NCBI GenBank assembly: GCA_012517355.1
Contig: JAAYVD010000168.1
Location: forward strand, 62,001 to 126,000
Direction: 5' to 3'
Length of the DNA stretch: 64,000 nt
Source of the DNA: Candidatus Rifleibacteriota bacterium
GTDB lineage: Bacteria > Muiribacteriota > Ozemobacteria > Ozemobacterales > Ozemobacteraceae
Shown here: positions 1 through 64,000 of the stretch, in pieces
Position numbering within the stretch: the stretch's first letter is position 1
Layout: the number at the start of each line of letters is the position of its first letter
The notes under the pieces: generated by a model
The model's input: the letters and a program-made list of their open reading frames with translations, nothing else
Databases searched by the model: none
Told to the model about the DNA's origin: nothing
Position numbers and translations under genes: made by a program

Positions 1-696
1 GGAACACCACATGGCGACCAGGGTCAGCAGGAAGAGAATCCCGGCATCGGCCTGGAAGTGCTCGGGGAGCAGGCCGAACCCGTACCCCATATCGAAGACG
101 GCGAGCGACATCAGGACGACGCTGCCCCGCAGCGCAAGCCCGGCCCATGCACGGGCCGGGCTTGGAATGTCCAGGGGTTCGCCTTCTGCGCAAGCGCCGA
201 GCCCGGCAGGGGAAGGGTCCGTTTCGGGAACGTGGCCCGCGGTGGCCTCCTCCCCGGCCGCGACCGGAGCGGAGACCCCTGCGGGAGCCATGGGGGGCAT
301 GCCCACCACCGGAGCGCCGGCGGCCGGCCCGGATGCCGGATCCGAGACTCCCTGGTCCCCCGGGGAAAGGAAGGCCCGCACGATCTGGCCGGGGAGATTC
401 ACCAGGACGAGGAAGATCTCCAGAACGGCCTTCCCCAGGTCGCAGGCCATGTTTCCCGCCGCCGCCGCCACGCCAGGAATCCAGTCAAACGGCCGTTCGG
501 GCGCCAACCCGATGAGATCGAGACCCCAATGAAGGATGACCATGAGCACGAGGCACGCCATCAGGAAGGCGGAGAGGGCTCCGATGATCCCCATGGCGAT
601 GGGAAAGGCGACCGCCAGCGCGATGAGCAGGCCCACGACCACCACCATGATCGTGGAACGGGCCACCTGAAAATGCCGCACCCTGGCCTCGGCCAT
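1..696 (-). CDS. Multi-pass membrane protein of unknown function (C-terminus cut by window edge)
   Basis: The frame stays open from an ATG at 696 to the window edge, 232 codons, with strongly GC-biased third positions and the purine-rich ribosome site GGGGGAAGGG just upstream. Two hydrophobic helices lie at about residues 14-36 and 38-58. They are followed by an amphipathic stretch, a Pro/Ala/Gly-rich hydrophilic linker at about 118-180, and two more hydrophobic segments at about 187-205 and 222 onward. I do not recognise a family. The layout (two helices, hydrophilic middle, two helices) is shared with the membrane protein at 7387-8247, so the two may be distant paralogues; that is inference. 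It is divergent from the alpha-2-macroglobulin gene. Confidence 0.6.
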   Translation of the reverse strand, partial: MAEARVRHFQVARSTIMVVVVGLLIALAVAFPIAMGIIGALSAFLMACLVLMVILHWGLDLIGLAPERPFDWIPGVAAAAGNMACDLGKAVLEIFLVLVNLPGQIVRAFLSPGDQGVSDPASGPAAGAPVVGMPPMAPAGVSAPVAAGEEATAGHVPETDPSPAGLGACAEGEPLDIPSPARAWAGLALRGSVVLMSLAVFDMGYGFGLLPEHFQADAGILFLLTLVAMWCS

Positions 697-1169
697 CCCT
701 TCCCCCTTTGCCAACCCGGGCAGGATCCCGCAAGGGGCATACCAGTTCCCTCGACCGCGGAGACCGGCATGGAAAGGGCACCCCAGCCAGAACCTTCCCT
801 GTGCCGGAGCTGTCCAGGTGCGCCAGGCCTGGCACGGGGAACCGGTCAACCGCCGTGCCATGGTCCGGTCCGCCGGGGTTCCCGCCGCGCGCGAAACCGG
901 CCGGGCATGGCCAGCCCCCGTCCTGCGGTTCAGCCACTTGCTCACCGCGGCCCACACGAGCGGCAAGTGGCGGGGCCGGGCCAGCCACGGCCCCGGCCAG
1001 GCCCGTTCCCGCCCCTGCAGGCGGCCGACGGTCTGCCGCGGCTCCGGATGATCGGCCCTCGCCGGGAAGGGCCCGTTCCGTGGCCAAGGCGGTGGCGGAG
1101 GCGATTGAGACGCGGCCCCTGGCACGGTAGAATGGTGCCGCCCGTACCCCACCAGAGGAGTTTGAGAGC
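697..1169. other. Divergent intergenic region
   Basis: No convincing gene lies in these 473 bases; the frames crossing it have shadow-like codon use. It holds the promoter of the alpha-2-macroglobulin gene. Near 703-738 there is a small inverted pair, CCCCTTTGC and GCAAGGGG, resembling the outer arms of the dispersed palindromic element described at 7082; it may be a decayed or solo end. The purine-rich part of that arm also supplies the ribosome site of the leftward gene. Confidence 0.5.
1105..1133 (+). promoter_or_regulatory. Sigma-70-type promoter of the alpha-2-macroglobulin gene
   Basis: TTGAGA (1105-1110) and TAGAAT (1128-1133) are separated by 17 bases. Transcription would start near 1140, leaving a leader of about 30 bases with AGAGGAG 9 bases before the ATG. 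Confidence 0.65.
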
Positions 1170-4100
1170 ATGAGCCGTTGTCGCCGCCTGTTGTCCCTGA
1201 CCGTCCTGGTTCTGTTGGTCGTGGTGTGCGCCTTCCCCTACCCCGGCCTGGCCAAGGCCGGCCTGGTCACCACGACCCTGGGCGGAACCGACCGCTACCT
1301 GGGCCACGTCGCCCTCGACAAGCCCATCTACCGCACGGGCGAGCCCTTGTTCGCCCGGGTCACGGTCCTGCACGCGATGACCAGGAAACCCTGGCCGTCC
1401 ACCGGCTACCTGGGCGCCCTGGTCGAGGTGCGCGGACCCAAGGGCGAGATCGTCCACTCCAGCTACGTCAACGGCGCCGACGGCCTGCTCGGCTTCCGCT
1501 GGGACATCCCCGACGGCCTGGCCGGCGGGGAATACACGCTCGCCATGACCTTTCCCGACCAGGGTCTGCCCCCCGCCGAACGGACCTTCGACATCCGGGT
1601 GTTCCGCGCCCCGCGCCTGAAGAGCCAGATCGTCTTTCTTCGCGACGGCTACGGCCCCGGCGACCAGGCGGCCGCCGCCCTGCACGTGGAACGGGCCGAG
1701 GGCGGCTTCCCGGCCGGGGCGAAGGTGACCCCCAGCGTCCTGGTCGATGGCCGGCCCGTGACGGCCGATCCCGCCACGGTCGACGGGGAGGGCAACGCCA
1801 CCGTGCGGTTCACCCTGCCCGCGGCCATCGAGCGCTGCGAGGGCACGCTGGCGCTGACCATCGAGGACGGCGGCACGGTCGAGACGGCCGCCAAGACCAT
1901 CCCCATCCTGCTGCAGACCCTCGACGTGCAGGTCTACCCCGAGGGCGGCGACCTCGTGAACGGCCTCCCCGGCCGGATCTACGTCGAGGCCCGCACCCCG
2001 GCGAAAAAGCCCGCCGACTTCTCGGCGGTGATCGAGGACCAGGACGGCCGCGAGGCCGGCCGGCTGCGGACCGAACACGAGGGCCGCGGCCGCGCGGCCT
2101 TCACCCCGGTGTCCGGCAAGACCTACCGGCTGCGCATCACCGAGCCCGCCGGTCTCGAGCCGGTTCCCCTGCCCGCCCCCGTGGCCAGGGGGGTCGTGCT
2201 GACCGCCCGCCAGGACTCGACCGCGCCCGGAAAACCGGTCGCGCTGCGGGTGGCGGCCACCGACGCCCGACCGGTCACGGTGACGCTGAGCCAGCGGGAG
2301 GTCGAACTGGACAAGCGACAGCTCGACCTGAAGGCCGGCGCGGCCCAGGACCTGGAACTGAAGCCGGGCGAGGCGGCGGGGGTGCTGACCGCCACCGTCT
2401 GGTCGGCCGACAACCGGCCGCTGGCCGAGCGCCTGGTCTTCGTCCAGCCGGCCCACCGCGTGCGGGTGAGGGTGACCCCCGACGCGCCCACCTATACGCC
2501 GGGCAGCCCGGTGCGGCTGACGGTCCGGGCCGAGGACGAGGCGGGGAAACCTGTGGCCGCGCTGGTCGGCGTGACGGTGACCGACGACAGCGTCCTCGAG
2601 ATGATCGAGAAACGCGAACAGCCTCCGAGGCTGCCGGCCATGGCGTTCCTCGAACCGGAGGTCGCCGAACTGCGTGACGCCCACCTCTACCTCGACGGCG
2701 ATGATCCGAAGGCCCTCACCGCCCTCGACCTGTTGCTGGGCACCCAGGGCTGGCGGAGGTTCGCGCTGGTCGACGTGGTGAAGTTCATGGAAAAGTACGG
2801 GAACGCCGCCCGCCGCCTGTTCGCGGTGCGGCTGGTGCTCGACCGGGAGCAGGCCCAGTTGGCCGGGGCGGGCGGCGACCTGCGACTCCTCGATGAGGGG
2901 GCGGACTTCGGCGCAGCTCCCAGGGGGGTCATGATGGATGGGGCCCCGCCCCCCGCGCCGGCCCCCGCCGGCCACGAGGGAAGAGGGGCCGACGCCTTCG
3001 CCGAGCCGGCCGCGGCGGCCGCGCTGGTCATGGCTCCCCCCGCCGACATGGACGTGGTGGCCCGTCCGGCGGAACCCGCCCCGGAACAGGAGGCGATGAA
3101 GGAAGTCATGGAGCGGGCCAAGCCGCGAGGCGGCCTGTTCCTCGAAAAGAAGCTGGACATCATGGCCGGCAAGCCCGCGGTGGCGTATGTCCGGGAGTTC
3201 GCCCACCAGGCCCGCCCCGACCGCCGGCCGGGGGAGCGGGTCGATTTCACCGAGACCCTCTTCTGGCATGCCGGGCTCAAGACCGACCCCAGGACCGGCC
3301 TGGCCACCTGCACCTTCGAGCTCAGCGATTCCGTGACCTCCTTCCGCGTGCTGGCCGACGCCTTCACCTCCGAGGGAGCCCTGGGCGACGGGTCCGGCAC
3401 CGTCGAGGCGGTGGAGCCGTTCAACCTCGAGCCCAAGCTGCCGCTCGAGGTCACCGCCGGCGACCAGCTCCAGATCCCCGTCACCCTGATCAACCGCCAG
3501 GCCTCCCCGATCACCCACCTGGCCTTCACCGTCACCGCCGGCGACTCCCTGGAACCCGGCGCCCTGCCGGCCCGTGACCTGCCGGCCGGAGCCCGCGAGC
3601 GCGTGCTGCTGCCGGTCTACGTCGGCTCGGGAACGGCGCCGACCCCGATGACCATCGAAGCGGCGGGCGACGGCCTGCGCGACAAGGTGACCCGCACGGT
3701 CGGGGTCCGGCCGTCCGGGTTCCCGCTCGAGGTACCCTTCGGCGGCCTGCTGTCGGCCGCGCAACCGGCCCGGCACGAGTTCACCATTCCTCACACGATT
3801 GTACAAGGCAGCATGAAGGCTCGCGCCACCGTCTTCCCCACCCCGCTGGGCAACCTGACCGCCGCCCTCGAGCGGATGCTGGTCGAACCCAGCGGCTGCT
3901 TCGAGCAGACCAGCTCGACGAACTTCCCGCTGGTGATGGCGCAGCAGTATTTCCAGACCCACACCGGCGTGGCCCCGGCCCTGGTCACGAAAGGCCAGGA
4001 ACTGCTGGAGAAAGGCTACCAGCGGCTGGTGGGCTTCGAGTGCAAGCAGAAGGGCTACGAGTGGTTCGGGGGCGACCCCGGCCACGAGGCCCTGACCGCC

Positions 4101-5324
4101 TACGGCCTCCTCGAGTTCGTCGAGATGTCGCGGGTCCGGAAGGTCGACCAGGCGATGCTGGAGCGCACCCGCGCCTGGCTGCTGGGCCGCCGCGACGGCA
4201 AGGGCGGCTTCCTGCGCAACGACCAGGCGCTCGACAGCTTCGGCCGCGCCCCGGCCGAGATCACCGACGCCTACATCGTCTGGGCCCTCCTGGAAGCCGG
4301 CGAGACGGGCCTCGACAAAGAGGTCGCCCAGGTCAGATCGACGGCCGGCGCCAGCGCCGATCCCTACCTGCTGGCCCTGGCGGGCAACATCCTGCAGTTG
4401 GCCGGCGAGGCCGAGGGGGCGCGCCCCATTCTCGGCAACCTGGCCAAGCGGCAGGCCGGCGACGGGTCGGTGCCCGGAGCCGCCACCAGCATCACCATGA
4501 GCGGCGGCGAGGCCCTGACCATCGAGACGACCGCCCTGGCCGTGCTGGCCTGGCTGCGGATGCCCGAGTTCACCCCGAACGTCGAGAGGGGCCTGCAGTT
4601 CCTGAACCAGAGCTGCAAGGACGGCCGGTTCGGTTCCACCCAGTCGACCATCCTGGCGTTGCGGGCCATCCTGGCCTACGATCAGGCCCGGGCGCGGCCC
4701 AAGGCGGCCGGCCAGGTGCAACTGCTGGTCGACGGTCAGCCGGTCGGCGGCCCGGTCGGGTTCGACGAGAAGGCGGAAGGGGCCATCGCCCTGCCCGGGT
4801 TCGCCGAACGGTTGAAGCCCGGCCGGCACACCGTGGAACTGCGCATGACCGACGGCTCGGAGATGCCATACGGCGTGACGGTGACCTTCCACGCCTTCCA
4901 GCCCGCCTCGGCGAAGGAATGCAAGCTGACGCTGACCACCGCCCTGGCCGCGGAGACGGTGGCCGAGGGCGCCGTCACCGAGGCCAGGGTCGGCATCGCC
5001 AACCGCACGAAGGATGTCTGCCCGATGCCCGTCGCGATCATCGGCCTGCCGGGCGGCCTGGAGCCCCGCCACGACCAGTTGAAGGAACTGGTCAAGGCCG
5101 GAACGATCGACGCCTACGAGGTGCTGGGCCGCGAGGTGGTGCTCTACTGGCGCGCCTTCAAGCCCGAGGAGAAACGGTCGGTGAACCTCAGCCTGGTCGC
5201 GGCCATTCCCGGCACCTACACCGGACCGGCCGCCCGGGCCTACCTCTACTACACCGACGAGCACAAGACCTGGGTGCCCGGCCTGCGCGCCACTGTCACC
5301 CCCCTGGCCCGCACCACCCGCTGA
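1170..5324 (+). CDS. Bacterial alpha-2-macroglobulin family protein with thioester motif
   Basis: This 1384-residue exported protein begins with a hydrophobic signal peptide (about residues 1-28). An MG2-type beta domain follows, containing the stretch DKPIYRTGEPLFARV that is typical of the family. A low-complexity Ala/Pro/Met region at about 580-650 sits where a protease bait region is expected. The thioester motif reads GCFEQT with Cys910 and Gln913, inside an alpha/alpha-toroid region; most relatives have CLEQ or CGEQ. Family knowledge: bacterial members trap proteases in the periplasm and are often paired with penicillin-binding protein 1C, which is absent here. Length is at the short end for the family (about 1500-1650 residues is common in enterobacterial forms). 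No lipobox is seen, so it is probably soluble or anchored only by an uncleaved signal. Confidence 0.9.
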   Translation: MSRCRRLLSLTVLVLLVVVCAFPYPGLAKAGLVTTTLGGTDRYLGHVALDKPIYRTGEPLFARVTVLHAMTRKPWPSTGYLGALVEVRGPKGEIVHSSYVNGADGLLGFRWDIPDGLAGGEYTLAMTFPDQGLPPAERTFDIRVFRAPRLKSQIVFLRDGYGPGDQAAAALHVERAEGGFPAGAKVTPSVLVDGRPVTADPATVDGEGNATVRFTLPAAIERCEGTLALTIEDGGTVETAAKTIPILLQTLDVQVYPEGGDLVNGLPGRIYVEARTPAKKPADFSAVIEDQDGREAGRLRTEHEGRGRAAFTPVSGKTYRLRITEPAGLEPVPLPAPVARGVVLTARQDSTAPGKPVALRVAATDARPVTVTLSQREVELDKRQLDLKAGAAQDLELKPGEAAGVLTATVWSADNRPLAERLVFVQPAHRVRVRVTPDAPTYTPGSPVRLTVRAEDEAGKPVAALVGVTVTDDSVLEMIEKREQPPRLPAMAFLEPEVAELRDAHLYLDGDDPKALTALDLLLGTQGWRRFALVDVVKFMEKYGNAARRLFAVRLVLDREQAQLAGAGGDLRLLDEGADFGAAPRGVMMDGAPPPAPAPAGHEGRGADAFAEPAAAAALVMAPPADMDVVARPAEPAPEQEAMKEVMERAKPRGGLFLEKKLDIMAGKPAVAYVREFAHQARPDRRPGERVDFTETLFWHAGLKTDPRTGLATCTFELSDSVTSFRVLADAFTSEGALGDGSGTVEAVEPFNLEPKLPLEVTAGDQLQIPVTLINRQASPITHLAFTVTAGDSLEPGALPARDLPAGARERVLLPVYVGSGTAPTPMTIEAAGDGLRDKVTRTVGVRPSGFPLEVPFGGLLSAAQPARHEFTIPHTIVQGSMKARATVFPTPLGNLTAALERMLVEPSGCFEQTSSTNFPLVMAQQYFQTHTGVAPALVTKGQELLEKGYQRLVGFECKQKGYEWFGGDPGHEALTAYGLLEFVEMSRVRKVDQAMLERTRAWLLGRRDGKGGFLRNDQALDSFGRAPAEITDAYIVWALLEAGETGLDKEVAQVRSTAGASADPYLLALAGNILQLAGEAEGARPILGNLAKRQAGDGSVPGAATSITMSGGEALTIETTALAVLAWLRMPEFTPNVERGLQFLNQSCKDGRFGSTQSTILALRAILAYDQARARPKAAGQVQLLVDGQPVGGPVGFDEKAEGAIALPGFAERLKPGRHTVELRMTDGSEMPYGVTVTFHAFQPASAKECKLTLTTALAAETVAEGAVTEARVGIANRTKDVCPMPVAIIGLPGGLEPRHDQLKELVKAGTIDAYEVLGREVVLYWRAFKPEEKRSVNLSLVAAIPGTYTGPAARAYLYYTDEHKTWVPGLRATVTPLARTTR

Positions 5325-5350
5325 GCGGCCGGCCAGGCCCGTTCCCTGCC

Positions 5351-5378
5351 CCCCCCCGGCGCCCCGGTGCCGGGGGGG
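5351..5378 (+). terminator. GC hairpin after the alpha-2-macroglobulin gene
   Basis: Perfect 10-bp arms CCCCCCCGGC and GCCGGGGGGG around an 8-base loop, 26 bases after the stop codon. There is no clear T-tract, only CTCCCTT. Confidence 0.6.
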
Positions 5379-5398
5379 CACTCCCTTGACCCCACGGG

Positions 5399-5428
5399 TT
5401 GCCATGCCCGGGCGGGAGCGTGTAGGAT
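5399..5428 (+). promoter_or_regulatory. Promoter of STAS gene, predicted leaderless
   Basis: TTGCCA (5399-5404), an 18-base spacer and TAGGAT (5423-5428). The likely transcription start is within one or two bases of the ATG at 5436. The ATG at 5427 lies inside the -10 box and so should not be on the mRNA. Confidence 0.6.
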
Positions 5429-5435
5429 GGAGCCC

Positions 5436-5789
5436 ATGCCCAGCTTTGAAGTGATCCTGACCACCCACGGACGGGCGGTCGTCGCCGACATCCGCGGGTA
5501 TTTCAACGACGAAGCCGGCCGCCATCTGCAAGAGAGGTTGAAACCCCTGCTGAAGAAAGGGTCCAACCGGATCCTCCTCGACTTCTCGCGGTGCGAGGTC
5601 ATCAACAGCCCGGGCGTGGCCGGCCTGCTCGAAACCGCCGTCGAGGTGATCGAGGACCACCGGGGAATGCTGGTCCTCTGCGGGCTCCAGGAAACCAGCC
5701 AGAACATCCTGCAGATGGCCGGTCTGTTCATCTACGCCACCGCGACCGCCGACCGCACCACCGGCCTGGCCGCCCTCGAGAAGACGTGA
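5436..5789 (+). CDS. STAS-domain protein (anti-sigma factor antagonist type)
   Basis: This 117-residue protein is a single STAS domain. The segment VINSPGVAGLL matches the conserved phospho-acceptor loop region of SpoIIAA/RsbV-like proteins, with Ser before Pro-Gly. It aligns with the second STAS protein in this window (21750-22106) from the first residues onward (MPSFEV against MGEFAV), which supports the start at 5436 rather than the in-frame ATGs or GTG further upstream. Family knowledge: such proteins switch partners with a kinase-type anti-sigma factor and are reactivated by a SpoIIE/RsbU-type phosphatase. Two such phosphatases lie in the window, but no kinase does. The stop codon overlaps the start of the next gene (TGATG), suggesting co-translation with a secreted vWA protein. 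Confidence 0.85.
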   Translation: MPSFEVILTTHGRAVVADIRGYFNDEAGRHLQERLKPLLKKGSNRILLDFSRCEVINSPGVAGLLETAVEVIEDHRGMLVLCGLQETSQNILQMAGLFIYATATADRTTGLAALEKT

Positions 5790-7057
5790 TGACCTGCCAG
5801 CGCCCCGCCAAGGGGTGTGGCCGGGAAAGCCTCCTCGACCGCCAGAACGGGTGGCGCACCGCCGGCCACCCGATGCCCCTTCCCCGACCCGCCTGCCGCT
5901 GCTTCCCTGGTGTGGCCCTTGCCCTGGTCCTGGGAGCGGCATTGTTCCTGGCCTGCCTCCCCGGCACCGCGGGAACCCCCACGCCCACCAGCCCCGTCAG
6001 AACCGCTGGCATCGCCGGCGCCGTGGACCCCGGGGAGCGACCGACCTTCCGCGCCATCGGCGTGGACTTCCCGCAGATCACGGTCCGGGTCAAGCTGGTG
6101 GCCTCCGACGCCCTCGACCTGACGCCTGACTCCTTCCGGCTCACCGAGAACGGCACCCCCGTCGACGGCTTCTTCCTGGCCAGCGCGACGCCACGCTTCT
6201 TCCTGACCCTGCTGCTGGACCGCTCATCCAGCGTCGAATCGGTCATGGGCGACATCAAGCGCAGCGCTGCCGGCTTCCTGAAGTCGCTCCCGCCCGAGAC
6301 GCGCATCAGCCTGATGAGCTTCGGCAGCGACACCGACATCCATGTCGACTTCACCACCGACCGCCGCGCCCTGATCGAAGGGATCAAGGGCCTGCGCCCG
6401 TGGGGCGGCACCGCCCTCTACGACGCCCTGCACCTGGCCTGCGAGCAGCTCTACGCCAATTCCGACCCCCGCGACCTGCGCACCATCGTGGTGTTCACCG
6501 ACGGCCGCGACGAGACCCCCGCCCTGCGCACCCAGATGTCGATCAAGAACCTCCCCGAGGTGCTGCAGCTCGCCGACCGCCATCTCATCCGTCTGATCAC
6601 CGTCGGCATGGGCACCGAAATCGATCGCGGGATCCTCAAGCAGATGGCCCGCGAGACCAATGGCTGGGAATGCTATGCCCCGACCGCCCGCGAACTCTAC
6701 GGCATCTACGAATCGATCAGCCGGGCCATCCGCCGCGAGCGCCACTTCGTCCTCCATTACCTCACGCCCCATCCGGAGCGTGACGGCGCGCGCCGCACAG
6801 TCGGCCTTTCGGTCACCCTGCCGGGCAGGGAAACCATCGACGGCCAGGCCTCCTACGAAGCTCCGGCCCCGCGCGGCGGCATCCGGCCGCTGCCGCCCGT
6901 CCCCACCGCTGACAGAGAACCGGGGTCTGGAGACGGTCCCGACGCCGGGCCAGGCCTCGAACCCGGCCCCGACCTGGCGCCGCCCGACCTGCCACCCGCC
7001 ACCCCGGCGCCCCCGGCCACCCCACCCCAGCCGGCCGGCCCGAAAATCCTGGAATAG
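5789..7057 (+). CDS. Secreted von Willebrand factor A domain protein
   Basis: 422 residues from an ATG overlapping the STAS stop codon. An internal hydrophobic signal-like segment lies at about residues 40-62, so an ATG at 5873 is an alternative start. A short beta domain (about 85-135) precedes a vWA domain with an intact metal site: DRSSS starting at Asp144, the Thr in GGTALYDA and the Asp in FTDGRDE. The order resembles the VWFA-related proteins common in Acidobacteria and similar phyla. The last 70 residues are Pro-rich and probably disordered. Role unknown; vWA domains usually bind protein partners outside the cytoplasm. Coupling to the STAS gene is visible in the sequence, but the functional link is inference. 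Confidence 0.8.
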   Translation: MTCQRPAKGCGRESLLDRQNGWRTAGHPMPLPRPACRCFPGVALALVLGAALFLACLPGTAGTPTPTSPVRTAGIAGAVDPGERPTFRAIGVDFPQITVRVKLVASDALDLTPDSFRLTENGTPVDGFFLASATPRFFLTLLLDRSSSVESVMGDIKRSAAGFLKSLPPETRISLMSFGSDTDIHVDFTTDRRALIEGIKGLRPWGGTALYDALHLACEQLYANSDPRDLRTIVVFTDGRDETPALRTQMSIKNLPEVLQLADRHLIRLITVGMGTEIDRGILKQMARETNGWECYAPTARELYGIYESISRAIRRERHFVLHYLTPHPERDGARRTVGLSVTLPGRETIDGQASYEAPAPRGGIRPLPPVPTADREPGSGDGPDAGPGLEPGPDLAPPDLPPATPAPPATPPQPAGPKILE

Positions 7058-7081
7058 AGCACGCTCCAGCAGGTGGCCCGA

Positions 7082-7168
7082 CGGCCCCTTTGCAGGGCGC
7101 GAAACTGGCGTTTCGCGCCGCCATCCGTGGCGGCAAAGGGGCACTTCCGACATCGTGTCGGTCGGATC
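7082..7168 (-). repeat. Dispersed palindromic element, copy A (intergenic, minus orientation)
   Basis: Read on the minus strand the element has, in order: GACCGACACGATGTCGG, a CCCCTTTG arm, the hairpin CCGCCACGGATGGCGG, the hairpin GCGAAACGCCAGTTTCGCG, and a GCAAAGGGGCCG arm that pairs with the first CCCCTTTG. It is nearly identical to the copies at 29902 and 32150 and lies between two convergent genes. Confidence 0.8.
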
Positions 7169-7386
7169 CGCCGGGGCCGGACGGTCCGGCGATCCCTTCT
7201 CCCGCCGTCCTGCTCCGTGTTCATCCGGTTCCATCGACTTCCCACCAGGCCGAGGGCCGGAGCGGCGGAGGGAGCCCCGCCGACCCGAACCCCTTCCGCC
7301 CGGGGCCTTCCGCCCGGGGCCTTCCGGCCACCGGCAGGGAGGGGAAGGAGGCGTCGACGAATCGGGTCCGGGTCGGGCCTTTCCGG

Positions 7387-8247
7387 TCAAATCGCCTTCC
7401 AGAGCGCCTTCCAGGCCGGGGCCATGGTGGTGGCCCCGGGCCAGTGACCGGCGGTCACCACCCCGATCATGAAACAACTGAGCAGGGCCAACAGGAACCC
7501 GCCGATCGTCTGCTCCGCCAGGACCGTCTTCCAGTCGGCGTCGGACCAGTCGGCCATGCCCGCCGTCTCGCCCGCGCCCACGGCGATCTGCAGGATGGTC
7601 TCGGACAGGATGTCGGGAGCGTTGTAGACGAAGAAGATGAAGACGCTGAAGATCACCCCGATGAACAGCCCGATGACCGCCAGCACGATGGCATCGGCGT
7701 CCAGGCAGCCAAGTCCCGAAGCCGCATCGGCCGCCACCGAACCGCCGTCGGTCGCCGCCTGGCCGGCCTCGGCCACCGCGCGACCGGCATCCGCCACAGC
7801 GCGCGTGGTCTCCACGAGGTCGCCCGCCGACCGGGCCGCATCGGCCAGATGGGCCGATGCCTGCACCGCGTCACCGCCCCGCGCGGTGAGGTCCGAGACG
7901 AGATTGCACACATCCAGGCCGGTATCGAGGGAGTCGAAGGGGGCGCTCACGACCCGGTCGGCCCCGTTCCGCAAGAAGCGGAACAGGAAGGGATAGGCGT
8001 ACAGCCAGCCCTTCACGATGGGGAAGAAGGCCAGGTAGGTCAGGAAGGCGCATACCGAGTAGCGGGCCACCAGGTCGGTCAGCCCCCAGGCATACAGGCT
8101 GGCATTGATGGCCAGCCAGGCCACCCCGGTCAACGCCAGGATGATGAGCATGAACCACCGCAACGGCAGCCGCTCCTTCACCATCTCCAGCAACTGTTTC
8201 CGGCCCATCCCACCCGGCGTTCCCCGGACCATCGCTTCCGTTCCCAT
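7387..8247 (-). CDS. Four-helix membrane protein with Ala-rich central domain, unknown function
   Basis: 286 residues, started by an ATG with GGGGGAGGGG upstream. Hydrophobic helices lie at about 30-54, 64-86, 204-228 and 254-274. Between helices 2 and 3 is a long Ala/Asp-rich helical stretch (about 110-195) with a heptad-like pattern, possibly a coiled coil. I do not recognise the family. The gene stands alone, convergent with the vWA gene, with an element copy in the gap. The overall layout resembles the truncated protein at the window start. The region 7169-7386 holds no gene I can support. Confidence 0.65.
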   Translation of the reverse strand: MGTEAMVRGTPGGMGRKQLLEMVKERLPLRWFMLIILALTGVAWLAINASLYAWGLTDLVARYSVCAFLTYLAFFPIVKGWLYAYPFLFRFLRNGADRVVSAPFDSLDTGLDVCNLVSDLTARGGDAVQASAHLADAARSAGDLVETTRAVADAGRAVAEAGQAATDGGSVAADAASGLGCLDADAIVLAVIGLFIGVIFSVFIFFVYNAPDILSETILQIAVGAGETAGMADWSDADWKTVLAEQTIGGFLLALLSCFMIGVVTAGHWPGATTMAPAWKALWKAI

Positions 8248-8624
8248 CTCCGCGCCCCTCCCCCATTCGTTTCCGATGCCGCGATCGGCGTGCCACCCCC
8301 ATCAAAGCATCTCCCGTGCCAGGATGGCACTCTTGTGTTCAAGCTTGTTTCCGAACATCTCCGGGCTGTGATGGGCCGGTTTGGCGCACCGCCACTGCGT
8401 CATCCCTGTCGCCACCCCCTCGCAGATTCAGGCTGGGCGCCCCGCCACGGATCTCCCCCGTGCCTTCCGGATGGCCGATGGAATTCAGGTCCGGCACCGA
8501 AATTCCTCATTGCCCTGGGGCGGTCAACTTAGGTAGACTATTGGGCAAGCAGACAAATTGCAGGTCTCGAGGTGGGTGGTCCCTGAGGTTCAGGAAGCCT
8601 CAAACCGGCTGAGGAGGGAAGTTC
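8248..8624. other. Divergent intergenic region with a long leader
   Basis: These 377 bases hold no gene I can support. The right part carries the promoter of the FecR operon and a leader of about 80 bases before its ATG. The base composition is less GC-rich than in the flanking genes. No riboswitch fold is recognised. Confidence 0.4.
8510..8539 (+). promoter_or_regulatory. Promoter of the FecR/pseudopilin operon
   Basis: TTGCCC (8510-8515), an 18-base spacer and TAGACT (8534-8539). The ribosome site GAGGAGGGA lies just before the ATG at 8625. Confidence 0.5.
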
Positions 8625-9290
8625 ATGAGATATTCACACCGGGTTTGGCCGTGGGTTGCGGTGATGGTGGCGATCCTGGCGTTTCCCTTCCTGCACGGAT
8701 GTGAAGACGGACGAAGAGCACCCGCCACCCTGAAACTGGCCAAAGGCGAAGGGAACCGGATCCCTGTCGGCCAGGGGGAACCCGCCTTCCGGTTCGGCAA
8801 CGACCTCGAACTCCCCACCGAGCTGAAACGCGACAGCCGCGCCTTTTCCTTCCTCCCTGACAAGGATTTCCCCTTCTTCCACGAGGATTTCATCCAGAAC
8901 GTGTCGGGGAAAGAGGCCATCCTCAACGAAGTGGCCAACCAGTCACGGTTCACGCTCAAGCCCGACACCGCCATCCAGATCCATCCCAATGCCCTGACCC
9001 TGATCAAAGGGTCGGCCCGGTTCGAGTTCAAGAAGGTCAACGGCGAATACCGGATCAAGGTCCCCTTCGCCACTCTCGGCATCCGGGGAACCACCCTCCA
9101 GGTCACCGTCAACCCCGACCAGAGCAGTCGGACCGACCTTCTGGAGGGTCAGATCTCGGTCGAGGCCGGCGGCACCACCCTGCCCCTGAAAGCCGGAGAA
9201 CGCCTCGAGATCGACGCCAAGGGCGTCGTCGGCCGCCCAGCCCCTCTTCCCGGGTTGAACCCCGACACCTACCACCCGCCCGCCCACTGA
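8625..9290 (+). CDS. FecR-domain lipoprotein
   Basis: 221 residues. A short positive N-terminus and hydrophobic helix end in the lipobox-like FLHGC (Cys at about 26), so it is probably a lipoprotein. The middle and C-terminal half hold a FecR-type beta fold: a segment SRFTLKPDTAIQIHP, then KVPFATLGIRGTTLQV, then LLEGQISV, the usual order in FecR-like proteins that are not sigma regulators. Family knowledge: beyond iron signalling, FecR domains occur widely in surface and cell-envelope proteins. It heads an operon with three prepilin-like genes, spaced by 6 bases, which suggests an envelope assembly role; that is inference. Confidence 0.8.
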   Translation: MRYSHRVWPWVAVMVAILAFPFLHGCEDGRRAPATLKLAKGEGNRIPVGQGEPAFRFGNDLELPTELKRDSRAFSFLPDKDFPFFHEDFIQNVSGKEAILNEVANQSRFTLKPDTAIQIHPNALTLIKGSARFEFKKVNGEYRIKVPFATLGIRGTTLQVTVNPDQSSRTDLLEGQISVEAGGTTLPLKAGERLEIDAKGVVGRPAPLPGLNPDTYHPPAH

Positions 9291-9296
9291 CCGCGC

Positions 9297-9773
9297 ATGA
9301 ACCACAGGCGACGGTCCTTCCCTCCGGCCGGGTTCACCTTTGTCGAGATCGTGCTCGCCATCGGCATCCTGGCCATCGGTTTCCTGCCGATGATGAGCCT
9401 GTTCGGCAGTCAGGCGGTCACCGTCCGCGATCTGAGCGATCATGCCATCGCCATGAACCTCGCCGAACACCAGCTCCACAAGTACATCCAGATCATCAAC
9501 AACCTCGAGGCTTCAGACACCGTCTACATCCAGGACGAAGTCCTGACCCCCGAGATCAAGGGCCTCTGCCCCGAACAGGTCAAGTGGCTCACCGGGTTCA
9601 AGATCGCCGGCACCGTGCGGCAGGCCGTCTCGGCGCCCGACCGCGGGTATGAGGTGAACATCGTGGCCACCTGGGGCAACCGCAAGCGCTTCGACCTGTT
9701 CACCATCGTTCCGCAGCGGGAAACCCTGATCGTGGCCACGGGTTCCTGGGAGCAGGGCACCAATGGCAGCTGA
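9297..9773 (+). CDS. Prepilin-like protein (GspI/PilV-like minor pseudopilin)
   Basis: 158 residues. A short basic leader ends in a prepilin peptidase site, G followed by FTFVEIVLAIG, with Glu at position +5 after cleavage, then a hydrophobic helix. The C-terminal part is soluble and mixed alpha/beta. There is no clear ribosome site, and the gene begins 6 bases after the FecR stop, so translation is probably coupled. The position, first of three prepilin-like genes, fits the I-J-K order of minor pseudopilins in type II secretion and pilus systems. No ATPase, inner-membrane platform or secretin gene is in the window. Confidence 0.8.
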   Translation: MNHRRRSFPPAGFTFVEIVLAIGILAIGFLPMMSLFGSQAVTVRDLSDHAIAMNLAEHQLHKYIQIINNLEASDTVYIQDEVLTPEIKGLCPEQVKWLTGFKIAGTVRQAVSAPDRGYEVNIVATWGNRKRFDLFTIVPQRETLIVATGSWEQGTNGS

Positions 9774-10242
9774 CCACGGGCGCCGGCAGGGGTTCACCCT
9801 CGTCGAGGTGCTGGTCGCCGCCGGCCTGCTGGCGCTGCTGCTGGCCTTCTGCACGCGGGGCATCCAGTACGCCGCCCGCTCCCTGGGCCTCCAGGAACGC
9901 CTGGAATGGGCCACCCGCCTGCGCAACGCGTCCTACGTGCTCAGCCGGGATCTCAGCCTGGCCAGCGAGGTCATCCACCCGGCCGGGGTGACCCAGGAGT
10001 TCTCGCCCCACCTCATTTTCAAGAACCAGCGCAACGAGATCGTCGGGATCTTCCTCAGCCCCGACGGGTTGATGCACTACAATTACAACACCGACGAGGC
10101 GCGCAACCTCTTCCCCTTCGCGGCGAGCTTCTCCTGCCGGCTGTCCCAGGACAACCTGCTCGAGTTCGTCCTGACCGTCCGGAAGGACAAGGTCGAATTC
10201 TCGGTCAGGAACCAGCTGTCGATGTATGAGACCCTCCCATGA
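9763..10242 (+). CDS. Prepilin-like protein (GspJ-like minor pseudopilin)
   Basis: 159 residues, overlapping the previous gene by 11 bases, with GGAGCAGGG upstream of the ATG. The N-terminal motif GFTLVEVLVAAGLLALLL is a textbook type IV prepilin signal (cleavage after Gly, Glu at +5). Length and order fit GspJ, but the soluble part is too diverged for a firm name. It probably acts at the tip of a pseudopilus in the periplasm after processing by a prepilin peptidase encoded elsewhere. Confidence 0.8.
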   Translation: MAADHGRRQGFTLVEVLVAAGLLALLLAFCTRGIQYAARSLGLQERLEWATRLRNASYVLSRDLSLASEVIHPAGVTQEFSPHLIFKNQRNEIVGIFLSPDGLMHYNYNTDEARNLFPFAASFSCRLSQDNLLEFVLTVRKDKVEFSVRNQLSMYETLP

Positions 10243-11834
10243 CGACTTTGTACAACATCACCCGGTATGTCATGGCCCGTCGCAGGGGCATGGCCCTCGT
10301 CATGATCCTGGCCGCCCTGCTCTTTCTGGGCATCACCCTGGGAGGCCTCGCCTACTTCTCCTCCAACGAGCGGTCCATCCTCGACCACATGGTTTCCCAG
10401 AAGACCCTCGTCTACCTCGCCCGGGCAGGCCTTGGCCTGGGGGAGGCGAAACTCCTGCAGGGCCGGTTCTACGCCCCGCAGTCAGAGGGGATATTCGAAT
10501 TCGACAGCGCCAACGGCCTCGGGCATGTCCGCATCTACTTCGACGATTTCGTCCGCAAGAAGACCCGGAAGGTGGACGGCGAGGAGATCCAGCTCCTCGA
10601 TCACATCAAGGTCACCGTCATCGCCACCTACCGCCGGGAACGGATCTACGGGTTCGGCAAGTTCGTCATCAGCCCGGAGCCGAAATATGACGCCGGCGGG
10701 TCCACCAGGGGGATCAACCCGATCCATCCCAAGGCGAAGAGCGGGCAGTTCCAGGAGACCACCACCCTCCGCAAACTGATCAACCTCAAGATCCTGACCC
10801 CCGAAGAGGTGGAGGGCATTCCCGGCTTCTCCTCGATCGACCTGTTCGACTCCCGCAAGGCCATCGCCCGGTATCTCAAAGAGGATCAGCTCCAGTACGC
10901 CGCCAATTATGCCCGCAACCGCCTGATCGCGGCCAACCTCCGCGCCCAGCCCCTGCCCATCAGTACCACCTGGACCGTCCCGAAGTTCAAGGCTGCCCTG
11001 AAAGCACGGGACACCTACAACGGCCCCGTCCTCAAGGCGGATTCGGAGAGCGAGACCTGGTTCCTCAAGAACACCTTCCTGGCCGAGGTGCTGAAGCATT
11101 TCTTCCTCAGCACCGACTGGGATCTCGCCCCCGAAGCCAAGAAAAAGCGCCTGGGCAACATCCTGGTCTCCCTCGGGAGCCTGCCCGTGAAGACCACCGA
11201 CGGCGAGATCAGGCAGGCCATCTCCATCGCCATCCCTGGGCACCCGGTCGACGTGGTGGAAGGGGTCGACTTCATCGCCACCTTCACCCCCCAGGGGACA
11301 CAGACCGCCGTGGAAGCGTTCCTGGCCAAGCGCGGCTTTTCCCAGATCCCGCGGGATCTCTCCCCCGTGGCGTTCGCCGGGCAGTTGTCGGAAGTCAAGA
11401 CCAGCAACCAGTACAAGTTCGCCTGGCAGGGCGACGTGTTGATCACCTACATCGGAACCGATACCCCGACCATGCCGTCCGGCCCCACCGTGGAGAGCGG
11501 GGGGGCCGGCAAGTTCATCATCTTCCACACCAACAAGGGGCAGGTCTACAAGGTCGAGAACGACTACGAGTACCGGATCACCAACTGCACGGTCCTGGGA
11601 ACCGAGGGACCCACCCCCGGATTCAGCGGCTACTACCTGGTCAACCAGTCCACGGGGCAGCGGATGCCACTCTTCACCGTCCTGAACTTCTTCCTGAAGT
11701 TCATCGACGAAACCACCGACACCGACCCCATCGAGATCCACGACTGGGACAGCTGGGCCAGCACCCTCAAGATCAAGATCGACGACAAGACCGAACAGGA
11801 GAAATCCTGGGGAGAGGTCTCCGGCGTCTTCTGA
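10239..11834 (+). CDS. Pseudopilin-like protein (GspK/PilX-like)
   Basis: 531 residues, start overlapping the previous stop (ATGA). The N-terminus RRRGMALVMILAALLFLGIT followed by a hydrophobic helix is the usual GspK/PilX opening, where Glu at +5 is missing. The segment around TPEEVEGIPGFSSIDLFDS resembles the helix-hairpin-like region of GspK (type II secretion protein K) proteins. At 531 residues it is longer than GspK (about 320), so an extra C-terminal domain is present. GspK normally caps the pseudopilus tip with I and J. Downstream the operon ends; hairpins lie about 315 bases further on. Confidence 0.75.
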   Translation: MTTLYNITRYVMARRRGMALVMILAALLFLGITLGGLAYFSSNERSILDHMVSQKTLVYLARAGLGLGEAKLLQGRFYAPQSEGIFEFDSANGLGHVRIYFDDFVRKKTRKVDGEEIQLLDHIKVTVIATYRRERIYGFGKFVISPEPKYDAGGSTRGINPIHPKAKSGQFQETTTLRKLINLKILTPEEVEGIPGFSSIDLFDSRKAIARYLKEDQLQYAANYARNRLIAANLRAQPLPISTTWTVPKFKAALKARDTYNGPVLKADSESETWFLKNTFLAEVLKHFFLSTDWDLAPEAKKKRLGNILVSLGSLPVKTTDGEIRQAISIAIPGHPVDVVEGVDFIATFTPQGTQTAVEAFLAKRGFSQIPRDLSPVAFAGQLSEVKTSNQYKFAWQGDVLITYIGTDTPTMPSGPTVESGGAGKFIIFHTNKGQVYKVENDYEYRITNCTVLGTEGPTPGFSGYYLVNQSTGQRMPLFTVLNFFLKFIDETTDTDPIEIHDWDSWASTLKIKIDDKTEQEKSWGEVSGVF

Positions 11835-12149
11835 CCGCCGCTGTTTGTCTGACCGCCGGCGCCTTCCCCTCCATCGACGCGCCGATTCACCCTCCTCCCC
11901 CAACCCCTTCCCACAGCCCTTCCCACGGCCCTTCCCACGCCCGCTGCCCGCCACGACACGGGGTGCCATCCGGGTCACCGGAAGTCCGGTCCGGCCGGAC
12001 GTTTTCCGGCCCCCCTGGACCCGACGCCCGCCAGAAGCCGGCAGCATGACGGTCTGCCATCCGATGCGCGGAAGGGTCCCCAGCCTGTCTCCCCTGGTCG
12101 CCCCGCCGTCTTCCGCCGGGCGCAGGTGTCCTGGTCTTCGGCACCCCCA

Positions 12150-12185
12150 CAGGCCCGGCCTGCCCCCGCACGCAGGCCGGGCCTG
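12150..12185. terminator. Perfect 13-bp hairpin
   Basis: CAGGCCCGGCCTG and CAGGCCGGGCCTG around a 10-base loop. It may terminate both convergent operons. There is no T-tract. Confidence 0.5.
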
Positions 12186-12197
12186 CACGCAAACGAA

Positions 12198-12230
12198 CCG
12201 CCGGTCTCCGTCAGGCCTGGAGACCGGCGG
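12198..12230 (-). terminator. Perfect 12-bp hairpin after the VIT/vWA gene
   Basis: CCGCCGGTCTCC and GGAGACCGGCGG around a 9-base loop, 57 bases past the stop codon of the leftward gene. It is followed on that strand by GGTTCGTTTG. Confidence 0.55.
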
Positions 12231-12287
12231 GGATGGTGCTCGCGGCCTCCCCCGCGAAGATGCCGCGAAGGAGACCGGGACCAAACG

Positions 12288-14720
12288 TCAGTTGGGCTGG
12301 AAGGAGAAGACGACGGTGAACTCGACCTTGCCGGACTGGGCGGGGAAGGTGACCCCCTTGATCTTCGTGGTCAGCAGTTCCCCGAGCTTCTTCACGTTCA
12401 GGTCGTCGACCACGATCTTCACCGAGACCACCGCTCCGGCGGCATCGAGACCGATTTCGACGGTCACCTTGCCCTTGGCGGCGCCCTCGGTCTTCAGGTG
12501 CGCCTGGTATTCCTTCGTCAGGTCGGGCAGGATCGCCCCGAGGGTGGAGCGGATGACGTCACCGGTGAGGTTGCCGCTGGTGACGATGCCCTGCAGGGTG
12601 ACCTTCGGACCGGGCTGTTCCTTCTTGCCGTGGTCCTTGACCGGGGGCGGGGGGGGCGGGGGCGGCGCGGACACCCCGCCGGTGGGCCGGGGAGCCGGGG
12701 CGACCGGAGGCCCCGAACGCTTCTCGCTCAGCCTGCCGCCATCGTATTCCTCTTCGCTCGAGGAATCGAAGGCCATCGACTTGGCCCGGGAAACCATGGG
12801 GGCGGGAGCCCCCGGCAACGCCAGGTTGGAGACCCCGTCGGGCTGCGGCAGGGGCTGTTGCACGAGGGTGGGGTCCTCCTTGGTGCGCACTTCGCTGTCG
12901 ACGGCGACGAACGAGGTGTGGGCGGTGAGGAGGTTGTAGGTCAGGCCGAGCTGGGTGACCTCCTCGATGATCTCCTTGTCGTGGCGGGCGGTGTTGTAGT
13001 CGCTGAGCACGGCGATGCGGTGGCGGGCCCACAGGTAGCGGAGGGCCGCGTTGGTGGGAAGGGGCTTGACCGCGGAGACGTCGAAGGTCTGCTTGAACTC
13101 GCCCTCGCCGGAGGTGCCGGTCAGGGTGATGGTGCCGGCGGGATTGCCCTTCCACTTGCCGAAGACGATGACCGGCCGCTCGGCGAGCACGTCAGGGACG
13201 GAAGGCGGTTCCACCGCGTGGGTGTCGAAACCGCCCCAGTCGATCTTGATGCCGGTGAGGATGGGGGACTGGATGTACTGCCGGAACTTGTCGGCCTTTT
13301 CGGCGGCCTGGGCCTGGTTGAGGATGACGAACGGCTCGCCCATGCCGGCGCGGGCCATGCCCTCGATGATGAACCGGTTGACGCTGGAACCGATGCCGAA
13401 CGCGAACAGGTTGGCCGACCCCAGGTTCTGCCGGATCAGGTCGTAGACCTCGTTCTCGACGGTCACGTAGCCGTCGGTGACCACCACGATGGTGCGCGAC
13501 ACGCCGGCAGAACGGGGCAGGTCGAGGGCCCGCTTGAGGGCCGGCAGCAGTTCGGTGCCACCCCCGCCATGCTCGCGGTCGATGACCTGGACAGCCTTTC
13601 GCACGTTCTCTTCGGTGGCCGGCAGGGAGCTGTCGCTCATCAGTTTCGATCCGCCCGAGAACAGCAGCACGTTGAAGGTGTCGCTGGGTTTCAGGTGGGA
13701 GATCAGGTCGCCGAGCACCTTTTTGGAAACGCTGAGCGGGAACCCGTTCATCGAGCCCGACACGTCGACGACGAAGATGTACTCACGGCCGGGGATCTGC
13801 TCGGGTTTGACACTTTTCGGAGGTTGTACCATGAGCAGGAAGAAGTTCTCGGTGTCCCCCTGGGACAGCAGCAGCCCCGACTCGATCTTGCCGCCGGCCA
13901 GGCGGTATTTCAGGATGAAGTCGCGGTTGCCGCCGTATTTCTCGGACGGGTCGAGCTTGAGGACGGCCACCTGGGGCCCGTCGAAGGTGATGGCCGACTT
14001 GTGGGTGTCACAGGTGGCCTCCTGGATGGGCAGGCCGGCGGCGATGGTGACGCCGATGTCGAACGTGGTCTGGGACTTCTCGCCCTCGCCGAGATAGGGG
14101 TTGGCCACCCATTTCTCGTTCTTGGGCGGGGTGGCGGCGGGACTGGAGCCGCCGTTGTAGCGGGGGCCGACCACGGTCGGGTAGCTGAATTCGTAGACCC
14201 CGTCGGTGGGCACCAGCAGCTCGGTGTAGCTCATCTCGACCTTGATCTCGTCGCCGGGCAGGATGTTGGCGACGTTCATGGTGAAGACGTTGGGGCGGTC
14301 CTGCTCGAGCAGCGACGCGCTCTTGCCGGCCTTGCGGGCGGCCTCGTAGTCGGCGCGAGCCTCGGCCTTCTTCTTGATCTGGGCGACGATGGTGCGGGTG
14401 CCGATCGTCATCTTCAGACCGTAGACCGCGGCCCGGGTCGAGGCCGGGAAGACGTAGATGGCCTCGAGGGGACGTTTCCCCTCGTTCTTGTAGACCTGTG
14501 TCACCAGGATGTCGGCGATGACGCCGGCGATCTTGACGTCGGCGGCGGTCGATTTCAGAGGCAGCTGGTCGAGCGCGGGGTCGTCGCTCTTGACGAAGAA
14601 ATAGGGCGACAGGGTCTTGTCGCCGTCCGGTTCGGGCATCTGCCCCCAGGCCGCACACCCCAGGCAGAGCATTCCCACCAGGCCCAGGGCCAGGCCCCTC
14701 CACAGGTTCCTCGATCGCAT
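12288..14720 (-). CDS. VIT and vWA domain lipoprotein with AgmX/TonB-like C-terminus
   Basis: 810 residues. I start it at the ATG at 14720, 5 bases after GAGGAGGAGG; a frame-consistent ATG 21 bases further upstream would contain that ribosome site. A signal with the lipobox-like LCLGC suggests a lipoprotein. A VIT domain (about 30-170) matches inter-alpha-trypsin inhibitor heavy chains (VYKNEGKRPLEAIYVFP). A vWA domain follows with a complete metal site, DVSGS from Asp319. A Pro/Gly-rich linker at about 670-700 leads to a C-terminal fold (about 710-810) like the AgmX/PglI or TonB C-terminal domain. Family knowledge: bacterial VIT-vWA proteins are envelope proteins of poorly known role. The C-terminal domain suggests contact with a gliding-type or energy-transducing envelope complex; that is inference. 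Confidence 0.85.
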   Translation of the reverse strand: MRSRNLWRGLALGLVGMLCLGCAAWGQMPEPDGDKTLSPYFFVKSDDPALDQLPLKSTAADVKIAGVIADILVTQVYKNEGKRPLEAIYVFPASTRAAVYGLKMTIGTRTIVAQIKKKAEARADYEAARKAGKSASLLEQDRPNVFTMNVANILPGDEIKVEMSYTELLVPTDGVYEFSYPTVVGPRYNGGSSPAATPPKNEKWVANPYLGEGEKSQTTFDIGVTIAAGLPIQEATCDTHKSAITFDGPQVAVLKLDPSEKYGGNRDFILKYRLAGGKIESGLLLSQGDTENFFLLMVQPPKSVKPEQIPGREYIFVVDVSGSMNGFPLSVSKKVLGDLISHLKPSDTFNVLLFSGGSKLMSDSSLPATEENVRKAVQVIDREHGGGGTELLPALKRALDLPRSAGVSRTIVVVTDGYVTVENEVYDLIRQNLGSANLFAFGIGSSVNRFIIEGMARAGMGEPFVILNQAQAAEKADKFRQYIQSPILTGIKIDWGGFDTHAVEPPSVPDVLAERPVIVFGKWKGNPAGTITLTGTSGEGEFKQTFDVSAVKPLPTNAALRYLWARHRIAVLSDYNTARHDKEIIEEVTQLGLTYNLLTAHTSFVAVDSEVRTKEDPTLVQQPLPQPDGVSNLALPGAPAPMVSRAKSMAFDSSSEEEYDGGRLSEKRSGPPVAPAPRPTGGVSAPPPPPPPPVKDHGKKEQPGPKVTLQGIVTSGNLTGDVIRSTLGAILPDLTKEYQAHLKTEGAAKGKVTVEIGLDAAGAVVSVKIVVDDLNVKKLGELLTTKIKGVTFPAQSGKVEFTVVFSFQPN

Positions 14721-14894
14721 ACGTCCTCCTCCTCGATTCATCTCAACCGTCGCTGCCGACGCGCGGCAGGTTCGACAGATCCAACGGCGGAAACCTTGGG
14801 CGGATTGCCTCCCGGCCCGCTACGTCGCCCCGCATTCTACCACCTCCTTCCCTCGCCTGTTCCGGCTGTCGCCAGCCGTCCCGGCCGACCATGA

Positions 14895-14919
14895 TAGAAT
14901 GTCGCGGTTGGGAAAGGAG
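14895..14919 (+). promoter_or_regulatory. -10 box and ribosome site of the SpoIIE-type phosphatase gene
   Basis: TAGAAT (14895-14900) matches the -10 boxes elsewhere in the window; I see no good -35. AAAGGAG at 14913-14919 favours the GTG at 14931 over the ATG three bases later. Confidence 0.4.
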
Positions 14920-14930
14920 CGTAACCCGGC

Positions 14931-17825
14931 GTGATGCGGTTCCTGCGGTGGGCCTTTTTCTGCCTGTGCTTCCTGGTCTTCCCTCTCGTGGTGATCAACC
15001 TCGGGGTGAGGCACGCCTTCGCCCTCCAGTGGGAGGCCTACACCGTACGGGAGGCCGCCCAGGTGACCAGGCTCATGGAAAAAACCCTGCAAAATGGCGT
15101 GCCCGAGCACTTCTATTTCACCTGGCTGAACCGGATGGTGGAACGGACCATCGGCACCCGTGACCCGCTGCCCCGGTTGCTGGCGATGGCCAGCCAGGCG
15201 AAAGCGCGGTTCCCGGACCTGCTCGACCTCTACGTGACCGACGGCAAGGGGAACTGCGCCTGGCCCGAACGCATCCCCCCCCTCACCTCCCGGTACCAGA
15301 TCAGACGCCTGTTCCAGTGTTTCCAGTCCCGCTCCGCCCTGACGGCCGGGCTCGATGACAAGACCAACGTCCGGCTCCTGAGCCATTTCTGGGGAGACAA
15401 ACCCCCGTCCAAGGAGCTGGCCACGCAGAACGCGAACCGGCGGGTGACCCAGATCTTCCCGACCGGCCGGCGCACCTGGTTCTACTGGTACAGTGGGTCG
15501 CGGGTCGGTCTGTTCGCCCACGTCCACCGCCAGGGCGCCCGGCCCTGGTACCCGCTTGCCGTACAGATTGCGCACCTGAACCGGGTCCACCGGCGGCTGG
15601 TGGGCGGCATCACCACGCTGGGAGGAACCCCGCGGGCCCCCCGCCTGTCCCGCGGCGAGGCCCGGCTGGTCACGCTGGCCATCTCCCGCATTGATACCTC
15701 CCCGCGGGCCTGGACGGTGATGGGCGACCGGCTGGTGACGATGCTCCCGCTCGACACCACCTTCCGGTTCTGGACGATGCGCCGCCTCGACCCCACGGTG
15801 CGGGGGGAGCTGTGGAGCCGGCGGCTCGCCCTGGTCTCCGGCCTGGTCCTGCTGCTCACCACCGCCGCCGCTTTCCTGGTGATGGTCCTGGAATGGGAGG
15901 TGCCCATCCCGATCCGCGGCCGGCTGATCGGCCTGTTCGGGATCGCCACCGGCCTGCCCCTGGTGGTGCTGCTGGCGAGCGGGTTCGATTACCTGTCCCA
16001 GACCGAGACCCGGCTGGTCAAGGAAACGCGGGACGCCCTGCAGGAGTCGCTCAAGAGCTTCGACGCCAAGTTTCCCAAGATCCTCAGCGAATACCAGGCC
16101 ATCCTGAACGCTGGCCTCAAGGCCTCCTACCTGCCCTCGGGCGCGTTCGATTTCCAGCAGTTCCTCGGCCGGCTGGTCAGCCGGCGCGCCAGTCTCGGCA
16201 ATGTCCACTCCCCCGCGATGATCTTCCGGGACGGCAAGGTCGTCGAAGGGCCGACCGCCGAACCCGGCAAGCGCAAGCATTTCGACCGGCTGCTCAAGGG
16301 CATGGGGCTGGAATCCCTGCGCGCCTACAACCAGAACATGGGATTCGGGGCCGACACCCTGCAGACCAGGCAGGTCGTCTCGGCGGAAGCCCTGCTCCTC
16401 GAGGGCGAGGATGCGCAAAGCCTCCTGCACGGGTTCATGGGCCGCATCGGGGAGATCACCCGGGTGCAGTTCGCCGGCACCGACCGGTTCATCTACTTCG
16501 ACCTGATCCTGAACCCTCGCGGGGTCGGGGAGGCCATCGTCCTCCTCGTCTGGCCCACCGACGACCTCTACCTCGCCTACCTCCGGCGCAACCTCCTGGC
16601 CCGCCAACGCGACTTGTCCGGCAGCCGGATGTATGCCGTGTCGCTGGATTCGCCGCGCTTCGACATGCCCCCCCGCCTGCCCCGCACCGGCTGGCTGGGC
16701 ACCTTCCTGGACCGGGTGAGGACCCGCAACACCCCCCTCGTCGACCAGGTGGAGATCGACGGCATCCCTCACCTGACCGCCGGGATGCCGGGCAAGGAAC
16801 TGCTGCGCCACGTGCTGATCCAGACCATCCCCTTGACCGGTATCTTCGCCGAGGTCCGACGCCTGCACCGCTCCCTGCTCGTGTTCGGCTTCCTCAGCTT
16901 CGCCCTGTCCATCGCGGTCGCCGTTTCCCTGGCCCGCCAGTTCCTGGCCCCCATCTCCGCGCTGACCGCAGGGGTCCGGGAGATGCGGGAAGGGAAGTTC
17001 CGCCACCGGATCACCGTGTTCGACCGCGACGAGCTGGGCGACCTGTCAGCCGCGTTCAATTCGACGATGGAGAGCCTCGAGCAGTTGTCGGTGGCCAAGA
17101 CCATCCAGGAGCGCCTGTTCCCCCACGAGCCCCTCACCCTGCCGGGCTTCACCATCCACGGCCGCTCGGTGACCGCCTCGGAGCTCGGCGGGGACTACTT
17201 CGACTACTTCCCCCTGGGCCCCGACCGGGCGGTCATCCTGATCGGCGACGTGGCCGGCCATGGCGTGGCCTCTGCCCTGCTGATGGCCATGGCCAAGGCC
17301 ATCGTCACCCAGGAGGCGCGCCGCGACCCCCGCCCGTCCTCGGTGCTGCTCGCGGTCAACCGGATGATCTTCGACAGCCTGCAGAAGCGCAGCATGATGA
17401 CCTTCTTCTACGGACTTCTCGAGGCCGGGCCGGCCACCCTCACCTTCGCCAACGCCGGCCACAACAGCCCCTATCGGTTCACCGCCGACGGAGGGGTCGG
17501 CGAGCTGCCCGCCACCGGCTTCCCCCTCGGCACCCGCCGCAACGCCACCTTCACCGAGGAATCGCTGCAGCTCGGACCGGGCGACGACGTCTGGTTCTAC
17601 ACCGACGGCATCGTGGAGACCCCGAGCCCCGACGGCCCGCCCCTGGGCTACGACGGCACCATCGCCCTGTTCCGGGGGACCCGCGGAGACCCTCCCGAAG
17701 AGCGGATCCGGCAGGTCTACCGGAGCTGCGAGGCCTGGCGGAAGGGCCTGGCCCAGCCCGACGACATGACGGTCATCCTGCTGGCCCGCGAGCCGCCGGC
17801 GACCCGCCCCGGCCCGCCCTCTTGA
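14931..17825 (+). CDS. HAMP-SpoIIE-type (PP2C) sensor phosphatase
   Basis: 964 residues starting at GTG. One N-terminal membrane helix (about 5-25) precedes an extracytoplasmic sensing region. Two further helices lie at about 300-322 and 325-350, and a fourth at about 643-665 leads into a HAMP domain (about 670-720). The C-terminus (about 735-955) is a PP2C-type serine phosphatase with the metal-binding motifs GGDYFDY and GDVAGHG. Family knowledge: RsbU/SpoIIE-type phosphatases dephosphorylate STAS antagonists and so free sigma factors. Two STAS proteins in the window are candidate substrates. The protein at 61611 has the same architecture, including a shared WFYW motif in the sensing region, so the two are paralogues responding to different cues. 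Confidence 0.9.
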   Translation: MMRFLRWAFFCLCFLVFPLVVINLGVRHAFALQWEAYTVREAAQVTRLMEKTLQNGVPEHFYFTWLNRMVERTIGTRDPLPRLLAMASQAKARFPDLLDLYVTDGKGNCAWPERIPPLTSRYQIRRLFQCFQSRSALTAGLDDKTNVRLLSHFWGDKPPSKELATQNANRRVTQIFPTGRRTWFYWYSGSRVGLFAHVHRQGARPWYPLAVQIAHLNRVHRRLVGGITTLGGTPRAPRLSRGEARLVTLAISRIDTSPRAWTVMGDRLVTMLPLDTTFRFWTMRRLDPTVRGELWSRRLALVSGLVLLLTTAAAFLVMVLEWEVPIPIRGRLIGLFGIATGLPLVVLLASGFDYLSQTETRLVKETRDALQESLKSFDAKFPKILSEYQAILNAGLKASYLPSGAFDFQQFLGRLVSRRASLGNVHSPAMIFRDGKVVEGPTAEPGKRKHFDRLLKGMGLESLRAYNQNMGFGADTLQTRQVVSAEALLLEGEDAQSLLHGFMGRIGEITRVQFAGTDRFIYFDLILNPRGVGEAIVLLVWPTDDLYLAYLRRNLLARQRDLSGSRMYAVSLDSPRFDMPPRLPRTGWLGTFLDRVRTRNTPLVDQVEIDGIPHLTAGMPGKELLRHVLIQTIPLTGIFAEVRRLHRSLLVFGFLSFALSIAVAVSLARQFLAPISALTAGVREMREGKFRHRITVFDRDELGDLSAAFNSTMESLEQLSVAKTIQERLFPHEPLTLPGFTIHGRSVTASELGGDYFDYFPLGPDRAVILIGDVAGHGVASALLMAMAKAIVTQEARRDPRPSSVLLAVNRMIFDSLQKRSMMTFFYGLLEAGPATLTFANAGHNSPYRFTADGGVGELPATGFPLGTRRNATFTEESLQLGPGDDVWFYTDGIVETPSPDGPPLGYDGTIALFRGTRGDPPEERIRQVYRSCEAWRKGLAQPDDMTVILLAREPPATRPGPPS

Positions 17826-17850
17826 CCAACCCCCCGGCTTTCGCCGAGAA
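17822..17850 (+). promoter_or_regulatory. Promoter overlapping the phosphatase stop codon
   Basis: TTGACC (17822-17827), a 17-base spacer and GAGAAT (17845-17850). The leader would be about 60 bases with GGGAGGAACGAC directly before the ATG at 17920. Confidence 0.5.
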
Positions 17851-17919
17851 TGGTCGGGCGGCGGCCACCCGCCGGAACGACCGGAAACGAGCCCGGCCAG
17901 CCACCACGGGAGGAACGAC

Positions 17920-19938
17920 ATGAACCGACCGACCGTTTGTCGGAAGTGCCCCCTTGCCGACCCCGGACACCGCGCGACACGACCGTTTCGCGCCAGGCCC
18001 GGGGATCCTCTTCCAGTCCCGCTCGCCATCCTGTTCCTGGCCTGGCTGGGAGCCTTCCTGCCCGGGGGGCCGGCCGGCGCCGGCCCGGCCGAAGACCGGC
18101 TGATCGCGGCCTGCCGCGAACTGCTGGCCCCCCTCCTGGAGGACCGCGAACGGTTCACCCTCGACCTCGTCGCCAGTTCCGACCCCGACACCCCCCGGGG
18201 GGACCTCGGATCGGAGACGGCCAGCGGGACCGGTGAGGCCCCTGACCGTCAACCCGCCCGCCAACCCGGCCGGCTCCACCGCCTGACCATCCACCGGTCG
18301 GGGGCGGAAGCGTGGGCCGTGCGGCTCAGCAGCCCTTGGCGCGAAGTCTTCCTCTCCCGGCAGCCGGAGCTCACCTCGCTGGTCCTGCCCAAGGCCGGAG
18401 TGGCCTTCGTCGGCGAGGGGCCGCTGGCCACGGCCACCGACCACCTGGCGGCGACCGGCCTGCTGGGCCGGGTCGTCACGCCCGAAACCAGCCTGGCCGG
18501 ATTCCTGGCCTTCCTGGGCCCCGCCACCCTGGAGACCGGCCTGCGGCAGGTGCTGCTGCCTGGATTGACGCCGCTGCCCGCCGGCGACTGCCCCGTTTCC
18601 GCCCATGGCTGGAGGCTCCCGGGGGGAGGCTCCCTCCTGGTGCCGGCCACCGACACCCCCTGGGTGACCCTGACGCTGGCCTCCTCCACCCGCGGCCTGG
18701 CCGGTCTCACCTCGTTCACGTTGTCGGCACGGCCCCCGGATGCCCCGCCGCCCGCCCCGCCGGTGGTCCCGGTGCGCACCGAGAAGGTGTCCCGGGCCGA
18801 CCTCGAGAGGATGCTGTTCCGGGGCCTGTTCCGGGCTCTTTCCGTCAAGTTCCCGGGGGCGCCCGTGCAGGCCCGTCCCGAGCCCCGGAAGGTTCCCCAT
18901 GGCGACCTGCGGCACCACGACGGGCAGATCCTGGTGCGGTTGGCCGGCAGCCCCGTCCAGATCGGCACCGCCCACGGCCAGCTGCTGGGGCCCGAAATCC
19001 GGCGAACGGTCGATTCGACCCTCCACCTGGTCGGCCTGGTCAGCACCATCGAGCGGGGCAAGTGGTTCCCCGGCGAACTGGAGGAAGCCTGGAGCCGGCT
19101 CAGCCCCCACCTGCCGCCGCACCACCTCGAGGAACTCCAGGCCATCGCCTCCGCCTGCCCCGGCCTTGGCTGGCGGGACCTGCGCCTGTCGAGCATCTTC
19201 CCCGAGTATTTCCACTGCTCCGGGTTCGCCCTGTTCGGGCGGGCCACCGCCGACGGGGCCCTGTACCACGGGCGGGTCCTCGATTACATGACCGAGATCG
19301 GGTTGCAACAGGTGGCCGTGGCCTTCGTGGTCAAGCCGGACGGGGCCCGCGGCTTCCTCAACGCCGGGTATGCCGGCCTGCAGGGTTCGGTCAGCGGCAT
19401 GAACGAGGCCGGGATCTCGCTGGGGGAGATGGGCGGGGGCGGCCGCTACCAGTGGGACGGCGTGCCGATGACCACCCTGATGCGGCGGGCGCTGGAGGAG
19501 TGCGGCACCCTCGAGGAGGTCAGACGCCTGTGGGCCGACAGCCCGCGCACCTGCGAGTATTACTACGTCTTCGCCGACGGGAAGATCCCCGACGCGATGG
19601 CGGTGCGGGCCACGCCGACCGAGATCGAGTTCCTGCGCCCCGGGCACGCCCATCCCCAGCTGGGGGAGGGCATCGCCGACGCGGTGGTGCTGTCGGCCGG
19701 CAGCCGGCTGAAGGAACTGCGCCACCGGGTGACGGCCGGCCACGGCACCTTCACCGCCAGTTCCGCCCTGCGGCTGATGGACCGCCCTGTCGCCATGCGC
19801 AGCAACCTGCACAACTGTCTGTTCGTGCCGGCCCGCGGAGAAGCCTGGATCGCCAACGCCGACGACCGGCGGCCGGCGGCCGAATGCCCCTACGTGCGGT
19901 ACGACTTGCGGGAGCTGCTGCGAGACCTGCCCCGGTAA
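17920..19938 (+). CDS. Secreted C45-type (acyl-CoA:6-APA acyltransferase-like) amidohydrolase
   Basis: 672 residues. The first 30 come from a copy of the dispersed palindromic element. A signal-like hydrophobic segment (about 31-50) follows, so the extension precedes the export signal. After a region without clear homology (about 55-310) comes a C45/AAT domain: GTAHGQLLGPEIR at about 348, the nucleophile-like Cys433 in FHCSGFALFG, and AGYAGLQGSVSGMNEAGISL. Family knowledge: Ntn-type members cleave themselves before the Cys and hydrolyse amide bonds of small molecules. The large N-terminal part is unusual, since the family is often about 350-400 residues. The substrate is unknown. Confidence 0.8.
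   Translation: MNRPTVCRKCPLADPGHRATRPFRARPGDPLPVPLAILFLAWLGAFLPGGPAGAGPAEDRLIAACRELLAPLLEDRERFTLDLVASSDPDTPRGDLGSETASGTGEAPDRQPARQPGRLHRLTIHRSGAEAWAVRLSSPWREVFLSRQPELTSLVLPKAGVAFVGEGPLATATDHLAATGLLGRVVTPETSLAGFLAFLGPATLETGLRQVLLPGLTPLPAGDCPVSAHGWRLPGGGSLLVPATDTPWVTLTLASSTRGLAGLTSFTLSARPPDAPPPAPPVVPVRTEKVSRADLERMLFRGLFRALSVKFPGAPVQARPEPRKVPHGDLRHHDGQILVRLAGSPVQIGTAHGQLLGPEIRRTVDSTLHLVGLVSTIERGKWFPGELEEAWSRLSPHLPPHHLEELQAIASACPGLGWRDLRLSSIFPEYFHCSGFALFGRATADGALYHGRVLDYMTEIGLQQVAVAFVVKPDGARGFLNAGYAGLQGSVSGMNEAGISLGEMGGGGRYQWDGVPMTTLMRRALEECGTLEEVRRLWADSPRTCEYYYVFADGKIPDAMAVRATPTEIEFLRPGHAHPQLGEGIADAVVLSAGSRLKELRHRVTAGHGTFTASSALRLMDRPVAMRSNLHNCLFVPARGEAWIANADDRRPAAECPYVRYDLRELLRDLPR
17926..18005 (+). 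repeat. Dispersed palindromic element, copy F (inside CDS start)
   Basis: Diverged copy: GACCGTTTGTCGGAAG, then CCCCCTTGCC, then CGTTTCGCGCC, ending at CCCGGGGATCC. It begins 6 bases after the ATG and is read through in frame; the frame differs from that used in nadB. Confidence 0.65.
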
Positions 19939-19998
19939 CCCGCGGCGAAACCGGTGACGTGACCGGCTCCGGGGGGTGGTCGCGGCGAGCCCGGGGGC

Positions 19999-21651
19999 TC
20001 AGGTGCCGGCGCCGGTCTCGGTCAGGAAGAGCAGGAAGCTTTCCTGGGCCTCGACCCGCTCGAAGAACTCCCAGCGGGCCTTTTCGTCCATGGGGCCGCG
20101 ACGCAGCAGGCCGGTGGCCTGGTCGGCCTGGAAGAACGGCACCAGCGGCAGCCGGTTCATGGAGTCCTGGCTGAACAGCATCGGGCAGTTCACGGGCAAG
20201 AGGTCGTTGGAAAAAAGCTTGGGATCGAGATGGGAAGGCTTGGGGCCCCACAGGTCGAGCACCCGCAGGCCATCGGGGGTGCCCTGTTTGACCACCAGGT
20301 GATTGGAACCGAGAAACCGCGACAGGCCGCGGAGCAGGTCGCACAGCCCTTCGACGGCGGCCACGTGGAAGTTGGCGGTCTCCTGGGGATACTCGTCGAG
20401 CAGGTTGAACCCCTCCTGCAGCGAGATGAACGGCTCGGCGAACTCGTCCTCGAGCCCCTCGCGGAAACAGTGGCCCATGGCCAGGGGGAAGATGTCGCCG
20501 AACCCGTAGGGGTCGGGGAGGGTGTCGGCGAGCAGCCGCATCAGCTGCAGGGTGTTGAGCCCGGTCGGGTCGGCGACCGCCCGGAAGCAGGCCCGGTCGG
20601 CGACCCGGTTGCGGCCGCCCTGGGCGAAATAGGCCGCGATGAAGCCGCTGACCAGCAGGTGGCGGACCCGCTCGAAGATGGTGCGCAGCCGGGTGTTGAC
20701 CTCGGCGAGGGGGGACTGGCTGCGCCCGGTCTCGGCGAGCGGTTCGAGCAGCCAGGCGGGGGTTTTCGGCCAGACTTCGAGGAGGCGGCTTTCCAGGTCG
20801 CGCAGGGCGACGGTGGCGGTCTCCTCCTCGGGAGGCGGAGGGGGGATGAGGGCGGCGGCGTCGGGATCGCCCTTCCGGGCCAGTTCCTGGACGATCTCCT
20901 TCACCCGGGCGGCGGTCGCGGGATCGGGGTGCGCCAGGTGGTCGCGGGCCAGGGGAATGACGTCGGCCCCCGGGAGGCCGGCCAGCACTCCGGCGGCCAG
21001 CCGGGCCTGGGCGGGGTCTTCCCCGGCCAGCATGCCCTGCAGGGCGGCCAGCAGGTGCTCCTTCCCGACCTGGTTGAGGAACTGCCGGACCAGGTAGACG
21101 ATCCCGGGGGCGGGGTCGGCCAGGCCACGCAGCAGATGCGGGAGCAAACACCCCTGGAAGACGGCGATGATCGCCTGGAAGGCCTCCTGCCGGACGGTGG
21201 CGGCGGCGTCGCCGAGGTAGGAGAGGAGGATGGGAAGATTGCCCAGATCGGGGTTCCGGCGGAAGATTTCGGCGACCAGGACCCTGGCTTCGGGGCGGGC
21301 GAGGTCGGCCCCGAACTGCTGCACGGTGTAGAGGAGATTGGTCGAGCAGCGCTGCCGGAGGGCCCGCAGGGCATACAGGCGACGCGACTCGTCGGCGCTC
21401 TGCAAGAGGGGGATCAGCGTTTCCGGGGTCGCCTGCGTGGGGAGGCTGGCGAACTCCTGGAGCTTCTTGAGGACCTTCATGGTGAGGACCTGCAGGTCTG
21501 GCTCTGGCTGGGTGCCGAGGAATTCCTGCAGCAGTCCCTGGGCCTCGATCACCACCTCGTTGTGGATGATGGCCAGGGCCCGCTTCTGCAAGGCCCGGTT
21601 CGACTGGGTCAGGGCTTTCCGGAGCTCGTCCAGGGAATTGGTTTTCGACAT
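19999..21651 (-). CDS. HEAT-repeat protein with unknown C-terminal domain
   Basis: 550 residues. Residues about 10-265 form helical repeats of HEAT/PBS-lyase type (for example LIPLLQSADESRRLYALRAL, repeated with a period near 35-40). A Pro/Glu-rich linker at about 270-285 leads to an all-new C-terminal domain (about 290-550) that I do not recognise and in which no catalytic motif is apparent. The start fits a promoter whose -10 ends 6 bases before the ATG. It diverges from the STAS gene at 21750 across only 98 bases, with two face-to-face promoters. A scaffold role in the same signalling system is plausible but inferred. Confidence 0.75.
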   Translation of the reverse strand: MSKTNSLDELRKALTQSNRALQKRALAIIHNEVVIEAQGLLQEFLGTQPEPDLQVLTMKVLKKLQEFASLPTQATPETLIPLLQSADESRRLYALRALRQRCSTNLLYTVQQFGADLARPEARVLVAEIFRRNPDLGNLPILLSYLGDAAATVRQEAFQAIIAVFQGCLLPHLLRGLADPAPGIVYLVRQFLNQVGKEHLLAALQGMLAGEDPAQARLAAGVLAGLPGADVIPLARDHLAHPDPATAARVKEIVQELARKGDPDAAALIPPPPPEEETATVALRDLESRLLEVWPKTPAWLLEPLAETGRSQSPLAEVNTRLRTIFERVRHLLVSGFIAAYFAQGGRNRVADRACFRAVADPTGLNTLQLMRLLADTLPDPYGFGDIFPLAMGHCFREGLEDEFAEPFISLQEGFNLLDEYPQETANFHVAAVEGLCDLLRGLSRFLGSNHLVVKQGTPDGLRVLDLWGPKPSHLDPKLFSNDLLPVNCPMLFSQDSMNRLPLVPFFQADQATGLLRRGPMDEKARWEFFERVEAQESFLLFLTETGAGT

Positions 21652-21657
21652 GAATCC

Positions 21658-21686
21658 ATTCTAGTGGATCGACTGGGGTCGCACAA
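21658..21686 (-). promoter_or_regulatory. Leaderless-type promoter of the HEAT-repeat gene
   Basis: On the minus strand TTGTGC (21686-21681), 17 bases, TAGAAT (21663-21658), then 6 bases and the ATG at 21651. Confidence 0.65.
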
Positions 21687-21714
21687 GGGCGCGGGCCCAT
21701 TTTTCACCGGGCGT

Positions 21715-21743
21715 TTGACATGGTACCGGGGCTTGGCTAGAAT
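21715..21743 (+). promoter_or_regulatory. Consensus leaderless-type promoter of the second STAS gene
   Basis: TTGACA (21715-21720), 17 bases, TAGAAT (21738-21743), then 6 bases and the ATG at 21750. This is the best promoter in the window; transcription should begin at or within a base of the start codon. Confidence 0.75.
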
Positions 21744-21749
21744 GGTCGC

Positions 21750-22106
21750 ATGGGTGAGTTTGCCGTCGTCACCGAGATCCGCGACAACCCGCGGGTGGTC
21801 TGCGTCCGGACCACCGGCTACATCGACGACGCGGCCGGAGAGAAGATCAAGAAGGTCATCCAGTCGTTGATGGTGAAGGGCGAGAAGAACTACCTGTTCA
21901 ACTTCGCCAGCTCCCCCGTCATCAACAGCACCGGCATCTCCTGCCTCCTCGAGATCTGCGAGGAGATCGGGTTCAGCCTGCAGGGGAAGGTGGTCTTCTG
22001 CAGCCTTCCCAAGGCCATCGCCGAGGTGTTCAAGATGATGGGCATCACGACGGTCTACACGGTCTGCGACTCCGAGGAATCGGCGGTTCCCGAGTTCTCC
22101 CGGTGA
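21750..22106 (+). CDS. STAS-domain protein (anti-sigma factor antagonist type)
   Basis: 118 residues, a single STAS domain. SPVINSTGISCLLEIC is the conserved loop and helix, with Ser-Thr-Gly at the phospho-acceptor site as in RsbV-type proteins. It is a paralogue of the STAS protein at 5436 and shares its leaderless-type promoter arrangement. The likely regulators are the SpoIIE-type phosphatases at 14931 and 61611. Neighbouring HEAT-repeat genes on both sides may encode partners. A hairpin terminator follows at once, so the gene is probably monocistronic. Confidence 0.88.
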   Translation: MGEFAVVTEIRDNPRVVCVRTTGYIDDAAGEKIKKVIQSLMVKGEKNYLFNFASSPVINSTGISCLLEICEEIGFSLQGKVVFCSLPKAIAEVFKMMGITTVYTVCDSEESAVPEFSR

Positions 22107-22110
22107 CGGC

Positions 22111-22145
22111 CCACCGGCGAGGCCCATGACCCCCCCCGCCGGTGG
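22111..22145 (+). terminator. Hairpin after the second STAS gene
   Basis: Perfect 9-bp arms CCACCGGCG and CGCCGGTGG, 4 bases past the stop codon, with a 17-base loop. Confidence 0.5.
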
Positions 22146-22232
22146 CGACCGACCCGCAGCCGGAAGGACCCCCTTGCCGCCGGAGAGGGCACCGCGGAAC
22201 GCGGGTTGCGCGGGCCGCAAGAGGGCCGACCG
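22146..22232 (+). repeat. Dispersed palindromic element, copy H (intergenic)
   Basis: Diverged plus-strand copy: GACCGACCCGCAGCCGGAAG, CCCCCTTGCCGCC, then GCGGAACGCGGGTTGCGCGG and AAGAGGGCCGACCG. It lies between the STAS terminator and the HEAT-repeat gene. Confidence 0.6.
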
Positions 22233-22307
22233 CCCACCGACGGTCACGAACGCCCAAGACCACCCGCTGCCCGGGGATGACCCCCGGCGGCCTGGCCGGG
22301 AGACCCC

Positions 22308-24239
22308 GTGAACAACCTGCTGGCCCTGCTGCTCGAGGATCTCGATTCCGAGAACCGGTCCGTCCGGTGCGATGCCGTGCGGCAACTGGCCGAGCAGGAT
22401 CTCGACCCGGCCACGCTGGCACGCATGAACGCGTTGGCGGCAGACCCCCAGCAGGATCCCGAAATCCAGTTCCTGGCCCGCCAGGCGGTGCTGAACACCG
22501 AACGGCGGCGCCGGGCGCCCGCCCAGGCCTTTCCCGCCTTCACCGGCCTGCTCGACCTGGAGAGGAAGCTGGGGGCGCTGAACGACCGGGAGTTCCAGCA
22601 GGCGGTGGGCAACTGTCCCGCCGAATCGGTGCCGGCCCTGATGGAGGTCCTGCGACGGCTGGTGCCGCAGCCGGACCTGCCCCCCGACCGGGCGGCGGTG
22701 GTCCTGGCCGCCTTCCGGCGGTGGGGGAAGCCCGAGGACGGCGACCTCCTGCTGCCCTTCGTGGGCGCCAAGGACCCGGTCCAGGTCATCGAGGCCATCG
22801 GGGCCCTCGAACGGCTGGCCCCCCGCAAGCTGTTCGAGCGGATCGGGGTGCCCCTGGCCTCGCCCTACCCGCACGTGCAGAACCGGGCCCTGCGCACCAT
22901 CCTGCGATTCCACTTCATGAAGGGGGTGGACTACCTGCGGCGGATGTTCGCCTCGGAACACGCCTCGGTGCGCGCCGCCGCGGTGATGCAATGCATGAGC
23001 ATCCCGTTCGGGAAGGTGCAGGAACTGGTCTTCAACGCCCTGGCCGTCGAGGAGGACCCCCGGGTCCTGGCCAGGGCCGCCTACCTGCTGTATCTCAACC
23101 CCAGCGAGAACACCGTCTACTGGCTGATGGACATCGCCGGCACGGCCTCGGCCGCGAAGGGGAAATGGTGCCAGGACTGCATCACCGCCGTCCTCGACTC
23201 GATCCGCCTGTCGGGCATCATGGAGGGGTCGGTCGAGGAGTTCACCGCGCGCATCCGCAAGCAGCTCGAGAGCCGGCAGCGCAACTCCCTGCTGGGCACC
23301 TTCTTCGAGGAGCTGCAGAACAAGGATCCGATGCGACGTTACGAGGCCATCGAAGCCCTGCGGGAACACCACGCCCTGCCCGAGGTGCGCGAAAAGTTCC
23401 AGGCGATGTACCTGGCCGAAACCGACAAGCGCGTGAAGGGTCTGCTGACGACGATCTTCGCCGACAACCCCGACCGGGAGCGCCTGCAGGCCGAGATGGC
23501 CCCCGAGAAGTTCCAGAAGCTGCTGCGCGACGAGCAACTGGCCCTGCTGGGGCAGGTCAAGTCCTGCGAGGAGTTCTCCTTCGTCAAGCCGAGCCTGCAA
23601 CGGTTCTCGCGCATGCGCCTCGACCCCATGGTGGTGGCGGAGGCGGTGCGGCTGCTGGGCCGGTTCGGAGACCCCAAGGATGACCAGCCCTTCCTGATGA
23701 TGGCCCTCAAGAGCGGGGACGGCCTGGTCATGGCCCGGGCCATCGAGGGCCTCGGCCACATGGCCCCCGAGATCCTGATGAAGGAGCTTCCCCGGCTGAT
23801 CCGCGAGCACGACCCGACGGTGCGGGGCGCCGCCCTGCGCACCTTCTTCCGGCTGGACAAGGCGCAGGCCATGAAGGCCCTGCAGGACATGCTGCTGTCG
23901 GAAAGCTCGACGGTCAAGGAACAGTCCCTGGTCTGCCTGGCCCAGCTCAGCTATTCGGCCACGCGCCCGCTGCTGCTGCGGTTCCTCAAGGAGGACCCCA
24001 ACATGGCCCTGGTCCGGAAGGCCGGCATGATCCTGCGCAACAACCCCGACCCCGACGCGGTCAGGAGCATCTACCAGACGATGCGCCTGGTCAGCGGCCC
24101 GCGCAAGACCACCCTGCAGGAGATCCTGCAGGACTGCATCAAGGGCTGTATCGAAGCCGGGCTGGTGAAGGGGACGGTGGCCCAGCACCTGGAAACCCTG
24201 CAACTCGACGCCGCCGCCGGGGACCATCCCACGATCTGA
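22308..24239 (+). CDS. Large HEAT-repeat protein
   Basis: 643 residues from a GTG with GGGAG 5 bases upstream. The whole protein reads as tandem helical pairs of HEAT/PBS-lyase type with conserved Asp/Pro/Arg positions (for example VMARAIEGLGHMAPEILMKE). There is no signal peptide or membrane helix, so it is cytoplasmic. HEAT solenoids bind other proteins, and in several phyla they sit beside STAS and phosphatase genes. It is convergent with the J-domain gene, 20 bases away. No catalytic motif is seen, so the partner is unknown. Confidence 0.75.
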   Translation: MNNLLALLLEDLDSENRSVRCDAVRQLAEQDLDPATLARMNALAADPQQDPEIQFLARQAVLNTERRRRAPAQAFPAFTGLLDLERKLGALNDREFQQAVGNCPAESVPALMEVLRRLVPQPDLPPDRAAVVLAAFRRWGKPEDGDLLLPFVGAKDPVQVIEAIGALERLAPRKLFERIGVPLASPYPHVQNRALRTILRFHFMKGVDYLRRMFASEHASVRAAAVMQCMSIPFGKVQELVFNALAVEEDPRVLARAAYLLYLNPSENTVYWLMDIAGTASAAKGKWCQDCITAVLDSIRLSGIMEGSVEEFTARIRKQLESRQRNSLLGTFFEELQNKDPMRRYEAIEALREHHALPEVREKFQAMYLAETDKRVKGLLTTIFADNPDRERLQAEMAPEKFQKLLRDEQLALLGQVKSCEEFSFVKPSLQRFSRMRLDPMVVAEAVRLLGRFGDPKDDQPFLMMALKSGDGLVMARAIEGLGHMAPEILMKELPRLIREHDPTVRGAALRTFFRLDKAQAMKALQDMLLSESSTVKEQSLVCLAQLSYSATRPLLLRFLKEDPNMALVRKAGMILRNNPDPDAVRSIYQTMRLVSGPRKTTLQEILQDCIKGCIEAGLVKGTVAQHLETLQLDAAAGDHPTI

Positions 24240-24259
24240 GCCCCCGGCGGGGGGAAGGA

Positions 24260-25285
24260 CTACCGCTCGCCGCGCAGGCGGGCCAGGATGGACTGGCGGA
24301 TGCGCTTCTCGTCCTCGCGGCCCCGGCCGAGGTCGCTGAGGGGACTTTCCTTGATCCGGCCGTAGGCGAGGGGACGGCTCTGGATGCGGATGCCGAACTG
24401 GCGGTCGGCCCCCTCGATGACCGCGCGCACCATCTGGCCGGCGCTGCGGATGGACCAGCCGGTGGTGCCGTACATGACCTTCCCGGCGGTGTCCCACAGG
24501 ATGCGGTCGACGCCCGCGTCGGTGAGGGCCTTGTACAAAAGCCCCATGACCTGGTTGATGGTGGCCCCTCCGATGTCGAGACGGTCGGCCCGCACCTCGG
24601 CGGTCACCTGGCGGGACCGGACCTCGGACGCGGTCACCTCGTGGAGCTGGAAATCCTGGAAGTAGACCCGGGCCAGGTTGGGCCGGATCTCGACGGCGAA
24701 CCGCGGGGAGGCGATCAACCGGCCGACCGCCCCGGTCAGGTCGGGACCATCCTCGAGCCCGAGGCGCGTGTTGTCGGACTCGTGGGTGTATCGGTAGGAG
24801 AACCGCACCAGGGTGCGATCCCCCTTGACGGTGATCTCGGCCTCGACCTCGAGACTGTGGTAGAGCTTGCCGACGTAGCCCTCCCAGATGCCGCGCAGCA
24901 GGCGGCGGTAGGTGCTCCAGACCAGGTCTTTGACCCCGAACCCGCGGAAGGCCTCGTGCAGGACGGGCAGGAGGAAGTCGGGCTGGAGGTTGGTCCAATA
25001 CTGGTCCTTGTCGAGGGGTTGCCAGACGACCGCCTCGGTGTTGTCGGCCCGGCCCTCGGCATCGCGCAGGCTGTGCCGCCTCTGGGAAAAATGGCGGGCA
25101 AGGAAGTCGTAGGCGATGTTGATCTCCTTGATCCGCTCCTCGGCGATGCAGCGCATGCCCGGGTCGCTCCCATACTGGTCGGGATGCCACTCCTTGACCA
25201 TGCGCCGGTAGACCGCCTTGACCTCCTGGAAGGAGGCGGTGGGGCGGAGGCTGAACACCCGGAGATGCTTCTGCAGTTCCTTCAT
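24260..25285 (-). CDS. J-domain protein with unknown C-terminal domain
   Basis: 341 residues. Residues about 5-65 are a DnaJ-type J domain with the HPD signature in WHPDQYGSD, so it should stimulate an Hsp70 ATPase. The remaining 270 residues lack the Gly/Phe region, zinc finger and substrate domains of DnaJ; they look like a mixed alpha/beta domain that I do not recognise. I start the gene at the ATG at 25285. The ATG 15 bases upstream lies inside the -10 box and should not be transcribed. It is divergent from the Cache-PAS sensor. Confidence 0.8.
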   Translation of the reverse strand: MKELQKHLRVFSLRPTASFQEVKAVYRRMVKEWHPDQYGSDPGMRCIAEERIKEINIAYDFLARHFSQRRHSLRDAEGRADNTEAVVWQPLDKDQYWTNLQPDFLLPVLHEAFRGFGVKDLVWSTYRRLLRGIWEGYVGKLYHSLEVEAEITVKGDRTLVRFSYRYTHESDNTRLGLEDGPDLTGAVGRLIASPRFAVEIRPNLARVYFQDFQLHEVTASEVRSRQVTAEVRADRLDIGGATINQVMGLLYKALTDAGVDRILWDTAGKVMYGTTGWSIRSAGQMVRAVIEGADRQFGIRIQSRPLAYGRIKESPLSDLGRGREDEKRIRQSILARLRGER

Positions 25286-25298
25286 CGCGACGGCGACC

Positions 25299-25327
25299 AT
25301 CCTATCCTCCCCCCCATCCTTCGTCAA
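25299..25327 (-). promoter_or_regulatory. Promoter of the J-domain gene, very short leader
   Basis: On the minus strand TTGACG (25327-25322), 17 bases, TAGGAT (25304-25299). The start codon follows 13 bases after the -10 box, leaving a leader of only about 6 bases. Confidence 0.65.
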
Positions 25328-25351
25328 CCACCGGGCCCACCGAGAAAAGAG

Positions 25352-25381
25352 TTGGGGGGGGAACCCCGTTTGCGATAGACT
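25352..25381 (+). promoter_or_regulatory. Promoter of the Cache-PAS sensor gene
   Basis: TTGGGG (25352-25357), an 18-base spacer and TAGACT (25376-25381). The -35 is weak. GGAGAGAAAC precedes the GTG start. Confidence 0.4.
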
Positions 25382-25441
25382 GGGGTCGGCCAAGGGGGAG
25401 GGCAGGCCCGTCCGGAACCGAGGGCAGGCCCGGAGAGAAAC

Positions 25442-27808
25442 GTGCAGGACTTCCCGACCAGTTTCCAGCGGCAGATCCGGTGGTTCGTGCTGACCGGCAT
25501 GGTGGCGGTGGCCGCCTTCGCCGCCATCGTCCACGTGGTGTCGGTCAAAGCCCGCCAGCTGACGTTCGAGGACGCCATGGCCGAAGCACGGGAAACGGCC
25601 TACCGGCACGGAGCCGACCTCACCACGCCGCTGGTGGATGCCCTGAGCGCCGCCCGCACCCTGGCCCATTCCCTGGAGGGGATGACCCGCCGGCGCGAAG
25701 GCCTCGACCGGGAGATCGTTGACCAGATCTTCCTCCGGCTGATCGAGGCCCAGGACTTCTATTTCGGGGCCTGGGCGGTTTTCGAGCCGAACCGGTTCGA
25801 CGGCCGTGACCGGGAGTTCGCGGGAAGGCCCGGCCACGCCGCCGACGGGGGGTACGTTCCCTTCGCCTACCGCAAGGCCGGCCGGATGGTCTTCCAGCAT
25901 GACGACTACGGGTTCGAGCGCTCCCAGCCGTATTTCACCCTCCCGAAAGCCACCCGCACCGAGTGCGTGATCGACCCGTATGTCGACCCGACGGCGGAAA
26001 ACGCCGTCATGAGCAGCCTGTGCGTCCCGATCATGGAGTCGGGCGAGGTCATCGGGGTGGCTGGCATCGACATCCTGCTGAACTCCTTCAGCGAGGCGGT
26101 GGCCAGGATCACCCCTTGCCCGGACGGCTACGTCTTTTTGGTGGCCAACAACGGATTCGTGGTCGGCCACCCCGACCCCACCGCGGTCGACCGCCCCCTG
26201 TCCGGGCCCGGCGTCTCCCCCGGCCTCCTCGACTCGATCCGCGCCGGCCGCGAGGACGAGGCGGAAGGCCCCCACTACCGGACCGGGGAGCGGTGCTTCT
26301 TCCGGTATGTTCCCCTGCGGTTCGGACGGGCCCCGACCGCCTGGTCGCTGGGCGTGGCCATCCCCGAGCGGACGATCCATGCCCGGGCCCGCAGCGTGAC
26401 CCTGGGCGCCACCCAGGTCGGCCTGGCCTCCATCCTGCTGCTGGCCTTCGTCCTGGCCATCGCCTACCGGTCGGTGGTGCAGCCGGTCCGGGAGGCGGAA
26501 ACCACCATCCGACGGTTCTTCGACCACATCCACGACGCGGTGGTGGTCCACGACACCGACGGCCGGATCATCGAGGTCAACGACCAGATGCTCACCACCT
26601 TCGGGGTCGGCCGCGCCGACCTGGAGCGCTTCGGCCGGTGCCAGGACTTCCTGGCCCCCGGGGAGGACCCCTCGCGCCTGCCGGGGGCGTGGGCCGAGGC
26701 GCTGGGGGGAGCCCATCCGGCCCTGGATTGCCACTGCCGGCGCCCGCTCCTGCACGAGGATTTCTGGGCCGACCTGCATTTCAGCGCCCTTCGGCTGCCG
26801 GGCCGGACGGTCATCCTGTCGACCATCCGCGACAATACCGAGCAACGCCGGTCGGAGGCGGAGATCCGTCGCCTGGCCAGCATCGTCGAACACAGCCCGG
26901 ACTTCATCGCCATCACCCGCCTGTCGGGGGAGTCCCTCTACGTGAACCCCGCGGGCTGTCGCATGATCGGCCTCGATCCCGCCGGCCTGGGAAAAGGACA
27001 CCAGGCCCGCGACTTCCTCCACGAGGAATGGGCGGCCACCATGCTGGAGACCCTGCTGCTGGAGGCCAGGACCAAAGGTTCCTGGAAGGGGGAGGTCGTG
27101 GTGCGGAACTTCCGGTCGGGTCGGGCCATTCCCATGGACGGGTTCTCGTTCATCCCCGGGTTCCCGGTGATCGACGAGTCCTCGGTGCTGGTCAGCATCA
27201 ACCGGGACATCTCCGAGCGCAAGGCCGCCGAGGAGGAGCGGGCGGAAACAGCGGCCCGCACACAGCGCCAGATCCAGTGCGTCATCCGCCTGGCCACCTC
27301 GCCCGCGCTCCGGGAAGGCAACCTGCGCGGCGCCTTCCGGGAGGCGACCGAGGGGGCCGCCCGCGCGCTCGATGTGGCGCGGGTCAGCATCTGGCTGGGG
27401 TCCCCCGAGATGGCCACCATCACCCTCGCCGACCTGTACGATTCCCGCCCCGACCGGCCACCCTCTCCCCAGACCTTCAGCGCCACCTCGATGCCGCTGT
27501 ATTTCCTGGCCCTCCAGGCCGAGCGGGCCATCGACGCCCACGACGCCCTGCTGGACCCCCGCACCTCGGAGTTCGGGGAAACCTACCTCCTCCCCAACGG
27601 CATCGCCGCCACGCTCGACGCCCCCATCCGGCGGTCGGGGAACGTGGTCGGGGTCCTGCGTTGCGAGCACGTCGGCCTGCCCCGCCGCTGGCTTCCCGAC
27701 GAGATCCGGTTCGCCGGGGAGGTGGCCGACCAGGTCGCGCAGATGCTCGCCTTGGCGGAACGCCGCCAGAGGCCGGCCTCACCCTCGCCCATCCCGCCGG
27801 CGGCCTGA
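25442..27808 (+). CDS. Cache-PAS-PAS-GAF sensor protein lacking an output domain
   Basis: 788 residues from GTG. A membrane helix at about 14-36 and another at about 320-343 bracket a periplasmic dCache-type ligand domain (VPIMESGEVIGVAGIDI is the typical core strand pair). Two PAS domains follow (about 350-465, with VVVHDTDGRIIEVND, and about 475-595), then a GAF domain (about 610-770). After the GAF there are only about 20 Pro-rich residues: no histidine kinase, GGDEF, EAL or phosphatase domain. Either it signals by protein contact or its output partner is encoded separately; the next gene, a 49-residue membrane protein, is the only candidate in the same direction. Confidence 0.85.
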   Translation: MQDFPTSFQRQIRWFVLTGMVAVAAFAAIVHVVSVKARQLTFEDAMAEARETAYRHGADLTTPLVDALSAARTLAHSLEGMTRRREGLDREIVDQIFLRLIEAQDFYFGAWAVFEPNRFDGRDREFAGRPGHAADGGYVPFAYRKAGRMVFQHDDYGFERSQPYFTLPKATRTECVIDPYVDPTAENAVMSSLCVPIMESGEVIGVAGIDILLNSFSEAVARITPCPDGYVFLVANNGFVVGHPDPTAVDRPLSGPGVSPGLLDSIRAGREDEAEGPHYRTGERCFFRYVPLRFGRAPTAWSLGVAIPERTIHARARSVTLGATQVGLASILLLAFVLAIAYRSVVQPVREAETTIRRFFDHIHDAVVVHDTDGRIIEVNDQMLTTFGVGRADLERFGRCQDFLAPGEDPSRLPGAWAEALGGAHPALDCHCRRPLLHEDFWADLHFSALRLPGRTVILSTIRDNTEQRRSEAEIRRLASIVEHSPDFIAITRLSGESLYVNPAGCRMIGLDPAGLGKGHQARDFLHEEWAATMLETLLLEARTKGSWKGEVVVRNFRSGRAIPMDGFSFIPGFPVIDESSVLVSINRDISERKAAEEERAETAARTQRQIQCVIRLATSPALREGNLRGAFREATEGAARALDVARVSIWLGSPEMATITLADLYDSRPDRPPSPQTFSATSMPLYFLALQAERAIDAHDALLDPRTSEFGETYLLPNGIAATLDAPIRRSGNVVGVLRCEHVGLPRRWLPDEIRFAGEVADQVAQMLALAERRQRPASPSPIPPAA

Positions 27809-27898
27809 TCCGGCCACGGATTCCGGGCGGTCGCCCCAGCGTCAAGGAATTCCCCCTTCCTGCCGATACCGCGTAGGTCAGGGAAGGAGGTGGGAACC

Positions 27899-28048
27899 AT
27901 GCTGCGAACCTTTGCCACGGTCCTGTTGATCCTGGCCAGCCTGGTCGGCTTCGTGTTCAGCTACGAGTATGCCTACCACAAGATCTCCCGGGTCTTGACC
28001 AGTTCGACCGACCAGGTCGACCAGGGAGCCTGGGCCGTCAAGAAGTAG
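27899..28048 (+). CDS. Small single-pass membrane protein, 49 residues
   Basis: A short ATG frame preceded by the excellent ribosome site GGAAGGAGGT. Residues 4-22 are hydrophobic, followed by a polar tail rich in Ser, Thr and Gln ending in AVKK. It lies 90 bases after the Cache-PAS sensor and overlaps the end of the convergent GIY-YIG gene by 11 bases. The strong ribosome site and clear membrane segment make it a likely real gene. No family is recognised; it could be a small partner of the sensor (inference). Confidence 0.6.
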   Translation: MLRTFATVLLILASLVGFVFSYEYAYHKISRVLTSSTDQVDQGAWAVKK

Positions 28049-28406
28049 CCGGCCCACCCGCGCCGCCTCGCCCCCACCGGCCGATGAGGGCGAGTTTCGC
28101 CACGCGGGGCAGCCGTTTGACCGCGCATTCCCGCCGGAGGGCGGCCGACCGGTCGGGGCAGGGCTCGTGGTACACCACCCGCACGGGCCGGCGGGTCCGC
28201 GTGTAGCGCGCCGCGGTGCCCGCCTGGTGCTGGGTCAGCCGGCGGTCGAGGTCGGTGGTCACCCCGGTGTACAGGCTGCCGTCGCGGCACTCAAGGATGT
28301 ACAGCACCCACGGCGACGGGGCGACGGGGGCCTGGGAAGCGGGGGGACGGCCGGCGGCGCGGCGGCTCCGTCGAGAGTCCCGGGCTGATGTGGCTGAGCG
28401 GGCCAT
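28038..28406 (-). CDS. GIY-YIG domain protein (UPF0213/YhbQ type)
   Basis: 122 residues. A basic, Ala/Arg-rich N-terminal tail of about 30 residues precedes a GIY-YIG nuclease fold: YILECRDGSLYTG, then DLDRRLTQH with the catalytic-type Arg, ARYTRTRRPVRVVYHEP, and the Glu in RRECAVKRL. This matches the small stand-alone YhbQ family, implicated in DNA repair or DNA end processing. The start is fixed by a promoter whose -10 ends 6 bases before the ATG. Confidence 0.85.
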   Translation of the reverse strand: MARSATSARDSRRSRRAAGRPPASQAPVAPSPWVLYILECRDGSLYTGVTTDLDRRLTQHQAGTAARYTRTRRPVRVVYHEPCPDRSAALRRECAVKRLPRVAKLALIGRWGRGGAGGPATS

Positions 28407-28412
28407 GCCTCA

Positions 28413-28441
28413 ACCCTACCTGACCCGACCCATCCACGCAA
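28413..28441 (-). promoter_or_regulatory. Leaderless-type promoter of the GIY-YIG gene
   Basis: On the minus strand TTGCGT (28441-28436), 17 bases, TAGGGT (28418-28413), then 6 bases and the ATG at 28406. Confidence 0.55.
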
Positions 28442-28579
28442 CCCCCGCTTCGTCCGCGCCGTCTTTTCCTCAGCGGTCCGGCAGGCCCCCCCTCCCCGGT
28501 CAGCGGGGAGTGATGGGGCCGAGGAGGAGGACTTCCTTGCCGGCCTCGCCGCGGCGGGCCTGCTGGCCGCCCGCAACCA

Positions 28580-28608
28580 TTGACGGACGCCGGAAGGGCT
28601 GGTATACT
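28580..28608 (+). promoter_or_regulatory. metK promoter
   Basis: TTGACG (28580-28585), 17 bases, TATACT (28603-28608). The predicted leader is about 26 bases, too short for a SAM riboswitch. Confidence 0.7.
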
Positions 28609-28640
28609 CCCCTCACTTTCCTGTAATGGAGGTTCTTCCC

Positions 28641-29816
28641 GTGAAATACTTCTTCACCTCTGAATCCGTCACCGAGGGCCACCCCGACAAGGTGGCCGAC
28701 CAGATCTCCGACGCCGTTCTCGACGCCATCTACGCGCAGGACAAGTACGCGCGCGTGGCCTGCGAAACCGCCGTCACCACCGGCCTCGCCTTCGTGATGG
28801 GCGAGATCACCACCAATTGCTACGTCGACATCCAGGAGATCGTCCGCAAGACGATCGTCGATATCGGGTATGTCAACTCCGAGTGGGGCATCGACGGCCG
28901 CGCCTGCGGCGTCATGGTGGCCCTCGACAAGCAGTCCCCCGACATCGCCCAGGGCGTCAACAAGGCCGCCGACGCCGACGACAAGGCCGGCGACAAGGAA
29001 CTGAACACCGGCGCCGGCGACCAGGGCATGATGGTCGGCTACGCCTGCCGCGAGACCCCCGACCTGATGCCGGCCCCCATCTACTACGCCCACGGCATCT
29101 GCCGCAAGCTGGCCGAACTGCGCAAGAAGAACGTCCTTCCCTACCTCCGGCCCGACGGCAAGGCCCAGGTCACCGTCGAATACGACAACGGCAAGGTGGC
29201 CCGCATCGACGCGGTGGTCATCTCCTCGCAGCACGCCCCGGAAGTCAGTCACGCCCAGATCACCGAAGACCTGATCACCAAGTGCGCCAAGGCGGTCATC
29301 CCCGCCGAGCTGCTCGACAAGAAGACCAAGTTCTTCGTCAACCCCACCGGCCGGTTCGTGGTCGGCGGTCCGCAGGGCGATTCCGGCCTGACCGGGCGCA
29401 AGATCATCGTCGACACCTACGGCGGCATGGCCTCCCACGGCGGCGGCGCCTTCTCCGGGAAGGACCCCACCAAGGTCGACCGCTCGGGCGCCTACATGGG
29501 CCGCTACATCGCCAAGAACCTCGTGGCCGCCGGCATCGCCGACCGGCTCGAGATCCAGATCGCCTACGCGATCGGCGTGGCCCGCCCGCTGTCGGTGCAC
29601 GTGAACACCTTCGGCACCACCAAGCTGGCCCCCGAGAAGATCGAAAAGCTGATCCTCGACACCTTCGACCTGCGGCCGGGCGCCATCATCAAGCAGCTCG
29701 ACCTGCGCCGGCCGATCTACAAGCAGACCGCGGCCTACGGGCATTTCGGCCGGTCCGACCTCGACCTGCCCTGGGAACGCACCGACAAGGTCGACGTCCT
29801 CAAGAAAGCCCTCTGA
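28641..29816 (+). CDS. metK: S-adenosylmethionine synthetase
   Basis: 391 residues, cytoplasmic. It makes S-adenosylmethionine from methionine and ATP. The start is GTG at 28641: GGAGG lies 8 bases upstream and the protein then opens [16 protein letters not shown] as in other MetK proteins. The ATG at 28626 would put the ribosome site inside the gene. Family motifs are intact: [13 protein letters not shown] and [16 protein letters not shown]. Length is normal for the family. It has its own promoter and a strong terminator, so it is probably transcribed alone. Two enzymes that could recycle SAM by-products lie at 43336 and 45272. Confidence 0.97.
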
Positions 29817-29848
29817 TGCGGCCGTGACCCGCATTTCCCCCGGTTCCG

Positions 29849-29884
29849 CCACGGGCCTGGACCCTCACCGGTCCAGGCCCGTGG
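29849..29884 (+). terminator. Strong terminator of metK
   Basis: Perfect 15-bp stem (CCACGGGCCTGGACC with its complement) around the 6-base loop CTCACC, followed by GCGCGTTTCG. It begins 33 bases after the metK stop. Confidence 0.8.
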
Positions 29885-29901
29885 GCGCGTTTCGGGTGGC
29901 T

Positions 29902-29988
29902 GACCGACACGAGGTCGGCCATACCCCTTGGCCGCCACCGATGGCAGCGCGAAGCACGGGTTTCGCGCATCGCAAAGGGGCCGGCCGC
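29902..29988 (+). repeat. Dispersed palindromic element, copy E (at the start of a CDS)
   Basis: Plus-strand copy: GACCGACACGAGGTCGG, ACCCCTTGG, CCGCCACCGATGGCAG, GCGAAGCACGGGTTTCGCG and CAAAGGGGCCG. It overlaps the 5' end of the polysaccharide deacetylase gene and would be read in the same frame as the copy in nadB. Confidence 0.75.
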
Positions 29989-30795
29989 TCCGTGGCGGGG
30001 CGGCTGACGCCGCGGGTGCTGCTGGTGCTGCTGCTGGGCGTGCTCGCCTGGGGCGGCGGGGCCGGGCCGGCGGCGGCGGCCGGACGGTTGGCGGTGCTGG
30101 TCTACCATCACCTGGAAGACCCGACCCGTTCCGACGTTTCCTGCACCCCGACCCAGTTCGACGCGCAGATGGCCGCCCTGCAGGCGGAAGGGTTCACCCC
30201 CCTGAACCTGGCGCAGATCCGGCTGTTTTTGGCCGGCGGCCTGCCGTCCGTCGAGAAGCCGGTGGCGATCACCTTCGACGACGGGTATGAGAGCCTCTAC
30301 CACCACGCCCTGCCCATCGCCCGGGCCCGCAAGATCCCCATGATCGCCTTCGTGGTGACCTCGCGGCTGGGCCGGCAGCCGCAGTTCACCCGCTACCTGT
30401 CGCCCGCGCAGATCCGGGAGATGGCCGCCACCGGCTGGTTCGAGTTCGGCTCGCACACCCACGACCTGCACACCGACCTGCTCCGCATCTGGGAATCCTT
30501 CCGGTCGACCCCCAACCCCCTGCTGCCGGTGGTAAGCGCCGACCTGGCCCAATCCCAGGGGCGGCTGCGCGAGATCCTCGGGCACCCCGCGACGGCCCTG
30601 GCCTGGCCCTACGGCAAGTACACCCCCGAGACCCGGAAAGCGGCACGCCACCAGGGGTTTTTGCTGCACTTCACCAGCCTCTCGGGCGCCAACGAACCCG
30701 GCGGCGACCCCTACGGCATCAAGCGGCTGCCCGTCTCCTCGCGCGACACCCCCGACTCGGTGGTGCGCAAGGCCGGCGGGTCCTGGCTCTGGTAG
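29941..30795 (+). CDS. Polysaccharide deacetylase (NodB homology domain), exported
   Basis: 284 residues from the ATG at 29941, which lies within an element copy. A GTG at 29992, directly before a good signal peptide (RVLLVLLLGVLAW, then an Ala-rich cleavage region), is an equally possible start. An open frame continues upstream into the metK terminator, but a start there is unlikely. The NodB domain is complete: YHHLE at the N-terminus, the metal-binding Asp pair in TFDDGYE (Asp113-Asp114), and SHTHDLH with the His-x3-His-type ligands. Family knowledge: these PgaB/IcaB-like enzymes remove acetyl groups from surface polysaccharides such as poly-N-acetylglucosamine. It is 7 bases upstream of nadB, so co-transcription is likely despite unrelated roles. 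Confidence 0.82.
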   Translation: MAARSTGFAHRKGAGRSVAGRLTPRVLLVLLLGVLAWGGGAGPAAAAGRLAVLVYHHLEDPTRSDVSCTPTQFDAQMAALQAEGFTPLNLAQIRLFLAGGLPSVEKPVAITFDDGYESLYHHALPIARARKIPMIAFVVTSRLGRQPQFTRYLSPAQIREMAATGWFEFGSHTHDLHTDLLRIWESFRSTPNPLLPVVSADLAQSQGRLREILGHPATALAWPYGKYTPETRKAARHQGFLLHFTSLSGANEPGGDPYGIKRLPVSSRDTPDSVVRKAGGSWLW

Positions 30796-30802
30796 CCCGG
30801 AC

Positions 30803-32665
30803 ATGGAGGGGACCCCCGCGGCCTTCCTGGTCATCGGGTCTGGGGTGGCGGGGTTGTTCGCGGCCCTGGAGCTGGCCGCCGCCGGTCAACGGGTCCTGGT
30901 CCTGACCCGGCGCGCGATCGACGAGGGGAACTCGGCCTACGCCCAGGGGGGCATCGCCACCGTCTGGGATCCCGCCGATACGGCGGCCGGGCACGCCCGG
31001 GACACGCTGGTGGCCGGGGCGGGTTTGTGCGATCCGGCGGCCGTCGATCTCCTGGTCAGGGAAGGACCCGACGGCGTCCGGGCCATGATCGGGCTGGGCG
31101 CCCGGTTCGACCGCGATGATGACGGGAACCTTCTGCTGACCCGCGAAGGCGGCCACGGCTGCCGGCGGATTCTGCACGCCAACGGGGATGCCACCGGCCG
31201 CGAACTGGAGCGGGCCCTGGTGGCGCGCGTCAGGCAGGAGCCCCGGATCGAGGTGCGGGAAGGCGTCACGGCGTTCGACCTGCTGCGCCACGAGGGCCGG
31301 GTGACCGGCGCCCGGGCCCTGGACGGCGACGGGCGGCCCCTGGCCTTCCCCGCCGACCGCATCCTGTTGGCCAGCGGCGGCCTGGCCGCCCTGTTCCGGG
31401 ACACCACCAATCCCGCCGTGACCGTCGGCGACGGCATCGTCATGGCCTGGGCGGCGGGGGCGGCGGTGGCCGACCTCGAGTTCATCCAGTTCCATCCGAC
31501 GGGGCTGGTGATCCCCGGCCAGCCGCGGCACCTGCTCACCGAGGCCCTGCGCGGGGAAGGGGCCCACCTGCTGAGCCGGTCCGGCGACCGGTTCATGCCC
31601 CGCCACCACCCCCTGGCCGAGCTGGCCCCCCGCGACATCGTGGCCCGCGCCGAGTTGGCCGAGATGCAGCGGACGGGGGACCCCTTCGTGCTCCTCGACG
31701 CCCGGCACCTGGGGGCCTCGTTTCTGGCCGGCCGGTTCCCCGGCCTGGAGGCGATGCTGGGCCGGTTCGGCCTGTCGCTGGCCAGGGATCCCATCCCGGT
31801 GGCCCCGGCCGCGCACTACACGATCGGCGGGGTGCTCACCGACCTGGCGGGCCGGACCACCGTCCCCGGCCTGTATGCCGCGGGAGAGGTCGCCTGCACC
31901 GGCGTGCACGGCGCCAACCGCCTGGCGTCCAACAGCCTGCTCGAATGCCTGGTGTTCGGGCGGCGGGCCGCCCATGCCATGCTGGAGGATTCCATCCGTT
32001 CGCAGAAAGGCACAGCAAGCGCCTCAGCAACCGGATCCCCCCTGCCGGAAACCGGGGCCGGTCTCACCGCCCCACCAGCCGGCGATCCCGACCGACACGA
32101 GGTCGGAAGTGGGCCGCGGGCGCCAGGATGGCGCATCCTCCGCGATCCCGACCGGCACGACGTCGGAAGGGCCCCTTTGCCGCCACGGATGGCGGTGCGA
32201 AACGCCCGTTTCGCGCATCGCCAAGGGGCCGACCGGCAGGAGGTCGCAGATCCTCCCTTGCCACCAGGGATGAAACCCCTGAACCTCAGCATCACTGACG
32301 GCCAGGGGACGGACGGGCCTGGGTTCACCTGGATGCCGGCACGGTTCCCCCCGGGGGATCCCGGGGAGTTTCTCGACCGCCTGCTGGGGGTGTTCCGGAC
32401 CGGACCCGGCCTCGACGAGGCCATGGGCAAACTGGAACCGTCGCTGACGACGGTGACCGTTCCCCTGGGCGAGGCCACCCCCGACCGGGTGGCCCGCCGC
32501 CAGCGGACCGTCGCCGCCGCGCTGCTGGCCCGCTTCGCCCACGCCCGCCGGGAAAGCCGCGGGGCCCATTTCCGGGAAGACTTCCCCGCCCCCGACCCGG
32601 CCTGGCAATTCCGGCAGGTGCTGACCGGCACCACGCTGTCGCGCTGGCCCGGCTCCGTGGAGTGA
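30803..32665 (+). CDS. nadB: L-aspartate oxidase with an in-frame repeat insertion
   Basis: 620 residues. The enzyme oxidises L-aspartate to iminoaspartate, the first step of NAD synthesis. The FAD-binding motif GSGVAGLFAALELA starts at about residue 12; SAYAQGGIA, GGHGCRRILHANGDATGREL, PTGL and the active-site region HYTIGGVLTDLAGRTTVPGLYAAGE are conserved. Relatives have about 500-540 residues; the excess is a segment at about 408-510, between the FAD/capping part and the helical C-terminal domain, much of which is encoded by three partial units of the dispersed palindromic element (427-491). The insertion keeps the frame and sits where a surface loop is expected, so the enzyme may still work. 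nadA and nadC are not in the window. Confidence 0.92.
   Translation: MEGTPAAFLVIGSGVAGLFAALELAAAGQRVLVLTRRAIDEGNSAYAQGGIATVWDPADTAAGHARDTLVAGAGLCDPAAVDLLVREGPDGVRAMIGLGARFDRDDDGNLLLTREGGHGCRRILHANGDATGRELERALVARVRQEPRIEVREGVTAFDLLRHEGRVTGARALDGDGRPLAFPADRILLASGGLAALFRDTTNPAVTVGDGIVMAWAAGAAVADLEFIQFHPTGLVIPGQPRHLLTEALRGEGAHLLSRSGDRFMPRHHPLAELAPRDIVARAELAEMQRTGDPFVLLDARHLGASFLAGRFPGLEAMLGRFGLSLARDPIPVAPAAHYTIGGVLTDLAGRTTVPGLYAAGEVACTGVHGANRLASNSLLECLVFGRRAAHAMLEDSIRSQKGTASASATGSPLPETGAGLTAPPAGDPDRHEVGSGPRAPGWRILRDPDRHDVGRAPLPPRMAVRNARFAHRQGADRQEVADPPLPPGMKPLNLSITDGQGTDGPGFTWMPARFPPGDPGEFLDRLLGVFRTGPGLDEAMGKLEPSLTTVTVPLGEATPDRVARRQRTVAAALLARFAHARRESRGAHFREDFPAPDPAWQFRQVLTGTTLSRWPGSVE
32084..32276 (+). 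repeat. Dispersed palindromic element, copies D1-D3 inside nadB
   Basis: Three tandem plus-strand units. D1 (about 32084-32143) starts GATCCCGACCGACACGAGG and is truncated or diverged. D2 (about 32144-32236) is full: GACCGGCACGACGTCGG, CCCCTTTGCC, CCGCCACGGATGGCGG, GCGAAACGCCCGTTTCGCG and CCAAGGGGCCG. D3 (about 32231-32276) restarts GACCGGCAGGAGGTCGC, then CCCTTGCCACCAGGGATG, and stops. All are read in frame. Confidence 0.85.
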
Positions 32666-32735
32666 GGGCCTTCACCACCGAGGCCCCGAGAGGACCCGGA
32701 GAGAACGAACGGGAAGCAGAGGAAAACCAAAAGAC

Positions 32736-32759
32736 CGACGGCGCCGCGGGGCGCCGTCG
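32736..32759 (-). terminator. Intrinsic terminator of the HAMP-protein operon
   Basis: 10-bp stem CGACGGCGCC with its complement and a 4-base loop. On the minus strand it is followed by GGTCTTTTGGTTTTCC, the best T-rich tail in the window. Confidence 0.75.
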
Positions 32760-32789
32760 TGATGAGTATTGGGGAACCGGGAAGGAGGA

Positions 32790-33398
32790 TCAGGCCGTGG
32801 CAGCCGGGCCGGATTCGGCCCCCTCCGAGGCGTCCTTTTCGAGGACGAAGGCCTTGCAGGTGGCATCGATGACCTTGGCGGCCTCGCAGATCTCGTTGTC
32901 GACCTTGCCGGCGCTCTTGGCCCGGTCGAGGGCGGCGGTCAGGCGCTCGGCGGCCTCACGCAGGCTGGTGACCTTGTTGCGCAGGCCCATGGTCATGTCG
33001 TTCATGGCGTCGGCCAGGTCTTTCAGTTCGTCCTTCGGCCGGAGCTTGATGAAGTTGGTCAGGTCGCCCTCGCCGATGTTCCGGGCCACCCGTTCCATGC
33101 GGTAGACCGGCCCGGCTATCGTGTGCGTGACGAAGATGCAGATGAACGCGACGATGAGGATGCTGATCAGTTCCGCCACCACCACCCCGGGCAAGAGGGC
33201 TTGTCCGAGCTGAGAGGTGTCGATGGGCAGCTTGGACTCGACGACCAGCTTGGTCTCGAGCTTTTCGATGGAGATGCCGTAGACCAGGGCGCCGACGATG
33301 TTGGCCACGATGATGACGATCAGGATGAAGATCGCGGTCAACCGGCTCTGGAACCCGGGCTTGATGAAATACCGCTTCCGGCGGCGGATCTGGCTCAT
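32790..33398 (-). CDS. Two-helix membrane protein with HAMP domain and no output domain
   Basis: 202 residues. The ATG at 33398 follows GGGAGGGTGTCC. Membrane helices lie at about 20-45 and 82-106, with a short periplasmic loop between. A HAMP domain (about 105-160: IAGPVYRMERVARNIGEGDL, then LKDLADAMNDM) continues into a coiled coil (about 150-185). There is no kinase, phosphatase or methyl-accepting signalling tip. Such truncated chemoreceptor-like proteins are known in several phyla, but their role is unclear. It follows the secreted protein gene at 33429 by 30 bases, so the two form an operon. Confidence 0.75.
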   Translation of the reverse strand: MSQIRRRKRYFIKPGFQSRLTAIFILIVIIVANIVGALVYGISIEKLETKLVVESKLPIDTSQLGQALLPGVVVAELISILIVAFICIFVTHTIAGPVYRMERVARNIGEGDLTNFIKLRPKDELKDLADAMNDMTMGLRNKVTSLREAAERLTAALDRAKSAGKVDNEICEAAKVIDATCKAFVLEKDASEGAESGPAATA

Positions 33399-33428
33399 GG
33401 ACACCCTCCCGTTCGATGTTTCCCGATT

Positions 33429-33905
33429 TCAGATTCCCGCAGGCCCGTTCGGGGCCGTGGGCTGGGCCTCCCGTGTTTCCGGGCGGTCGCCGGCGGGGGG
33501 CTCCAGGTCTTCCAGGTCGAGGATGTCCTCGAGAGTCCCGAGGTCATCCGGTGGGCTGGCGGCGGACCCGGTGGGGTCCCCTTCCGCATCGCTCCAGGAC
33601 ACGTTCTCCAGGTCGGAGTCGGACTCCCCATCGCCCAGGAGATCGGACAACGCCTGCCCCGCGGCGGGTTCGCTGGTGGGTCCGCTCCGGGGGGGATTGG
33701 CCTCCTCCACGGGGACGGACCCGTCGCGGGTCCCGACCAGCAGGTCGAGGGCGGTGCCGTCCAGGAACTCGACGTTCGGCGCCGGCCGCACTTTGTCAAA
33801 CCCCTCGTTGGCCACGGCAGCCCCTTCCGCGGGGAAGACCACCGCAAGCGCGAGGAACAGAGCCACCCAGCGGAAACCACGGAACCCGCTTGGCTTGATG
33901 GCCAT
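33429..33905 (-). CDS. Small exported acidic protein, unknown function
   Basis: 158 residues. A basic N-terminus and hydrophobic helix (about 12-30) form a signal peptide. The mature part is acidic and low in complexity (LEDILDLEDLEPP, many Asp/Glu/Gly/Pro), likely disordered. The start is uncertain: on the minus strand TTGACA, 17 bases and TACCAT form a promoter-like pair in which the start ATG overlaps the -10 box. Either that promoter is not used or translation starts further in, for example at a GTG 13 codons later. It is the first gene of an operon with the HAMP protein. No family is recognised. Confidence 0.5.
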   Translation of the reverse strand: MAIKPSGFRGFRWVALFLALAVVFPAEGAAVANEGFDKVRPAPNVEFLDGTALDLLVGTRDGSVPVEEANPPRSGPTSEPAAGQALSDLLGDGESDSDLENVSWSDAEGDPTGSAASPPDDLGTLEDILDLEDLEPPAGDRPETREAQPTAPNGPAGI

Positions 33906-33962
33906 GGTAAAGCATTGATCGGGGGGTGTCAAGAACATTGGGCCCTCCCGGAGGGGCTGAGG

Positions 33963-33992
33963 TTGCATCCGGTCCTGCCGGTGCCTTATACT
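33963..33992 (+). promoter_or_regulatory. Promoter of the secreted unknown at 34050
   Basis: TTGCAT (33963-33968), an 18-base spacer and TATACT (33987-33992). The leader is about 50 bases, with AGGCGGAAAG before the ATG. Confidence 0.55.
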
Positions 33993-34049
33993 CCCCTTTC
34001 GGACCGTTTGCCCGATTCCTTTACCGAGAAAGTGTACAGGCGGAAAGAC

Positions 34050-34865
34050 ATGCCCAGCCACCCCACCCCGTCCGCCCCCGCCCCCCGGTTCCGGCCATTC
34101 GCCCGCGGGGCCCTGCCCGCCCTGGCGCTGGCGCTCATCTTCCTTCATGGAGGCCTTCTGATGGCCGATCCCGTTGCCAGCGTCCCCTTCGAATACCGTT
34201 TCACCGCCGGGCAGGAACTCGTCTACCAGGTCTCCGTCCGGGGCAAGGTGGAGGTGGCCCTCCCGGATGGATCCCGGGCCAACCCGATCCAGATCGACAT
34301 GCGGATCCTGCAACGGACCGCCGAGGTTGGCCCCCGCCTGGCCACCATGGTCATGACCATCGAGTCGGCCAGGGTGACCCAGGATGGCCAGGAAGGCCCC
34401 CTGCCCGAGGAAGGGCAGAAATCGATGCTGACCATCGACCGGCGCGGGTTCATCGAGTTCCTGTCCGGAGCGGGCGGGTGGCAGGGGTCGGAGTTCGCCC
34501 AGATGCAGTTTCCCGAAAAAGCCCTGGCCGTCGGCGACTCCTGGGTCCAGGAAGCCCTGACCCAGAGCCAGCCTCCGGTGCGGACGCGCACCCGGTACAC
34601 CTTCACCGGGTTCGCCCCCTTCGGCGCCCGCACCTGCGCCGCGTTCGACGCCGAGCTGCTGCTGGCCGACGGCGGCGGGGCGCCAGGTCAGCCGGGCCCG
34701 GTCAGCAAGGGCCGCACCCTGTTCGATCCCGCGCTCGGCCAGGTGGTGCTGACCGAGGTGGACTCCCGATTCGCCTTTCCGGTCCCCATCCCTGATCAGC
34801 CCGGGGTGACGGTCACCACCACCACCACGATCCGCACCGTCATGCGCCTGACCGAAACCCGCTGA
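34050..34865 (+). CDS. Exported protein of unknown function
   Basis: 271 residues. The N-terminus has a Pro-rich leader and then a hydrophobic signal (about 20-38) ending near LMADP. The mature part is predicted beta-rich: YRFTAGQELVYQVSV opens it and a Thr run (TVTTTTTIRTV) closes it. The pattern (a tension between an input quantity and squared-off beta strands, with PEKALAVGDSW) resembles uncharacterised secreted proteins of the DUF6263 type, but this is a weak impression. It lies 9 bases before the efflux operon, so it may be its first gene. Confidence 0.6.
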   Translation: MPSHPTPSAPAPRFRPFARGALPALALALIFLHGGLLMADPVASVPFEYRFTAGQELVYQVSVRGKVEVALPDGSRANPIQIDMRILQRTAEVGPRLATMVMTIESARVTQDGQEGPLPEEGQKSMLTIDRRGFIEFLSGAGGWQGSEFAQMQFPEKALAVGDSWVQEALTQSQPPVRTRTRYTFTGFAPFGARTCAAFDAELLLADGGGAPGQPGPVSKGRTLFDPALGQVVLTEVDSRFAFPVPIPDQPGVTVTTTTTIRTVMRLTETR

Positions 34866-34874
34866 CCGCGACCG

Positions 34875-36587
34875 ATGCTTCCCTCCCCGCCCGCCCCGCG
34901 CCCGGTCGCCAGGACCAACGGCACGGGAAGCCGGATGATCGCCCCGCCCCCGGTATCCGGACGGTGCGAGGCCGGAAGACCGTGCCACACCCCGTGCCCG
35001 GTCGAGGGACCACGCGAGGCGGCCAGGCAGACCGTTCTCCGGCCTTCCTTCGCCCCCTGGCGATTCCTGGCCGGAAGTCTGCTGGCCGTTGGTCTGCTGG
35101 CCATCGGTCTGCTGGCCGCCGGAGCGGCCGGACAGGACCTGCCGCCCGGAGAGGGTGACCCGCTGGCGGCCTTCGCCCACCAGGTCCTGGAGGCCAACCG
35201 GGAGGTCGCTGCCGCGCGCGAGGATCTCGAGGCGGCCCGCCACCAGTTCCGGAAGGTGCCCACCCGCTTCCAGCCGACCCTGACGGTGGGCGAGACCTCG
35301 GCCAAATCGGCCAACCGGAACTACAACGACCTGACCGGCCTGGACGAGGACTACACCACCCGCCAGCGCGGCACCACGGTCGGGATCCGGCAGGAGACCC
35401 CCATCGGCACCGGCCGGTTCGAGATGACGCGCACCCTCACCGAATACACCCAGGCCCAGACCAGCCATTTCCAGTCAGCCTACCTGACCCTCGAACGCGG
35501 GCTGCTGAAGCGCCCCGACCGGCGCATCACCCTCGACCGGCGGATCGGGCGCCAGGAGTACCAGGTCACCCGCACCCGCACCTCGGGCCAGGTGCAGCAG
35601 ACCCTGCTGGAGGCGTTCCGGGCCCTGTTCCAGCGTTTGATCGCCGCGGAGGAGTTCCGCTTCCGCGAGCGCAGCCTGGCCTTCTACGCCAGCCTGGTCG
35701 AGGAGGCCGAGGTCAAGCTGCAGAGCGGGCTGGGCAGCGAACTCGACCTGAAGCAGGCCCGCATGCGCCGGACCCAGGCCGAGACCGGCCTCGAGCAGAG
35801 CCGGCTCGACCTCGCCGAGGCCGACCGGAAGGTGGGGCTCGTCCTCGGCCGCCCCGACTGGGACCGCGCCCTCGCCAGCTTCACCCCCGCCGCTGTCGCC
35901 GCCCAGGTGCCTGCCGACCTCGATCCCCAGGCCGTCCTGCGGGAAGGCCTGCCCACCCGCCTCGACCTGCGGCAGGCCGACGCCCAGCTCGGCCTGGCCC
36001 GGGACACCGTCCGCCTGGCCCGGGAGCAGGCCCGCCCCGACCTCGACCTGTCGGTGCGGTGGGGCCGGCAGGGCCGCGCCACCCTCGCCGAGATGGCCCG
36101 CGACATGCGCGACCGCAACTGGGATGTCAGCCTGACCTGGAGCCAGCCGCTCGGCCCCGACCCCGATACCCTCGACCGCCGCAGCGAGGAACGCCGGCTC
36201 GCCGCCACCGCCCTGCGGCGCACCCAGGCCGAAGAGGCCGGCCGCCAGGCGATCCTGGAGGCGGTGGCCCGCATCGGGTTCCACCGCCAGCGGGTCCGCG
36301 ACCTGACCGCGGCGGCCGGCCTGTCGGCCGAGGTCCTGGAGGGCCAGCGGCTGAACTTCCAGCTCGGCAAGACCTCGCTGCTCGACCTTTCCCGCTACCA
36401 GTCCGACCACGAGGAGGCCTGCCTGGCCGTGGTCAGGGCCGAGGCCGAGCTGATCCTGGGCTGGCTGGCGCTGTTGTCCGAAACCGGCCTGCTGGCCGAC
36501 CGGTTCGCCGACGACGGGGCCGCCTGGCCTCCCGCCTGGCTGCCAGCCGCCACCCGGTCAACCACCCATGACCCCGCGAACCCCTGA
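34875..36587 (+). CDS. TolC-like outer membrane efflux protein
   Basis: 570 residues. A Pro/Arg-rich extension of about 60 residues precedes the signal peptide (about 63-86), whose core GLLAVGLLAIGLLAAG is encoded by a 15-base repeat present three times (35086-35125). The mature protein shows the paired long helices of the outer membrane efflux family: two similar halves with LEQSRLDLAEADRKVGLVLG and, near the end, LNFQLGKTSLLDLSRYQ. Family knowledge: it trimerises into a channel crossing the outer membrane and periplasm. It opens a gene run ending in a MacB-type ATPase and permease, and overlaps the next gene by 20 bases. The extension contains a stretch vaguely like the dispersed element; that is not certain. 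Confidence 0.85.
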   Translation: MLPSPPAPRPVARTNGTGSRMIAPPPVSGRCEAGRPCHTPCPVEGPREAARQTVLRPSFAPWRFLAGSLLAVGLLAIGLLAAGAAGQDLPPGEGDPLAAFAHQVLEANREVAAAREDLEAARHQFRKVPTRFQPTLTVGETSAKSANRNYNDLTGLDEDYTTRQRGTTVGIRQETPIGTGRFEMTRTLTEYTQAQTSHFQSAYLTLERGLLKRPDRRITLDRRIGRQEYQVTRTRTSGQVQQTLLEAFRALFQRLIAAEEFRFRERSLAFYASLVEEAEVKLQSGLGSELDLKQARMRRTQAETGLEQSRLDLAEADRKVGLVLGRPDWDRALASFTPAAVAAQVPADLDPQAVLREGLPTRLDLRQADAQLGLARDTVRLAREQARPDLDLSVRWGRQGRATLAEMARDMRDRNWDVSLTWSQPLGPDPDTLDRRSEERRLAATALRRTQAEEAGRQAILEAVARIGFHRQRVRDLTAAAGLSAEVLEGQRLNFQLGKTSLLDLSRYQSDHEEACLAVVRAEAELILGWLALLSETGLLADRFADDGAAWPPAWLPAATRSTTHDPANP

Positions 36588-38106
36588 TGGACGGGGCGGG
36601 CATCCCGGGCCGCGTCCCGCGCCGGGCAGCCCCCACCGCCCACCGCCTGGATCGGCGACCGGCCGCGTGAACCGCAGAGGCTGGCGGGGCCTGGCCGGGC
36701 TCGCCCTGGCGGGTCTGGCCGCGCTGGCGGGAAGCCTCGGCGGCTGCACCGGGCGGCAGGGGGCCGGCCAGGCGACGACCGGCCAGGCGACGGCCGAGCT
36801 TCCCTACCCCTACCGGGAATCGACGCAGCGGAGCGTGGTCTCCTTCAGCGGCCAGCTGGCGGCGGCCAGTTCCACCAACCTGTCGTTGCGACAGGGGGCG
36901 TGGGGGTTGATCTCCTGGATGAAGGAAGAGGGCCAGCCCATCGCCTCGGGGGAACTGGCCGCCGTCATCGACATGTCGCAGAGCGAGGACCAGCTCATCT
37001 TCAGCGTCAGCTCCCTGCGGGCGGCCCGGCATTCCCTGCGCGAACACGCCCTGGACACCCCGCGGACGCTGGCCGAGAGCCAGTCAGAGGTCGAAAGCAA
37101 GGCCCGCCTGCTGGCCCAGCGCCGCCAGGAACTGGCGTGGCTGCGGGCCGGCCCCACCCCCGACCAGGTCTGGAAGGCGGTCACGGCGGTGGACACCGCG
37201 GCCCAGGCCGGGTCCTTCTCGCGCCAGGTGCTGGAAGGGCAGCGGCGGGTCACGGAACGCGGGTTCGACAGCCCCTTCACCCTTCGCAGCCGCGAGCTCG
37301 ACGCCCGCGCCCGCGAGGTCGAGTGGTCCTACAACCGCCAGCTGCTGGACCGGCTGCTGGCCGGCCCCAAGCCCGAGGAACTGGCCAAGGGCGCTTTCCA
37401 GGTGGAAGTGGCGGCGGGCGAGGCCGCCCTGGCCCGCAACCAGCTGGAGTCGGCCTCGGCCTCCCGGCAGGTGGACGCCAAGGGTCTCGAGTTCGAGATC
37501 GAGGTGCGCGGGGCGGAACTTCGCGAGACCAACGACCGGCTCGACCAGCGCCGCCTGCTCGCCCCGACCGCCGGCCTGGTGATCCACCCGATGATGTGGG
37601 GCGAGAAGTTCGCGCGCGGCCGGGAGGTCTGGGAGGACGTCCCGTTCATGAAGATCGTGGCCACCTCGGGGTTCGAGGTCGACTGTTCGGTCGACGAGCC
37701 CGTTTCGGCGCTGCTCAAGACCGGCGCCACCGCCACAGTGCGGCTGGACGCCTTTCCCGACCGGGCCCTGCCCGGGCGGCTGACCTTCATCGGGAAGTCG
37801 CCCCGGCAGCAGATCTTCCGGCGGCGCAGCCAGTTCAAGAAATTCCCGGTCACCGTGGCCGTCGATGTCGGGTCGCTGCCCGTACGGCTCGGACTGAAGG
37901 CGCGGATCACCGTGGTGGCGACCGAGGCGACAGGCGTGTTCCTGCCCCGCGACGTGGTGGGGGGAACCGAAGCCTCGCCGACCGTGCGGATTCCTGGCCT
38001 CCTCGGGGGCGCCTCCCCCCGGCCGGTGCAGGTGGTGCCCTTCGACAGCGACCTGGTGCGGTGGCTCGATCCCCCCGCCAGCGAAGGGACGGTGCTGTAT
38101 CCATGA
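36568..38106 (+). CDS. HlyD-family periplasmic adaptor lipoprotein
   Basis: 512 residues from an ATG overlapping the TolC-like gene. A GTG at 36667 just before the signal peptide (RRGWRGLAGLALAGLAALAG) is a reasonable alternative start. The lipobox GSLGGC predicts an inner-membrane lipoprotein. A lipoyl/barrel part (VSFSGQLAAASSTNLSLRQG) is interrupted by a long alpha-helical hairpin (about 130-330), then QRRLLAPTAGLVIHP and a beta-barrel domain close the fold. This is the normal layout of a membrane fusion protein linking permease and outer-membrane channel. Its stop overlaps the start of the next gene (ATGA). Confidence 0.85.
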   Translation: MTPRTPDGRGGHPGPRPAPGSPHRPPPGSATGRVNRRGWRGLAGLALAGLAALAGSLGGCTGRQGAGQATTGQATAELPYPYRESTQRSVVSFSGQLAAASSTNLSLRQGAWGLISWMKEEGQPIASGELAAVIDMSQSEDQLIFSVSSLRAARHSLREHALDTPRTLAESQSEVESKARLLAQRRQELAWLRAGPTPDQVWKAVTAVDTAAQAGSFSRQVLEGQRRVTERGFDSPFTLRSRELDARAREVEWSYNRQLLDRLLAGPKPEELAKGAFQVEVAAGEAALARNQLESASASRQVDAKGLEFEIEVRGAELRETNDRLDQRRLLAPTAGLVIHPMMWGEKFARGREVWEDVPFMKIVATSGFEVDCSVDEPVSALLKTGATATVRLDAFPDRALPGRLTFIGKSPRQQIFRRRSQFKKFPVTVAVDVGSLPVRLGLKARITVVATEATGVFLPRDVVGGTEASPTVRIPGLLGGASPRPVQVVPFDSDLVRWLDPPASEGTVLYP

Positions 38107-41021
38107 ATTCCCGACGCCCCCGCGCCGCCGCCGTCGCCCACGAATCCGGCCGGTCACCGGAAACGCCCTCCCCGCAGGGGACCCCGGAAACGGAGCCCTG
38201 GCCAATCCCGGCCACAACGCCTCAGAACCGATTTCCAGGCCCGAAGGCCATTGACGCCCCCTTGGCGGGGGGCGAGACGGACGTTTCGCGGTCCCCTCCG
38301 TGGCGAACAACGGGCCCTTCCGACGGCGGACCCGGGTCCCGCTCACAGATCCAGGTCCGACCCGGAAGGCGACCAACGGAGACCCCGGAAGGAAGGCAGC
38401 CGGGGGAAGCCCGCCGAGGTTTGGCCCTTCCCCTCCTTCTGCTCTTCCTGCTGGCCGGGCTCCTGGCCTCCTGCGGGTGCGGCCCCGCCGGGCCGGAAGA
38501 GGCCGCGGCTCCCGGGCGGCCGGGCGGGGCGGCCGGCGACGGCCGGTGGCCGATCCTGCAGCGGGGCGTGGTGGTGGCCCTGCGCAAGGTCTCGGTCGAT
38601 GCCACCCGCTCCACCCAGGTCCGCAGCCTGCTGCCGGATGGGGCGCTGGTGCAGGCCGGCCAGGTGGTCTGCCAGCTCGTGATGGCCGACCGCGAGGACG
38701 AACTCGCCAAGAAGCGGGCGGATCGGGAGAGCAAAGAGATCCAGTGGCGGCGGGTCCGTGACGGCCAGGGGTTCGAACGCGAGGTGGCCGCGGTGAAACG
38801 CGAACTGGCCGAGGTCGAGCTGGCCAGGACGGCCGAGGAGCTGGGGAAGGCCACCGACCAGCGGGAGTGGCAGCAGATCCTCGAGGAGGAAACCGCGCAA
38901 CGGGTGCGCCGGCAGGAGATCGGCCTGGTGCGCCGCAAGCTGGACGCCCTGCGCGACCTCGAGCGACGCGGGTTCGGCTCGCCGCAGGAACGGCTGGCCG
39001 CCGAGGAGCTGCTCGGGCGGCTGACGCTGGAGGCTTCGCAGGCCGCGCGGCTGGTTCCCTGGCTGGAGAAGACCCCCGACCGGCAGGCAGTCCTGACCGC
39101 GACCCTGGCCTGGGAAGGGGCCTCCCTGGCCCTCGACCTGGCTCGCCTGGTCGAGCGCGGCCAGGCGGGCATCCAGGAGGTGAAACTGGTCGCCGCCCGG
39201 GCGGAGCTGGACGACGCGGCCAGCGCGGTGGCCCGCCTGGAGGCCGAGATCGCCTCCGGCACGCTGGTGGCCAGCATCGCGGGCATGGTGGTGCGCGAGA
39301 ACACCTGGGTGGGGTCGGGCTGGGAAAAGGTCTCGGAAGGCGACCGGGTGTTCACCGGCCGGCCGATCCTGAACATCCTCGACCTCGGCACCCTCGGCGT
39401 GGAGTTCCCGCTCGAGCAGCGGTTTGCGGGCCTGGTGGCCGGCGGCTGCCCGGTCACCTTCCGCCCCGATGCCTTTCCCGGGCGGCTGTGGACCGGGGTG
39501 GTCGCGACCGTGCCCGCCGTGGTCCTGGAGACCCAGTTCCGCGACCCCGAAGGGGAACGGGCCCTGACGGTGCAGGTCGCCTTCCGGGAGGCGACCCCGA
39601 CCCTGCCCCTCGGGTTCACCGGCACCGTCGAGATCTTCCCGCCCGGCACCGACCTGGCCGCGGCGACCGCCGCCCGCCCGGGCTCCCGCCGGACCTCCCT
39701 GGCCGCCGGCCCGCGGCGCCGCGACCTGACCCTGCCCGGCGAGGTCAAGGCCCGCCAGCGCGGGCTCGTCGCCGCCCCCTTCGCCGCCCGGCTGTCCTAC
39801 CTGCAGGAGGACGGGGTCAGCGTGAAGAAGGGCGAGGTGGTGGCCCGGCTCGACACGGCCGAGATCGAGAAGGGCCTGGGGGAACAGCGGATCCAGGTGC
39901 AGAACAAGACCGAGCAGCTTGAGCTGCAGCGCCAGAAGAACCGGGTCGACCTGTCGCGCTGGGAGGGGCTGGTGGCCACGCGGCGCAGCGCCCTGCGGGT
40001 GGCCGAGCTCGAACACGAGATGCTGCTGACCCGCCGCGACGAGGCGGAGATTTTGAACCTGCAGAAGAACCGCGACCTGATCGCCGCCCGCCGCACCCTC
40101 AACGAGGAGGAGACGAAGCACGTCGGCGAGCTGCGAGCCCGCGGCCTGAAGTCCGAACTGGAGCTCGACGAGAGCCGCCTGGCCGGGGCCCGCCTGGAGC
40201 GCGAGCGCGAGATCAACGCCCACAAGCTCGACCTCGAGGTGTCGGGCCCGACCCGCCGCCAGGTCCGGCTGTCGGAACTGGCCCGGCACCAGGCCGCCCT
40301 GGAGCTCCGGCAGGCGGAGCGGGAGGCGGCCCAGGCCTCCTTCACCGCCCGCCTGGACGAGGAGACGCTGGTCGCCGAGATCCGCAAGCTGACCCTGGAG
40401 GTCGCCGAGAAGGAGCAGCGGCTCCGGGAGTCGGCCATTCCCGCCCCCCAGGACGGGGTGGTGATCCTGCCCGAAGTCTGGAAGGAAGGCGAGATGGGAA
40501 AGATGAAGCTGGGCGACCAGGTCAGCCGCCAGATCCCGTTCATGCACATCGCCGACCTCGACCAGCTCGAGATCAACGTGGAGGTGCCCGAGACGGAGGT
40601 CGGCTTCCTGGCCCCCGGCCGGCCCGTCCGCATCACCGCCAAGTCGGCGCCGGGGCGGGTCTTCCCCGGCTGGATCGCCGACGTCGGCACGGTCGCCGAG
40701 AACGACCTGCTGGAGCGGCAGAACGCCCTGGTCGACGTTTTCCTCGCCCTGACCAACCCGGCCTCCGGGGTCACCAAGGTCGACGAGGCCTTCCGGCCCG
40801 GCGCCTCCTGCGAGATCGCCATGCCCCTGTACGATCTGCCCGCCGCGGTGGCCGTCCCCTTCGCCGCCGTCTGGCCGACGCCCGACGGCCCCGCCGTGTT
40901 CGACGGCGACGGCCGGCCGGCCGCCCTGCCCCTCGCCTTCGCCGACGGCCTGGCCGGCTACGTCCTGGCCGACCCGGCCTGGGCGGGCCGCGAGATCCTG
41001 CTGCCGGAGGCCGTCCGATGA
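38103..41021 (+). CDS. Double HlyD-type adaptor (two adaptor modules in one chain)
   Basis: 972 residues. The start is set by overlap with the previous stop. The first 95 residues are polar and include an antisense copy of the dispersed element at about 51-79. A lipoprotein signal then follows (ALPLLLLFLLAGLLASC, Cys at about 121). Module 1 (about 145-515) has a biotinyl-lipoyl half (LPDGALVQAGQVVCQL), a helical hairpin and a closing barrel. Module 2 (about 530-960) repeats this: GLVAAPFAARLSYLQEDGVS, a long coiled coil, AIPAPQDGVVILPEVW and a barrel. A fusion of two adaptors is unusual; separate adaptors normally assemble as six subunits. With the preceding gene the operon carries three adaptor modules. 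Confidence 0.85.
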   Translation: MNSRRPRAAAVAHESGRSPETPSPQGTPETEPWPIPATTPQNRFPGPKAIDAPLAGGETDVSRSPPWRTTGPSDGGPGSRSQIQVRPGRRPTETPEGRQPGEARRGLALPLLLLFLLAGLLASCGCGPAGPEEAAAPGRPGGAAGDGRWPILQRGVVVALRKVSVDATRSTQVRSLLPDGALVQAGQVVCQLVMADREDELAKKRADRESKEIQWRRVRDGQGFEREVAAVKRELAEVELARTAEELGKATDQREWQQILEEETAQRVRRQEIGLVRRKLDALRDLERRGFGSPQERLAAEELLGRLTLEASQAARLVPWLEKTPDRQAVLTATLAWEGASLALDLARLVERGQAGIQEVKLVAARAELDDAASAVARLEAEIASGTLVASIAGMVVRENTWVGSGWEKVSEGDRVFTGRPILNILDLGTLGVEFPLEQRFAGLVAGGCPVTFRPDAFPGRLWTGVVATVPAVVLETQFRDPEGERALTVQVAFREATPTLPLGFTGTVEIFPPGTDLAAATAARPGSRRTSLAAGPRRRDLTLPGEVKARQRGLVAAPFAARLSYLQEDGVSVKKGEVVARLDTAEIEKGLGEQRIQVQNKTEQLELQRQKNRVDLSRWEGLVATRRSALRVAELEHEMLLTRRDEAEILNLQKNRDLIAARRTLNEEETKHVGELRARGLKSELELDESRLAGARLEREREINAHKLDLEVSGPTRRQVRLSELARHQAALELRQAEREAAQASFTARLDEETLVAEIRKLTLEVAEKEQRLRESAIPAPQDGVVILPEVWKEGEMGKMKLGDQVSRQIPFMHIADLDQLEINVEVPETEVGFLAPGRPVRITAKSAPGRVFPGWIADVGTVAENDLLERQNALVDVFLALTNPASGVTKVDEAFRPGASCEIAMPLYDLPAAVAVPFAAVWPTPDGPAVFDGDGRPAALPLAFADGLAGYVLADPAWAGREILLPEAVR
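38253..38339 (-). repeat. Dispersed palindromic element, copy G (inside adaptor gene, antisense)
   Basis: Read on the minus strand: GTCCGCCGTCGGAAGGG, CCCGTTGTTCGCCACGGA, CCGCGAAACGTCCGTCTCG and GCCAAGGGGGCG. It lies in the N-terminal extension, upstream of the lipoprotein signal, and is translated from its opposite strand. Confidence 0.7.
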
Positions 41022-42034
41022 TGATCGAGACCCGCGGCCTGCACCGGCATTTCCGCCTGCCGGGGGGCGAGGTGCCGGCGGTCGACGGAATCGACCTGGA
41101 GATCCGGCACGGGGAGTTCGTGGCCATCATGGGCCCCTCGGGGTCGGGGAAATCGACGCTGCTGTACGTGCTGGGGGCGATGGACTCCCCCACCGCCGGC
41201 TGGATCAGCGTGGCCGGCCAGCGGCTCGACCGCATGACCGACCACCAGCGGTCCCGGTTCCGCAACACCACCCTGGGGTTCGTCTTCCAGTCGTTCCACC
41301 TGCTGCCGCGGCTGAACCTGGTGCGCAACGTCGAGCTGCCGCTGCTCTACGCGGGCAGCCCGGGGGCGGTGCGGCGGGCGCGGGCCGGCCGCCTGCTGGG
41401 GGCGGTGGGGCTGCCGGAGCACGCCGAGCGGTTCCCCACCGAGCTGTCGGGCGGCCAGGCGCAGCGGGTGGCGATCGCCCGGGCCCTGGTCAACCGGCCG
41501 CAGGTGCTGTTGGCCGACGAGCCGACCGGCAACCTCGACTCGCGCACCGGCCTCGAGGTGATGGCCATCTTCCAGGCCCTCAACCGGGGCGGGATGACCG
41601 TGTTGATGGTCACCCACGACGAGCACATGGCCCGGCACGCCGGCCGCATCCTGCGGCTGCGCGACGGCCGGCTGGTCGGCGACGAGACGGTGGACCGGCC
41701 GGTGCAGGCGGCGCTGCCGGCGGGGTTCGACCTGGCCGGCCTCGACCTGGAGGCGGGGGGAACGGCGGCCGGGGCCGGGAGCCCCGGCGGCCCCGACGGG
41801 CGGGCGGACGGGCGGGGGGACGGCTGGGCGGCCCCCGACGGGCCCGCGCCTGTCCCGGGGAAGGGCGGCCTCCCGGGAGAAGGCACGCCCGCCGAAGACA
41901 GGGGATCGGGCGACAGGCCGGGCGACGGCACGCGGGCGGGCGACGGCACGCGGGCGGGCGACAGGCCGCCGGGCGAGCACGTCGGGACAGGCCCACGACA
42001 AGGCGGCGGGCGGACGGAAGGCGGGCGGTCATGA
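41018..42034 (+). CDS. ABC transporter ATPase, MacB/LolD type, with Gly-rich tail
   Basis: 338 residues. Walker A GPSGSGKST at about 38-46, the Q-loop in FVFQSFHLL, the signature LSGGQAQR, Walker B VLLADEPTGNLD and the switch His in MVTHD are all intact, as in the MacB/LolD/FtsE group. The core ends near residue 230. About 105 residues of Gly/Asp/Arg/Pro-rich low-complexity tail follow, with an 18-base direct repeat at 41920-41955. Such a tail is not part of the family and is probably disordered. Start and stop overlap both neighbours by 4 bases, indicating tight co-translation. Confidence 0.93.
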   Translation: MMIETRGLHRHFRLPGGEVPAVDGIDLEIRHGEFVAIMGPSGSGKSTLLYVLGAMDSPTAGWISVAGQRLDRMTDHQRSRFRNTTLGFVFQSFHLLPRLNLVRNVELPLLYAGSPGAVRRARAGRLLGAVGLPEHAERFPTELSGGQAQRVAIARALVNRPQVLLADEPTGNLDSRTGLEVMAIFQALNRGGMTVLMVTHDEHMARHAGRILRLRDGRLVGDETVDRPVQAALPAGFDLAGLDLEAGGTAAGAGSPGGPDGRADGRGDGWAAPDGPAPVPGKGGLPGEGTPAEDRGSGDRPGDGTRAGDGTRAGDRPPGEHVGTGPRQGGGRTEGGRS

Positions 42035-43314
42035 ACCTGTGGGAACAGCTGTCCACCGGGGCGCACGGGCTGGCCGACCATCCGTTCCGCACCTTTTTGA
42101 CCATGCTGGGCATCGTGTTCGGCGTGGCGGCGGTCATCGCCATGGTCTCGATCGGGGCGGGGGCCGAGCGGGAGGCGCTGGAGGAGCTGAAGCGGTTCGG
42201 GGCCAACAGCATCCGGGTCACCGCCCGACCGGTGGAGGGCGAGCGCCTGAAAGAAGTGGTCAAGAAGCTGGCCCGCGGCCTGTCGGTGGCGGACGCCGCC
42301 TTCCTGCGCGCGAACTGCCCCTTCCTCGAGGCGGTGGTGGCCGAGAAGGTGACCGCCGAGAAGGTCTACGCGTTCGGCCGCAAGCCGCTGGCGACGGTGG
42401 TCGGGGTGGACGGGGGGTTTCTCTCCGTCTCGCGGTTGGAGGTGGCCGCCGGCCGGTTCCTGACGGCCAGCGAGAGCGCCGAGGCCGCGCAGGTGGCGGT
42501 GCTGGGGGCCGGCGTGGCGAGCGAGGTGTTCGGGGCGGGAGTGGGGGCGGCGGGGAACGGCGCCGGGGGCGCCGAAGACGCCTGCGGACAGGTGATCCAG
42601 GTCGGCCGCCACCGCTACCGCGTGGTCGGGGTGATGCGGGAGCAGACGAAGGGCCGGGGCAAGCTGGCGATCAAGAGCCGCGACCACGACCGCGACGTCT
42701 ACGTGCCCCTGCCCGCCGCCCAGCGGCTGATCTTCCCCTGGCCGCTCGAGGACAAGGACGAATACCACGAGGTCAGCGGACTGTGGATCGCGGTGCGCGA
42801 AGGCTACGACCTGCCGGCGGTGCGCGACACGGTGATGCGCCTCCTCAAGCGCCGCCACCGCGAGGTCGACGACCTGGAGGCGCTGGTGCCGCTGGAGATC
42901 CTGCAGCAGAGCCAGAAGACGCAGCAGCTGTTCAACCTGGTGATGGCCCTGATCGCCGGCATCTCGCTGCTGGTCGGCGGCATCGGGATCATGAACATCA
43001 TGCTCGCCTCGGTCAACGAACGGACCCGCGAGATCGGCGTGCGGCGGGCGATGGGGGCGGCGCGGCGCGACATCGTGGTGCAGTTCCTGGCCGAGTCGTC
43101 GCTGATCAGCCTGATCGGCGGGGCGCTGGGCATCCTGGTGGGCATCGGCCTGTCGCTCGGCATCGCCGCCTACACCGGCTGGACGACGGTCATCCCGGCC
43201 AGCGCGGTATTGGTCGCCTTCACCGTCTCCCTGACGGTGGGCATCGTCTTCGGCCTGTTCCCGGCCATCCAGGCCGCCAAGCTCGATCCCGTCATCGCCC
43301 TGCGCTACGAGTAG
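42031..43314 (+). CDS. MacB/FtsX-type ABC transporter permease
   Basis: 427 residues. A first membrane helix at about 20-45 (TFLTMLGIVFGVAAVIAMVS, the usual MacB opening) is followed by a periplasmic domain with a Gly/Ala-rich loop (about 165-190) and three helices at about 305-330, 355-385 and 395-420. The conserved cytoplasmic loop NERTREIGVRRAMGAARRDI and the ending PAIQAAKLDPVIALRYE are diagnostic. With the ATPase, the adaptors and the TolC-like channel it forms a type VII ABC efflux machine that drives substrates (macrolides, lipopeptides, toxins or lipoproteins in known cases) from the periplasm outward. The substrate is unknown here. Confidence 0.93.
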   Translation: MNLWEQLSTGAHGLADHPFRTFLTMLGIVFGVAAVIAMVSIGAGAEREALEELKRFGANSIRVTARPVEGERLKEVVKKLARGLSVADAAFLRANCPFLEAVVAEKVTAEKVYAFGRKPLATVVGVDGGFLSVSRLEVAAGRFLTASESAEAAQVAVLGAGVASEVFGAGVGAAGNGAGGAEDACGQVIQVGRHRYRVVGVMREQTKGRGKLAIKSRDHDRDVYVPLPAAQRLIFPWPLEDKDEYHEVSGLWIAVREGYDLPAVRDTVMRLLKRRHREVDDLEALVPLEILQQSQKTQQLFNLVMALIAGISLLVGGIGIMNIMLASVNERTREIGVRRAMGAARRDIVVQFLAESSLISLIGGALGILVGIGLSLGIAAYTGWTTVIPASAVLVAFTVSLTVGIVFGLFPAIQAAKLDPVIALRYE

Positions 43315-43335
43315 CGGAACGAAGGAGGGAACCCC

Positions 43336-44658
43336 ATGAACACGCTCATCACGGACCTCGACGTGCTGACCCTCGACGACGCCGGCACCTTGCACGCCCG
43401 CACCACCCTCTGCCTCGAAGGGAAGGTCATCCGCGCCATCGGGGAGGTGCCCCCCGGCTTCGTCCCCGACGAGACCATCGACGGGGCCGGCCATCTCGCC
43501 GTGCCGGGCTTCTACAACGCCCACTGCCATTCCCCCATGACGTTCGAGCGGGGCTGGGCCGAGGACCTCCCGCTCGACCGCTGGTTCAACGAGCGGATCT
43601 GGGTGGCCGAGTCGGCGTTGACCCCCGACGACGTCGAGTGGGGGGCCGCCCTGGCGGCCTGCGAGATGATCCGCTCCGGGTGCGTGGGGTTCAACGACCA
43701 CTACTTCTACATGGACCGGGTGGCCGGCGTCGTGGAGCGGTCGGGGATGAAGGCCGCCCTGACCTGGTGCCAGTTCGGCATCGGGGCGGACAAGGAGGTC
43801 GGCACCGGCCTGGCGGGGGCGGTCGCCTTCGCCGAAGCCTGGCAGGGGAAGGCCGACGGCCGCCTGCGCACCGTGCTGGGCCCCCATTCCCCCTACGTCT
43901 GCCCCCCGGCCTTCCTGCGCGAGGTGGCCGCCCTCGCCCGCGAAAAGCGGCTGCCCATCCACATCCATCTCGCGGAATCGCCCGGCCAGGTGGCCAACTC
44001 GCGGCGGGACCACGGCCTGACGCCCACCGCCCACCTCGAGGCCTGCGGCCTGTTCGAGGGGCCGGCGGTGGCCGCCCATGCCCTGTATCTGACCGACGAG
44101 GACGTGGCCATCCTGGCCCGGCGCGGGGTCTCGGTGGCCCACTGCCCGATCACCTACATGAAGCTGGCGATGGGGGTCGGCGACCTGCGCCCCCTGCTGC
44201 GGGCCGGGGTCAACGTCTGCCTCGGCACCGACGGCCCCGGCTCGAACAGCGACATGGACATGAAGGAGGTCATCCGCTTCGCCCCGCTGCTGCAGAAGTT
44301 CGCCACGAACGACGCCGAGGCCCTGGCCGGCGACCTGCCCTTGCGAATGGCCACCCGCCACGGCGCCCGGGCCCTGGGCTTCCCCGAGGCCGGGGTGCTC
44401 GCCCCGGGCCGGGCGGCCGACCTCGTGCTGCTGCGCACCGACGGGCCGCACTGGTTCCCCCGCCACGACCTGGTCGCCAACCTGGTCCATTGCGGCAAGG
44501 GCGGCGATGTGGCGTATGTCTTCGTCGACGGGCGGATGCTGCTGCGGAAGGGGGAGCTGCTGACCCTCGACGAGGAGCGGATCCGCTGGGAAGCCGACCG
44601 CCGCGCCCGCGCCATGGTGGCGAAGAACCTGTCGATCGTGCGTGAGTACAAGGGGTGA
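43336..44658 (+). CDS. Amidohydrolase, 5'-methylthioadenosine/S-adenosylhomocysteine deaminase-like
   Basis: 440 residues, cytoplasmic, with GAAGGAGGG before the ATG. It has the metal-dependent deaminase set of the ATZ/TRZ-SsnA-MtaD group: NAHCHSP, HIHLAES, the His in AAHALYL, and CLGTDGPGSNSDMDM with the catalytic-type Asp. Near neighbours of this family deaminate MTA or SAH, or hydrolyse chlorinated triazines or guanine. The nearby methionine-type aminotransferase and metK favour the MTA/SAH reading, but substrate cannot be fixed from sequence alone. It follows the efflux operon by 21 bases. Confidence 0.82.
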   Translation: MNTLITDLDVLTLDDAGTLHARTTLCLEGKVIRAIGEVPPGFVPDETIDGAGHLAVPGFYNAHCHSPMTFERGWAEDLPLDRWFNERIWVAESALTPDDVEWGAALAACEMIRSGCVGFNDHYFYMDRVAGVVERSGMKAALTWCQFGIGADKEVGTGLAGAVAFAEAWQGKADGRLRTVLGPHSPYVCPPAFLREVAALAREKRLPIHIHLAESPGQVANSRRDHGLTPTAHLEACGLFEGPAVAAHALYLTDEDVAILARRGVSVAHCPITYMKLAMGVGDLRPLLRAGVNVCLGTDGPGSNSDMDMKEVIRFAPLLQKFATNDAEALAGDLPLRMATRHGARALGFPEAGVLAPGRAADLVLLRTDGPHWFPRHDLVANLVHCGKGGDVAYVFVDGRMLLRKGELLTLDEERIRWEADRRARAMVAKNLSIVREYKG

Positions 44659-44826
44659 CCGGGGCAGGAATGGACAGGTCGGCGTCGCCGCCCCTCGCCC
44701 GGCGAAGCAGGTGGGACGGGCCACCCGGGCCGGCCGGTGGGCGGGCCGCGGCGGGGCCGCGCCGGTGGTCCACCCCGCCCCGCGCCGGGGGTTCGGGCCC
44801 AAGCCGGCCGAGAGTCTGCACCTGAT

Positions 44827-45240
44827 ATGGACTGGCGGTGGCTGCTCCACCTCTTCCTGACGGCGATCCTCGCGGTGGTCATCCACGCGGGCTACCGGTC
44901 GCTCCATGCGGACGTTCGGCTGCTGTACGACGGCAAGGACCACCAGGCCGAGGTGGTGGCGATCGAGCCGCGCGAGGCCTACTGCTACGTGCGCCTCGAA
45001 TGGACGGTCAAGGGAAAGACCTACGCGCGCAGCCTCCGGCTGAAGGAGGCGCGGCCCTGGAAGCACGGGGAGCGGATCCCGATCCGCCTGCTCGAGGACG
45101 ACCCCGAGGTCATGTCTTTCGAGTTCGATCAGCGGAAGGTCTACCACGCGCTCTGGTATGTCTTCCTGGTCGCGATCCTGCTGTTCCTCTACCGGGCGAT
45201 CTGGCTGCTGGTCAAATCGACCCGCCCCCACTGGGACTGA
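44827..45240 (+). CDS. DUF3592-like membrane protein
   Basis: 137 residues from the ATG at 44827, placed so that a membrane helix (about 5-22) follows at once. A beta-rich extracytoplasmic part (EVVAIEPREAYCYVRLEWTV, then KHGERIPIRLLEDDPEVM) is followed by a second helix at about 110-130. This helix-beta-helix layout resembles the DUF3592 family of unknown function. The frame extends upstream, but that extension has low coding quality. It lies 168 bases after the amidohydrolase and faces the aminotransferase. Confidence 0.6.
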   Translation: MDWRWLLHLFLTAILAVVIHAGYRSLHADVRLLYDGKDHQAEVVAIEPREAYCYVRLEWTVKGKTYARSLRLKEARPWKHGERIPIRLLEDDPEVMSFEFDQRKVYHALWYVFLVAILLFLYRAIWLLVKSTRPHWD

Positions 45241-45248
45241 GAACCCCA

Positions 45249-45266
45249 CCGCCCGGCACCGGGCGG
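45249..45266. terminator. Hairpin between convergent genes
   Basis: CCGCCCGG and CCGGGCGG around a 2-base loop, 8 bases past one stop and 6 before the other; it can serve both strands. Confidence 0.55.
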
Positions 45267-45271
45267 GGCGG

Positions 45272-46450
45272 TCAGGACCCCGGGAACCGGGCGCGGCGCA
45301 GGCGGTCGGCCGCGGCCTGCAGGGTGGGCAGGCCCTTGCAGAAGGCGAACCGGATGAACCGGCCGCCGAGGCGCGTCCGGCCGGTTTCCGTGCAGAAGGC
45401 CGAGACGGGAATGGCCGAGACCCCCACCTCGCGGGTCAGCCAGAGGCAGAAATCGAGATCGTCCAGCGGCGACAGCCCCTCGTATTCACCGACGATGAAG
45501 TAGGTGCCTTGGGGCCTCCGGCAGCGGAAGCCCGCCTCCACGAGAACGCCGTGCAGGAAGTCGCGACGCTCCTGGTACTCTTCCCGGAATCGTGTCAGGT
45601 AGTCGTCGCCCAGGCCGCCCGTGGCGGCCATTCCCCACTGCAGCGGGGTGGCCGAGCAGAAGACGACGAACTGGTGGACGGCCCGCAACGCGGCGGTCAG
45701 GGACGGCGGGGCGAAGGCAAAGCCGATCTTCCAGCCGGTCATGCTGAAAGTCTTCGAGGTGGAGGAGATGGTGACCGTCCGCTCGCGCATGCCCGGCAGG
45801 GTGGCCAGCGACAGGTGCCGGCCCCCGTCATAGACGAGGTGTTCGTAGACCTCGTCGGTGATGACGAAGAACCCGTGCTGGTGGGCCAGGCGGGCGACCA
45901 TTTCCAGCTCGGCGCGGCCGAAGACCTTGCCGGTGGGGTTGTTCGGGGTGTTGAGCAGGAGGGCCTTGGTGCGGGGGGAGACGGCGCGCCGCAGGTCGTC
46001 CTCGTCGAACGTCCAGTCGGGGCCGCGCAGGACCACGGTCTTGAGGGTCGCCCCGGCGGCCATGACGGCGGGCGCGTAGGAGTCGTAGCAGGGCTCGAAG
46101 GTGACCAACTCGTCGCCCGGCTCGCAGAGGGCGAGGATGGAGCAGAACAGCGCCTCGGTGGCCCCCGAGAAGACGGTGGTCTCGGTGAGCGGGTCCCAGG
46201 TCAGGCCGGAGTGGCGGCGGGCGGCCTCGGCCAGCACGGCGCGCAGGGGCGGCAGGCCGGCGGCCGGGGCGTACTGGTTCCGGCCCTCGCGGATGGCGGC
46301 GATGGCCGCTTCCTTGATCTCCGGGGGGCCGTCGAAGTCGGGAAAGCCCTGCGACAGGTTGATGGCGTCGGCCTGCACCGACGCCTCGGTCATGGTGGTG
46401 AAGATCGAGGTGCCGAAACCGGCCCATCGCGAGGGAATCTGCGCTGCCAT
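45272..46450 (-). CDS. Class I/II aminotransferase, methionine aminotransferase (YbdL)-like
   Basis: 392 residues with CAGGAGGCCGC before the ATG. It belongs to the PLP fold-type I family: GFPDFDGPPEIKEAA, NTPNNPTGKVF, ITDEVYEHLVYDG, the PLP lysine in SSTSKTFSMTGWKIG, and the carboxylate-binding Arg in RFIRFAFCK. The opening INLSQGFPDFDGP is typical of YbdL/kynurenine-oxoglutarate aminotransferases, which in bacteria can convert ketomethiobutyrate to methionine. Together with metK and the MTA/SAH deaminase-like enzyme this suggests methionine recycling, but the rest of that pathway is not in the window. It follows the membrane protein gene by 24 bases in one operon. Confidence 0.88.
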   Translation of the reverse strand: MAAQIPSRWAGFGTSIFTTMTEASVQADAINLSQGFPDFDGPPEIKEAAIAAIREGRNQYAPAAGLPPLRAVLAEAARRHSGLTWDPLTETTVFSGATEALFCSILALCEPGDELVTFEPCYDSYAPAVMAAGATLKTVVLRGPDWTFDEDDLRRAVSPRTKALLLNTPNNPTGKVFGRAELEMVARLAHQHGFFVITDEVYEHLVYDGGRHLSLATLPGMRERTVTISSTSKTFSMTGWKIGFAFAPPSLTAALRAVHQFVVFCSATPLQWGMAATGGLGDDYLTRFREEYQERRDFLHGVLVEAGFRCRRPQGTYFIVGEYEGLSPLDDLDFCLWLTREVGVSAIPVSAFCTETGRTRLGGRFIRFAFCKGLPTLQAAADRLRRARFPGS

Positions 46451-46474
46451 GCGGCCTCCTGGGGTTTGGAAGGA

Positions 46475-47323
46475 TCAGTGCCCGGCTGTGGGGCCGGAGG
46501 CGGGACCGGGAACGGAGGATTGGTCAGGGGAAGCGGCCGGCCGGGCCTCGGTCCCGACCTGCGAACCGGCGGCGGACGAGCCGGCGGCGGGCGGGGCGAT
46601 GGGCGCGTCCGCGAGCAATCGGGTGATCTCGGCGGCGAGGTCGACGGCGGCCACGTCGGCGGGGACGCCGGCGGCGTCGGCCGCCTTGGCCATGAGCCCC
46701 AGGCATTTCTGCAGCTCCTCCGGCGAGATCTGCTTGCGCAGCCGCTTGTCCTGGCGTTTGCCCTTCTGCACGGTCTCGGTCAGGATGTCCGACACCTCGT
46801 CGAAGGCGCGCGAGGGAACCCGGCCCTCCATCATGCCGCGGGTGAAGCGCGCCACCACCGTGTGCGCGGCCTGGCGCTGCACCTCCGGCATCTCGGCGGT
46901 CTGCACGAACCGGCACTCGAACGCGCGGGCCATCAGGCCGGGCAGGATGGGCCCCGCCACGAACGCCTTCGACACCGAGGCGACCTGGTCGAGACCGATG
47001 TTCCCCGTCCGGATGCGGGCGGTGAACGACGAGATGGGGGCCAGGATCCCGGCGGCCTCGGCGGGGGGAAGGTTCTGGCGGGCCACCTCGCCGACCAGGA
47101 ACTCGATGCCCGAGGCGGCCGCGTGGCGGCCCACCTCGATCGTCTTGTGGTACAACCACCAGGCGGCGAGAACGCCCACCACCACGAGCAGCGCGCAGCC
47201 GCCCGCCACGATCCCGCACCACCCGCGACCCGCGCGGCGGCGGTTCCCCAACCCGGCCGGGGGCCGGACCGGCCTCCCGGCCAGGGCGCCCAGGCGGACG
47301 GTCTTTTCATTCCCGACGCACAT
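46475..47323 (-). CDS. Single-pass membrane protein of unknown function
   Basis: 282 residues, with CCAGGAGGATGAGCAG before the ATG. A basic 36-residue N-terminus is followed by one membrane helix (about 37-58), then a largely helical extracytoplasmic domain (about 60-225) and a Pro/Ala/Ser-rich tail. I do not recognise a family. It is transcribed from a good promoter at 47396-47424 ahead of the aminotransferase gene, so the two are probably co-expressed, though a functional link is not evident. Confidence 0.65.
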   Translation of the reverse strand: MCVGNEKTVRLGALAGRPVRPPAGLGNRRRAGRGWCGIVAGGCALLVVVGVLAAWWLYHKTIEVGRHAAASGIEFLVGEVARQNLPPAEAAGILAPISSFTARIRTGNIGLDQVASVSKAFVAGPILPGLMARAFECRFVQTAEMPEVQRQAAHTVVARFTRGMMEGRVPSRAFDEVSDILTETVQKGKRQDKRLRKQISPEELQKCLGLMAKAADAAGVPADVAAVDLAAEITRLLADAPIAPPAAGSSAAGSQVGTEARPAASPDQSSVPGPASGPTAGH

Positions 47324-47395
47324 CTGCTCATCCTCCTGGCGGCCAGGGTTTTCCGCACCGGCGGACCTCCGTCGGAAAACCGGCCATCCGCTGCC

Positions 47396-47424
47396 ACCCT
47401 AGAGGAAATTCCCTTCCAGGTCAA
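47396..47424 (-). promoter_or_regulatory. Promoter of the membrane protein/aminotransferase operon
   Basis: On the minus strand TTGACC (47424-47419), 17 bases, TAGGGT (47401-47396). Confidence 0.65.
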
Positions 47425-47470
47425 TCGGCCAGGGCAGGGCGAATGCGACCCTTGGAAAGGCTGTCAGAGC

Positions 47471-47584
47471 GGGAGGAGTTCCTCTCCTCCCGACCACCTC
47501 GCCAGGGGCCACAGGCCCCTGGACCCCAGTATTCCGCCTGCCGGACGCGGAGCGTTCGGCAGGCGCGCCGCCCGCTTCGCGGGC
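47471..47584. repeat. Multi-hairpin block 1
   Basis: Four hairpins in a row: GGGAGGAG/CTCCTCCC (47471-47491), CCAGGGGCC/GGCCCCTGG (47502-47522), GCCTGCCG/CGGCAGGC (47536-47564) and GCCCGC/GCGGGC (47570-47584). In reverse complement the order and some linkers match block 2 at 59063. It lies in the 403-base gap between the membrane protein and the FAM151-like gene, which holds no other gene I can support. Confidence 0.65.
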
Positions 47585-47726
47585 CGCCCAGGCTGTGTGT
47601 CTCTGCTGACAATGCGGGTTTCAACCTTGCGTTGGCCCTGTCGGCCGGGGGCCCAGGGGCCCGGGGGGCGGGGGAGAGATGGTATCATGAATGGGAGAGC
47701 CCTTCCGAAGGATCAGGAGAACGCCG

Positions 47727-48902
47727 ATGAACCCTTCCCGCCGCCTGTTGGTTTCCGCCCTGACGGTCCTCGTGTTCCTGCTGACCGTGACCGGTCCGGC
47801 CCCCGTCGTGGCGGCCGACACCCCGTTCACCGACGATAGGGTCACCACCCCCGGCACGGCACCGTCCTCGTCGTCCCCGGCCACCACGGTCGGGAAGGCG
47901 GCGGCACCCGAGCGGGGGGACCTCGGCGGCTGGCTGGACAAAGGCCGGAACCTGTGGGACAGAGCGACCGGGAAGGGCCGCAGCCTGTGGGACAAGGCCA
48001 CCGGCAAGGTCAAGGGCCTGTGGGACAAGGCCGGCACCCTCTGGGACGACGCGAAGAAGTATGCCGGGGAAGTCCTCAACCTTCCCGGCTGGATCAGCCA
48101 GGGGCACCTGTCGGAAGACCGCCTGCGCGATCTGGTCGCCCTCGCCAAGGCTCACCCCGAAAGAGCCTGGCCCGCCGGACGGGACATCGCCCTCGCCCGG
48201 AACGCGCACCGCACCAACACCATCGCCGAGATGACCGCCGCCCTGACCGGCGACTACGACTGGCTCGAGTGCGACGTCCGCCTGGAGGGGCCCCTCCGCG
48301 ACCACCTGCCCATTCCGGGCGCGCGGCGGCCGATCACCGCCCACGATTCCTTCCAGACCAACGGGATGCTGTTCGAGGACTGGGTCACCATCGCCAAGGC
48401 CTCGGGCAAGGGCCTCAAGCTCGACTTCAAGTCGAGCGCGGCCATCGACCAGTGCATCGCCATCCTGCAGAAGGCCGGGGTCGACGAGGGGAAGCTGATC
48501 ATGAACATCGGCGTGCCCGACCCCCCGGCAGACACCGGTGACAAGCCCGGCGACCTGCGCTACAAGCCTTTGACCGACGGGCGGCTGACCGCCATCCGCC
48601 GCGCCTTCCCCGGCTGCACCATCAACCTCAGCCCGGGGGCGGCGGCCACGCCCGACGGCACCTACTCAGCCGCCCAGGTCGACCAGATGATCCGCTACGC
48701 CCGAGGGGCCGGCCGGCCGGTGATGTTCCCGCTGCGAGCCGAATGCGTCACGCGGGAGATCGTCCAGGCCCTCAGGCCGTTCGGCAAGGTGGCCATCTGG
48801 AACTCCCCGTCGACCTACGACCCCGCCGATGTCGCCGCCGAGATTGCGAAGTTCCGCGGGTGGGGCGTCGACGGCATGATCGACATCATGTCCGCCCACT
48901 GA
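47727..48902 (+). CDS. Secreted FAM151/menorin-like protein
   Basis: 391 residues from the ATG at 47727, with CAGGAGA upstream and a -10-like TATCAT at 47683-47688. A signal peptide (about 1-27) is followed by a Ser/Thr/Pro linker and amphipathic repeats of the type LWDKATGKxKG (about 70-110). The main domain (about 135-391) has NAHRTNTIAEMTAAL, WLECDVRLEG, AHDSFQ, LKLDFKS and a C-terminal GWGVDGMIDI. These match the FAM151/menorin fold, a TIM-barrel relative of glycerophosphodiester phosphodiesterases known mainly from animals, with bacterial members of unknown role. The amphipathic repeats may bind membranes (inference). Confidence 0.7.
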   Translation: MNPSRRLLVSALTVLVFLLTVTGPAPVVAADTPFTDDRVTTPGTAPSSSSPATTVGKAAAPERGDLGGWLDKGRNLWDRATGKGRSLWDKATGKVKGLWDKAGTLWDDAKKYAGEVLNLPGWISQGHLSEDRLRDLVALAKAHPERAWPAGRDIALARNAHRTNTIAEMTAALTGDYDWLECDVRLEGPLRDHLPIPGARRPITAHDSFQTNGMLFEDWVTIAKASGKGLKLDFKSSAAIDQCIAILQKAGVDEGKLIMNIGVPDPPADTGDKPGDLRYKPLTDGRLTAIRRAFPGCTINLSPGAAATPDGTYSAAQVDQMIRYARGAGRPVMFPLRAECVTREIVQALRPFGKVAIWNSPSTYDPADVAAEIAKFRGWGVDGMIDIMSAH

Positions 48903-49086
48903 TCCCGGGGCGACCCTGAGCCTCGCCGCCCTCTCCACCGGGTTCGGGCCGCGACGCCGGCCAGAACCAAAGAGCGCACCGGTCCGGCCCGGCTCGGCGG
49001 GCACCCCTCCCCTTCCGAGGCCGGGAGCCCGGATCCCCGGCGGGGTTCCATGGGGCGGGACGAAACGAAGCCGCACCCCCCCCGGG

Positions 49087-50406
49087 TCAGAGCGAGAAGC
49101 GTTCGTCGTAGACCCGGGCGGCGGGAACCCCCAGCCGGCCCAGGATCTCGCGCAGTTTCTCCATCATCGGCGGCGGACCGCACTGGAAGACCTCCCGCTC
49201 GGGAAGGTCGGCCACCAGGGCCTTCAGCCGGGCCTCGTCGAGGTATCCCTTCTCCCCCGCCCAGGCGGGATCGTCCGACAGGATGTGCACCAGCCGGGCC
49301 CGCCCGGCGGCCACCGCCTCCAGTTCGGCGCGGAGGTGGATGCTCTTCTCGGCCCGGTTGGTGTAGAGCAACACGACATCCTTCCCCGCCGTCAGCAGGT
49401 CTTCGAGGATCGAGCGGATGGGGGTGATGCCGATCCCGCCCGCGATCAGCAGGACCTTGCTCCCCGTCGCCCGAGCGGCGGTGAAGATGCCGTGGGGTCC
49501 GTCGATCAGGACCGGGGTTCCGGGGGGAAGGTCGGGCAGCCGGCGGGTGAAATCGCCCAGACGCTTGACGGTCAGGCGCAGGGAGCGACCGTCGGGCGGG
49601 GCGGACAACGAGAAGGGATGCGCCTCCCACCAGAATCCCGGGGCGAGGAACCGCACCCGGACGAACTGCCCGCCGCGGGCGGGGAAGGAAGCCAGGTCCC
49701 GACCGGTCAGGTAGACCGAGGTGGCATCCCCGGCTTCGGGGACCAGCTTGTCCACCGAGAACCGGTGCTTCCAGAAGCGGTAGAGGGGCACCAGGAAGCG
49801 CCGGCCAAGGAGGCCCGCCAGCACGAGGCCGTGCCCGAGGTACCACAGGACGAGGAACCAGCGGGGCCCGTCGACGAAGTCCTTTCCCTTCTCGACCTGG
49901 TGGCCGAACGCCAGAAGGACGGCCAGATACCCGAGCAGGTGCCCGCGGTACCACCATTCGTAGGAGAGCAGCCCCCGCAGTGGCCGCCAGGCAGCCAGGG
50001 TCACCAGGACCAGCAGGGACAGGCCGATCATCGCTCCCGGCAGGTCATCCCACGTGCGCCAGAAATCGAGAAGCTGCTCGGAGTAGCTGGCCAGGGCATT
50101 CTGAGCGTTGGCCCAGGTGACGAGCGGGGCATGGACCAGCAGGCAGAGGACGGCCACGAAGGCGTTGAGGTGGTGCCAGCGGGTGAGGCGGTCGAGCCCG
50201 AACCGCCCCTCGACCAGCTTGACCCGGCTGATGAAGAGGATCTGCCAGACCAGGCAGACCGCCCCCACCAGGCCGCACAAACGGCCCCAGGCGAAGGCCT
50301 GGGCGGTGGAATCGAGCCCGGTCAGGACCGGATGGATTTCCCGCCAGACCCACACGGGGATTCCCAGGGACACCGCATACGCCAGGGCGGTCCACCAGCC
50401 AGCCAT
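49087..50406 (-). CDS. Transmembrane ferric-reductase-like flavin oxidoreductase
   Basis: 439 residues; the ATG at 50406 lies 5 bases after GAGGAGG. About six membrane helices fill residues 5-205. Two of them carry His pairs 13 residues apart (HHLNAFVAVLCLLVHA and HLLGYLAVLLAFGH), as in bis-haem ferric reductase/NADPH oxidase domains. The cytoplasmic half has a FAD-binding barrel (HPFSLSAPP, LTVKRLGDFT) and an NAD(P) domain (IAGGIGITPIRSIL, then FQCGPPPMMEKLR). It probably moves electrons from NAD(P)H across the inner membrane. The exported rubrerythrin encoded next on the same strand (50537-51256) is a possible periplasmic partner (inference). Confidence 0.85.
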   Translation of the reverse strand: MAGWWTALAYAVSLGIPVWVWREIHPVLTGLDSTAQAFAWGRLCGLVGAVCLVWQILFISRVKLVEGRFGLDRLTRWHHLNAFVAVLCLLVHAPLVTWANAQNALASYSEQLLDFWRTWDDLPGAMIGLSLLVLVTLAAWRPLRGLLSYEWWYRGHLLGYLAVLLAFGHQVEKGKDFVDGPRWFLVLWYLGHGLVLAGLLGRRFLVPLYRFWKHRFSVDKLVPEAGDATSVYLTGRDLASFPARGGQFVRVRFLAPGFWWEAHPFSLSAPPDGRSLRLTVKRLGDFTRRLPDLPPGTPVLIDGPHGIFTAARATGSKVLLIAGGIGITPIRSILEDLLTAGKDVVLLYTNRAEKSIHLRAELEAVAAGRARLVHILSDDPAWAGEKGYLDEARLKALVADLPEREVFQCGPPPMMEKLREILGRLGVPAARVYDERFSL

Positions 50407-50501
50407 CACATCCTCCTCGACGGGCCCCCGACCGGTTTGTTTCCCGGACCGGGGGAATGGGGGGCGGCAGGACCCGCCTCCGGGACACGGGGGCTACCGG
50501 C

Positions 50502-50523
50502 CCCGGGGGCGGGCGCCCCCGGG
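50502..50523 (-). terminator. GC hairpin after the rubrerythrin gene
   Basis: CCCGGGGGCG and CGCCCCCGGG with almost no loop, starting 14 bases past the stop; flanking CCGG/CCGG can extend the stem. Confidence 0.5.
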
Positions 50524-50536
50524 AGCCGGCGCGATC

Positions 50537-51256
50537 TCACTTGATGGTCTCGAACTTCTCGCGGGGGGCGTCACAGACCGGGCATTTCTTCAGGCCCATG
50601 TCGGTGGTGGTCTCGCCGCACACGGTGCAGACGAGGTATTCGGTCTTGGCTTCCTTCATCGCTTCGAGGTTGGCCAGGGCGTCCTGATACATCTTGGCAT
50701 GGTTGCCCTCGACGATCGCGCTGCCCTTGAAGATCTTGGCGGGCTTGTCCTGCTTCTCTTCCTCGGCCTTGGCGGCATAGGCGGGATACATCTTCTCGCT
50801 CTCGAAGGTTTCGCCCTTGATGGCCACCTCGAGATTCTCCTTGGTGCTCTTCACCTCGGGCTTCTGCAGTTTCGGATCCGGCTTGCCGCCCAGGGACTCG
50901 ATCAGCTTGGCGCGGGTGGCGGCATGGATCTCTTCCGAACGGGCGGCGGCCTTGAACAGCCGGGCGACCTGCAGGTATTTCTCTTCTTCGGCCTTGGCGG
51001 CGAAGGCGAGGTACCGCTCGCGGGCGTTGGATTCGCCCTCGAAGGCGGCCTGGAGGTTCTCCAGGGTGGTTCCGACCGTGAGTTCCTCCTTGGCCGGTTC
51101 GGCCGGAGCCGCGGGAGCGGCATCGGCCGCGGGGGCGGCGGGGGCGACGGCGGCATCGGCCGCGGGGGCGGCGGGAGCCGCATCCTGGGCAAAGGTCACG
51201 CCACAGCAGATGACGATGGTGACGAGGACGAGGGTCAAACCGCGGGCAAACGACAT
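50537..51256 (-). CDS. Exported rubrerythrin
   Basis: 239 residues from an ATG with AGGAG upstream. An apparent signal peptide (about 1-22, ending VTFAQ) and an Ala/Pro/Asp-rich linker (about 23-60, two near-identical blocks of PAADAA type) precede the ferritin-like di-iron domain: ESNARERY, EEIHAATRAKL, ESEKMYPAY and EGNHAKMY supply the Glu and His ligands. A rubredoxin-like tail has CTVCG and CPVCDAP. Rubrerythrins reduce peroxide in anaerobes and are normally cytoplasmic, so export is notable. Reducing power could come from the transmembrane reductase gene just downstream. Confidence 0.87.
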   Translation of the reverse strand: MSFARGLTLVLVTIVICCGVTFAQDAAPAAPAADAAVAPAAPAADAAPAAPAEPAKEELTVGTTLENLQAAFEGESNARERYLAFAAKAEEEKYLQVARLFKAAARSEEIHAATRAKLIESLGGKPDPKLQKPEVKSTKENLEVAIKGETFESEKMYPAYAAKAEEEKQDKPAKIFKGSAIVEGNHAKMYQDALANLEAMKEAKTEYLVCTVCGETTTDMGLKKCPVCDAPREKFETIK

Positions 51257-51312
51257 GGGATGTCTCCTGACGATGAGATGGCCCGCCCGGGGAACCGGGG
51301 CGGGCAAAGGGG

Positions 51313-51341
51313 TACATACTCCTTCCGGCCCCTCCCGTCAA
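51313..51341 (-). promoter_or_regulatory. Promoter of the rubrerythrin gene
   Basis: On the minus strand TTGACG (51341-51336), 17 bases, TATGTA (51318-51313). Confidence 0.6.
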
Positions 51342-51480
51342 TTGCCGGGGGCAATGCCCACAACCGGCGGGCCCCCCACCAGATGCGCGGGGGAAAAGGA
51401 GTGGCGCCGGCGTGGCTACCGCCCTGTGAGCCCCCGGCCACGTCCCGGCCGGGGGGGGCCGCCTCGACGGGACGTCCGCC

Positions 51481-52299
51481 TCAGCGGGCAGGCCTGCTCC
51501 CCGCCGCCGAGGCGGGTTGTCCTGACGGGTCTGGCCACCCCAGCCGGAACCGGAGGGCGTTGATGGTCGAGGCGATGCAGACCCCGCCGATGGAGTGGAC
51601 CGCAGGATCGAGCCCACCGCCCGCCAGGCCGGTGATGTCGCCGGTGGCCTTGGCGTGGTCGAGCGCTTCGAGGCCGGCGGCGAAGACCCGGGAAAAGCTC
51701 TCGGTGCGCTCCGGAAAGAGATCGAACCCGCGGGTGACGGCGACCCACAGGTTGCCCATGACCATCCGTTCGGCGGTGCCGTAGGGGCCTTCGTCGCCGT
51801 AGTGGGCGATGCCGGTGGTCAGCGAGAAGAACCCGGCCGTGAACTCGATCTCGCCACGCTCGAGCGCCCGGGCGACCCCGAGCTTGCGCGACAGCACCGA
51901 CTCGATCAGGAAGATCACCGGGTGGTGGCCGTTTTCCCGGGTGTTCGTGACCTCGGGGAACGAGAAGAACCAGGCCGGATCCGAGGCCCGCACCAGGGTG
52001 CAGGCGGCGACGGTCTCCAGCAGGAAGGCGCCGGGCACGCGCTGGGTGGGGACGCTGACGACGTTCGGATGCGTGGCGTTGGCCTGCGGGCACCGGATCC
52101 CGAGCAGGATCGGGGAATCGGGCCGCGTCTCGGCCGGCGGCCGGCCAGTGCTGTCGATGATGGCCAAGGCCAGCACGGGGGAACCGGTCCATTCCGTGCC
52201 GGGCAGGGAAGGCGGCCGCAGACGGAGAGGGCCCCCCCCGGCCACCACCGTTGCGGATGCCGGGAGGGGGGCGTTCGGCCCCCGGCGCGCGCGCGGCAC
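51481..52299 (-). CDS. Protein of unknown function, coupled to asnB
   Basis: 272 residues from a GTG 4 bases after the asnB stop, with GAGGG close upstream. No signal peptide or membrane helix is seen. The segment WTGSPVLALAIIDSTGRP and a later RFDLFPERTE-like part suggest an alpha/beta enzyme or binding fold, but I do not recognise it and see no catalytic motif. The last 20 residues are Ala/Pro/Ser-rich. The tight spacing makes co-translation with asparagine synthetase likely, so a role in asparagine or ammonia metabolism is possible (inference). Confidence 0.6.
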   Translation of the reverse strand: MPRARRGPNAPLPASATVVAGGGPLRLRPPSLPGTEWTGSPVLALAIIDSTGRPPAETRPDSPILLGIRCPQANATHPNVVSVPTQRVPGAFLLETVAACTLVRASDPAWFFSFPEVTNTRENGHHPVIFLIESVLSRKLGVARALERGEIEFTAGFFSLTTGIAHYGDEGPYGTAERMVMGNLWVAVTRGFDLFPERTESFSRVFAAGLEALDHAKATGDITGLAGGGLDPAVHSIGGVCIASTINALRFRLGWPDPSGQPASAAGSRPAR

Positions 52300-52302
52300 C
52301 CC

Positions 52303-53979
52303 TCAGGCGTCCGGCAGGCCGGCCTGGTGCACGTCGCGGACGGCCCGCCCCGACGGGTCGGCCATCTTCGCGAACGCCGCATCCCAGCGGATGGCGGTGG
52401 GGGTGCTGCAGGCCACGCTGGGCCCGTCGGGAATCAGCTCGACGGCCGAGGGGTTGCCGAAATGATGTTCGAAGATGCTGCGGAACCAGTAGCCTTCCTT
52501 GGTGGGCGGGGTCTTGACCGGGAACCGGTGCCGGGCGCTGGCCATCTGCTTGTCGGTGATCTCGCGTTCGGCATGCGCCCGCAGCGAGTCGATCCAGGAA
52601 TAGCCGACGCCGTCGGAGAACTGCTCCTTCTGCCGCCACAGGATCTCGTCGGGGATGTAGCCCTGGAAGGCCTGGCGCAGGATGGTCTTCTCCATCTTCC
52701 CCTTGCCGCACATCTTGTAGGCGGGGTCGAGGTCCATGGCCACCTCGAGGAACTCGCGGTCGAGGAAAGGCACGCGCGCCTCGACGCCCCAGGCGGCCAT
52801 CGCCTTGTTGGCACGCAGGCAGTCGTATTTGTGCAGCATCTTCAGCTTGCGCACCAGCTCCTCGTGGAACTCGACGGCGTTGGGGGCCTTGTGGAAATAC
52901 AGGTAGCCGCCGAACACCTCGTCGGCGCCCTCCCCCGACAGGATCATCTTGATGCCCATGGCCCGGATCTTCCGCGCCATCAGGTACATCGGGGTGCCGG
53001 CGCGGATCGTGGTGACGTCGAAGGTCTCGAGGTGGTAGATGACGTCGGGGATGGCGTCGAGCGCCTCCTGCACCGTGAAATGGATCTCGTGGTGGGTCGA
53101 GCCGATGAAGTCGGCCACCTTGCGGGCCGCCACCAGGTCGGGCGACAGGCCCTTGATCCCGACCGAGAACGAGTGCAGCGTCGGCCACCAGGCCCGGTCG
53201 CGGTCACCGGTCTCGATGCGGTGCTCGCGGAACTTGGCGGCCACGGCGGCCACCAGCGAGGAGTCGACCCCGCCGGAGATCAGCACCCCGTACGGCACGT
53301 CGCACATCAGCTGCCGCTTGACCGCCTGCTCGAACGCCTCGCGCAGCCGGCCCAGGTCGAGCGGCGTGGTGGGGATCCTCCCGTCCTCGGCCCAGGCGGG
53401 ACGGTAGTAGGGAACCGGCTTGGCCTCGCCCGGGCGCAGGTAGTGCCCGGGGGGGAACTCCTCGACGGTCTTGCAGTGGTCGGTCAGCGCCTTCATCTCC
53501 GAGGCGACGAAGAAGTTGCCCTCGGCGTCCCAGCCCATGTAGAGCGGCACGATGCCGATGTGGTCGCGGGCGATCAGCCAGGTGTCATGGCGCGGGTCCC
53601 ACAGGACGAAGGCGAAGATGCCGTTGAGCAGGCCGAGGAAGTCGGCACCAAGTTCGTCATACAAGTACAAGATGACTTCGCAGTCGGACTCGGTTTGGAA
53701 GGGGTGTTCCCGGCGCAGCCCGCGGCGCAGGTCCTTGTGGTTGTAGATCTCGCCGTTGACGGCGAGCACGCTGCCGCGTTCCTGGTCGACGAGAGGCTGG
53801 GAGCCGCTCATGACGTCGACGATGGCGAGGCGTTCGTGGGCCAGGATGGCCCGGTCGTCGCTATGGATGCCGCTCCAGTCGGGACCGCGGTGGCGCAGCC
53901 GCTTCACCAGTCGCAGGGCCAGGCCGCGCAGGGTCTTGGGGTCGCCCTTCAGGTCGAGGATGCTCAGGATTCCACACAC
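52303..53979 (-). CDS. asnB: Asparagine synthetase (glutamine-hydrolysing)
   Basis: 558 residues. It transfers glutamine nitrogen to aspartate with ATP. I start it at the GTG at 53979, because the next codon is then Cys, the N-terminal nucleophile of the glutaminase domain (opening CGILSILD); a GTG 9 bases upstream would bury it, and GAGG is better spaced for 53979. The glutaminase domain (RHRGPD, RLAIVD, NGEIYN) is followed by the synthetase domain with the pyrophosphate loop SGGVDSS and SGEGADEVFGGY. Length matches E. coli AsnB (554). Confidence 0.95.
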   Translation of the reverse strand: MCGILSILDLKGDPKTLRGLALRLVKRLRHRGPDWSGIHSDDRAILAHERLAIVDVMSGSQPLVDQERGSVLAVNGEIYNHKDLRRGLRREHPFQTESDCEVILYLYDELGADFLGLLNGIFAFVLWDPRHDTWLIARDHIGIVPLYMGWDAEGNFFVASEMKALTDHCKTVEEFPPGHYLRPGEAKPVPYYRPAWAEDGRIPTTPLDLGRLREAFEQAVKRQLMCDVPYGVLISGGVDSSLVAAVAAKFREHRIETGDRDRAWWPTLHSFSVGIKGLSPDLVAARKVADFIGSTHHEIHFTVQEALDAIPDVIYHLETFDVTTIRAGTPMYLMARKIRAMGIKMILSGEGADEVFGGYLYFHKAPNAVEFHEELVRKLKMLHKYDCLRANKAMAAWGVEARVPFLDREFLEVAMDLDPAYKMCGKGKMEKTILRQAFQGYIPDEILWRQKEQFSDGVGYSWIDSLRAHAEREITDKQMASARHRFPVKTPPTKEGYWFRSIFEHHFGNPSAVELIPDGPSVACSTPTAIRWDAAFAKMADPSGRAVRDVHQAGLPDA

Positions 53980-54377
53980 GGTCGTCACGCCTCACTTCGC
54001 ACGGATTCGGGGTCGGATGAGCGAGTATAGGGAAACCGCTCCGGCCTGTCAAACGGCGGCCCAAGCCTCGATTCGCGATCATCCCGGACGGTCCCTTCCC
54101 CCCACCGACGAAGGATGGTCGCCGGTGGGGCTGGAGAGAGTCCCCAAGCCATTCCTGTGTGTCGATGTCCACCAAGAGACCATTTCCGGATTCCGATCTC
54201 CCCGGTCCTTGCCCATCTTGGTTCATCCGCGGCCTGGTCCTCTATGTCCCGGATCCACGGAGGATACATCACGACCAGGGTTCCCGCCCGCCGCCATCTT
54301 CCTGGCCCGAAACGGCGGACGGGCCGCGCGCGCGAGGCGGCGGCCCGTCGGAATGGCGGTCGGGGGAAGGGGGAGGC
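53980..54377. other. Intergenic region
   Basis: These 398 bases hold no gene I can support. Near 54100-54131 an imperfect hairpin CCCCACCG/CGGTGGGG is present, and the terminator of the next leftward gene lies at 54318-54349. I see no promoter for asnB here that matches the window consensus. Confidence 0.4.
54318..54349 (-). terminator. Hairpin after the secreted unknown at 54378
   Basis: 10-bp arms GACGGGCCGC and GCGGCCCGTC around a 12-base GC-rich loop, 29 bases past the stop. Confidence 0.5.
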
Positions 54378-55310
54378 TCAGTTCCCTTCGTGCGGATCGG
54401 TTCCCCCCTTGCCGGCCGGTTGGGGCGCGGGCGGGGGAACGAGCAGGGCGGGCTCGGTGGGGCAGGGCAGGTGGCGGCAGTCGTAGACCAGCCCCTTCGC
54501 CTTGCCGCGCTGCAGAAGGCCGACCTTGTGGGTGGGGTTGGCTTTTTCCTGGTCCCAGGTGCGGTTGATCCAGGACCAGATGCGGTAGGGCTCGTACAGC
54601 TTGAGCACCATGTGCGGCTCCTTGGGCTCGGCCCAGCGGCGCAGCAGCAGCACCTTCGTCAGGGGGACCCGGTTGCCGGTCAGGGGGCCGCCGATGACCG
54701 AGGTCGGGATGCGGACCTCGATCGGCCACTCCTTCGCCCAGACCGGGTGCAGCAGGCCGGCGACTTCGAGGAAGCTGACGCCGAACGCCGAGCAGCCGGC
54801 GCCCAGGCCCTCGCGGGGGCGGTTCAGGCCATTGTAGATGGAACCGTAGCCGCGGGCTTTGTACTCCGCCAGGTAGTCTTTCAGCCGCTGGTAGGTCTCG
54901 GGGTTCAGCAGGAACCGGATGAACCCGATCCGGCCGGTCTTGTAGCGGTCGGGCAGTTCGGCCTGCAGGTCGGCGGTGTCTTCGAGGCGGCCCTTGATGC
55001 CCGTGAACAGGATGCCCAGGCCGTAGCCCTCCTTCAGCACCTGTTGGTTGCTGGTGTTGTCCTTCGTGGGCACCGAACCCGTCAGGATCAACTCCTTGCC
55101 ATCGCTCAGCTCGATGAACACGTGGCCGATGGCATGCTTGTGATCGAGATGCTTGAAGGTGAACCGGTTGCCCAGCGACGACAACGCGAGGCCCTGCGGC
55201 GAATTCCAGTTGATCTCGCGCGGCGAGGGCATGGTGTACAAGGTCAGCTCCTGGCCCCAGACCAGGCTCGCGGACAGCAGCAGGACGGCAACGATGAGGA
55301 GACGCTTCAT
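54378..55310 (-). CDS. Exported protein of unknown function
   Basis: 310 residues, GGGAAGGGAG before the ATG. A clean signal peptide (MKRLLIVAVLLLSASLVWGQ) is followed by a globular domain (about 20-270): REINWNSPQGLALSSLGN, then GHVFIELSDG, GILFTGIKG, GAGCSAFGVSFLEVAGLL with a possible active Cys, and a Pro-rich tail. The HVFIEL and GCSAF elements recall papain-like or DUF4105-like permuted peptidase folds (His before Cys), but the match is only suggestive. It has its own promoter and terminator; an IS element is inserted just upstream of that promoter. Confidence 0.7.
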   Translation of the reverse strand: MKRLLIVAVLLLSASLVWGQELTLYTMPSPREINWNSPQGLALSSLGNRFTFKHLDHKHAIGHVFIELSDGKELILTGSVPTKDNTSNQQVLKEGYGLGILFTGIKGRLEDTADLQAELPDRYKTGRIGFIRFLLNPETYQRLKDYLAEYKARGYGSIYNGLNRPREGLGAGCSAFGVSFLEVAGLLHPVWAKEWPIEVRIPTSVIGGPLTGNRVPLTKVLLLRRWAEPKEPHMVLKLYEPYRIWSWINRTWDQEKANPTHKVGLLQRGKAKGLVYDCRHLPCPTEPALLVPPPAPQPAGKGGTDPHEGN

Positions 55311-55349
55311 GCTCGATACTCCCTTCCCGGGCGGAATGCCTTCCTACCA

Positions 55350-55378
55350 AGGATACTGGCTGGGTCCCCCTCCGTCAA
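55350..55378 (-). promoter_or_regulatory. Promoter of the secreted unknown
   Basis: On the minus strand TTGACG (55378-55373), 17 bases, TATCCT (55355-55350). The IS end lies only 18 bases upstream. Confidence 0.65.
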
Positions 55379-55395
55379 GGCGGCGGGCGGGGAGA

Positions 55396-56959
55396 CAGCT
55401 ATTCTCGGTCAACCTCTGAGCATCACCTCCCGTACCGGTCTCGATGGTCAGTCATCCACGAACCTCGGTCACAGAAAGGATCTTCCTCACCCTGTCAGGT
55501 GGAAAGACCGTCGGAGACGCTTGTCCAGGATGAAGGAGAGAAGGAATATCCAACTGTCAAAGACGAACAGGTTTACGAGGGTGCGGATCTGCACCCACAT
55601 TTCTTTGCGGGAGCCGATCTTCTTGTAAAGCCTTTGCAGAAGCACATCACGAAGCTCCAGAATCTGATGAATCGTGAATGCAAGCAGGTTCAGAAGGAAC
55701 ATGACAAAGGACAATCGCTTCTCTCCATGGCCAAAATTGTGCTCTATGTGATAACCCTGGTTCTTGAGTGTGTTGAAGTTCTCGTTTTCAATCTTCCACC
55801 GGGACCGACCTGCTTCCACCAATTCTTCCACGTTCTGCGCGGTTACGCGAAGGTCGGTTATCCACGAGTTCTCGTAGCCCAGCTTTCCGTCTTCGTTGAT
55901 CAGGCGGTAGGAGAACCAGTTGGTCTTCATTTCCGCGTCACTTCGAAGGGAAACCTCGTTGCAATACTCATACAAGTGCCGCCGTCCTTTTCGATCCGTT
56001 CGCTCAATTCCACCCACGGCTCCAACTTCCCGAAGTCCTTTCAGATCTTCGAGCAGAGCAGCATGATCATCTGGTTTGGCGACCAGAATAAATGAAAGGC
56101 CATGGTTGCGGAGCAGTTGAACGAAGGGGACGTGTGAATACAGGCCGTCCGCCACGATCACAATATCCATATGGGGATGGCTGGCAACCAAACGGGGAAT
56201 GAGCCGCTTGGCGGCATTGATCTCGCAGTCCTGTTTGTTCTTACCATCCTCTTGGCAGATCTCCTCGGCCGTGATCGGAAGAACCTGGGGAAACCCGGGC
56301 TTGGCCAGGGCAACCTGAAGGATGTTGTGATGAAACCGAACCGATCCGTCCTGTTGTTTGGCTTGCAGGCAACTGGGACAGGAGCGTTTTTTCGAACTGA
56401 AATACTCCGAAGTATCCATGAGAAACAGATAGCGGCCCGACAGAAAACGGAACTTGTGGAGAATCTTCCCGGAATCGACTCTACGAAACACGTCATCAAA
56501 CACCGGAAGGATCTCGACGGGTAAAACCGCGTCCAGAATCGTTCGCATCTGAGAGCTCTTGGGGACTTTCGAGACTTGAAACATGGTGGAGAGGTTGCTC
56601 ACTCGTTCAGAATCCTCAAGTGCTTGCTGAAACTGTAGAAGCGCGGGATCCTGGAAGTGGAACATGGCCAAGGCACTCATGGCAACATCAACCAAGGGGT
56701 AACTGTCAGCACCTACCCTTTTCCGAGGATCGGAAAGCTGTTCAAAGCGCTGGCGAGCGCACCCAACAAGGCTTGAAAAGGACAACGTGGGTTCTTCATT
56801 CTTCATGAAACCATGAAATCACGACCCGGTCTGAAGAACAACCCTGACCCCCGATTCTCTGACCACCCAAAAAGGTGCATGAAAAGGAAAATCCTACTTC
56901 CGAAAATCGGCCAAAACCCTGCCCCATCCAACGAAAGAACAACTCACCGAGAATTGCTG
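55396..56959 (-). mobile_element. IS element with DDE transposase, about 1.56 kb
   Basis: Terminal inverted repeats of 16 bases with two mismatches: CAGCTATTCTCGGTCA at 55396-55411 and, in complement, CAGCAATTCTCGGTGA at 56944-56959. Inside lies one transposase gene. GC content is visibly lower than in the flanks (near half), with mixed third positions, indicating recent arrival. I see no convincing target-site duplication in the flanks. Confidence 0.75.
55487..56806 (-). CDS. IS4-superfamily-like DDE transposase
   Basis: 439 residues. The DDE-type core shows LFLMDTSEYFSSKK, then IVIVADGLYSHVPFV (second Asp) and the C-terminal RWKIENENFNTLKNQGYHIE with the catalytic-type Glu, followed by HNFGHGEKRLS. 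The R-x3-E spacing fits IS4-type transposases; exact IS family is not certain. A CPSC pair near residue 145 may bind zinc. The frame appears intact from Met to the stop, with no truncation, so the element may still be active. Confidence 0.85.
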   Translation of the reverse strand: MKNEEPTLSFSSLVGCARQRFEQLSDPRKRVGADSYPLVDVAMSALAMFHFQDPALLQFQQALEDSERVSNLSTMFQVSKVPKSSQMRTILDAVLPVEILPVFDDVFRRVDSGKILHKFRFLSGRYLFLMDTSEYFSSKKRSCPSCLQAKQQDGSVRFHHNILQVALAKPGFPQVLPITAEEICQEDGKNKQDCEINAAKRLIPRLVASHPHMDIVIVADGLYSHVPFVQLLRNHGLSFILVAKPDDHAALLEDLKGLREVGAVGGIERTDRKGRRHLYEYCNEVSLRSDAEMKTNWFSYRLINEDGKLGYENSWITDLRVTAQNVEELVEAGRSRWKIENENFNTLKNQGYHIEHNFGHGEKRLSFVMFLLNLLAFTIHQILELRDVLLQRLYKKIGSRKEMWVQIRTLVNLFVFDSWIFLLSFILDKRLRRSFHLTG

Positions 56960-57230
56960 AAACCCCTGGGGGTTTCCGGACGTTTCCTCGTGGGGTGCGG
57001 GGAACCGCTCCGGCACACCCCATACGACGTGGAGCCTTGGACTTGTTGATGCCTGCCCGGCCGCCATCACTCACCAGGAGACCCATCCCGGGTCCCGTCC
57101 TCCCGACCTGGGTCCATCTGCCTTCATCCGCGGCCGGTTCCCATGGGGCTTTTCCTGGGAGGGCCCAAAGGTGGGAAGGGCCGAGGGCAGCGATGACGAC
57201 CATCCTGTGACGTGGCCCTGCCGGTGGGAG
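56960..57230. other. Gap right of the IS element
   Basis: No gene is supported. A perfect palindrome, GAAACCCC-TG-GGGGTTTC, lies at 56959-56976 directly at the IS end. The short frames here do not show the GC-rich third positions of real genes. Confidence 0.35.
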
Positions 57231-57566
57231 TCACCGGCCCGGGCGGGAGGGGGATGATGGGTTCGCGCGGCGACGGGCGTCCGACCAGTTCCACCACTTG
57301 AGGAGGTCGGGGTCGGGGTCGGACGTGGTGGCGAAATACACGGCGCAGCGGAAGACATAGAGCAGGCAACGGTCCTGCGGTTGGCCGCGCAGGATGCCGA
57401 GCCGGCGGTAGAGCGTCTCGGGATCGGCGTCGCGCAGGTCCTCGATCAACTGGATGCCCAGGTCGATCAGATCCCAGGTGATGCTGCGGCCCACCCCGGG
57501 CACGCATTCGAGCGGGCCGCTGGGCAGGCCGCGGTCTTCGGGACGGTAGGCGGGCTTCCGTTTCAT
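57231..57566 (-). CDS. Helix-hairpin-helix protein of the pathogenicity-locus (Cdd1) type
   Basis: 111 residues from the ATG at 57566, with AGGTGGG upstream. LECVPGVGRSITWDLIDLGI is a helix-hairpin-helix motif, followed by LIEDLRDADPETLYRRL and a CLLYVFRCAVYFA helix. This order matches the small Cdd1/mitomycin-resistance-like family of unknown role, which is thought to bind DNA. The C-terminal 20 residues are basic and Pro/Ser-rich. It appears to stand alone, about 100 bases downstream of the larger membrane protein gene on the same strand. Confidence 0.65.
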   Translation of the reverse strand: MKRKPAYRPEDRGLPSGPLECVPGVGRSITWDLIDLGIQLIEDLRDADPETLYRRLGILRGQPQDRCLLYVFRCAVYFATTSDPDPDLLKWWNWSDARRRANPSSPSRPGR

Positions 57567-57662
57567 GCGCCCACCTGCGGCAGGATTCCACACGGGGATC
57601 CCTTCGGATGAAGCGGCTGGTCGGGACCGGCGACGGCCCGCGAGCCTCGGATGGTCGCCATG

Positions 57663-58913
57663 TCAGACCATCCGTTCCCCGGTGTTGCCGTCCTCGGGAA
57701 CCGGGGCATTCTGGAAGGCCTCGAACTGCCGGATGATGGTCTGCGTCGCCTCGTAGTCCGAGGACCCCTCGCTGAGGTCGATCTCCCCCGTCATGATCTG
57801 GGCCTTGACGCGGTAACTGACGTTTTTCTTGTGCCGATGGGTGTGGAGCCGCAGTTTCACCTGGGCCAGCGGCGCCACCTTCTTCACCTCCTGGAAGAAC
57901 ACCCCGCGGGAAACCTCGTACAGGAAGCCGTCCCGCTTGTTGGCCACATAGAAGAACTCGACCCCGCGGCCGAGGTGGCCGAGCAGGATGAGTCCGATGG
58001 CCCAGAGGGCCAGCAGCCGGTCAGACTGGTAGTCGTGAACCGGGGGAAACCCCCACCGCCAGGCGACATAGGCCGCGAACCAGCCAAGGACCAGGGTGAT
58101 GGCGAAGGTTTCGACCCCACCGGTCACGTCGAACACGAAAAAGGTGGGTTTCTCCTCGAACCGCTGCCTGAGCGGAGCGGCCACCGGCACCACGAAGGTG
58201 ATCAGGAAGTAGAGGATGGCCAGGACGACCAGCCCGACGATGAGGAGGCTGCCCTGGCGAAGGGTCCCCAGGGGGATCTCGGAGGCCAGCAGAGGGGTGG
58301 AGGGGCCGGCGCGCAAAGTGGCGCCCCCGTTCTCGACGGCGTGGACCACCCCGAGCATCCAGAGGTGCGCGGGATTGAAGTAGGTGAATTCGACGCGGGT
58401 GCCGCGGCCGTTGATCTTCTGCAACCCGCCCCCGTTCGGGAGTTCCCGATAATGTTCCGAGATCAGGGTGGGAGCGCCGCGCACCTGCCAGAGGCGCCCC
58501 CCGGCCTCGCGGACCTGGAAGGGAACGCGGAAGGCCATGATGTGGTCGGTGTAGGTCCGGCGCTGCTTCCCACTGCCGGTTGAATGCTTCCAGACCGCGT
58601 CCACCGACAGCAGGTTGGCGATGCCGAAGGACCGTTCGAGGTCGGCCAGCATCGTGGCTTCCTGGGCGGGCCGGGAGGATGGCGGATCCCGCACGACCTC
58701 CCCTTCCAGGCTCCAGACCTGGCCGACCTGCGGCACCCCTGTCGACAGCCCGGCCGGCAGGGCGGAAAACAGGCCCCAGTTCTCGCGGCCACGATGGCCG
58801 AGATACACCAGCAGGCCGGCCGTGAAGATGAGAACCCCCGCCAGGAACCAGGCATACGAGTCCCGGGGCGAGGTCCGCCGGGGCAGGATCCACGATCGTC
58901 GAACCGTGTTCAT
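57663..58913 (-). CDS. Membrane protein of unknown function
   Basis: 416 residues. The ATG at 58913 is placed by a promoter whose -10 ends 7 bases upstream. One helix at about 22-40 is followed by an extracytoplasmic domain of about 180 residues (VWSLEGEVVRDPP, YTDHIMAFRVPFQV), then helices at about 230-255, 278-300 and 310-328, and a cytoplasmic C-terminal domain (about 335-416). I do not recognise the family. The N-terminal domain has alternating polar and hydrophobic residues, suggesting a beta fold. Confidence 0.7.
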   Translation of the reverse strand: MNTVRRSWILPRRTSPRDSYAWFLAGVLIFTAGLLVYLGHRGRENWGLFSALPAGLSTGVPQVGQVWSLEGEVVRDPPSSRPAQEATMLADLERSFGIANLLSVDAVWKHSTGSGKQRRTYTDHIMAFRVPFQVREAGGRLWQVRGAPTLISEHYRELPNGGGLQKINGRGTRVEFTYFNPAHLWMLGVVHAVENGGATLRAGPSTPLLASEIPLGTLRQGSLLIVGLVVLAILYFLITFVVPVAAPLRQRFEEKPTFFVFDVTGGVETFAITLVLGWFAAYVAWRWGFPPVHDYQSDRLLALWAIGLILLGHLGRGVEFFYVANKRDGFLYEVSRGVFFQEVKKVAPLAQVKLRLHTHRHKKNVSYRVKAQIMTGEIDLSEGSSDYEATQTIIRQFEAFQNAPVPEDGNTGERMV

Positions 58914-58920
58914 CGCGGCC

Positions 58921-58949
58921 AGTATACCGGAGGCCGACCCACTTGCCCA
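58921..58949 (-). promoter_or_regulatory. Leaderless-type promoter of the membrane protein gene
   Basis: On the minus strand TGGGCA (58949-58944), 17 bases, TATACT (58926-58921), then 7 bases and the ATG. Confidence 0.55.
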
Positions 58950-58983
58950 GTCCCCCCCTGGTTCCCGGCGGTCATCCTCCGAA

Positions 58984-59443
58984 AATTTCGGGGACACATG
59001 ACCCAATTCCATCACGCACACGGGCGAAAAAACTCTACCGTCCGGTCAAGGGCTAACGGACCGCGAAGCGGAGCTTCCGCGAGGGAAACGCGTCAGCGTT
59101 CCCCTCGCCAGCAGAAAGGGTCCAGGGCCATCGGCCCTGGTGGGGTGAAGGGGCAAAGCCCCTTCGGCAAGCCGTTATGCGGATCATTGGATAAACTTGC
59201 TCAAGGAACTCACGCTGAATATCGGTAGGGTTGAAGGTTCAGCCAGGATCACCCCACCTCCCTATAACAGTCCCCTATTTTTCTCCACCTGGAACCCTGA
59301 TCGGAAAACGCCAGGGCGACCATGCCGCAGATGGCCATGGAAAACCATGCCTCGGAAGAGGGCCGTGCTCGTTGACCGCCTCATGAGGTTGGCATGGCGG
59401 GACCCACCCCACCGGGGAAGTTCGGTCATGTGTCCCCGAAATT
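58984..59443. mobile_element. 460-bp element bounded by perfect 20-bp inverted repeats
   Basis: AATTTCGGGGACACATGACC at 58984-59003 recurs as its exact complement at 59424-59443. Ends containing TCGGGGACAC are typical of REP-associated or related transposase elements in many genomes. No transposase frame is present inside, so this looks like a non-autonomous (MITE-like) remnant. The interior is less GC-rich than the flanks on its right side and contains multi-hairpin block 2. Confidence 0.7.
59063..59164. repeat. Multi-hairpin block 2
   Basis: Four hairpins: GCGAAGC/GCTTCCGC (about 59063-59080), GAGGGAAACGC/GCGTTCCCCTC (59081-59106), CCAGGGCC/GGCCCTGG (59122-59140) and AAGGGGC/GCCCCTT (59148-59164). 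Arrangement matches the complement of block 1 at 47471. It sits inside the 460-bp inverted-repeat element. Confidence 0.65.
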
Positions 59444-59489
59444 CCCCGCTGCTGCGGCGTGGCCGGCGGCTGTGCTACCATCGGGCATC

Positions 59490-61229
59490 ATGGCTGCTGT
59501 TCCCCGCCTGCTTCTGGTCAACCCGCCGGTGGTGCGGCCCTGCGAGCCGCCGGCCGGCCTGGCCCGGCTGGCCGGGACCCTGGCCGCCGCCGGAGTGGAC
59601 GTCGAGGTCTGGGATGCGAACCTGGACAGCCTGCTCGGCCTGCTGGGCCGGAAGCCGGGAGCCTCGGACACCTGGACCCGGCGGGCGTCACGCGACCGGG
59701 CCGCCCACCTGGCCGGGTTGCGCGACGGAACCGTGTTCGCCCACCCCGACACCTATCGTCGGGCGGTGGGGGACCTGGAGCGGCTCCTGGCCAGGCATGC
59801 CCCGGCCGGCCCCGCCAGCGACGGCCCCGCCAGCGACGGCTCCGCTGGCCGTGACTTCGCCGGTCGTCTGCCCGACGGCGCCTTCCACGACCGGACGGAG
59901 GGAAGCCCTCTGACCACCGGGCCGGGCCCGGATGAGCCCCCGGCGGGCCGCGGGCTCCGAGGCGAGCCGGGCGGCAGGGCCGGCGGCGGTTGGCACCCGA
60001 GCCTCACCGACTGTCTCCACGACCACTGGGAACCCACCCACAGCGCCCACCTGCGGGCAATGGCGGCCGACCCCGACGGGAACCCGTTCCTTCCCATCCT
60101 GACGGAGGGCCTGGCCAGACGGCTGGCGGAGGGCGCCTTCACCCACGTCGGCCTGTCGGTCAACTACCTCAGCCAGGCCCTCACGGCCTTCGCCCTCGCC
60201 GGCCACCTCCGCCGGACCGCCCCCGGGCTGCGCCTGGCCATGGGCGGCGGATTGATCACCTCCTGGTTGGCCCGCCACGCCTCCTTCTCCCCACTCACCG
60301 CCCCGGGAGGACCGTTCGCCGGTCTCGTCGACCTGCTGGTTTCCGGCCCGGGGGAAGCCGCCCTGGCCGCCTGGCTGGGGGCGACACCGGTCGGAGACAC
60401 TCCCGCCGCCTGGTCCTATGCCTTCGACGGGCTTCCCCTCGCCGACTACCTGTCACCAGGGCTCGTCCTTCCCTTCAGCCTGGCCCACGGCTGTTTCTGG
60501 GCCACCTGCTCCTTCTGTCCCGAAACCGTCGAAGCGGGGGGCTACCGGTCCCTGCCGCCCTCGCTGGCCGTCGGGCGGGTGCAGGCGCTGGTGGAACGGC
60601 ATTCGCCCGCCCTGGTCCATTTCCTCGACGATGCAATCAGCCCCGCCGTCCTGCGCGAACTGGCCAGGAAAGGGGTCGGAGCGCCCTGGTACGGATTCGC
60701 TCGTTTTGACACACCCCTCGACGATCCGGGGGCCTGCCGCGCCCTGGCCCGCCAGGGATGCGTCATGCTGCAGCTCGGCCTCGAATCGGGCGACCAGGCG
60801 GTGCTCGACGCTCTCCGCAAGGGGATCCGCCTGGAGACAGCCTCGCGCATCTTGTACAATCTTCGCGAGGTTGGCATCGGCACCTACGTCTACCTGCTGT
60901 TCGGCACCCCCGCCGAGAACGTGGACGCCGCGCACCGCACCCTGCGGTTCGTCGCCGACCACGCGGGGGCCATCGATTTCCTGAACGCGGCCATCTTCAA
61001 CCTGCCCCAGGCCGCCCCGGAAGCTCGCGACCTGCCCACCCGCCCCTTCTCCCAGGGTGATCTCGGCCTCTACCTGGAGTTCGCGCACCCGCTGGGGTGG
61101 AACCGCGGCGAGGTCCGCCGGTTCCTCGACACCGCCTTCCGCCGCCACCCCGCCATCGCCCCGATCCTGCGCCGCGACCCGCCCGCCTTCACCAGTTCCC
61201 ACGCGCCGTTCTTCCTGCCCCGCCCCTGA
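59490..61229 (+). CDS. Radical SAM protein with B12-binding-like N-terminus
   Basis: 579 residues. The ATG at 59490 begins a cobalamin-binding-type Rossmann part (LLLVNPPVVRPCEPPAGLARLAGTL, typical of B12-dependent radical SAM proteins). A low-complexity insert of Gly/Ala/Pro/Asp (about 105-165), with a 15-base direct repeat near 59805-59835, splits it. The radical SAM domain (about 325-540) has the cluster motif C-x4-C-x2-C at Cys335, Cys340 and Cys343 (GCFWATCSFCP) instead of the common C-x3-C-x2-C. The substrate is unknown; relatives do methylation or ring chemistry on lipids, peptides or cofactors. A TACCAT box 8 bases before the ATG hints at another leaderless mRNA. Confidence 0.85.
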   Translation: MAAVPRLLLVNPPVVRPCEPPAGLARLAGTLAAAGVDVEVWDANLDSLLGLLGRKPGASDTWTRRASRDRAAHLAGLRDGTVFAHPDTYRRAVGDLERLLARHAPAGPASDGPASDGSAGRDFAGRLPDGAFHDRTEGSPLTTGPGPDEPPAGRGLRGEPGGRAGGGWHPSLTDCLHDHWEPTHSAHLRAMAADPDGNPFLPILTEGLARRLAEGAFTHVGLSVNYLSQALTAFALAGHLRRTAPGLRLAMGGGLITSWLARHASFSPLTAPGGPFAGLVDLLVSGPGEAALAAWLGATPVGDTPAAWSYAFDGLPLADYLSPGLVLPFSLAHGCFWATCSFCPETVEAGGYRSLPPSLAVGRVQALVERHSPALVHFLDDAISPAVLRELARKGVGAPWYGFARFDTPLDDPGACRALARQGCVMLQLGLESGDQAVLDALRKGIRLETASRILYNLREVGIGTYVYLLFGTPAENVDAAHRTLRFVADHAGAIDFLNAAIFNLPQAAPEARDLPTRPFSQGDLGLYLEFAHPLGWNRGEVRRFLDTAFRRHPAIAPILRRDPPAFTSSHAPFFLPRP

Positions 61230-61458
61230 AGAGCATACCACCCGGCTCCGCAGCACCGGCGCGCCATGGGTCACCTCACCGGGAACCGAAGCGGTTGGCG
61301 CCAGGCCCGGGCATCGGGGGGAAGCCGGGTCTTCATCGCCCGCGAGGCGACGGTCTCGCCCCTCATGGCCCACGCAAGAGCTCTCTCCGCCTGCCATGCA
61401 GAGCGGAAGTCGGTGTTGCCAGGGCCCCGGGGGTCTGCTACCGTGAGGGGGAACGAGC
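61230..61458. other. Intergenic region before the second phosphatase
   Basis: No gene is supported in these 229 bases; the right end carries the promoter at 61416-61444. Confidence 0.35.
61416..61444 (+). promoter_or_regulatory. Promoter before the small ORF and second phosphatase
   Basis: TTGCCA (61416-61421), 17 bases, TACCGT (61439-61444), followed by GAGGGGGAACGAGC and the ATG at 61459. Confidence 0.5.
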
Positions 61459-61614
61459 ATGGAACCCACTCCTTCCCCCTCCCGAGGTACCGATTCCCCT
61501 CCCGGGGAATCCGTGACTGATCCAGGTTCCGCGTTGGCGCAGGACTCCCGCCCCCCGCGGCAGACGCTGGTGGCGGGCCCATCCCCGCGCACGGCCAGGG
61601 CCATTCCCGCGTGA
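61459..61614 (+). CDS. Possible 51-residue upstream ORF coupled to the phosphatase gene
   Basis: A Pro/Ser/Arg-rich frame with a strong ribosome site. Its TGA (61612-61614) overlaps the GTG of the phosphatase gene (61611) in the form GTGA, as in translationally coupled pairs. The downstream GTG has only a weak ribosome site of its own. The peptide has no recognisable fold, so it may be a coupling leader rather than a functional protein. An 8-bp hairpin (GATTCCCC/GGGGAATC, 61492-61511) lies within it. Confidence 0.4.
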   Translation: MEPTPSPSRGTDSPPGESVTDPGSALAQDSRPPRQTLVAGPSPRTARAIPA

Positions 61615-64000
61615 AAAAGCTCCGCTGGTTGCTCTGGGCGGCATTTTTCCTGCTCCCCCCGATGTATTTCGTCCACCTGGGGGCCCGGGCCTGGTTCGAT
61701 CACCGGGAGGGGGAGACCATCGCCCGTCTCGTCGAATGGCAGGAACGGGCATGCGCCCGGTTGCGGCACCGCGAGAAGACGGAAGAGTATCTGGCGTTCC
61801 TGATCCGGACCAGGATGGGGCGGGTCAGGGAGCGGCCGGATGCCCCCGCCGCCCTGGACGCCGGATTGAGGCTGATCGGCAAGCACCTTCCCCTGCGCCT
61901 CTCCTGGGTCATCACCGACGCCCTGGGCACGATCCATCGGGCGCATTCGGCAAAGGGCGCTTCCCAGGCGGCGATACGGCATCTGCTCCGGTTCTGCCTC
62001 GAGGGAAGAAACCGGCCAACCGCCGACGGGGACACGACCCCAACCGGGGACCATCTCATCCGCGCCTACGTGGGCTCCGCCATACCCCTCGAGGAACTGC
62101 CGCAACGCCCGCGTCAACTGATCCGCGTCAACTCCGGCGCACCCCGCCACTGGTTCTACTGGCAGGCCATCGGTCCCCTCGGATTGTTCCTCCACCTCGA
62201 TGACCATCCCGACTGGGCCGATCTGGCGGTGCGCCTGCGCCTGTCACGCTACCGGGAGCAAACAGGCGGAAGCCCGCTGGCGATGGGGATCTGGCGGGCG
62301 GGCCTGGCCCGGCCCAGCGGGGACGTTGGCCGGGCGCTGGCGGAGTTCCAACGGACCGGGCAATCCTCGCAGATCGTGCAGGGGTCGTTGATCCAGGTCC
62401 AGGGCCTGGACAGCACATCCCTCCTGTGGCTGGCCGTTCCCCTGGAGCCCCATGCCCGCCAAGGCCTAGGGGTGTTCTGGATCGATGTGCTCCTGGCCAT
62501 CGCCGGGTTGGTGGTGATCCTGGGGTGGCTGCCGCGCGGGGACCCCGGCCCCCAGGACCGCGAGGTTTCCATCCGCTGGCGGCTGGCCCTGCTCTTCCTG
62601 TATGCCGCCGCCCTGCCCCTCCTGTTCATGTTCCGTTGGGCCTGGGACCACCTCGAACAACGGCGGCAGGACATGGTCCGGGAGGCCCGCGAGCAGATGG
62701 GGGGCCGGTTGCGCGCGATCGATGCCCGGGTCCCCCGGTGGCGGGAGCAGACCGAGCGCCGGCTGGCCGCCACCCTCCGTCGGCTGGATCTGTCGCGTTC
62801 CCCGGACCGGACCCGGCTCGACCGCTTCCTGCACGGCCTGTTCGAAAGGTGCTTCGCCACGAGTTTCCAGGTGTTCGACCGGACCGGCCGCCTGGTCCTC
62901 GGCCAGGGGCCCCGGCATCGCGGAGCGGCGGAGCAGGTGGCGGTCAGCCTGATCGCCCACCTGAACGGGACCGATCCCGATGTCCGGAACATGGCCAGAC
63001 AGGCGATCCTCGAGTCGGTGGGGGGCACCAACCTGATCGCCCTCCTCGCCGGCAATCTCGGCCGCATCGGGGAAGTCACCCTCGGTGGGACCCAGGGGTG
63101 GCACTTCTGGTGGCCCTTCCGCGCTCCCGATGGGCGGGTGACCCACCTCCTGTCGGCCTCCTGGGAGCGGTTCCGCATCGAGGGCCGGTTTCTGGAGCGC
63201 GAGGTCGCCCGTCTGCGACAGGGCCGGGAAGGCTGGCATCTGATGGCGGGCAGTTCGCGCCGCCAGCAGTTCTACCCGGGCAACCCCCGGCTGTGGGCTC
63301 ACCTCAACCCCTGGCTGGGCTCCCTGTCGGATGGTCGCGCCACCGTCCACACCCGGATCCGCTCGCCACGCGGATCGTTCCTGGTCACCGGCATCCAGCC
63401 CCGCGAGATCAAGGAATTCGCCCTGTTCGGCCTGACCTCCGAGGTTCCCATCGAACAGGCGATCGGTCGCCTGCACCGGCACCTGGTCCTGACCGCGATC
63501 TTCCTGCTGACCGTCAGCCTTCTCCTGGGCCGGATGCTGTCGGACCGTTTCCTGCTGCCGATCGGGGACCTGACGGGGGGCATCGCCGCGGTCGGCAACC
63601 AGACGCTCCGGCACCGGATCCGGGTCCGGACCAGGGACGAGCTCGGCGAGGTGGCCGACCTGTTCAACCGGATGCTGGAAAACCTGGAGGAGATCAGCGT
63701 CGGCCGCGAGGTGCAGCAGCGCCTCTTCCCCCACGACCTCCTGCGGGTGGGCGAGTATGTCGTCCATGGGCGGTCCCGCACCGCCAGCCGGCTGGGCGGC
63801 GATTACTACGAGTATCAGGCCATCGGCAGCCGGTGCCTGTTCGTCCTGTGTGGGGACGTGACCGGGCACGGGATCCCCGCGGCCCTGGCCATGTCGACCT
63901 GCAAGGCGCTGGTGATCGACCGGGCCCTGCGCCAGGCCGAACCCGAGGAGTTCATCGTGACCCTCAACCAGGGCCTGCGGGCCTGCTTCCGGCGAAAACT
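61611..64000 (+). CDS. HAMP-SpoIIE-type (PP2C) sensor phosphatase, C-terminus outside window
   Basis: At least 796 residues, open to the window end. The GTG start gives KKLRWLLWAAFFLLPPMYFV, which aligns with the opening of the paralogue at 14931. Membrane helices lie at about 5-24, 289-308, 327-346 and 630-650, followed by HAMP (about 650-700). The PP2C phosphatase begins near 705 with the motifs GGDYYEY and GDVTGHG. The two periplasmic regions differ from the paralogue, except for a shared HWFYWQAIGPLGLFLH-like part. Likely substrates are STAS proteins such as those at 5436 and 21750. The truncation is caused only by the window edge. Confidence 0.88.
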   Translation, partial: MKKLRWLLWAAFFLLPPMYFVHLGARAWFDHREGETIARLVEWQERACARLRHREKTEEYLAFLIRTRMGRVRERPDAPAALDAGLRLIGKHLPLRLSWVITDALGTIHRAHSAKGASQAAIRHLLRFCLEGRNRPTADGDTTPTGDHLIRAYVGSAIPLEELPQRPRQLIRVNSGAPRHWFYWQAIGPLGLFLHLDDHPDWADLAVRLRLSRYREQTGGSPLAMGIWRAGLARPSGDVGRALAEFQRTGQSSQIVQGSLIQVQGLDSTSLLWLAVPLEPHARQGLGVFWIDVLLAIAGLVVILGWLPRGDPGPQDREVSIRWRLALLFLYAAALPLLFMFRWAWDHLEQRRQDMVREAREQMGGRLRAIDARVPRWREQTERRLAATLRRLDLSRSPDRTRLDRFLHGLFERCFATSFQVFDRTGRLVLGQGPRHRGAAEQVAVSLIAHLNGTDPDVRNMARQAILESVGGTNLIALLAGNLGRIGEVTLGGTQGWHFWWPFRAPDGRVTHLLSASWERFRIEGRFLEREVARLRQGREGWHLMAGSSRRQQFYPGNPRLWAHLNPWLGSLSDGRATVHTRIRSPRGSFLVTGIQPREIKEFALFGLTSEVPIEQAIGRLHRHLVLTAIFLLTVSLLLGRMLSDRFLLPIGDLTGGIAAVGNQTLRHRIRVRTRDELGEVADLFNRMLENLEEISVGREVQQRLFPHDLLRVGEYVVHGRSRTASRLGGDYYEYQAIGSRCLFVLCGDVTGHGIPAALAMSTCKALVIDRALRQAEPEEFIVTLNQGLRACFRRK

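Follow-up and report, generated by a model that had tools for sequence, protein, structure and literature searches.

A family of short folded repeats with unit lengths of 60, 81 and 84 bp is dispersed through the genome of a Candidatus Rifleibacteriota bacterium and through related genomes, and quite probably consists of non-autonomous mobile hairpin elements which insert next to CC dinucleotides and are kept within genes as stop-poor multiples of three. This interpretation is built on features read directly from the genomes: copy number, spread, compensated structure between species, unit boundaries, array period, lineage-specific presence and in-frame placement. The repeats were noticed in the window, a stretch of 64,000 nucleotides, whose genome (G000) is a fragmented, Ozemobacter-like Riflebacteria MAG of 7.1 Mb in 184 contigs; the nearest named relatives of a window protein are Candidatus Ozemobacter sibiricus and an Ozemobacteraceae bacterium (76-80% identity). 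Protein-invading palindromic repeats are known mainly from Rickettsia and Wolbachia; the best descriptions come from alphaproteobacteria that are intracellular and reduced, and in these weak selection could account for them. The palindromic elements of these two genera (Ogata et al., 2000, 2002, 2005, reviewed in PMC2229807) are represented by the Rickettsia elements (RPE), hairpins of 105-146 bp with terminal inverted repeats that lie in frame in 19 Rickettsia genes, and the one in gmk is translated in an active enzyme (PMC2229807). ERIC and Correia/NEMIS elements have likewise been reported to contribute open frames that are joined to genes in frame (PMC2229807), and some REPs, which are 20-40 bp long with GTAG or CGTC tags, lie inside genes (PMC3733652). 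No literature on repeats of such kind in Riflebacteria was found.

Each unit carries a 17-nt head hairpin, CCNNC-ACGAN-GNNGG, followed by the conserved linker GAAGTG and then by a foldback arm. The consensus of type A, GACCGACACGAGGTCGGAAGTGCCCCTTTGCCGCCACGGATGGCGGCGCGAAACGCCCGTTTCGCGCATCGCAAAGGGGCC, is 81 bp long and has an 84-bp form with three additional bases 3′ of position 20; it folds into the head hairpin and a three-way junction, with z scores of -4.8 as RNA and -6.5 as DNA against shuffles. Type B, of 60 bp, has the head hairpin and linker in common with type A and differs in the foldback arm, which is a single stem-loop. No Rfam model matched the window at its gathering score. The three unit lengths are multiples of three (20, 27 and 28 codons for 60, 81 and 84 bp), and the consensus sequences of type A, of its 84-bp form and of most type B groups contain no stop in any of the six frames; the type B consensus of one genome of another genus, G010, has four open frames. 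With stems kept and random bases at the same GC, six-frame openness would arise by chance at about 0.12 for type A and, depending on GC, at 0.17-0.38 for type B. The stop-free frames thus make insertions in genes tolerable and do not by themselves prove selection for openness, which was rejected as an explanation because stems so rich in GC could well be open in all six frames by chance.

The original prediction had described a single palindrome of about 85 bp at six loci of the window. All six carry the element, and the parts then named are parts of the consensus; the single palindrome gives way to a head hairpin plus foldback arm that comes in two sizes and is often tandem. The units of the window, with the one gene that they certainly occupy, are as follows.

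7083..7163, minus strand: near-consensus type A unit (nhmmer 77.9 bits; fold z -5.4), intergenic by gene calls
17927..18007, plus strand: decayed type A unit (nhmmer 35.1 bits), in frame, directly 3′ of the ATG at 17920
22147..22227, plus strand: decayed type A unit (nhmmer 36.1 bits), in the leader of the HEAT-repeat gene (22308-24239), which follows 21750-22106
29902..29982, plus strand: type A unit (nhmmer 63.2 bits), between metK (28641-29816) and a polysaccharide deacetylase gene
30803..32665, plus strand: nadB, L-aspartate oxidase (Pfam FAD_binding_2 at 9-379, Succ_DH_flav_C at 525-599)
32090..32149, plus strand: type B unit of 60 bp, in frame, inside nadB
32150..32230, plus strand: full type A unit (nhmmer 78.8 bits), in frame in nadB, tandem to the B unit; peptide DRHDVGRAPLPPRMAVRNARFAHRQGA
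32231..32311, plus strand: decayed type A unit, third in nadB (nhmmer 19.6 bits, E 6e-4), in frame
38256..38336, minus strand: decayed type A unit (nhmmer 38.1 bits), intergenic, between 36667-38106 (plus) and 38421-41021 (plus)

The cluster in nadB had been taken for three partial units at 32084-32276; three units are indeed present, but they are a 60-bp B, a full A and a decayed A that extends to 32311. Four loci had been placed within coding sequences or at their starts. This holds for nadB and probably for 17927, but not for 22147 and 29902, which are upstream of the real starts, since the orthologues of the HEAT-repeat gene in G001 and G002 start at the codon called here (22308) with no unit upstream, and homology of the polysaccharide deacetylase starts at residue ~65, 3′ of the repeat, with the true start near 30016. 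The unit at 17927, in the gene of an AAT-domain protein, has GGGAGGAACGACATG on its 5′ side and a good ribosome site and ATG ahead, and may be a repeat-derived N-terminal extension of that protein's signal peptide. The unit at 7083..7163 lies between a VWA-domain gene (5912-7057, plus) and 7387-8208 (minus). One of the six loci is therefore firmly intragenic, one is probably an N-terminal extension, and four are in leaders or between genes. The proposed folding stands for the consensus, well above shuffles; at 22147, 32231 and 38256, however, the copies are older and their fold is no longer clearly better than chance.

A BLAST search of the whole 7.1 Mb of G000 returned 546 first-look candidates, 40 of which, when scored, already gave 71 significant matches, and a type A profile search (nhmmer) of 0.82 Mb found 140 copies in 100 arrays. 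Extrapolation from the window plus four whole contigs, together 0.77 Mb with ~125 copies, puts the genome total at an estimated ~1,100 type A copies, the sampled contigs being large ones and copies at contig ends possibly under-counted or misassembled. The wider search, which also found the 60-bp type in other genera, bears out the predicted recurrence of the repeat, and its genome-wide copy number refutes the idea that the units are ordinary conserved protein sequence. Together with low-complexity coincidence in a GC-rich genome, that idea is exceedingly improbable: long open frames are common at 69% GC, and the copies at 22147 and 29902 fall only in spurious frame extensions, but the copies are many, reach 98% identity to the consensus, lie on both strands and in several frames, and are absent from orthologues. 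Seventy of the type A arrays are single units and the other 30 have two to four, with a head-to-tail spacing of 81 bp in 21 cases, 84 bp in nine and 82 bp in four; in G002 and G004 the type B arrays are spaced by 60 bp. Head-hairpin-only micro-repeats of ~27-30 bp were observed in frame in a SpoIIE/HAMP gene (G000:C22:129355-129513, L081), adjoining a full antisense copy.

The unit boundaries are CC|GACC...GGGGCC[GC][TA]CC. CC is found upstream of the units in 93-96%, and GGGGCC is followed by [GC][TA]CC, where conservation ends. The left end, CC|GACC, also conforms to this downstream pattern, so that a unit inserted at the left end of a copy already in place would produce exact head-to-tail arrays. 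CC at both unit ends is compatible with a 2-bp target duplication or with ends borne by the element. The left end, CCGACCGACACG, and the right end, GCAAAGGGGCC, are not mutual inverted repeats, and the terminal inverted repeats that characterize MITEs are accordingly lacking. Under the mobile-element reading, units would be copied into new sites adjoining a CC dinucleotide, presumably as a folded single strand mobilised by a trans-acting enzyme. Presence at orthologous sites is lineage-specific: the metK-deacetylase spacer (syntenic loci L146 and L147), the HEAT-gene leader (G001 and G002) and the nadB linker hold the element in G000 but are empty sites in relatives. The leader of a GTPase gene holds a type A copy in G002 and just a short spacer in G001. 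Upstream of an HD-domain gene (L192/L193), G002 has a full type B unit and G001 keeps just both B ends with the centre deleted, which is evidently a deletion after an older insertion; G001 is otherwise without the element.

The copies lie mostly between genes. By a home-made coding model trained on G000, a fragmented metagenome assembly, 113 of the 140 copies and 82 of the 100 arrays are intergenic in DNA that is 84% coding (G000, 0.82 Mb). This distribution, together with the strong folding and a loop and linker conserved across genera, would suit an intergenic RNA or DNA element selected by the host, such as a terminator, mRNA stabiliser or regulator, with the gene copies being accidental. 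However, arrays occupy 54 of 221 co-directional, 17 of 73 divergent and 11 of 55 convergent gaps, in proportion to gap numbers in every context, and their orientation relative to flanking genes is mixed (31 same vs 23 opposite), which speaks against a function as terminator or in the messenger and favours the view that insertions into genes are removed or avoided; a regulatory role was rejected on the same lack of preference for gap type and orientation. Moreover, resident copies freely accumulate broken pairs as they decay, orthologous sites are empty in relatives and the consensus unit has no following T run, and selection by the host is quite improbable as the origin of the family. Most surviving insertions of the mobile element would then be intergenic. 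The 64% of arrays that lie on the locally C-rich strand do not form a significant excess per contig, and a strand or replication bias was rejected, as the CC target alone could yield an excess on the C-rich strand.

Insertions within conserved genes are fewer. In NadB, the B, A and decayed A units together form residues ~430-503; the FAD domain (9-379) precedes them and the C-terminal helical domain (525-599) follows, and a solved L-aspartate oxidase aligns to residues 8-390 and 566-596, on both sides of the insert. The original prediction had called for comparison of orthologues with and without the insert, and the relatives indeed lack it, having ~20 residues at that position. In a DegT/DnrJ aminotransferase of G000, an antisense copy lies inside the domain at residues 169-195; a solved homologue aligns to 4-176 and 215-428, with two residues only in between. 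The surface loop concerned (G000:C19:65420-65560, L087, L088) is long in each of the three species of this genus, with unrelated sequences, and is apparently a site tolerant of insertions. HemC of G004 has its C-terminal domain split by two tandem type B units (40 codons): the E. coli protein aligns up to query residue 312 (its 251) and resumes at query 358 (its 256), so that 45 residues stand where E. coli HemC has 4, after E. coli residue 251. Further in-frame type B units were found in a saccharopine dehydrogenase-type gene (G004), a PPDK-like gene (G010) and a polysaccharide pyruvyl transferase gene (G002), and other intragenic cases, by position, are a cyclase (between domains), a SpoIIE/HAMP protein, the tail of an ABC ATPase and the tail of a sugar amidotransferase-like protein. 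Genes of G004 were judged by open frames and Pfam, the coding model trained on G000 being unsuited to the lower-GC contigs of G004. A large open frame with three copies (C22:81212-86059) was dropped as doubtful coding, its coding score being weak for its length.

Intragenic copies use several plus-strand frames and antisense, as had been predicted for reading through without stops, and in-frame invasion of conserved genes is genuine and recurs across genera. A new protein-invading family resembling that of Rickettsia had been proposed; the large family and its in-frame copies are there, but the description as inserted into genes was overstated for repeats that are mostly intergenic. In-frame survival in genes follows from unit lengths that are multiples of three and almost stop-free, and insertions into surface loops, linkers and tails would be read through in frame and presumably translated as new protein segments.

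Type A was detected in G000 and, at low copy number, in its congener G002, and neither in G001 nor in the other genomes searched. Type B is carried by G000, by G002 (41 matches), by G004 (9, another genus) and by G010 (4, a third genus); beyond these, among 40 genomes of the phylum, the one match is a marginal B-like unit of a further genus (L250, G015:C277:9706-9789, GACCAACAGGAGGTTGGGAGTGC..GCGCCAGGATGG), possibly a trace of earlier spread of the family. The element family is so far restricted to one family among these 40 genomes, the Ozemobacteraceae. Across the carriers the GAAGTG linker and the ACGAN/AGGAN loop stay constant, and the head stems change as pairs: CCGAC/GTCGG in G000, CCCGC/GCGGG in G004, CCCCC/GGGGG in G010 and part of G002, and CCAGC/GCTGG once in G004. 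Over G000, G002, G004 and G010 the type B head stem is 95% paired vs 75% in shuffles, with 35 double changes in the head against a maximum of 22 in 1,000 shuffles and nine in the outer arm against a shuffle maximum of five, the shuffles being uncorrected for relatedness. Four different complementary head stems would be hard to explain without compensatory change. Among the type A copies within G000, most of the pairing decays, and the double changes cluster at two subfamily-marking pairs of the outer arm; this scarcity of covariation implies that structural selection, if any, acts on moving copies and not on resident ones. Compensation between species with decay of residents is the pattern expected if moving copies need the fold, and the stem compensation between genera points to a fold that would be recognised by some enzyme.

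No transposase linked to the element was found, RAYT and IS110 both fitting poorly. A single intact RAYT (Y1 transposase) gene is present in each of two carriers, with 61% identity between them:

G000:C109:4387-4713 (L125): RAYT
G002:C123:17209-17532 (L127): RAYT

The element-free G001 has none, and since high-copy intergenic hairpin elements are typical of REPs, a REP/RAYT system in which this one Y1 transposase mobilises the element could be envisaged. It is nevertheless unlikely: in both species the gene is flanked by its own motif, similar to TATCATGTCCCCGGAACTC, with no element copy within 6 kb (the nearest at 6.6 kb), type B carriers G004 and G010 gave no Y1 match in their incomplete assemblies, the GTAG/CGTC tag is missing and the units are of 60-84 bp, not 20-40. 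RAYT was rejected as mobiliser on account of the different flanking motif. Derivation from an IS110-type (bridge RNA) element was likewise rejected, no IS110 transposase (PF02371) match being found in G000, G002, G004 or G010. Reverse transcriptases were rejected because they occur in carriers and non-carriers alike; those of ~460 aa, the size of a group II intron protein, were seen at G000:C69:50123-50743, G002:C284 and G010:C387, and in non-carriers too. The viral contigs and plasmids searched for the element gave no matches. Tentatively, the repeats could form an undescribed class of mobile elements that fold as single strands, with an own recombinase recognising the head hairpin and GAAGTG and with lengths and frames selected to pass through genes, although this is on the doubtful side. 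If it were true, essential enzymes throughout a bacterial family would be receiving new segments from the element.

Like RPE, the repeats of Ozemobacteraceae are dispersed hairpins, both intergenic and intragenic, that are tolerated in frame in conserved enzymes. They differ in host (Riflebacteria, not Rickettsia), in unit length (60/81/84 bp vs 105-146 bp), in having a distinct head hairpin where RPE has terminal inverted repeats, in their exact head-to-tail arrays and extrapolated roughly 1,100 copies, and in occurring in at least three genera with compensated stems, RPE being set apart by description. As REP/REPIN sequences (PMC3733652, PMC3116915, PMC8266576), they are short folded DNA in high copy, mostly extragenic and possibly moved single-stranded, but lack the GTAG/CGTC tag, have units of 60-84 bp (CC|GACCG...GGGGCC) and show no association with the resident RAYT gene. 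They share a non-autonomous nature with ERIC and Correia/NEMIS, whose terminal inverted repeats and TA target duplications are not seen here. The host, of another phylum, has a large genome of high GC, the architecture of the repeats is different, and units lie within enzymes such as NadB and HemC; the origin of protein segments from mobile hairpins thereby becomes testable outside Rickettsia.

Two type B units of G010 (L230:314-372 and L231:270-329) are nested in other palindromes, ATTCCCGC...GCGGGAAT, of the dRS3/CGTC kind, an indication that palindromic targets may be preferred.

What the first reader, a model, noticed from the sequence alone, without database searches (positions are those of the whole stretch)
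21652..21749. 98-bp divergent region with two back-to-back leaderless promoters
The HEAT-repeat gene and the STAS gene each have a -35/-10 pair with exact 17-base spacing, pointing away from each other, with -35 boxes 28 bases apart (21686 and 21715). The pair is compact enough for one regulator to control both, which fits a shared role.
Basis: partly seen in the sequence, partly recalled or inferred. Interest (0 to 1): 0.5.

Follow-up and report, generated by a model that had tools for sequence, protein, structure and literature searches.

The report
Two back-to-back leaderless gene starts
Two neighbouring bacterial genes really do start with promoters so close that their messages should begin at the start codon itself, and each promoter has been kept by its own gene family in related species, but nothing suggests that one switch controls both.

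Summary
Between a HEAT-repeat gene (HEAT_A, minus, start 21651) and a STAS gene (plus, start 21750) lie TTGACA-17-TAGAAT-6-ATG (STAS) and TTGTGC-17-TAGAAT-6-ATG (HEAT_A). An in-frame TAG inside each -10 box rules out a start further upstream. The organism is a relative of Candidatus Ozemobacter (Riflebacteria). Both promoters recur in its two genus mates, so both are probably real, although the window's HEAT_A -35 box alone is at chance level.

The interpretation (one regulator, shared role) is not supported. The distance between the genes is 98, 75 and 303 bp in the three genomes. The 8-mers they share lie in or beside the promoter boxes. Two other genera keep the STAS promoter and the STAS-HEAT_B pair without HEAT_A beside them. 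Several HEAT_A relatives carry their own leaderless promoter, with no STAS probe match in the fetched flank. Each promoter goes with its own gene.

The wider result: in a census of this STAS group in 24 genomes (11 genera), 47 of 80 genes carry such a start, against 15 of 521 sampled genes and 1 of 30 other STAS genes. The label follows orthologous groups. Leaderless genes are a known kind; I found no report of a STAS group that keeps them. Transcript starts are inferred.

The parts
21715..21720 (+). -35 box of the STAS promoter, TTGACA
   Evidence: same hexamer in all 4 orthologues
21738..21743 (+). -10 box of the STAS promoter, TAGAAT, 17 bases from the -35 and 6 bases from the ATG; its TAG is an in-frame stop
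21750..22106 (+). STAS gene, 118 aa, anti-sigma-factor-antagonist-like, with the N-S-[STQ]-G motif
21658..21663 (-). -10 box of the HEAT_A promoter, TAGAAT, 6 bases from the ATG; its TAG is an in-frame stop
21681..21686 (-). -35 box of the HEAT_A promoter, TTGTGC (3 of 6; TTGACT in both genus mates)
19999..21651 (-). HEAT_A gene, 550 aa: N-terminal HEAT repeats, C-terminal part of unknown family
22308..24239 (+). HEAT_B gene, downstream of STAS in all 5 STAS orthologues including the window
5436..5789 (+). Second STAS gene of the window with its own leaderless-type promoter (TTGCCA-18-TAGGAT-7-ATG)

Best explanation
The 98-bp region holds two independent housekeeping-type (sigma-70/sigma-A-like) promoters placed so that RNA polymerase starts at, or within a base or two of, the A of each ATG. 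Both mRNAs would be leaderless and be translated from the 5'-terminal AUG without a Shine-Dalgarno site. The STAS promoter drives a probable STAS-HEAT_B operon and is older than the pair. HEAT_A sits between the upstream acyltransferase-like gene and STAS in this genus only, among the genomes seen, and brought or gained its own leaderless promoter, as several of its relatives have. The back-to-back layout is therefore a neighbourhood accident and not a shared switch. Shown: sequence, conservation, gene order, enrichment. Inferred: sigma factor, transcript starts, mode of translation, operon, direction of the gene-order change.
For: Exact layout and in-frame TAG stops. Both promoters in the 2 genus mates G001 and G002. 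STAS promoter kept in all 5 orthologues including the window (TTGACA, spacer 17-18, gap 6-7), with HEAT_B next in all 5. No HEAT_A in the fetched flank of G010 (the acyltransferase-like gene ends about 90 bases before STAS) or G003. Intergenic lengths 98, 75, 303. HEAT_A relatives with the 5' end present: 7 of 12 strict, 2 of 12 weaker (one is the window), 3 of 12 none. Census of the STAS group: 47 of 80 strict leaderless, 1 further cut off by a contig edge; background 10 of 286 genes in this genome and 5 of 235 in six relatives, 4 of 4... inner start codons at chance level; other STAS genes 1 of 30 and 1 of 23 outside the family.
Against: No transcript data exist here. The window's HEAT_A -35 box is at chance level. 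33 of 80 STAS genes of the group are not leaderless, so the trait is not universal. The background was counted with a crude gene caller of my own. The Fisher tests treat related genes as independent, which they are not. Supercoiling coupling between the two promoters is not excluded. Insertion of HEAT_A and its loss in other genera cannot be told apart with certainty.
Confidence: 0.85

Rival explanations
1. One regulator binds between the divergent promoters and controls both genes.
For: The promoters are close (28 bases between -35 boxes) and the divergent order is kept in 3 of 3 genus members. The sequence CTAGAATG, with the -10 box, is shared by both promoters.
Against: Distance varies (98, 75, 303 bp) and no 8-mer between the -35 boxes is shared with the window. 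The STAS promoter is the same where HEAT_A is absent. CTAGAATG is the -10 box and its edge; TAGAAT-N6-ATG is found at 13 other places of this genome.
Confidence: 0.06
2. The promoters are real but the genes have short leaders of a few bases, so they are near-leaderless and translation needs no special mode.
For: Gaps of 6-9 bases occur in the 29 promoters listed (6 in 15, 7 in 11, 8 in 2, 9 in 1), and start-site choice varies by a few bases (general knowledge).
Against: The peak at 6-7 puts +1 on or next to the A of ATG, and all 29 starts are ATG. The genome-wide peak of distances is at 6-8 (100 listed of 125 sites).
Confidence: 0.12
3. The HEAT_A promoter in the window is decayed, and only the STAS promoter works.
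For: The -35 box matches 3 of 6 while both genus mates have TTGACT.
Against: The -10 box, the 17-base spacing and the 6-base gap are intact and the gene is an intact 550-codon frame.
Confidence: 0.15

Closest known systems
Leaderless ('TA-led') genes of bacteria, Zheng et al. 2011, PMC3160421 (abstract and passages read)
   Same: TANNNT about 12 bp upstream of the start codon, read as the -10 box of a leaderless transcript; no Shine-Dalgarno site in use.
   Different: Here the -35 box is also near consensus, and the trait follows orthologous groups of a signalling family. That paper reports that cellular-process and signalling categories generally have fewer leaderless genes.
STAS anti-sigma-factor antagonists (SpoIIAA/RsbV type; TIGR00377, TIGR02886)
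   Same: Stand-alone STAS domain over Pfam's cut-off; Asn-Ser in the loop invariant in 16 of 16 aligned members.
   Different: Scores far below the NCBIfam cut-offs (30.3 of 53.45 and 35.5 of 114.75 bits); a GY[LIVF]-type group; partner kinase and sigma factor not identified.
Divergent gene pairs with a shared regulatory region (general knowledge, not searched)
   Same: Back-to-back promoters with little space between.
   Different: No conserved spacing or operator; the partner gene is absent beside STAS in other genera.

Membership tests
Leaderless bacterial gene | -10-like TANNNT about 10-12 bp upstream of the start codon | tested here: met
Leaderless bacterial gene | No upstream in-frame start | tested here: met
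   In-frame TAG in each -10 box
Leaderless bacterial gene | More frequent than chance in this genome | tested here: met
   19 against 0 and 15 against 1; 10 of 286 called genes against 0 of 5262 inner start codons
Leaderless bacterial gene | Transcript starts at the first base of the start codon | not testable with these tools
   Needs 5'-end mapping
Divergent pair under one regulator | Conserved sequence or spacing between the promoters | tested here: not met
   98, 75, 303 bp; shared 8-mers lie in or beside the promoter boxes
Divergent pair under one regulator | Promoters depend on the pair being together | tested here: not met
   STAS promoter kept without HEAT_A in G010 and G003
Divergent pair under one regulator | Co-expression | not testable with these tools
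   No expression data
STAS anti-sigma-factor antagonist | STAS domain | tested here: met
   Pfam 44.1 bits, cut-off 22.6
STAS anti-sigma-factor antagonist | Phosphorylatable serine in the conserved loop | tested here: inconclusive
   Ser60 invariant in 16 of 16 rows; its role is recalled from SpoIIAA and was not tested
STAS anti-sigma-factor antagonist | NCBIfam antagonist models over cut-off | tested here: not met
   30.3 of 53.45 and 35.5 of 114.75 bits

The most novel reading that the evidence does not exclude
In family Ozemobacteraceae several orthologous groups of small STAS signalling proteins, with part of the HEAT_A family, are held under selection to be leaderless. Their synthesis would then depend on the state of the ribosome (for example free 70S or initiation-factor balance), which would feed translation status into a sigma-factor or other partner-switching network.
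Probability: 0.15. Interest if true: 0.65.

Novelty: new member of a known kind. Interest (0 to 1): 0.35.

Why it matters
The pair itself is ordinary once looked at across relatives. What may matter is the pattern behind it: in one bacterial family whose sampled loci range from about 27% to 70% G+C, orthologous groups of a signalling protein have kept a near-consensus promoter exactly one leaderless distance from the ATG while other STAS groups have not. That gives a natural set for asking whether leaderless starts are kept for a regulatory reason.

Tried and rejected
Shared operator: shared 8-mers and inverted repeats gave only the promoter boxes and their edges.

Trait of all STAS genes: rejected, 1 of 30 Pfam-best STAS loci and 1 of 23 loci outside the family; both single positives may be chance.

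My own first count was too high. The first 36 loci gave 29 leaderless, but they were mostly the best hit of each genome. Fetching the 45 hits that had been left out gave 18 leaderless, 26 not, 1 cut off, so the census is 47 of 80. The Fisher values rest on the early count and are not used.

Function of HEAT_A: no Pfam match in its C-terminal half; the predicted structure is poor (mean pLDDT 54.9, two-row alignment) and was not compared with any library; the PDB profile search gave only HEAT/armadillo-type repeat proteins, mostly designed ones.

Other genes with such starts: Pfam scans of 40 proteins from leaderless-type sites showed mixed functions.

Papers: no paper with 'leaderless' and 'Riflebacteria' or with 'leaderless' and 'STAS domain'; three with 'leaderless' and 'anti-sigma factor antagonist', seen in the listing only and on mycobacteria and Streptomyces; 'Candidatus Ozemobacter' gave none, 'Ozemobacteraceae' three (listing only).

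Full report
Where it is. The window is part of contig C71 of a 7.1-Mb genome in 184 contigs. Two genus mates and two more distant relatives are named by a second search: Candidatus Ozemobacteraceae bacterium, Candidatus Ozemobacter sibiricus, bacterium CG2_30_54_10 and a Candidatus Riflebacteria bacterium (4 loci from 147 candidate stretches). A first search with HEAT_A alone found none.

The two promoters, their 17-base spacers, the 6-base gaps to both ATGs and the 28 bases between the -35 boxes are as stated. Both ATGs are the first possible starts of their frames, because the TAG of each -10 box is an in-frame stop. The STAS promoter matches 11 of 12 consensus bases and is the only promoter-like site in 5 kb. 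The HEAT_A -35 box matches only 3 of 6, which is common by chance; it gains support from TTGACT at the same place in both genus mates.

Leaderless starts are a real minority class in this genome. TTGACN-16..18-TANNNT-N6-ATG: 19 sites, reversed control 0. TAGAAT-N6-ATG: 15 against 1. With the gap left free from 0 to 24 there are 125 sites against 19 in the control, and in the 100 listed the gaps peak at 6 to 8. In 459,716 bases sampled, 10 of 286 called genes have a strict leaderless promoter, against 0 of 5262 inner start codons; 3 of the 10 are STAS genes. In six relatives it is 5 of 235 genes, with 5 of 3553 inner start codons. The gene caller is a crude one of my own. Counted over every ATG in any frame, the strict layout occurs at 0.13% in this genome, 0.36% in four relatives of middling G+C and 0.88% in two A+T-rich ones.

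The pair across relatives. HEAT_A matches were found in 9 of 56 genomes. The divergent pair with STAS and then HEAT_B is present in all 3 members of the genus. The distance between the start codons is 98, 75 and 303 bp; the shared 8-mers lie in or beside the promoter boxes. The inverted repeat found in the window region and in G001 is the two -10 boxes facing away from each other (it was not among the repeats listed for G002). In G010 (another genus) the acyltransferase-like gene runs straight into STAS and HEAT_B, about 90 bases ahead of STAS, with no HEAT_A in between; in G003 STAS and HEAT_B follow a different gene. Both have the STAS promoter with TTGACA, spacer 17 or 18 and gap 7 or 6. 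So the STAS promoter does not need HEAT_A.

HEAT_A relatives. Of the HEAT_A matches, 12 distinct loci have the 5' end of the gene; 7 have a strict leaderless promoter, 2 a weaker one (the window and L016) and 3 none by the program. Among those three, L014 has TTGAAA-17-TACCCT-6-ATG by eye, below the cut. In the loci that hold HEAT_A relatives outside the genus and paralogues within it, the STAS probe found nothing in the flank fetched, which is short (up to 1500 bases).

STAS census. One search found 79 STAS genes at E up to 1e-12 in 24 of 24 family genomes; with two weaker ones I examined 81. One is cut off by a contig edge. Of the other 80, 47 have a strict leaderless promoter. On the tree the label changes 7 times against 25.6 in shuffles. 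Groups: the STAS-HEAT_B group 5 of 5; a group of 21 with 20; a group of 16 with 15; a group of 6 with 5; two single rows; against 0 of 20 in the GYLNDLGA group and 0 in the small remaining groups of 6, 2 and 2. The tree rests on few columns and many forks are unresolved. In the 29 promoters listed, the first five -35 bases are TTGAC in 29 of 29, all starts are ATG, and the gap is 6 or 7 in 26. Those 29 passed a cut on promoter quality, so part of this sameness is built in. Other STAS genes: 1 of 30 Pfam-best loci, 1 of 23 loci in other families of the phylum (a 24th match, L162, was already in the first set). A Fisher test of 47 of 80 against 12 of 518 non-STAS background genes gives 9e-37, but related genes are not independent, so this number overstates the case.

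The reverse look. A strict pattern search found sites in all 24 family genomes, a few to 16 each, with control counts of 0 to 3. Of 30 loci made from it, 22 have a frame of at least 30 codons. Of these, 7 are STAS by Pfam (L126, L127, L136, L140, L143, L154 and, not scanned but of the same length and place as the STAS hit of G016, L128). Others are cupin proteins, a helicase, toxin-like and regulator genes. So leaderless starts are not confined to STAS.

How it most likely works. The housekeeping RNA polymerase starts at the A of each ATG. The mRNAs carry no leader, and 70S ribosomes begin at the terminal AUG, as described for leaderless mRNAs in PMC9031893 (search listing with start of abstract; passages). 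The STAS protein is likely a partner-switching antagonist: a SpoIIE-type phosphatase gene lies at 14931-17825, and two other STAS loci have a SpoIIE-like gene beside them. This last step is inference; no kinase or sigma factor partner was identified.

What is known. Leaderless genes with TANNNT near position -12 are described in many bacteria in PMC3160421 (abstract and passages), which also says that signalling categories generally have a lower share. I therefore file this as a new member of a known kind. The conserved leaderless STAS groups are, as far as these searches go, not in print.

Noticed in passing
L129, L145, L151 (promoter at about 1501): Cupin-domain genes in three genomes of the family start with the same strict leaderless promoter: perhaps a second conserved leaderless group.
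   Followed up: no
L146, L148 (promoter at about 1501): A helicase-like gene with weak RadC and DEAD matches has a leaderless-type promoter in two genomes.
   Followed up: no
L100:516-953: A SUI1-family translation initiation factor gene has TAGAATGGTCGCATG, the same 15 bases as the window's STAS start.
   Followed up: no
window 5436-5789: A second STAS gene of the window has its own leaderless-type promoter.
   Followed up: partly
L006, L058, L210, L213 and 16 further loci: The GYLNDLGA group of STAS genes is never leaderless (0 of 20) and is kept across the family: a ready contrast group.
   Followed up: partly
window 20002-20812: The C-terminal half of HEAT_A matches no Pfam family even at E 10 yet is kept in relatives.
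   Followed up: partly

Follow-up and report, generated by a model that had tools for sequence, protein, structure and literature searches.

Can a bacterial housekeeping gene take up several units of a dispersed repeat within its reading frame and still specify an active enzyme? This question is raised by nadB, the gene for L-aspartate oxidase, in a Candidatus Rifleibacteriota bacterium (assembly GCA_012517355.1). The gene lies in a stretch of 64,000 nucleotides of contig JAAYVD010000168.1, hereafter called the window. A preliminary description had placed three partial, tandem, in-frame repeat units between the flavin part of the enzyme and its helical C-terminal domain. The features of the locus are the following.

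30803..32665, + strand: nadB, L-aspartate oxidase; a stop-free open reading frame of 620 codons that carries the insert.
32018..32086, + strand: linker upstream of the array, from residue 406; unalignable to the sister proteins, with low pLDDT from residue 405.
32087..32146, + strand: A-type unit of 60 nt, residues 429-448; head hairpin CCGACC/GGTCGG and a nested GCGCCA/TGGCGC stem.
32147..32227, + strand: B-type unit of 81 nt, residues 449-475; head hairpin and three-way junction (profile score 79.4 bits, E 2.2e-22).
32228..32308, + strand: decayed B-type unit (B′) of 81 nt, residues 476-502 (profile score 28.0 bits, E 2.4e-6).
32309..32350, + strand: linker downstream of the array, to residue 516; unalignable to the sister proteins, homology resuming at residues 516-519.

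The array is made of three units, A, B and B′, following each other head to tail over 32087-32308, that is 74 codons, all in frame. When located with a profile derived from the copies of the genome, the head of B′ begins exactly 81 nt after that of B. Thus, the number of units, their tandem arrangement and their common frame agree with the preliminary description, but none of them is partial. The span of 32084-32276 given there was inexact, the third unit being of full length though decayed. The three units resemble other copies to very different extents. Over 56 nt, the A unit has perfect (100%) matches among the A units of other loci, whereas the best matches elsewhere of B and B′ are 94% and 67% identical, respectively. 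These values suggest that the units differ in age and, therefore, that insertion or extension at the nadB site has probably taken place on more than one occasion. In addition, the oldest unit would probably have persisted long enough to decay and yet have remained in frame.

Comparison with relatives indicates how much was gained. In two sister genomes of the same genus (G001 and G002), NadB has 525 residues, exactly 95 fewer than here, and the distance between two fixed motifs of the protein is 106 residues instead of 201. The estimate of about 100 additional residues, mostly of repeat origin, was therefore right in substance, with 74 of the 95 residues belonging to repeat units. About 21 lie outside any unit and may be older remnants. 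In a wider comparison, the part of the protein that follows the conserved GANRLASNSLLE measures 239 residues here versus 113-185 in 53 other sequences. Whether orthologues share the segment as a conserved domain was also considered, and the sister proteins are without it. As for the element, a pattern describing the body of the B unit has 311 matches in this genome and none in G001, G002, G004 and G010. Units or heads of the A type are present in G002, with weak occurrences in G004 and G010; a search of G001 for them gave no clear copy. As judged from these sequences, the insert in nadB is specific to the lineage and not ancestral.

Such a comparison supposes that the locus is correctly assembled. 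It might be imagined that two contigs were joined through their shared repeat, or that the number of units is wrong, especially as the assembly is fragmented and three of its contigs have unit matches within their first 200 bases (C29, 24-168; C30, 10-134; C168, 1-165; all in G000). Because contigs start in this manner, the arrays probably do break the assembly, and the copy number would be underestimated. At nadB, however, both halves belong to the same gene and are read in one frame, no two of the three units are identical, and the linkers on their flanks are unique. Moreover, G001 and G002 keep the same gene order, with metK and a polysaccharide deacetylase gene upstream of nadB and a HAMP-type gene downstream (the last so called from reading its sequence, without a family search). 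The conservation of this order disfavors a mis-assembled join, and an artefact is very unlikely.

We now consider the enzyme. The 620-residue protein scores 498.9 bits with TIGR00551, for which the curated cut-off is 452.75. Its FAD_binding_2 domain covers residues 9-379, and Succ_DH_flav_C, the helical C-terminal domain, covers residues 525-599, which places the units between the two domains, as had been proposed. H231, E247, R277/R282, H338 and R373 are invariant across 39 sequences and were aligned to 5kxj; we take them to be the catalytic residues, as mapped to the E. coli positions. An AlphaFold2 model calculated with 39 sequences has a pTM of 0.83 and a mean pLDDT of 80, with an intact core, and its closest match in the PDB is E. 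coli L-aspartate oxidase. The stretch of residues 405-515, flanked by helices 378-401 and 520-528, is unstructured, with a pLDDT under 50 for nearly every residue; a loop at residues 408-510 had been anticipated there. The array is thus predicted to form a disordered linker in a protein that retains both domains and the catalytic residues. The protein resembles E. coli NadB (1chu, 1knp) in predicted fold and in conserved active-site residues, but has in addition roughly 95 disordered residues inserted where its FAD part gives way to the helical domain. Since the genome has one NadB only, along with one NadA, the cell probably depends on the enzyme whenever it has no supply of NAD precursors. 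Insertion of the element in frame at a domain border of a housekeeping enzyme, the central proposal of the preliminary description, is borne out by the syntenic sister orthologues without the insert and by the domains and catalytic residues that are kept.

To what kind of element do the units belong? That it is a dispersed one is confirmed by the distribution of its head. A 20-mer from the head occurs 5 times in the window versus 0.31 expected by chance, and 618 times in the 7.1-Mb genome versus 26 for the reversed pattern. Statistics on B copies were gathered from ten contigs, amounting to 1.264 Mb of the 7.1 Mb of one fragmented assembly. They contain 206 copies, which are distributed over 146 places and make up about 1.3% of the DNA, whereas the reversed sequence gave none; scaled to the whole genome, this would correspond to roughly 1,160 B copies. 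Adjacent copies are arranged head to tail in 56 of 60 cases, with a spacing of most often 81 or 84 nt, and the spacing is 81 nt in all five genic arrays. Lone copies usually start after C or CC and terminate in GGCC. Insertion beside CC, re-creating the same end, would explain the tandem growth.

The predicted fold of the consensus B unit, at -52 kcal/mol, consists of the head hairpin CCGACC/GGTCGG and, after it, a three-way junction that CCCCTTTGC/GCAAAGGGG closes. From the gapped alignment, multi-sequence alifold recovered the head hairpin only, and base pairs were therefore counted on 59 copies of equal length and compared with 300 shuffles. The paired fraction is 0.849 versus a shuffle maximum of 0.846, and compensatory cells number 31 versus a shuffle maximum of 29, with 16 of the 31 at one pair. 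The number of pairs showing a compensatory change (8) is not above that of the shuffles. Covariation in B is modest, with one clearly compensatory pair. So stable a predicted fold, together with an arginine-rich and disordered peptide, could lead one to imagine that the array acts in the nadB mRNA, through translational pausing or processing, or that it marks the protein for cleavage into two chains. The element has no match in Rfam, though, and its copies are found in either strand, between genes as well as within many genes that are unrelated, a distribution that does not suggest a device specific to nadB. We consider a role of this kind most unlikely.

Genes are not the usual location of the element. 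Among the 146 places holding B copies, 101 (69%) are intergenic, 27 fall within predicted genes and 18 at gene ends, whereas intergenic DNA represents 14% of the sampled sequence. Invasion of genes is the less frequent outcome. Gene prediction relied on a home-made codon model, and internal copies with weak support were excluded. About 20 genes besides nadB have internal copies; 17 host genes with a coding signal on both sides of the insertion were kept, and 15 of these, nadB not among them, were scanned against Pfam. They include a DegT/DnrJ aminotransferase, a SpoIIE phosphatase, a GAF-kinase and an ABC1 protein. In the aminotransferase, the GAF domain and the SpoIIE phosphatase, the insertion is inside a domain or at its edge. 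Because several hosts have insertions in or at domains, nadB appears as one case of a general pattern and not as an exception. The in-frame copies in or beside the DegT aminotransferase, GAF-kinase and SpoIIE domains (L180:4944-6227, L212:1112-7849 and L169:12391-15588, respectively) would provide stronger tests of tolerance than nadB.

How is the frame maintained? The length of B is a multiple of three in 13 of 13 full-length genic copies and in 48 of 57 intergenic ones. As the intergenic copies have the same property, it may be a feature of the family unrelated to coding. In addition, 74% of intergenic copies have no stop in any of the six frames, versus 5% of shuffles. Nonetheless, genic copies mainly use three frames, reading PDRHEVG..., PTDTRSEV... 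and, on the other strand, PLAMRETGV.... In well-supported hosts, 19 of 20 insertion places are in one of these three frames, which were chosen after seeing the data. Compared with the other frames, these three contain fewer aromatic residues and score better as coding sequence. Considering that stop codons do not explain the choice of frame, it is likely that the peptide or the use of codons is under selection.

This preference could also be put forward in favor of a segment with a function of its own, that is a linker or domain selected for its peptide and not merely tolerated DNA, since the use of mainly three frames out of six means that some property of the peptide matters. Against this idea, the three peptides are unrelated, come from both strands and are distributed across hosts, and the majority of copies are intergenic. 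In NadB itself, the segment is predicted to be disordered, it is missing in the sisters, and the third unit has decayed freely. A functional linker is therefore very unlikely. Another idea, which we find rather doubtful, is that the family has evolved neutrality toward reading frames, with modules of 60, 81 and 84 nt that are open in nearly all six frames and are joined head to tail in a frame-keeping manner. If this were true, a selfish repeat would enter genes and grow in them at low cost, steadily supplying host proteins with disordered linkers.

Taken together, the data very probably reflect a lineage-specific, non-autonomous stem-loop element, mostly intergenic, that has been inserted more than once in the flexible interdomain linker of a NadB that would still work. 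The following steps may be envisaged. The stem-loop element would be moved by an enzyme acting on hairpins. A unit would land in the NadB linker, at the border where the FAD part meets the helical C-terminal domain, and such events would be repeated at this one spot. Thanks to a unit length that is a multiple of three, and to the near absence of stops in any frame, the NadB frame would be kept. Lengthening of the array head to tail, by the exact length of a unit, would keep it further. Finally, the host would translate the array as a disordered linker, leaving catalysis intact and the enzyme active.

Several candidates were considered for the mobilizing machinery. A RAYT was rejected, as the sole RAYT gene of the genome (PF01797; G000:C109:4387-4713) is flanked by a TTCCGGGGACATGATAC-type repeat and not by this element, the nearest copy of which is about 6.5 kb away. 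An IS110-type mobilizer was rejected as well, the genome having no intact transposase of this family but only a 28-bit partial match to PF01548. An autonomous parent sharing the head was also discarded: heads that lack a B body are accounted for by A units, chance or decayed copies. In the flanks of 60 arrays, no k-mer match indicative of a target-site duplication stood clearly above shuffled pairs, and the 2-nt CC found at both ends of the element is indistinguishable from the sequence of the element itself. Searches for plasmid, phage or viral-contig relatives found none. As a separate matter, RAYT-like transposases, in a single copy per genome, are found at L244:4060-4854 (G000:C109) and L245:8874-9695 (G002:C123), both flanked by the TTCCGGGGACATGATAC-type repeat, and G001 has no RAYT gene. 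The flanking repeat has 4 copies in 1.26 Mb. RAYT and the TTCCGGGGACATGATAC-type repeat are a separate REP-like system.

The best-known examples of palindromic repeats that code for protein come from Rickettsia. The Rickettsia palindromic elements are inserted in frame in unrelated genes (Ogata 2000, 2002, as described in the MITE review PMC10969869). Like them, the present repeats are short, palindromic and dispersed, occur both in frame in housekeeping genes and between genes, and apparently leave the host gene in place. However, Rickettsia elements are about 150 nt long and form one long palindrome, whereas the units described here are of 60 and 81-84 nt and combine a head hairpin with a three-way junction. 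Furthermore, the present genome is another one and is GC-rich, its modular arrays run head to tail, its copies number several hundred or more, three frames from both strands are used, and copies are stop-free in nearly all six. The two families would work in a similar way; the likeness is one of behavior and no kinship is claimed. With REP, BIME and REPIN sequences, mobilized by RAYTs (PMC3733652, PMC2817692, PMC3116915), the element has in common high-copy hairpins that are clustered, lie for the most part between genes and often follow stop codons closely. In contrast with these, it is a longer composite unit of a hairpin and a three-way junction, its copies are head to tail and not inverted, and the RAYT gene is not flanked by it. 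Nor does it have the form of a REP, a single palindrome of 20-40 nt with a GTAG or CGTC tag, the tag having been judged by eye. Finally, the element resembles MITEs such as ERIC or BOX (PMC2759123, PMC3049150) in being small and non-autonomous, in lying within and between genes and in being sometimes fused in frame. But its head pairs with itself and not with the tail, no terminal inverted repeats span the unit, and neither a target-site duplication nor a parent insertion sequence was found. The family appears to be a protein-coding palindromic repeat that differs from the Rickettsia ones in unit length, fold, copy number, modular head-to-tail arrays and the use of several frames.

This lineage offers far more copies than Rickettsia and a clear comparison with the empty site in two sister genomes. 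A single housekeeping enzyme contains units whose ages visibly differ, and the choice made among the six frames can be measured. The limits on in-frame invasion of genes by selfish repeats, and the question of whether such repeats adapt to coding sequence, thereby become testable.

Other copies of the element are present in the window. Three are intergenic and occur in both orientations (7087-7164, 22146-22221 and 38260-38328). At 17920-18003, a decayed B copy starts two codons past the predicted start of the gene 17920-19938; it may encode the first 28 residues, before a hydrophobic segment, and the start of the G001 orthologue is unrelated. Another B copy (29902-29978) lies between metK and the polysaccharide deacetylase gene, overlapping the predicted start of the latter, whose homology to the sisters starts downstream of this copy.
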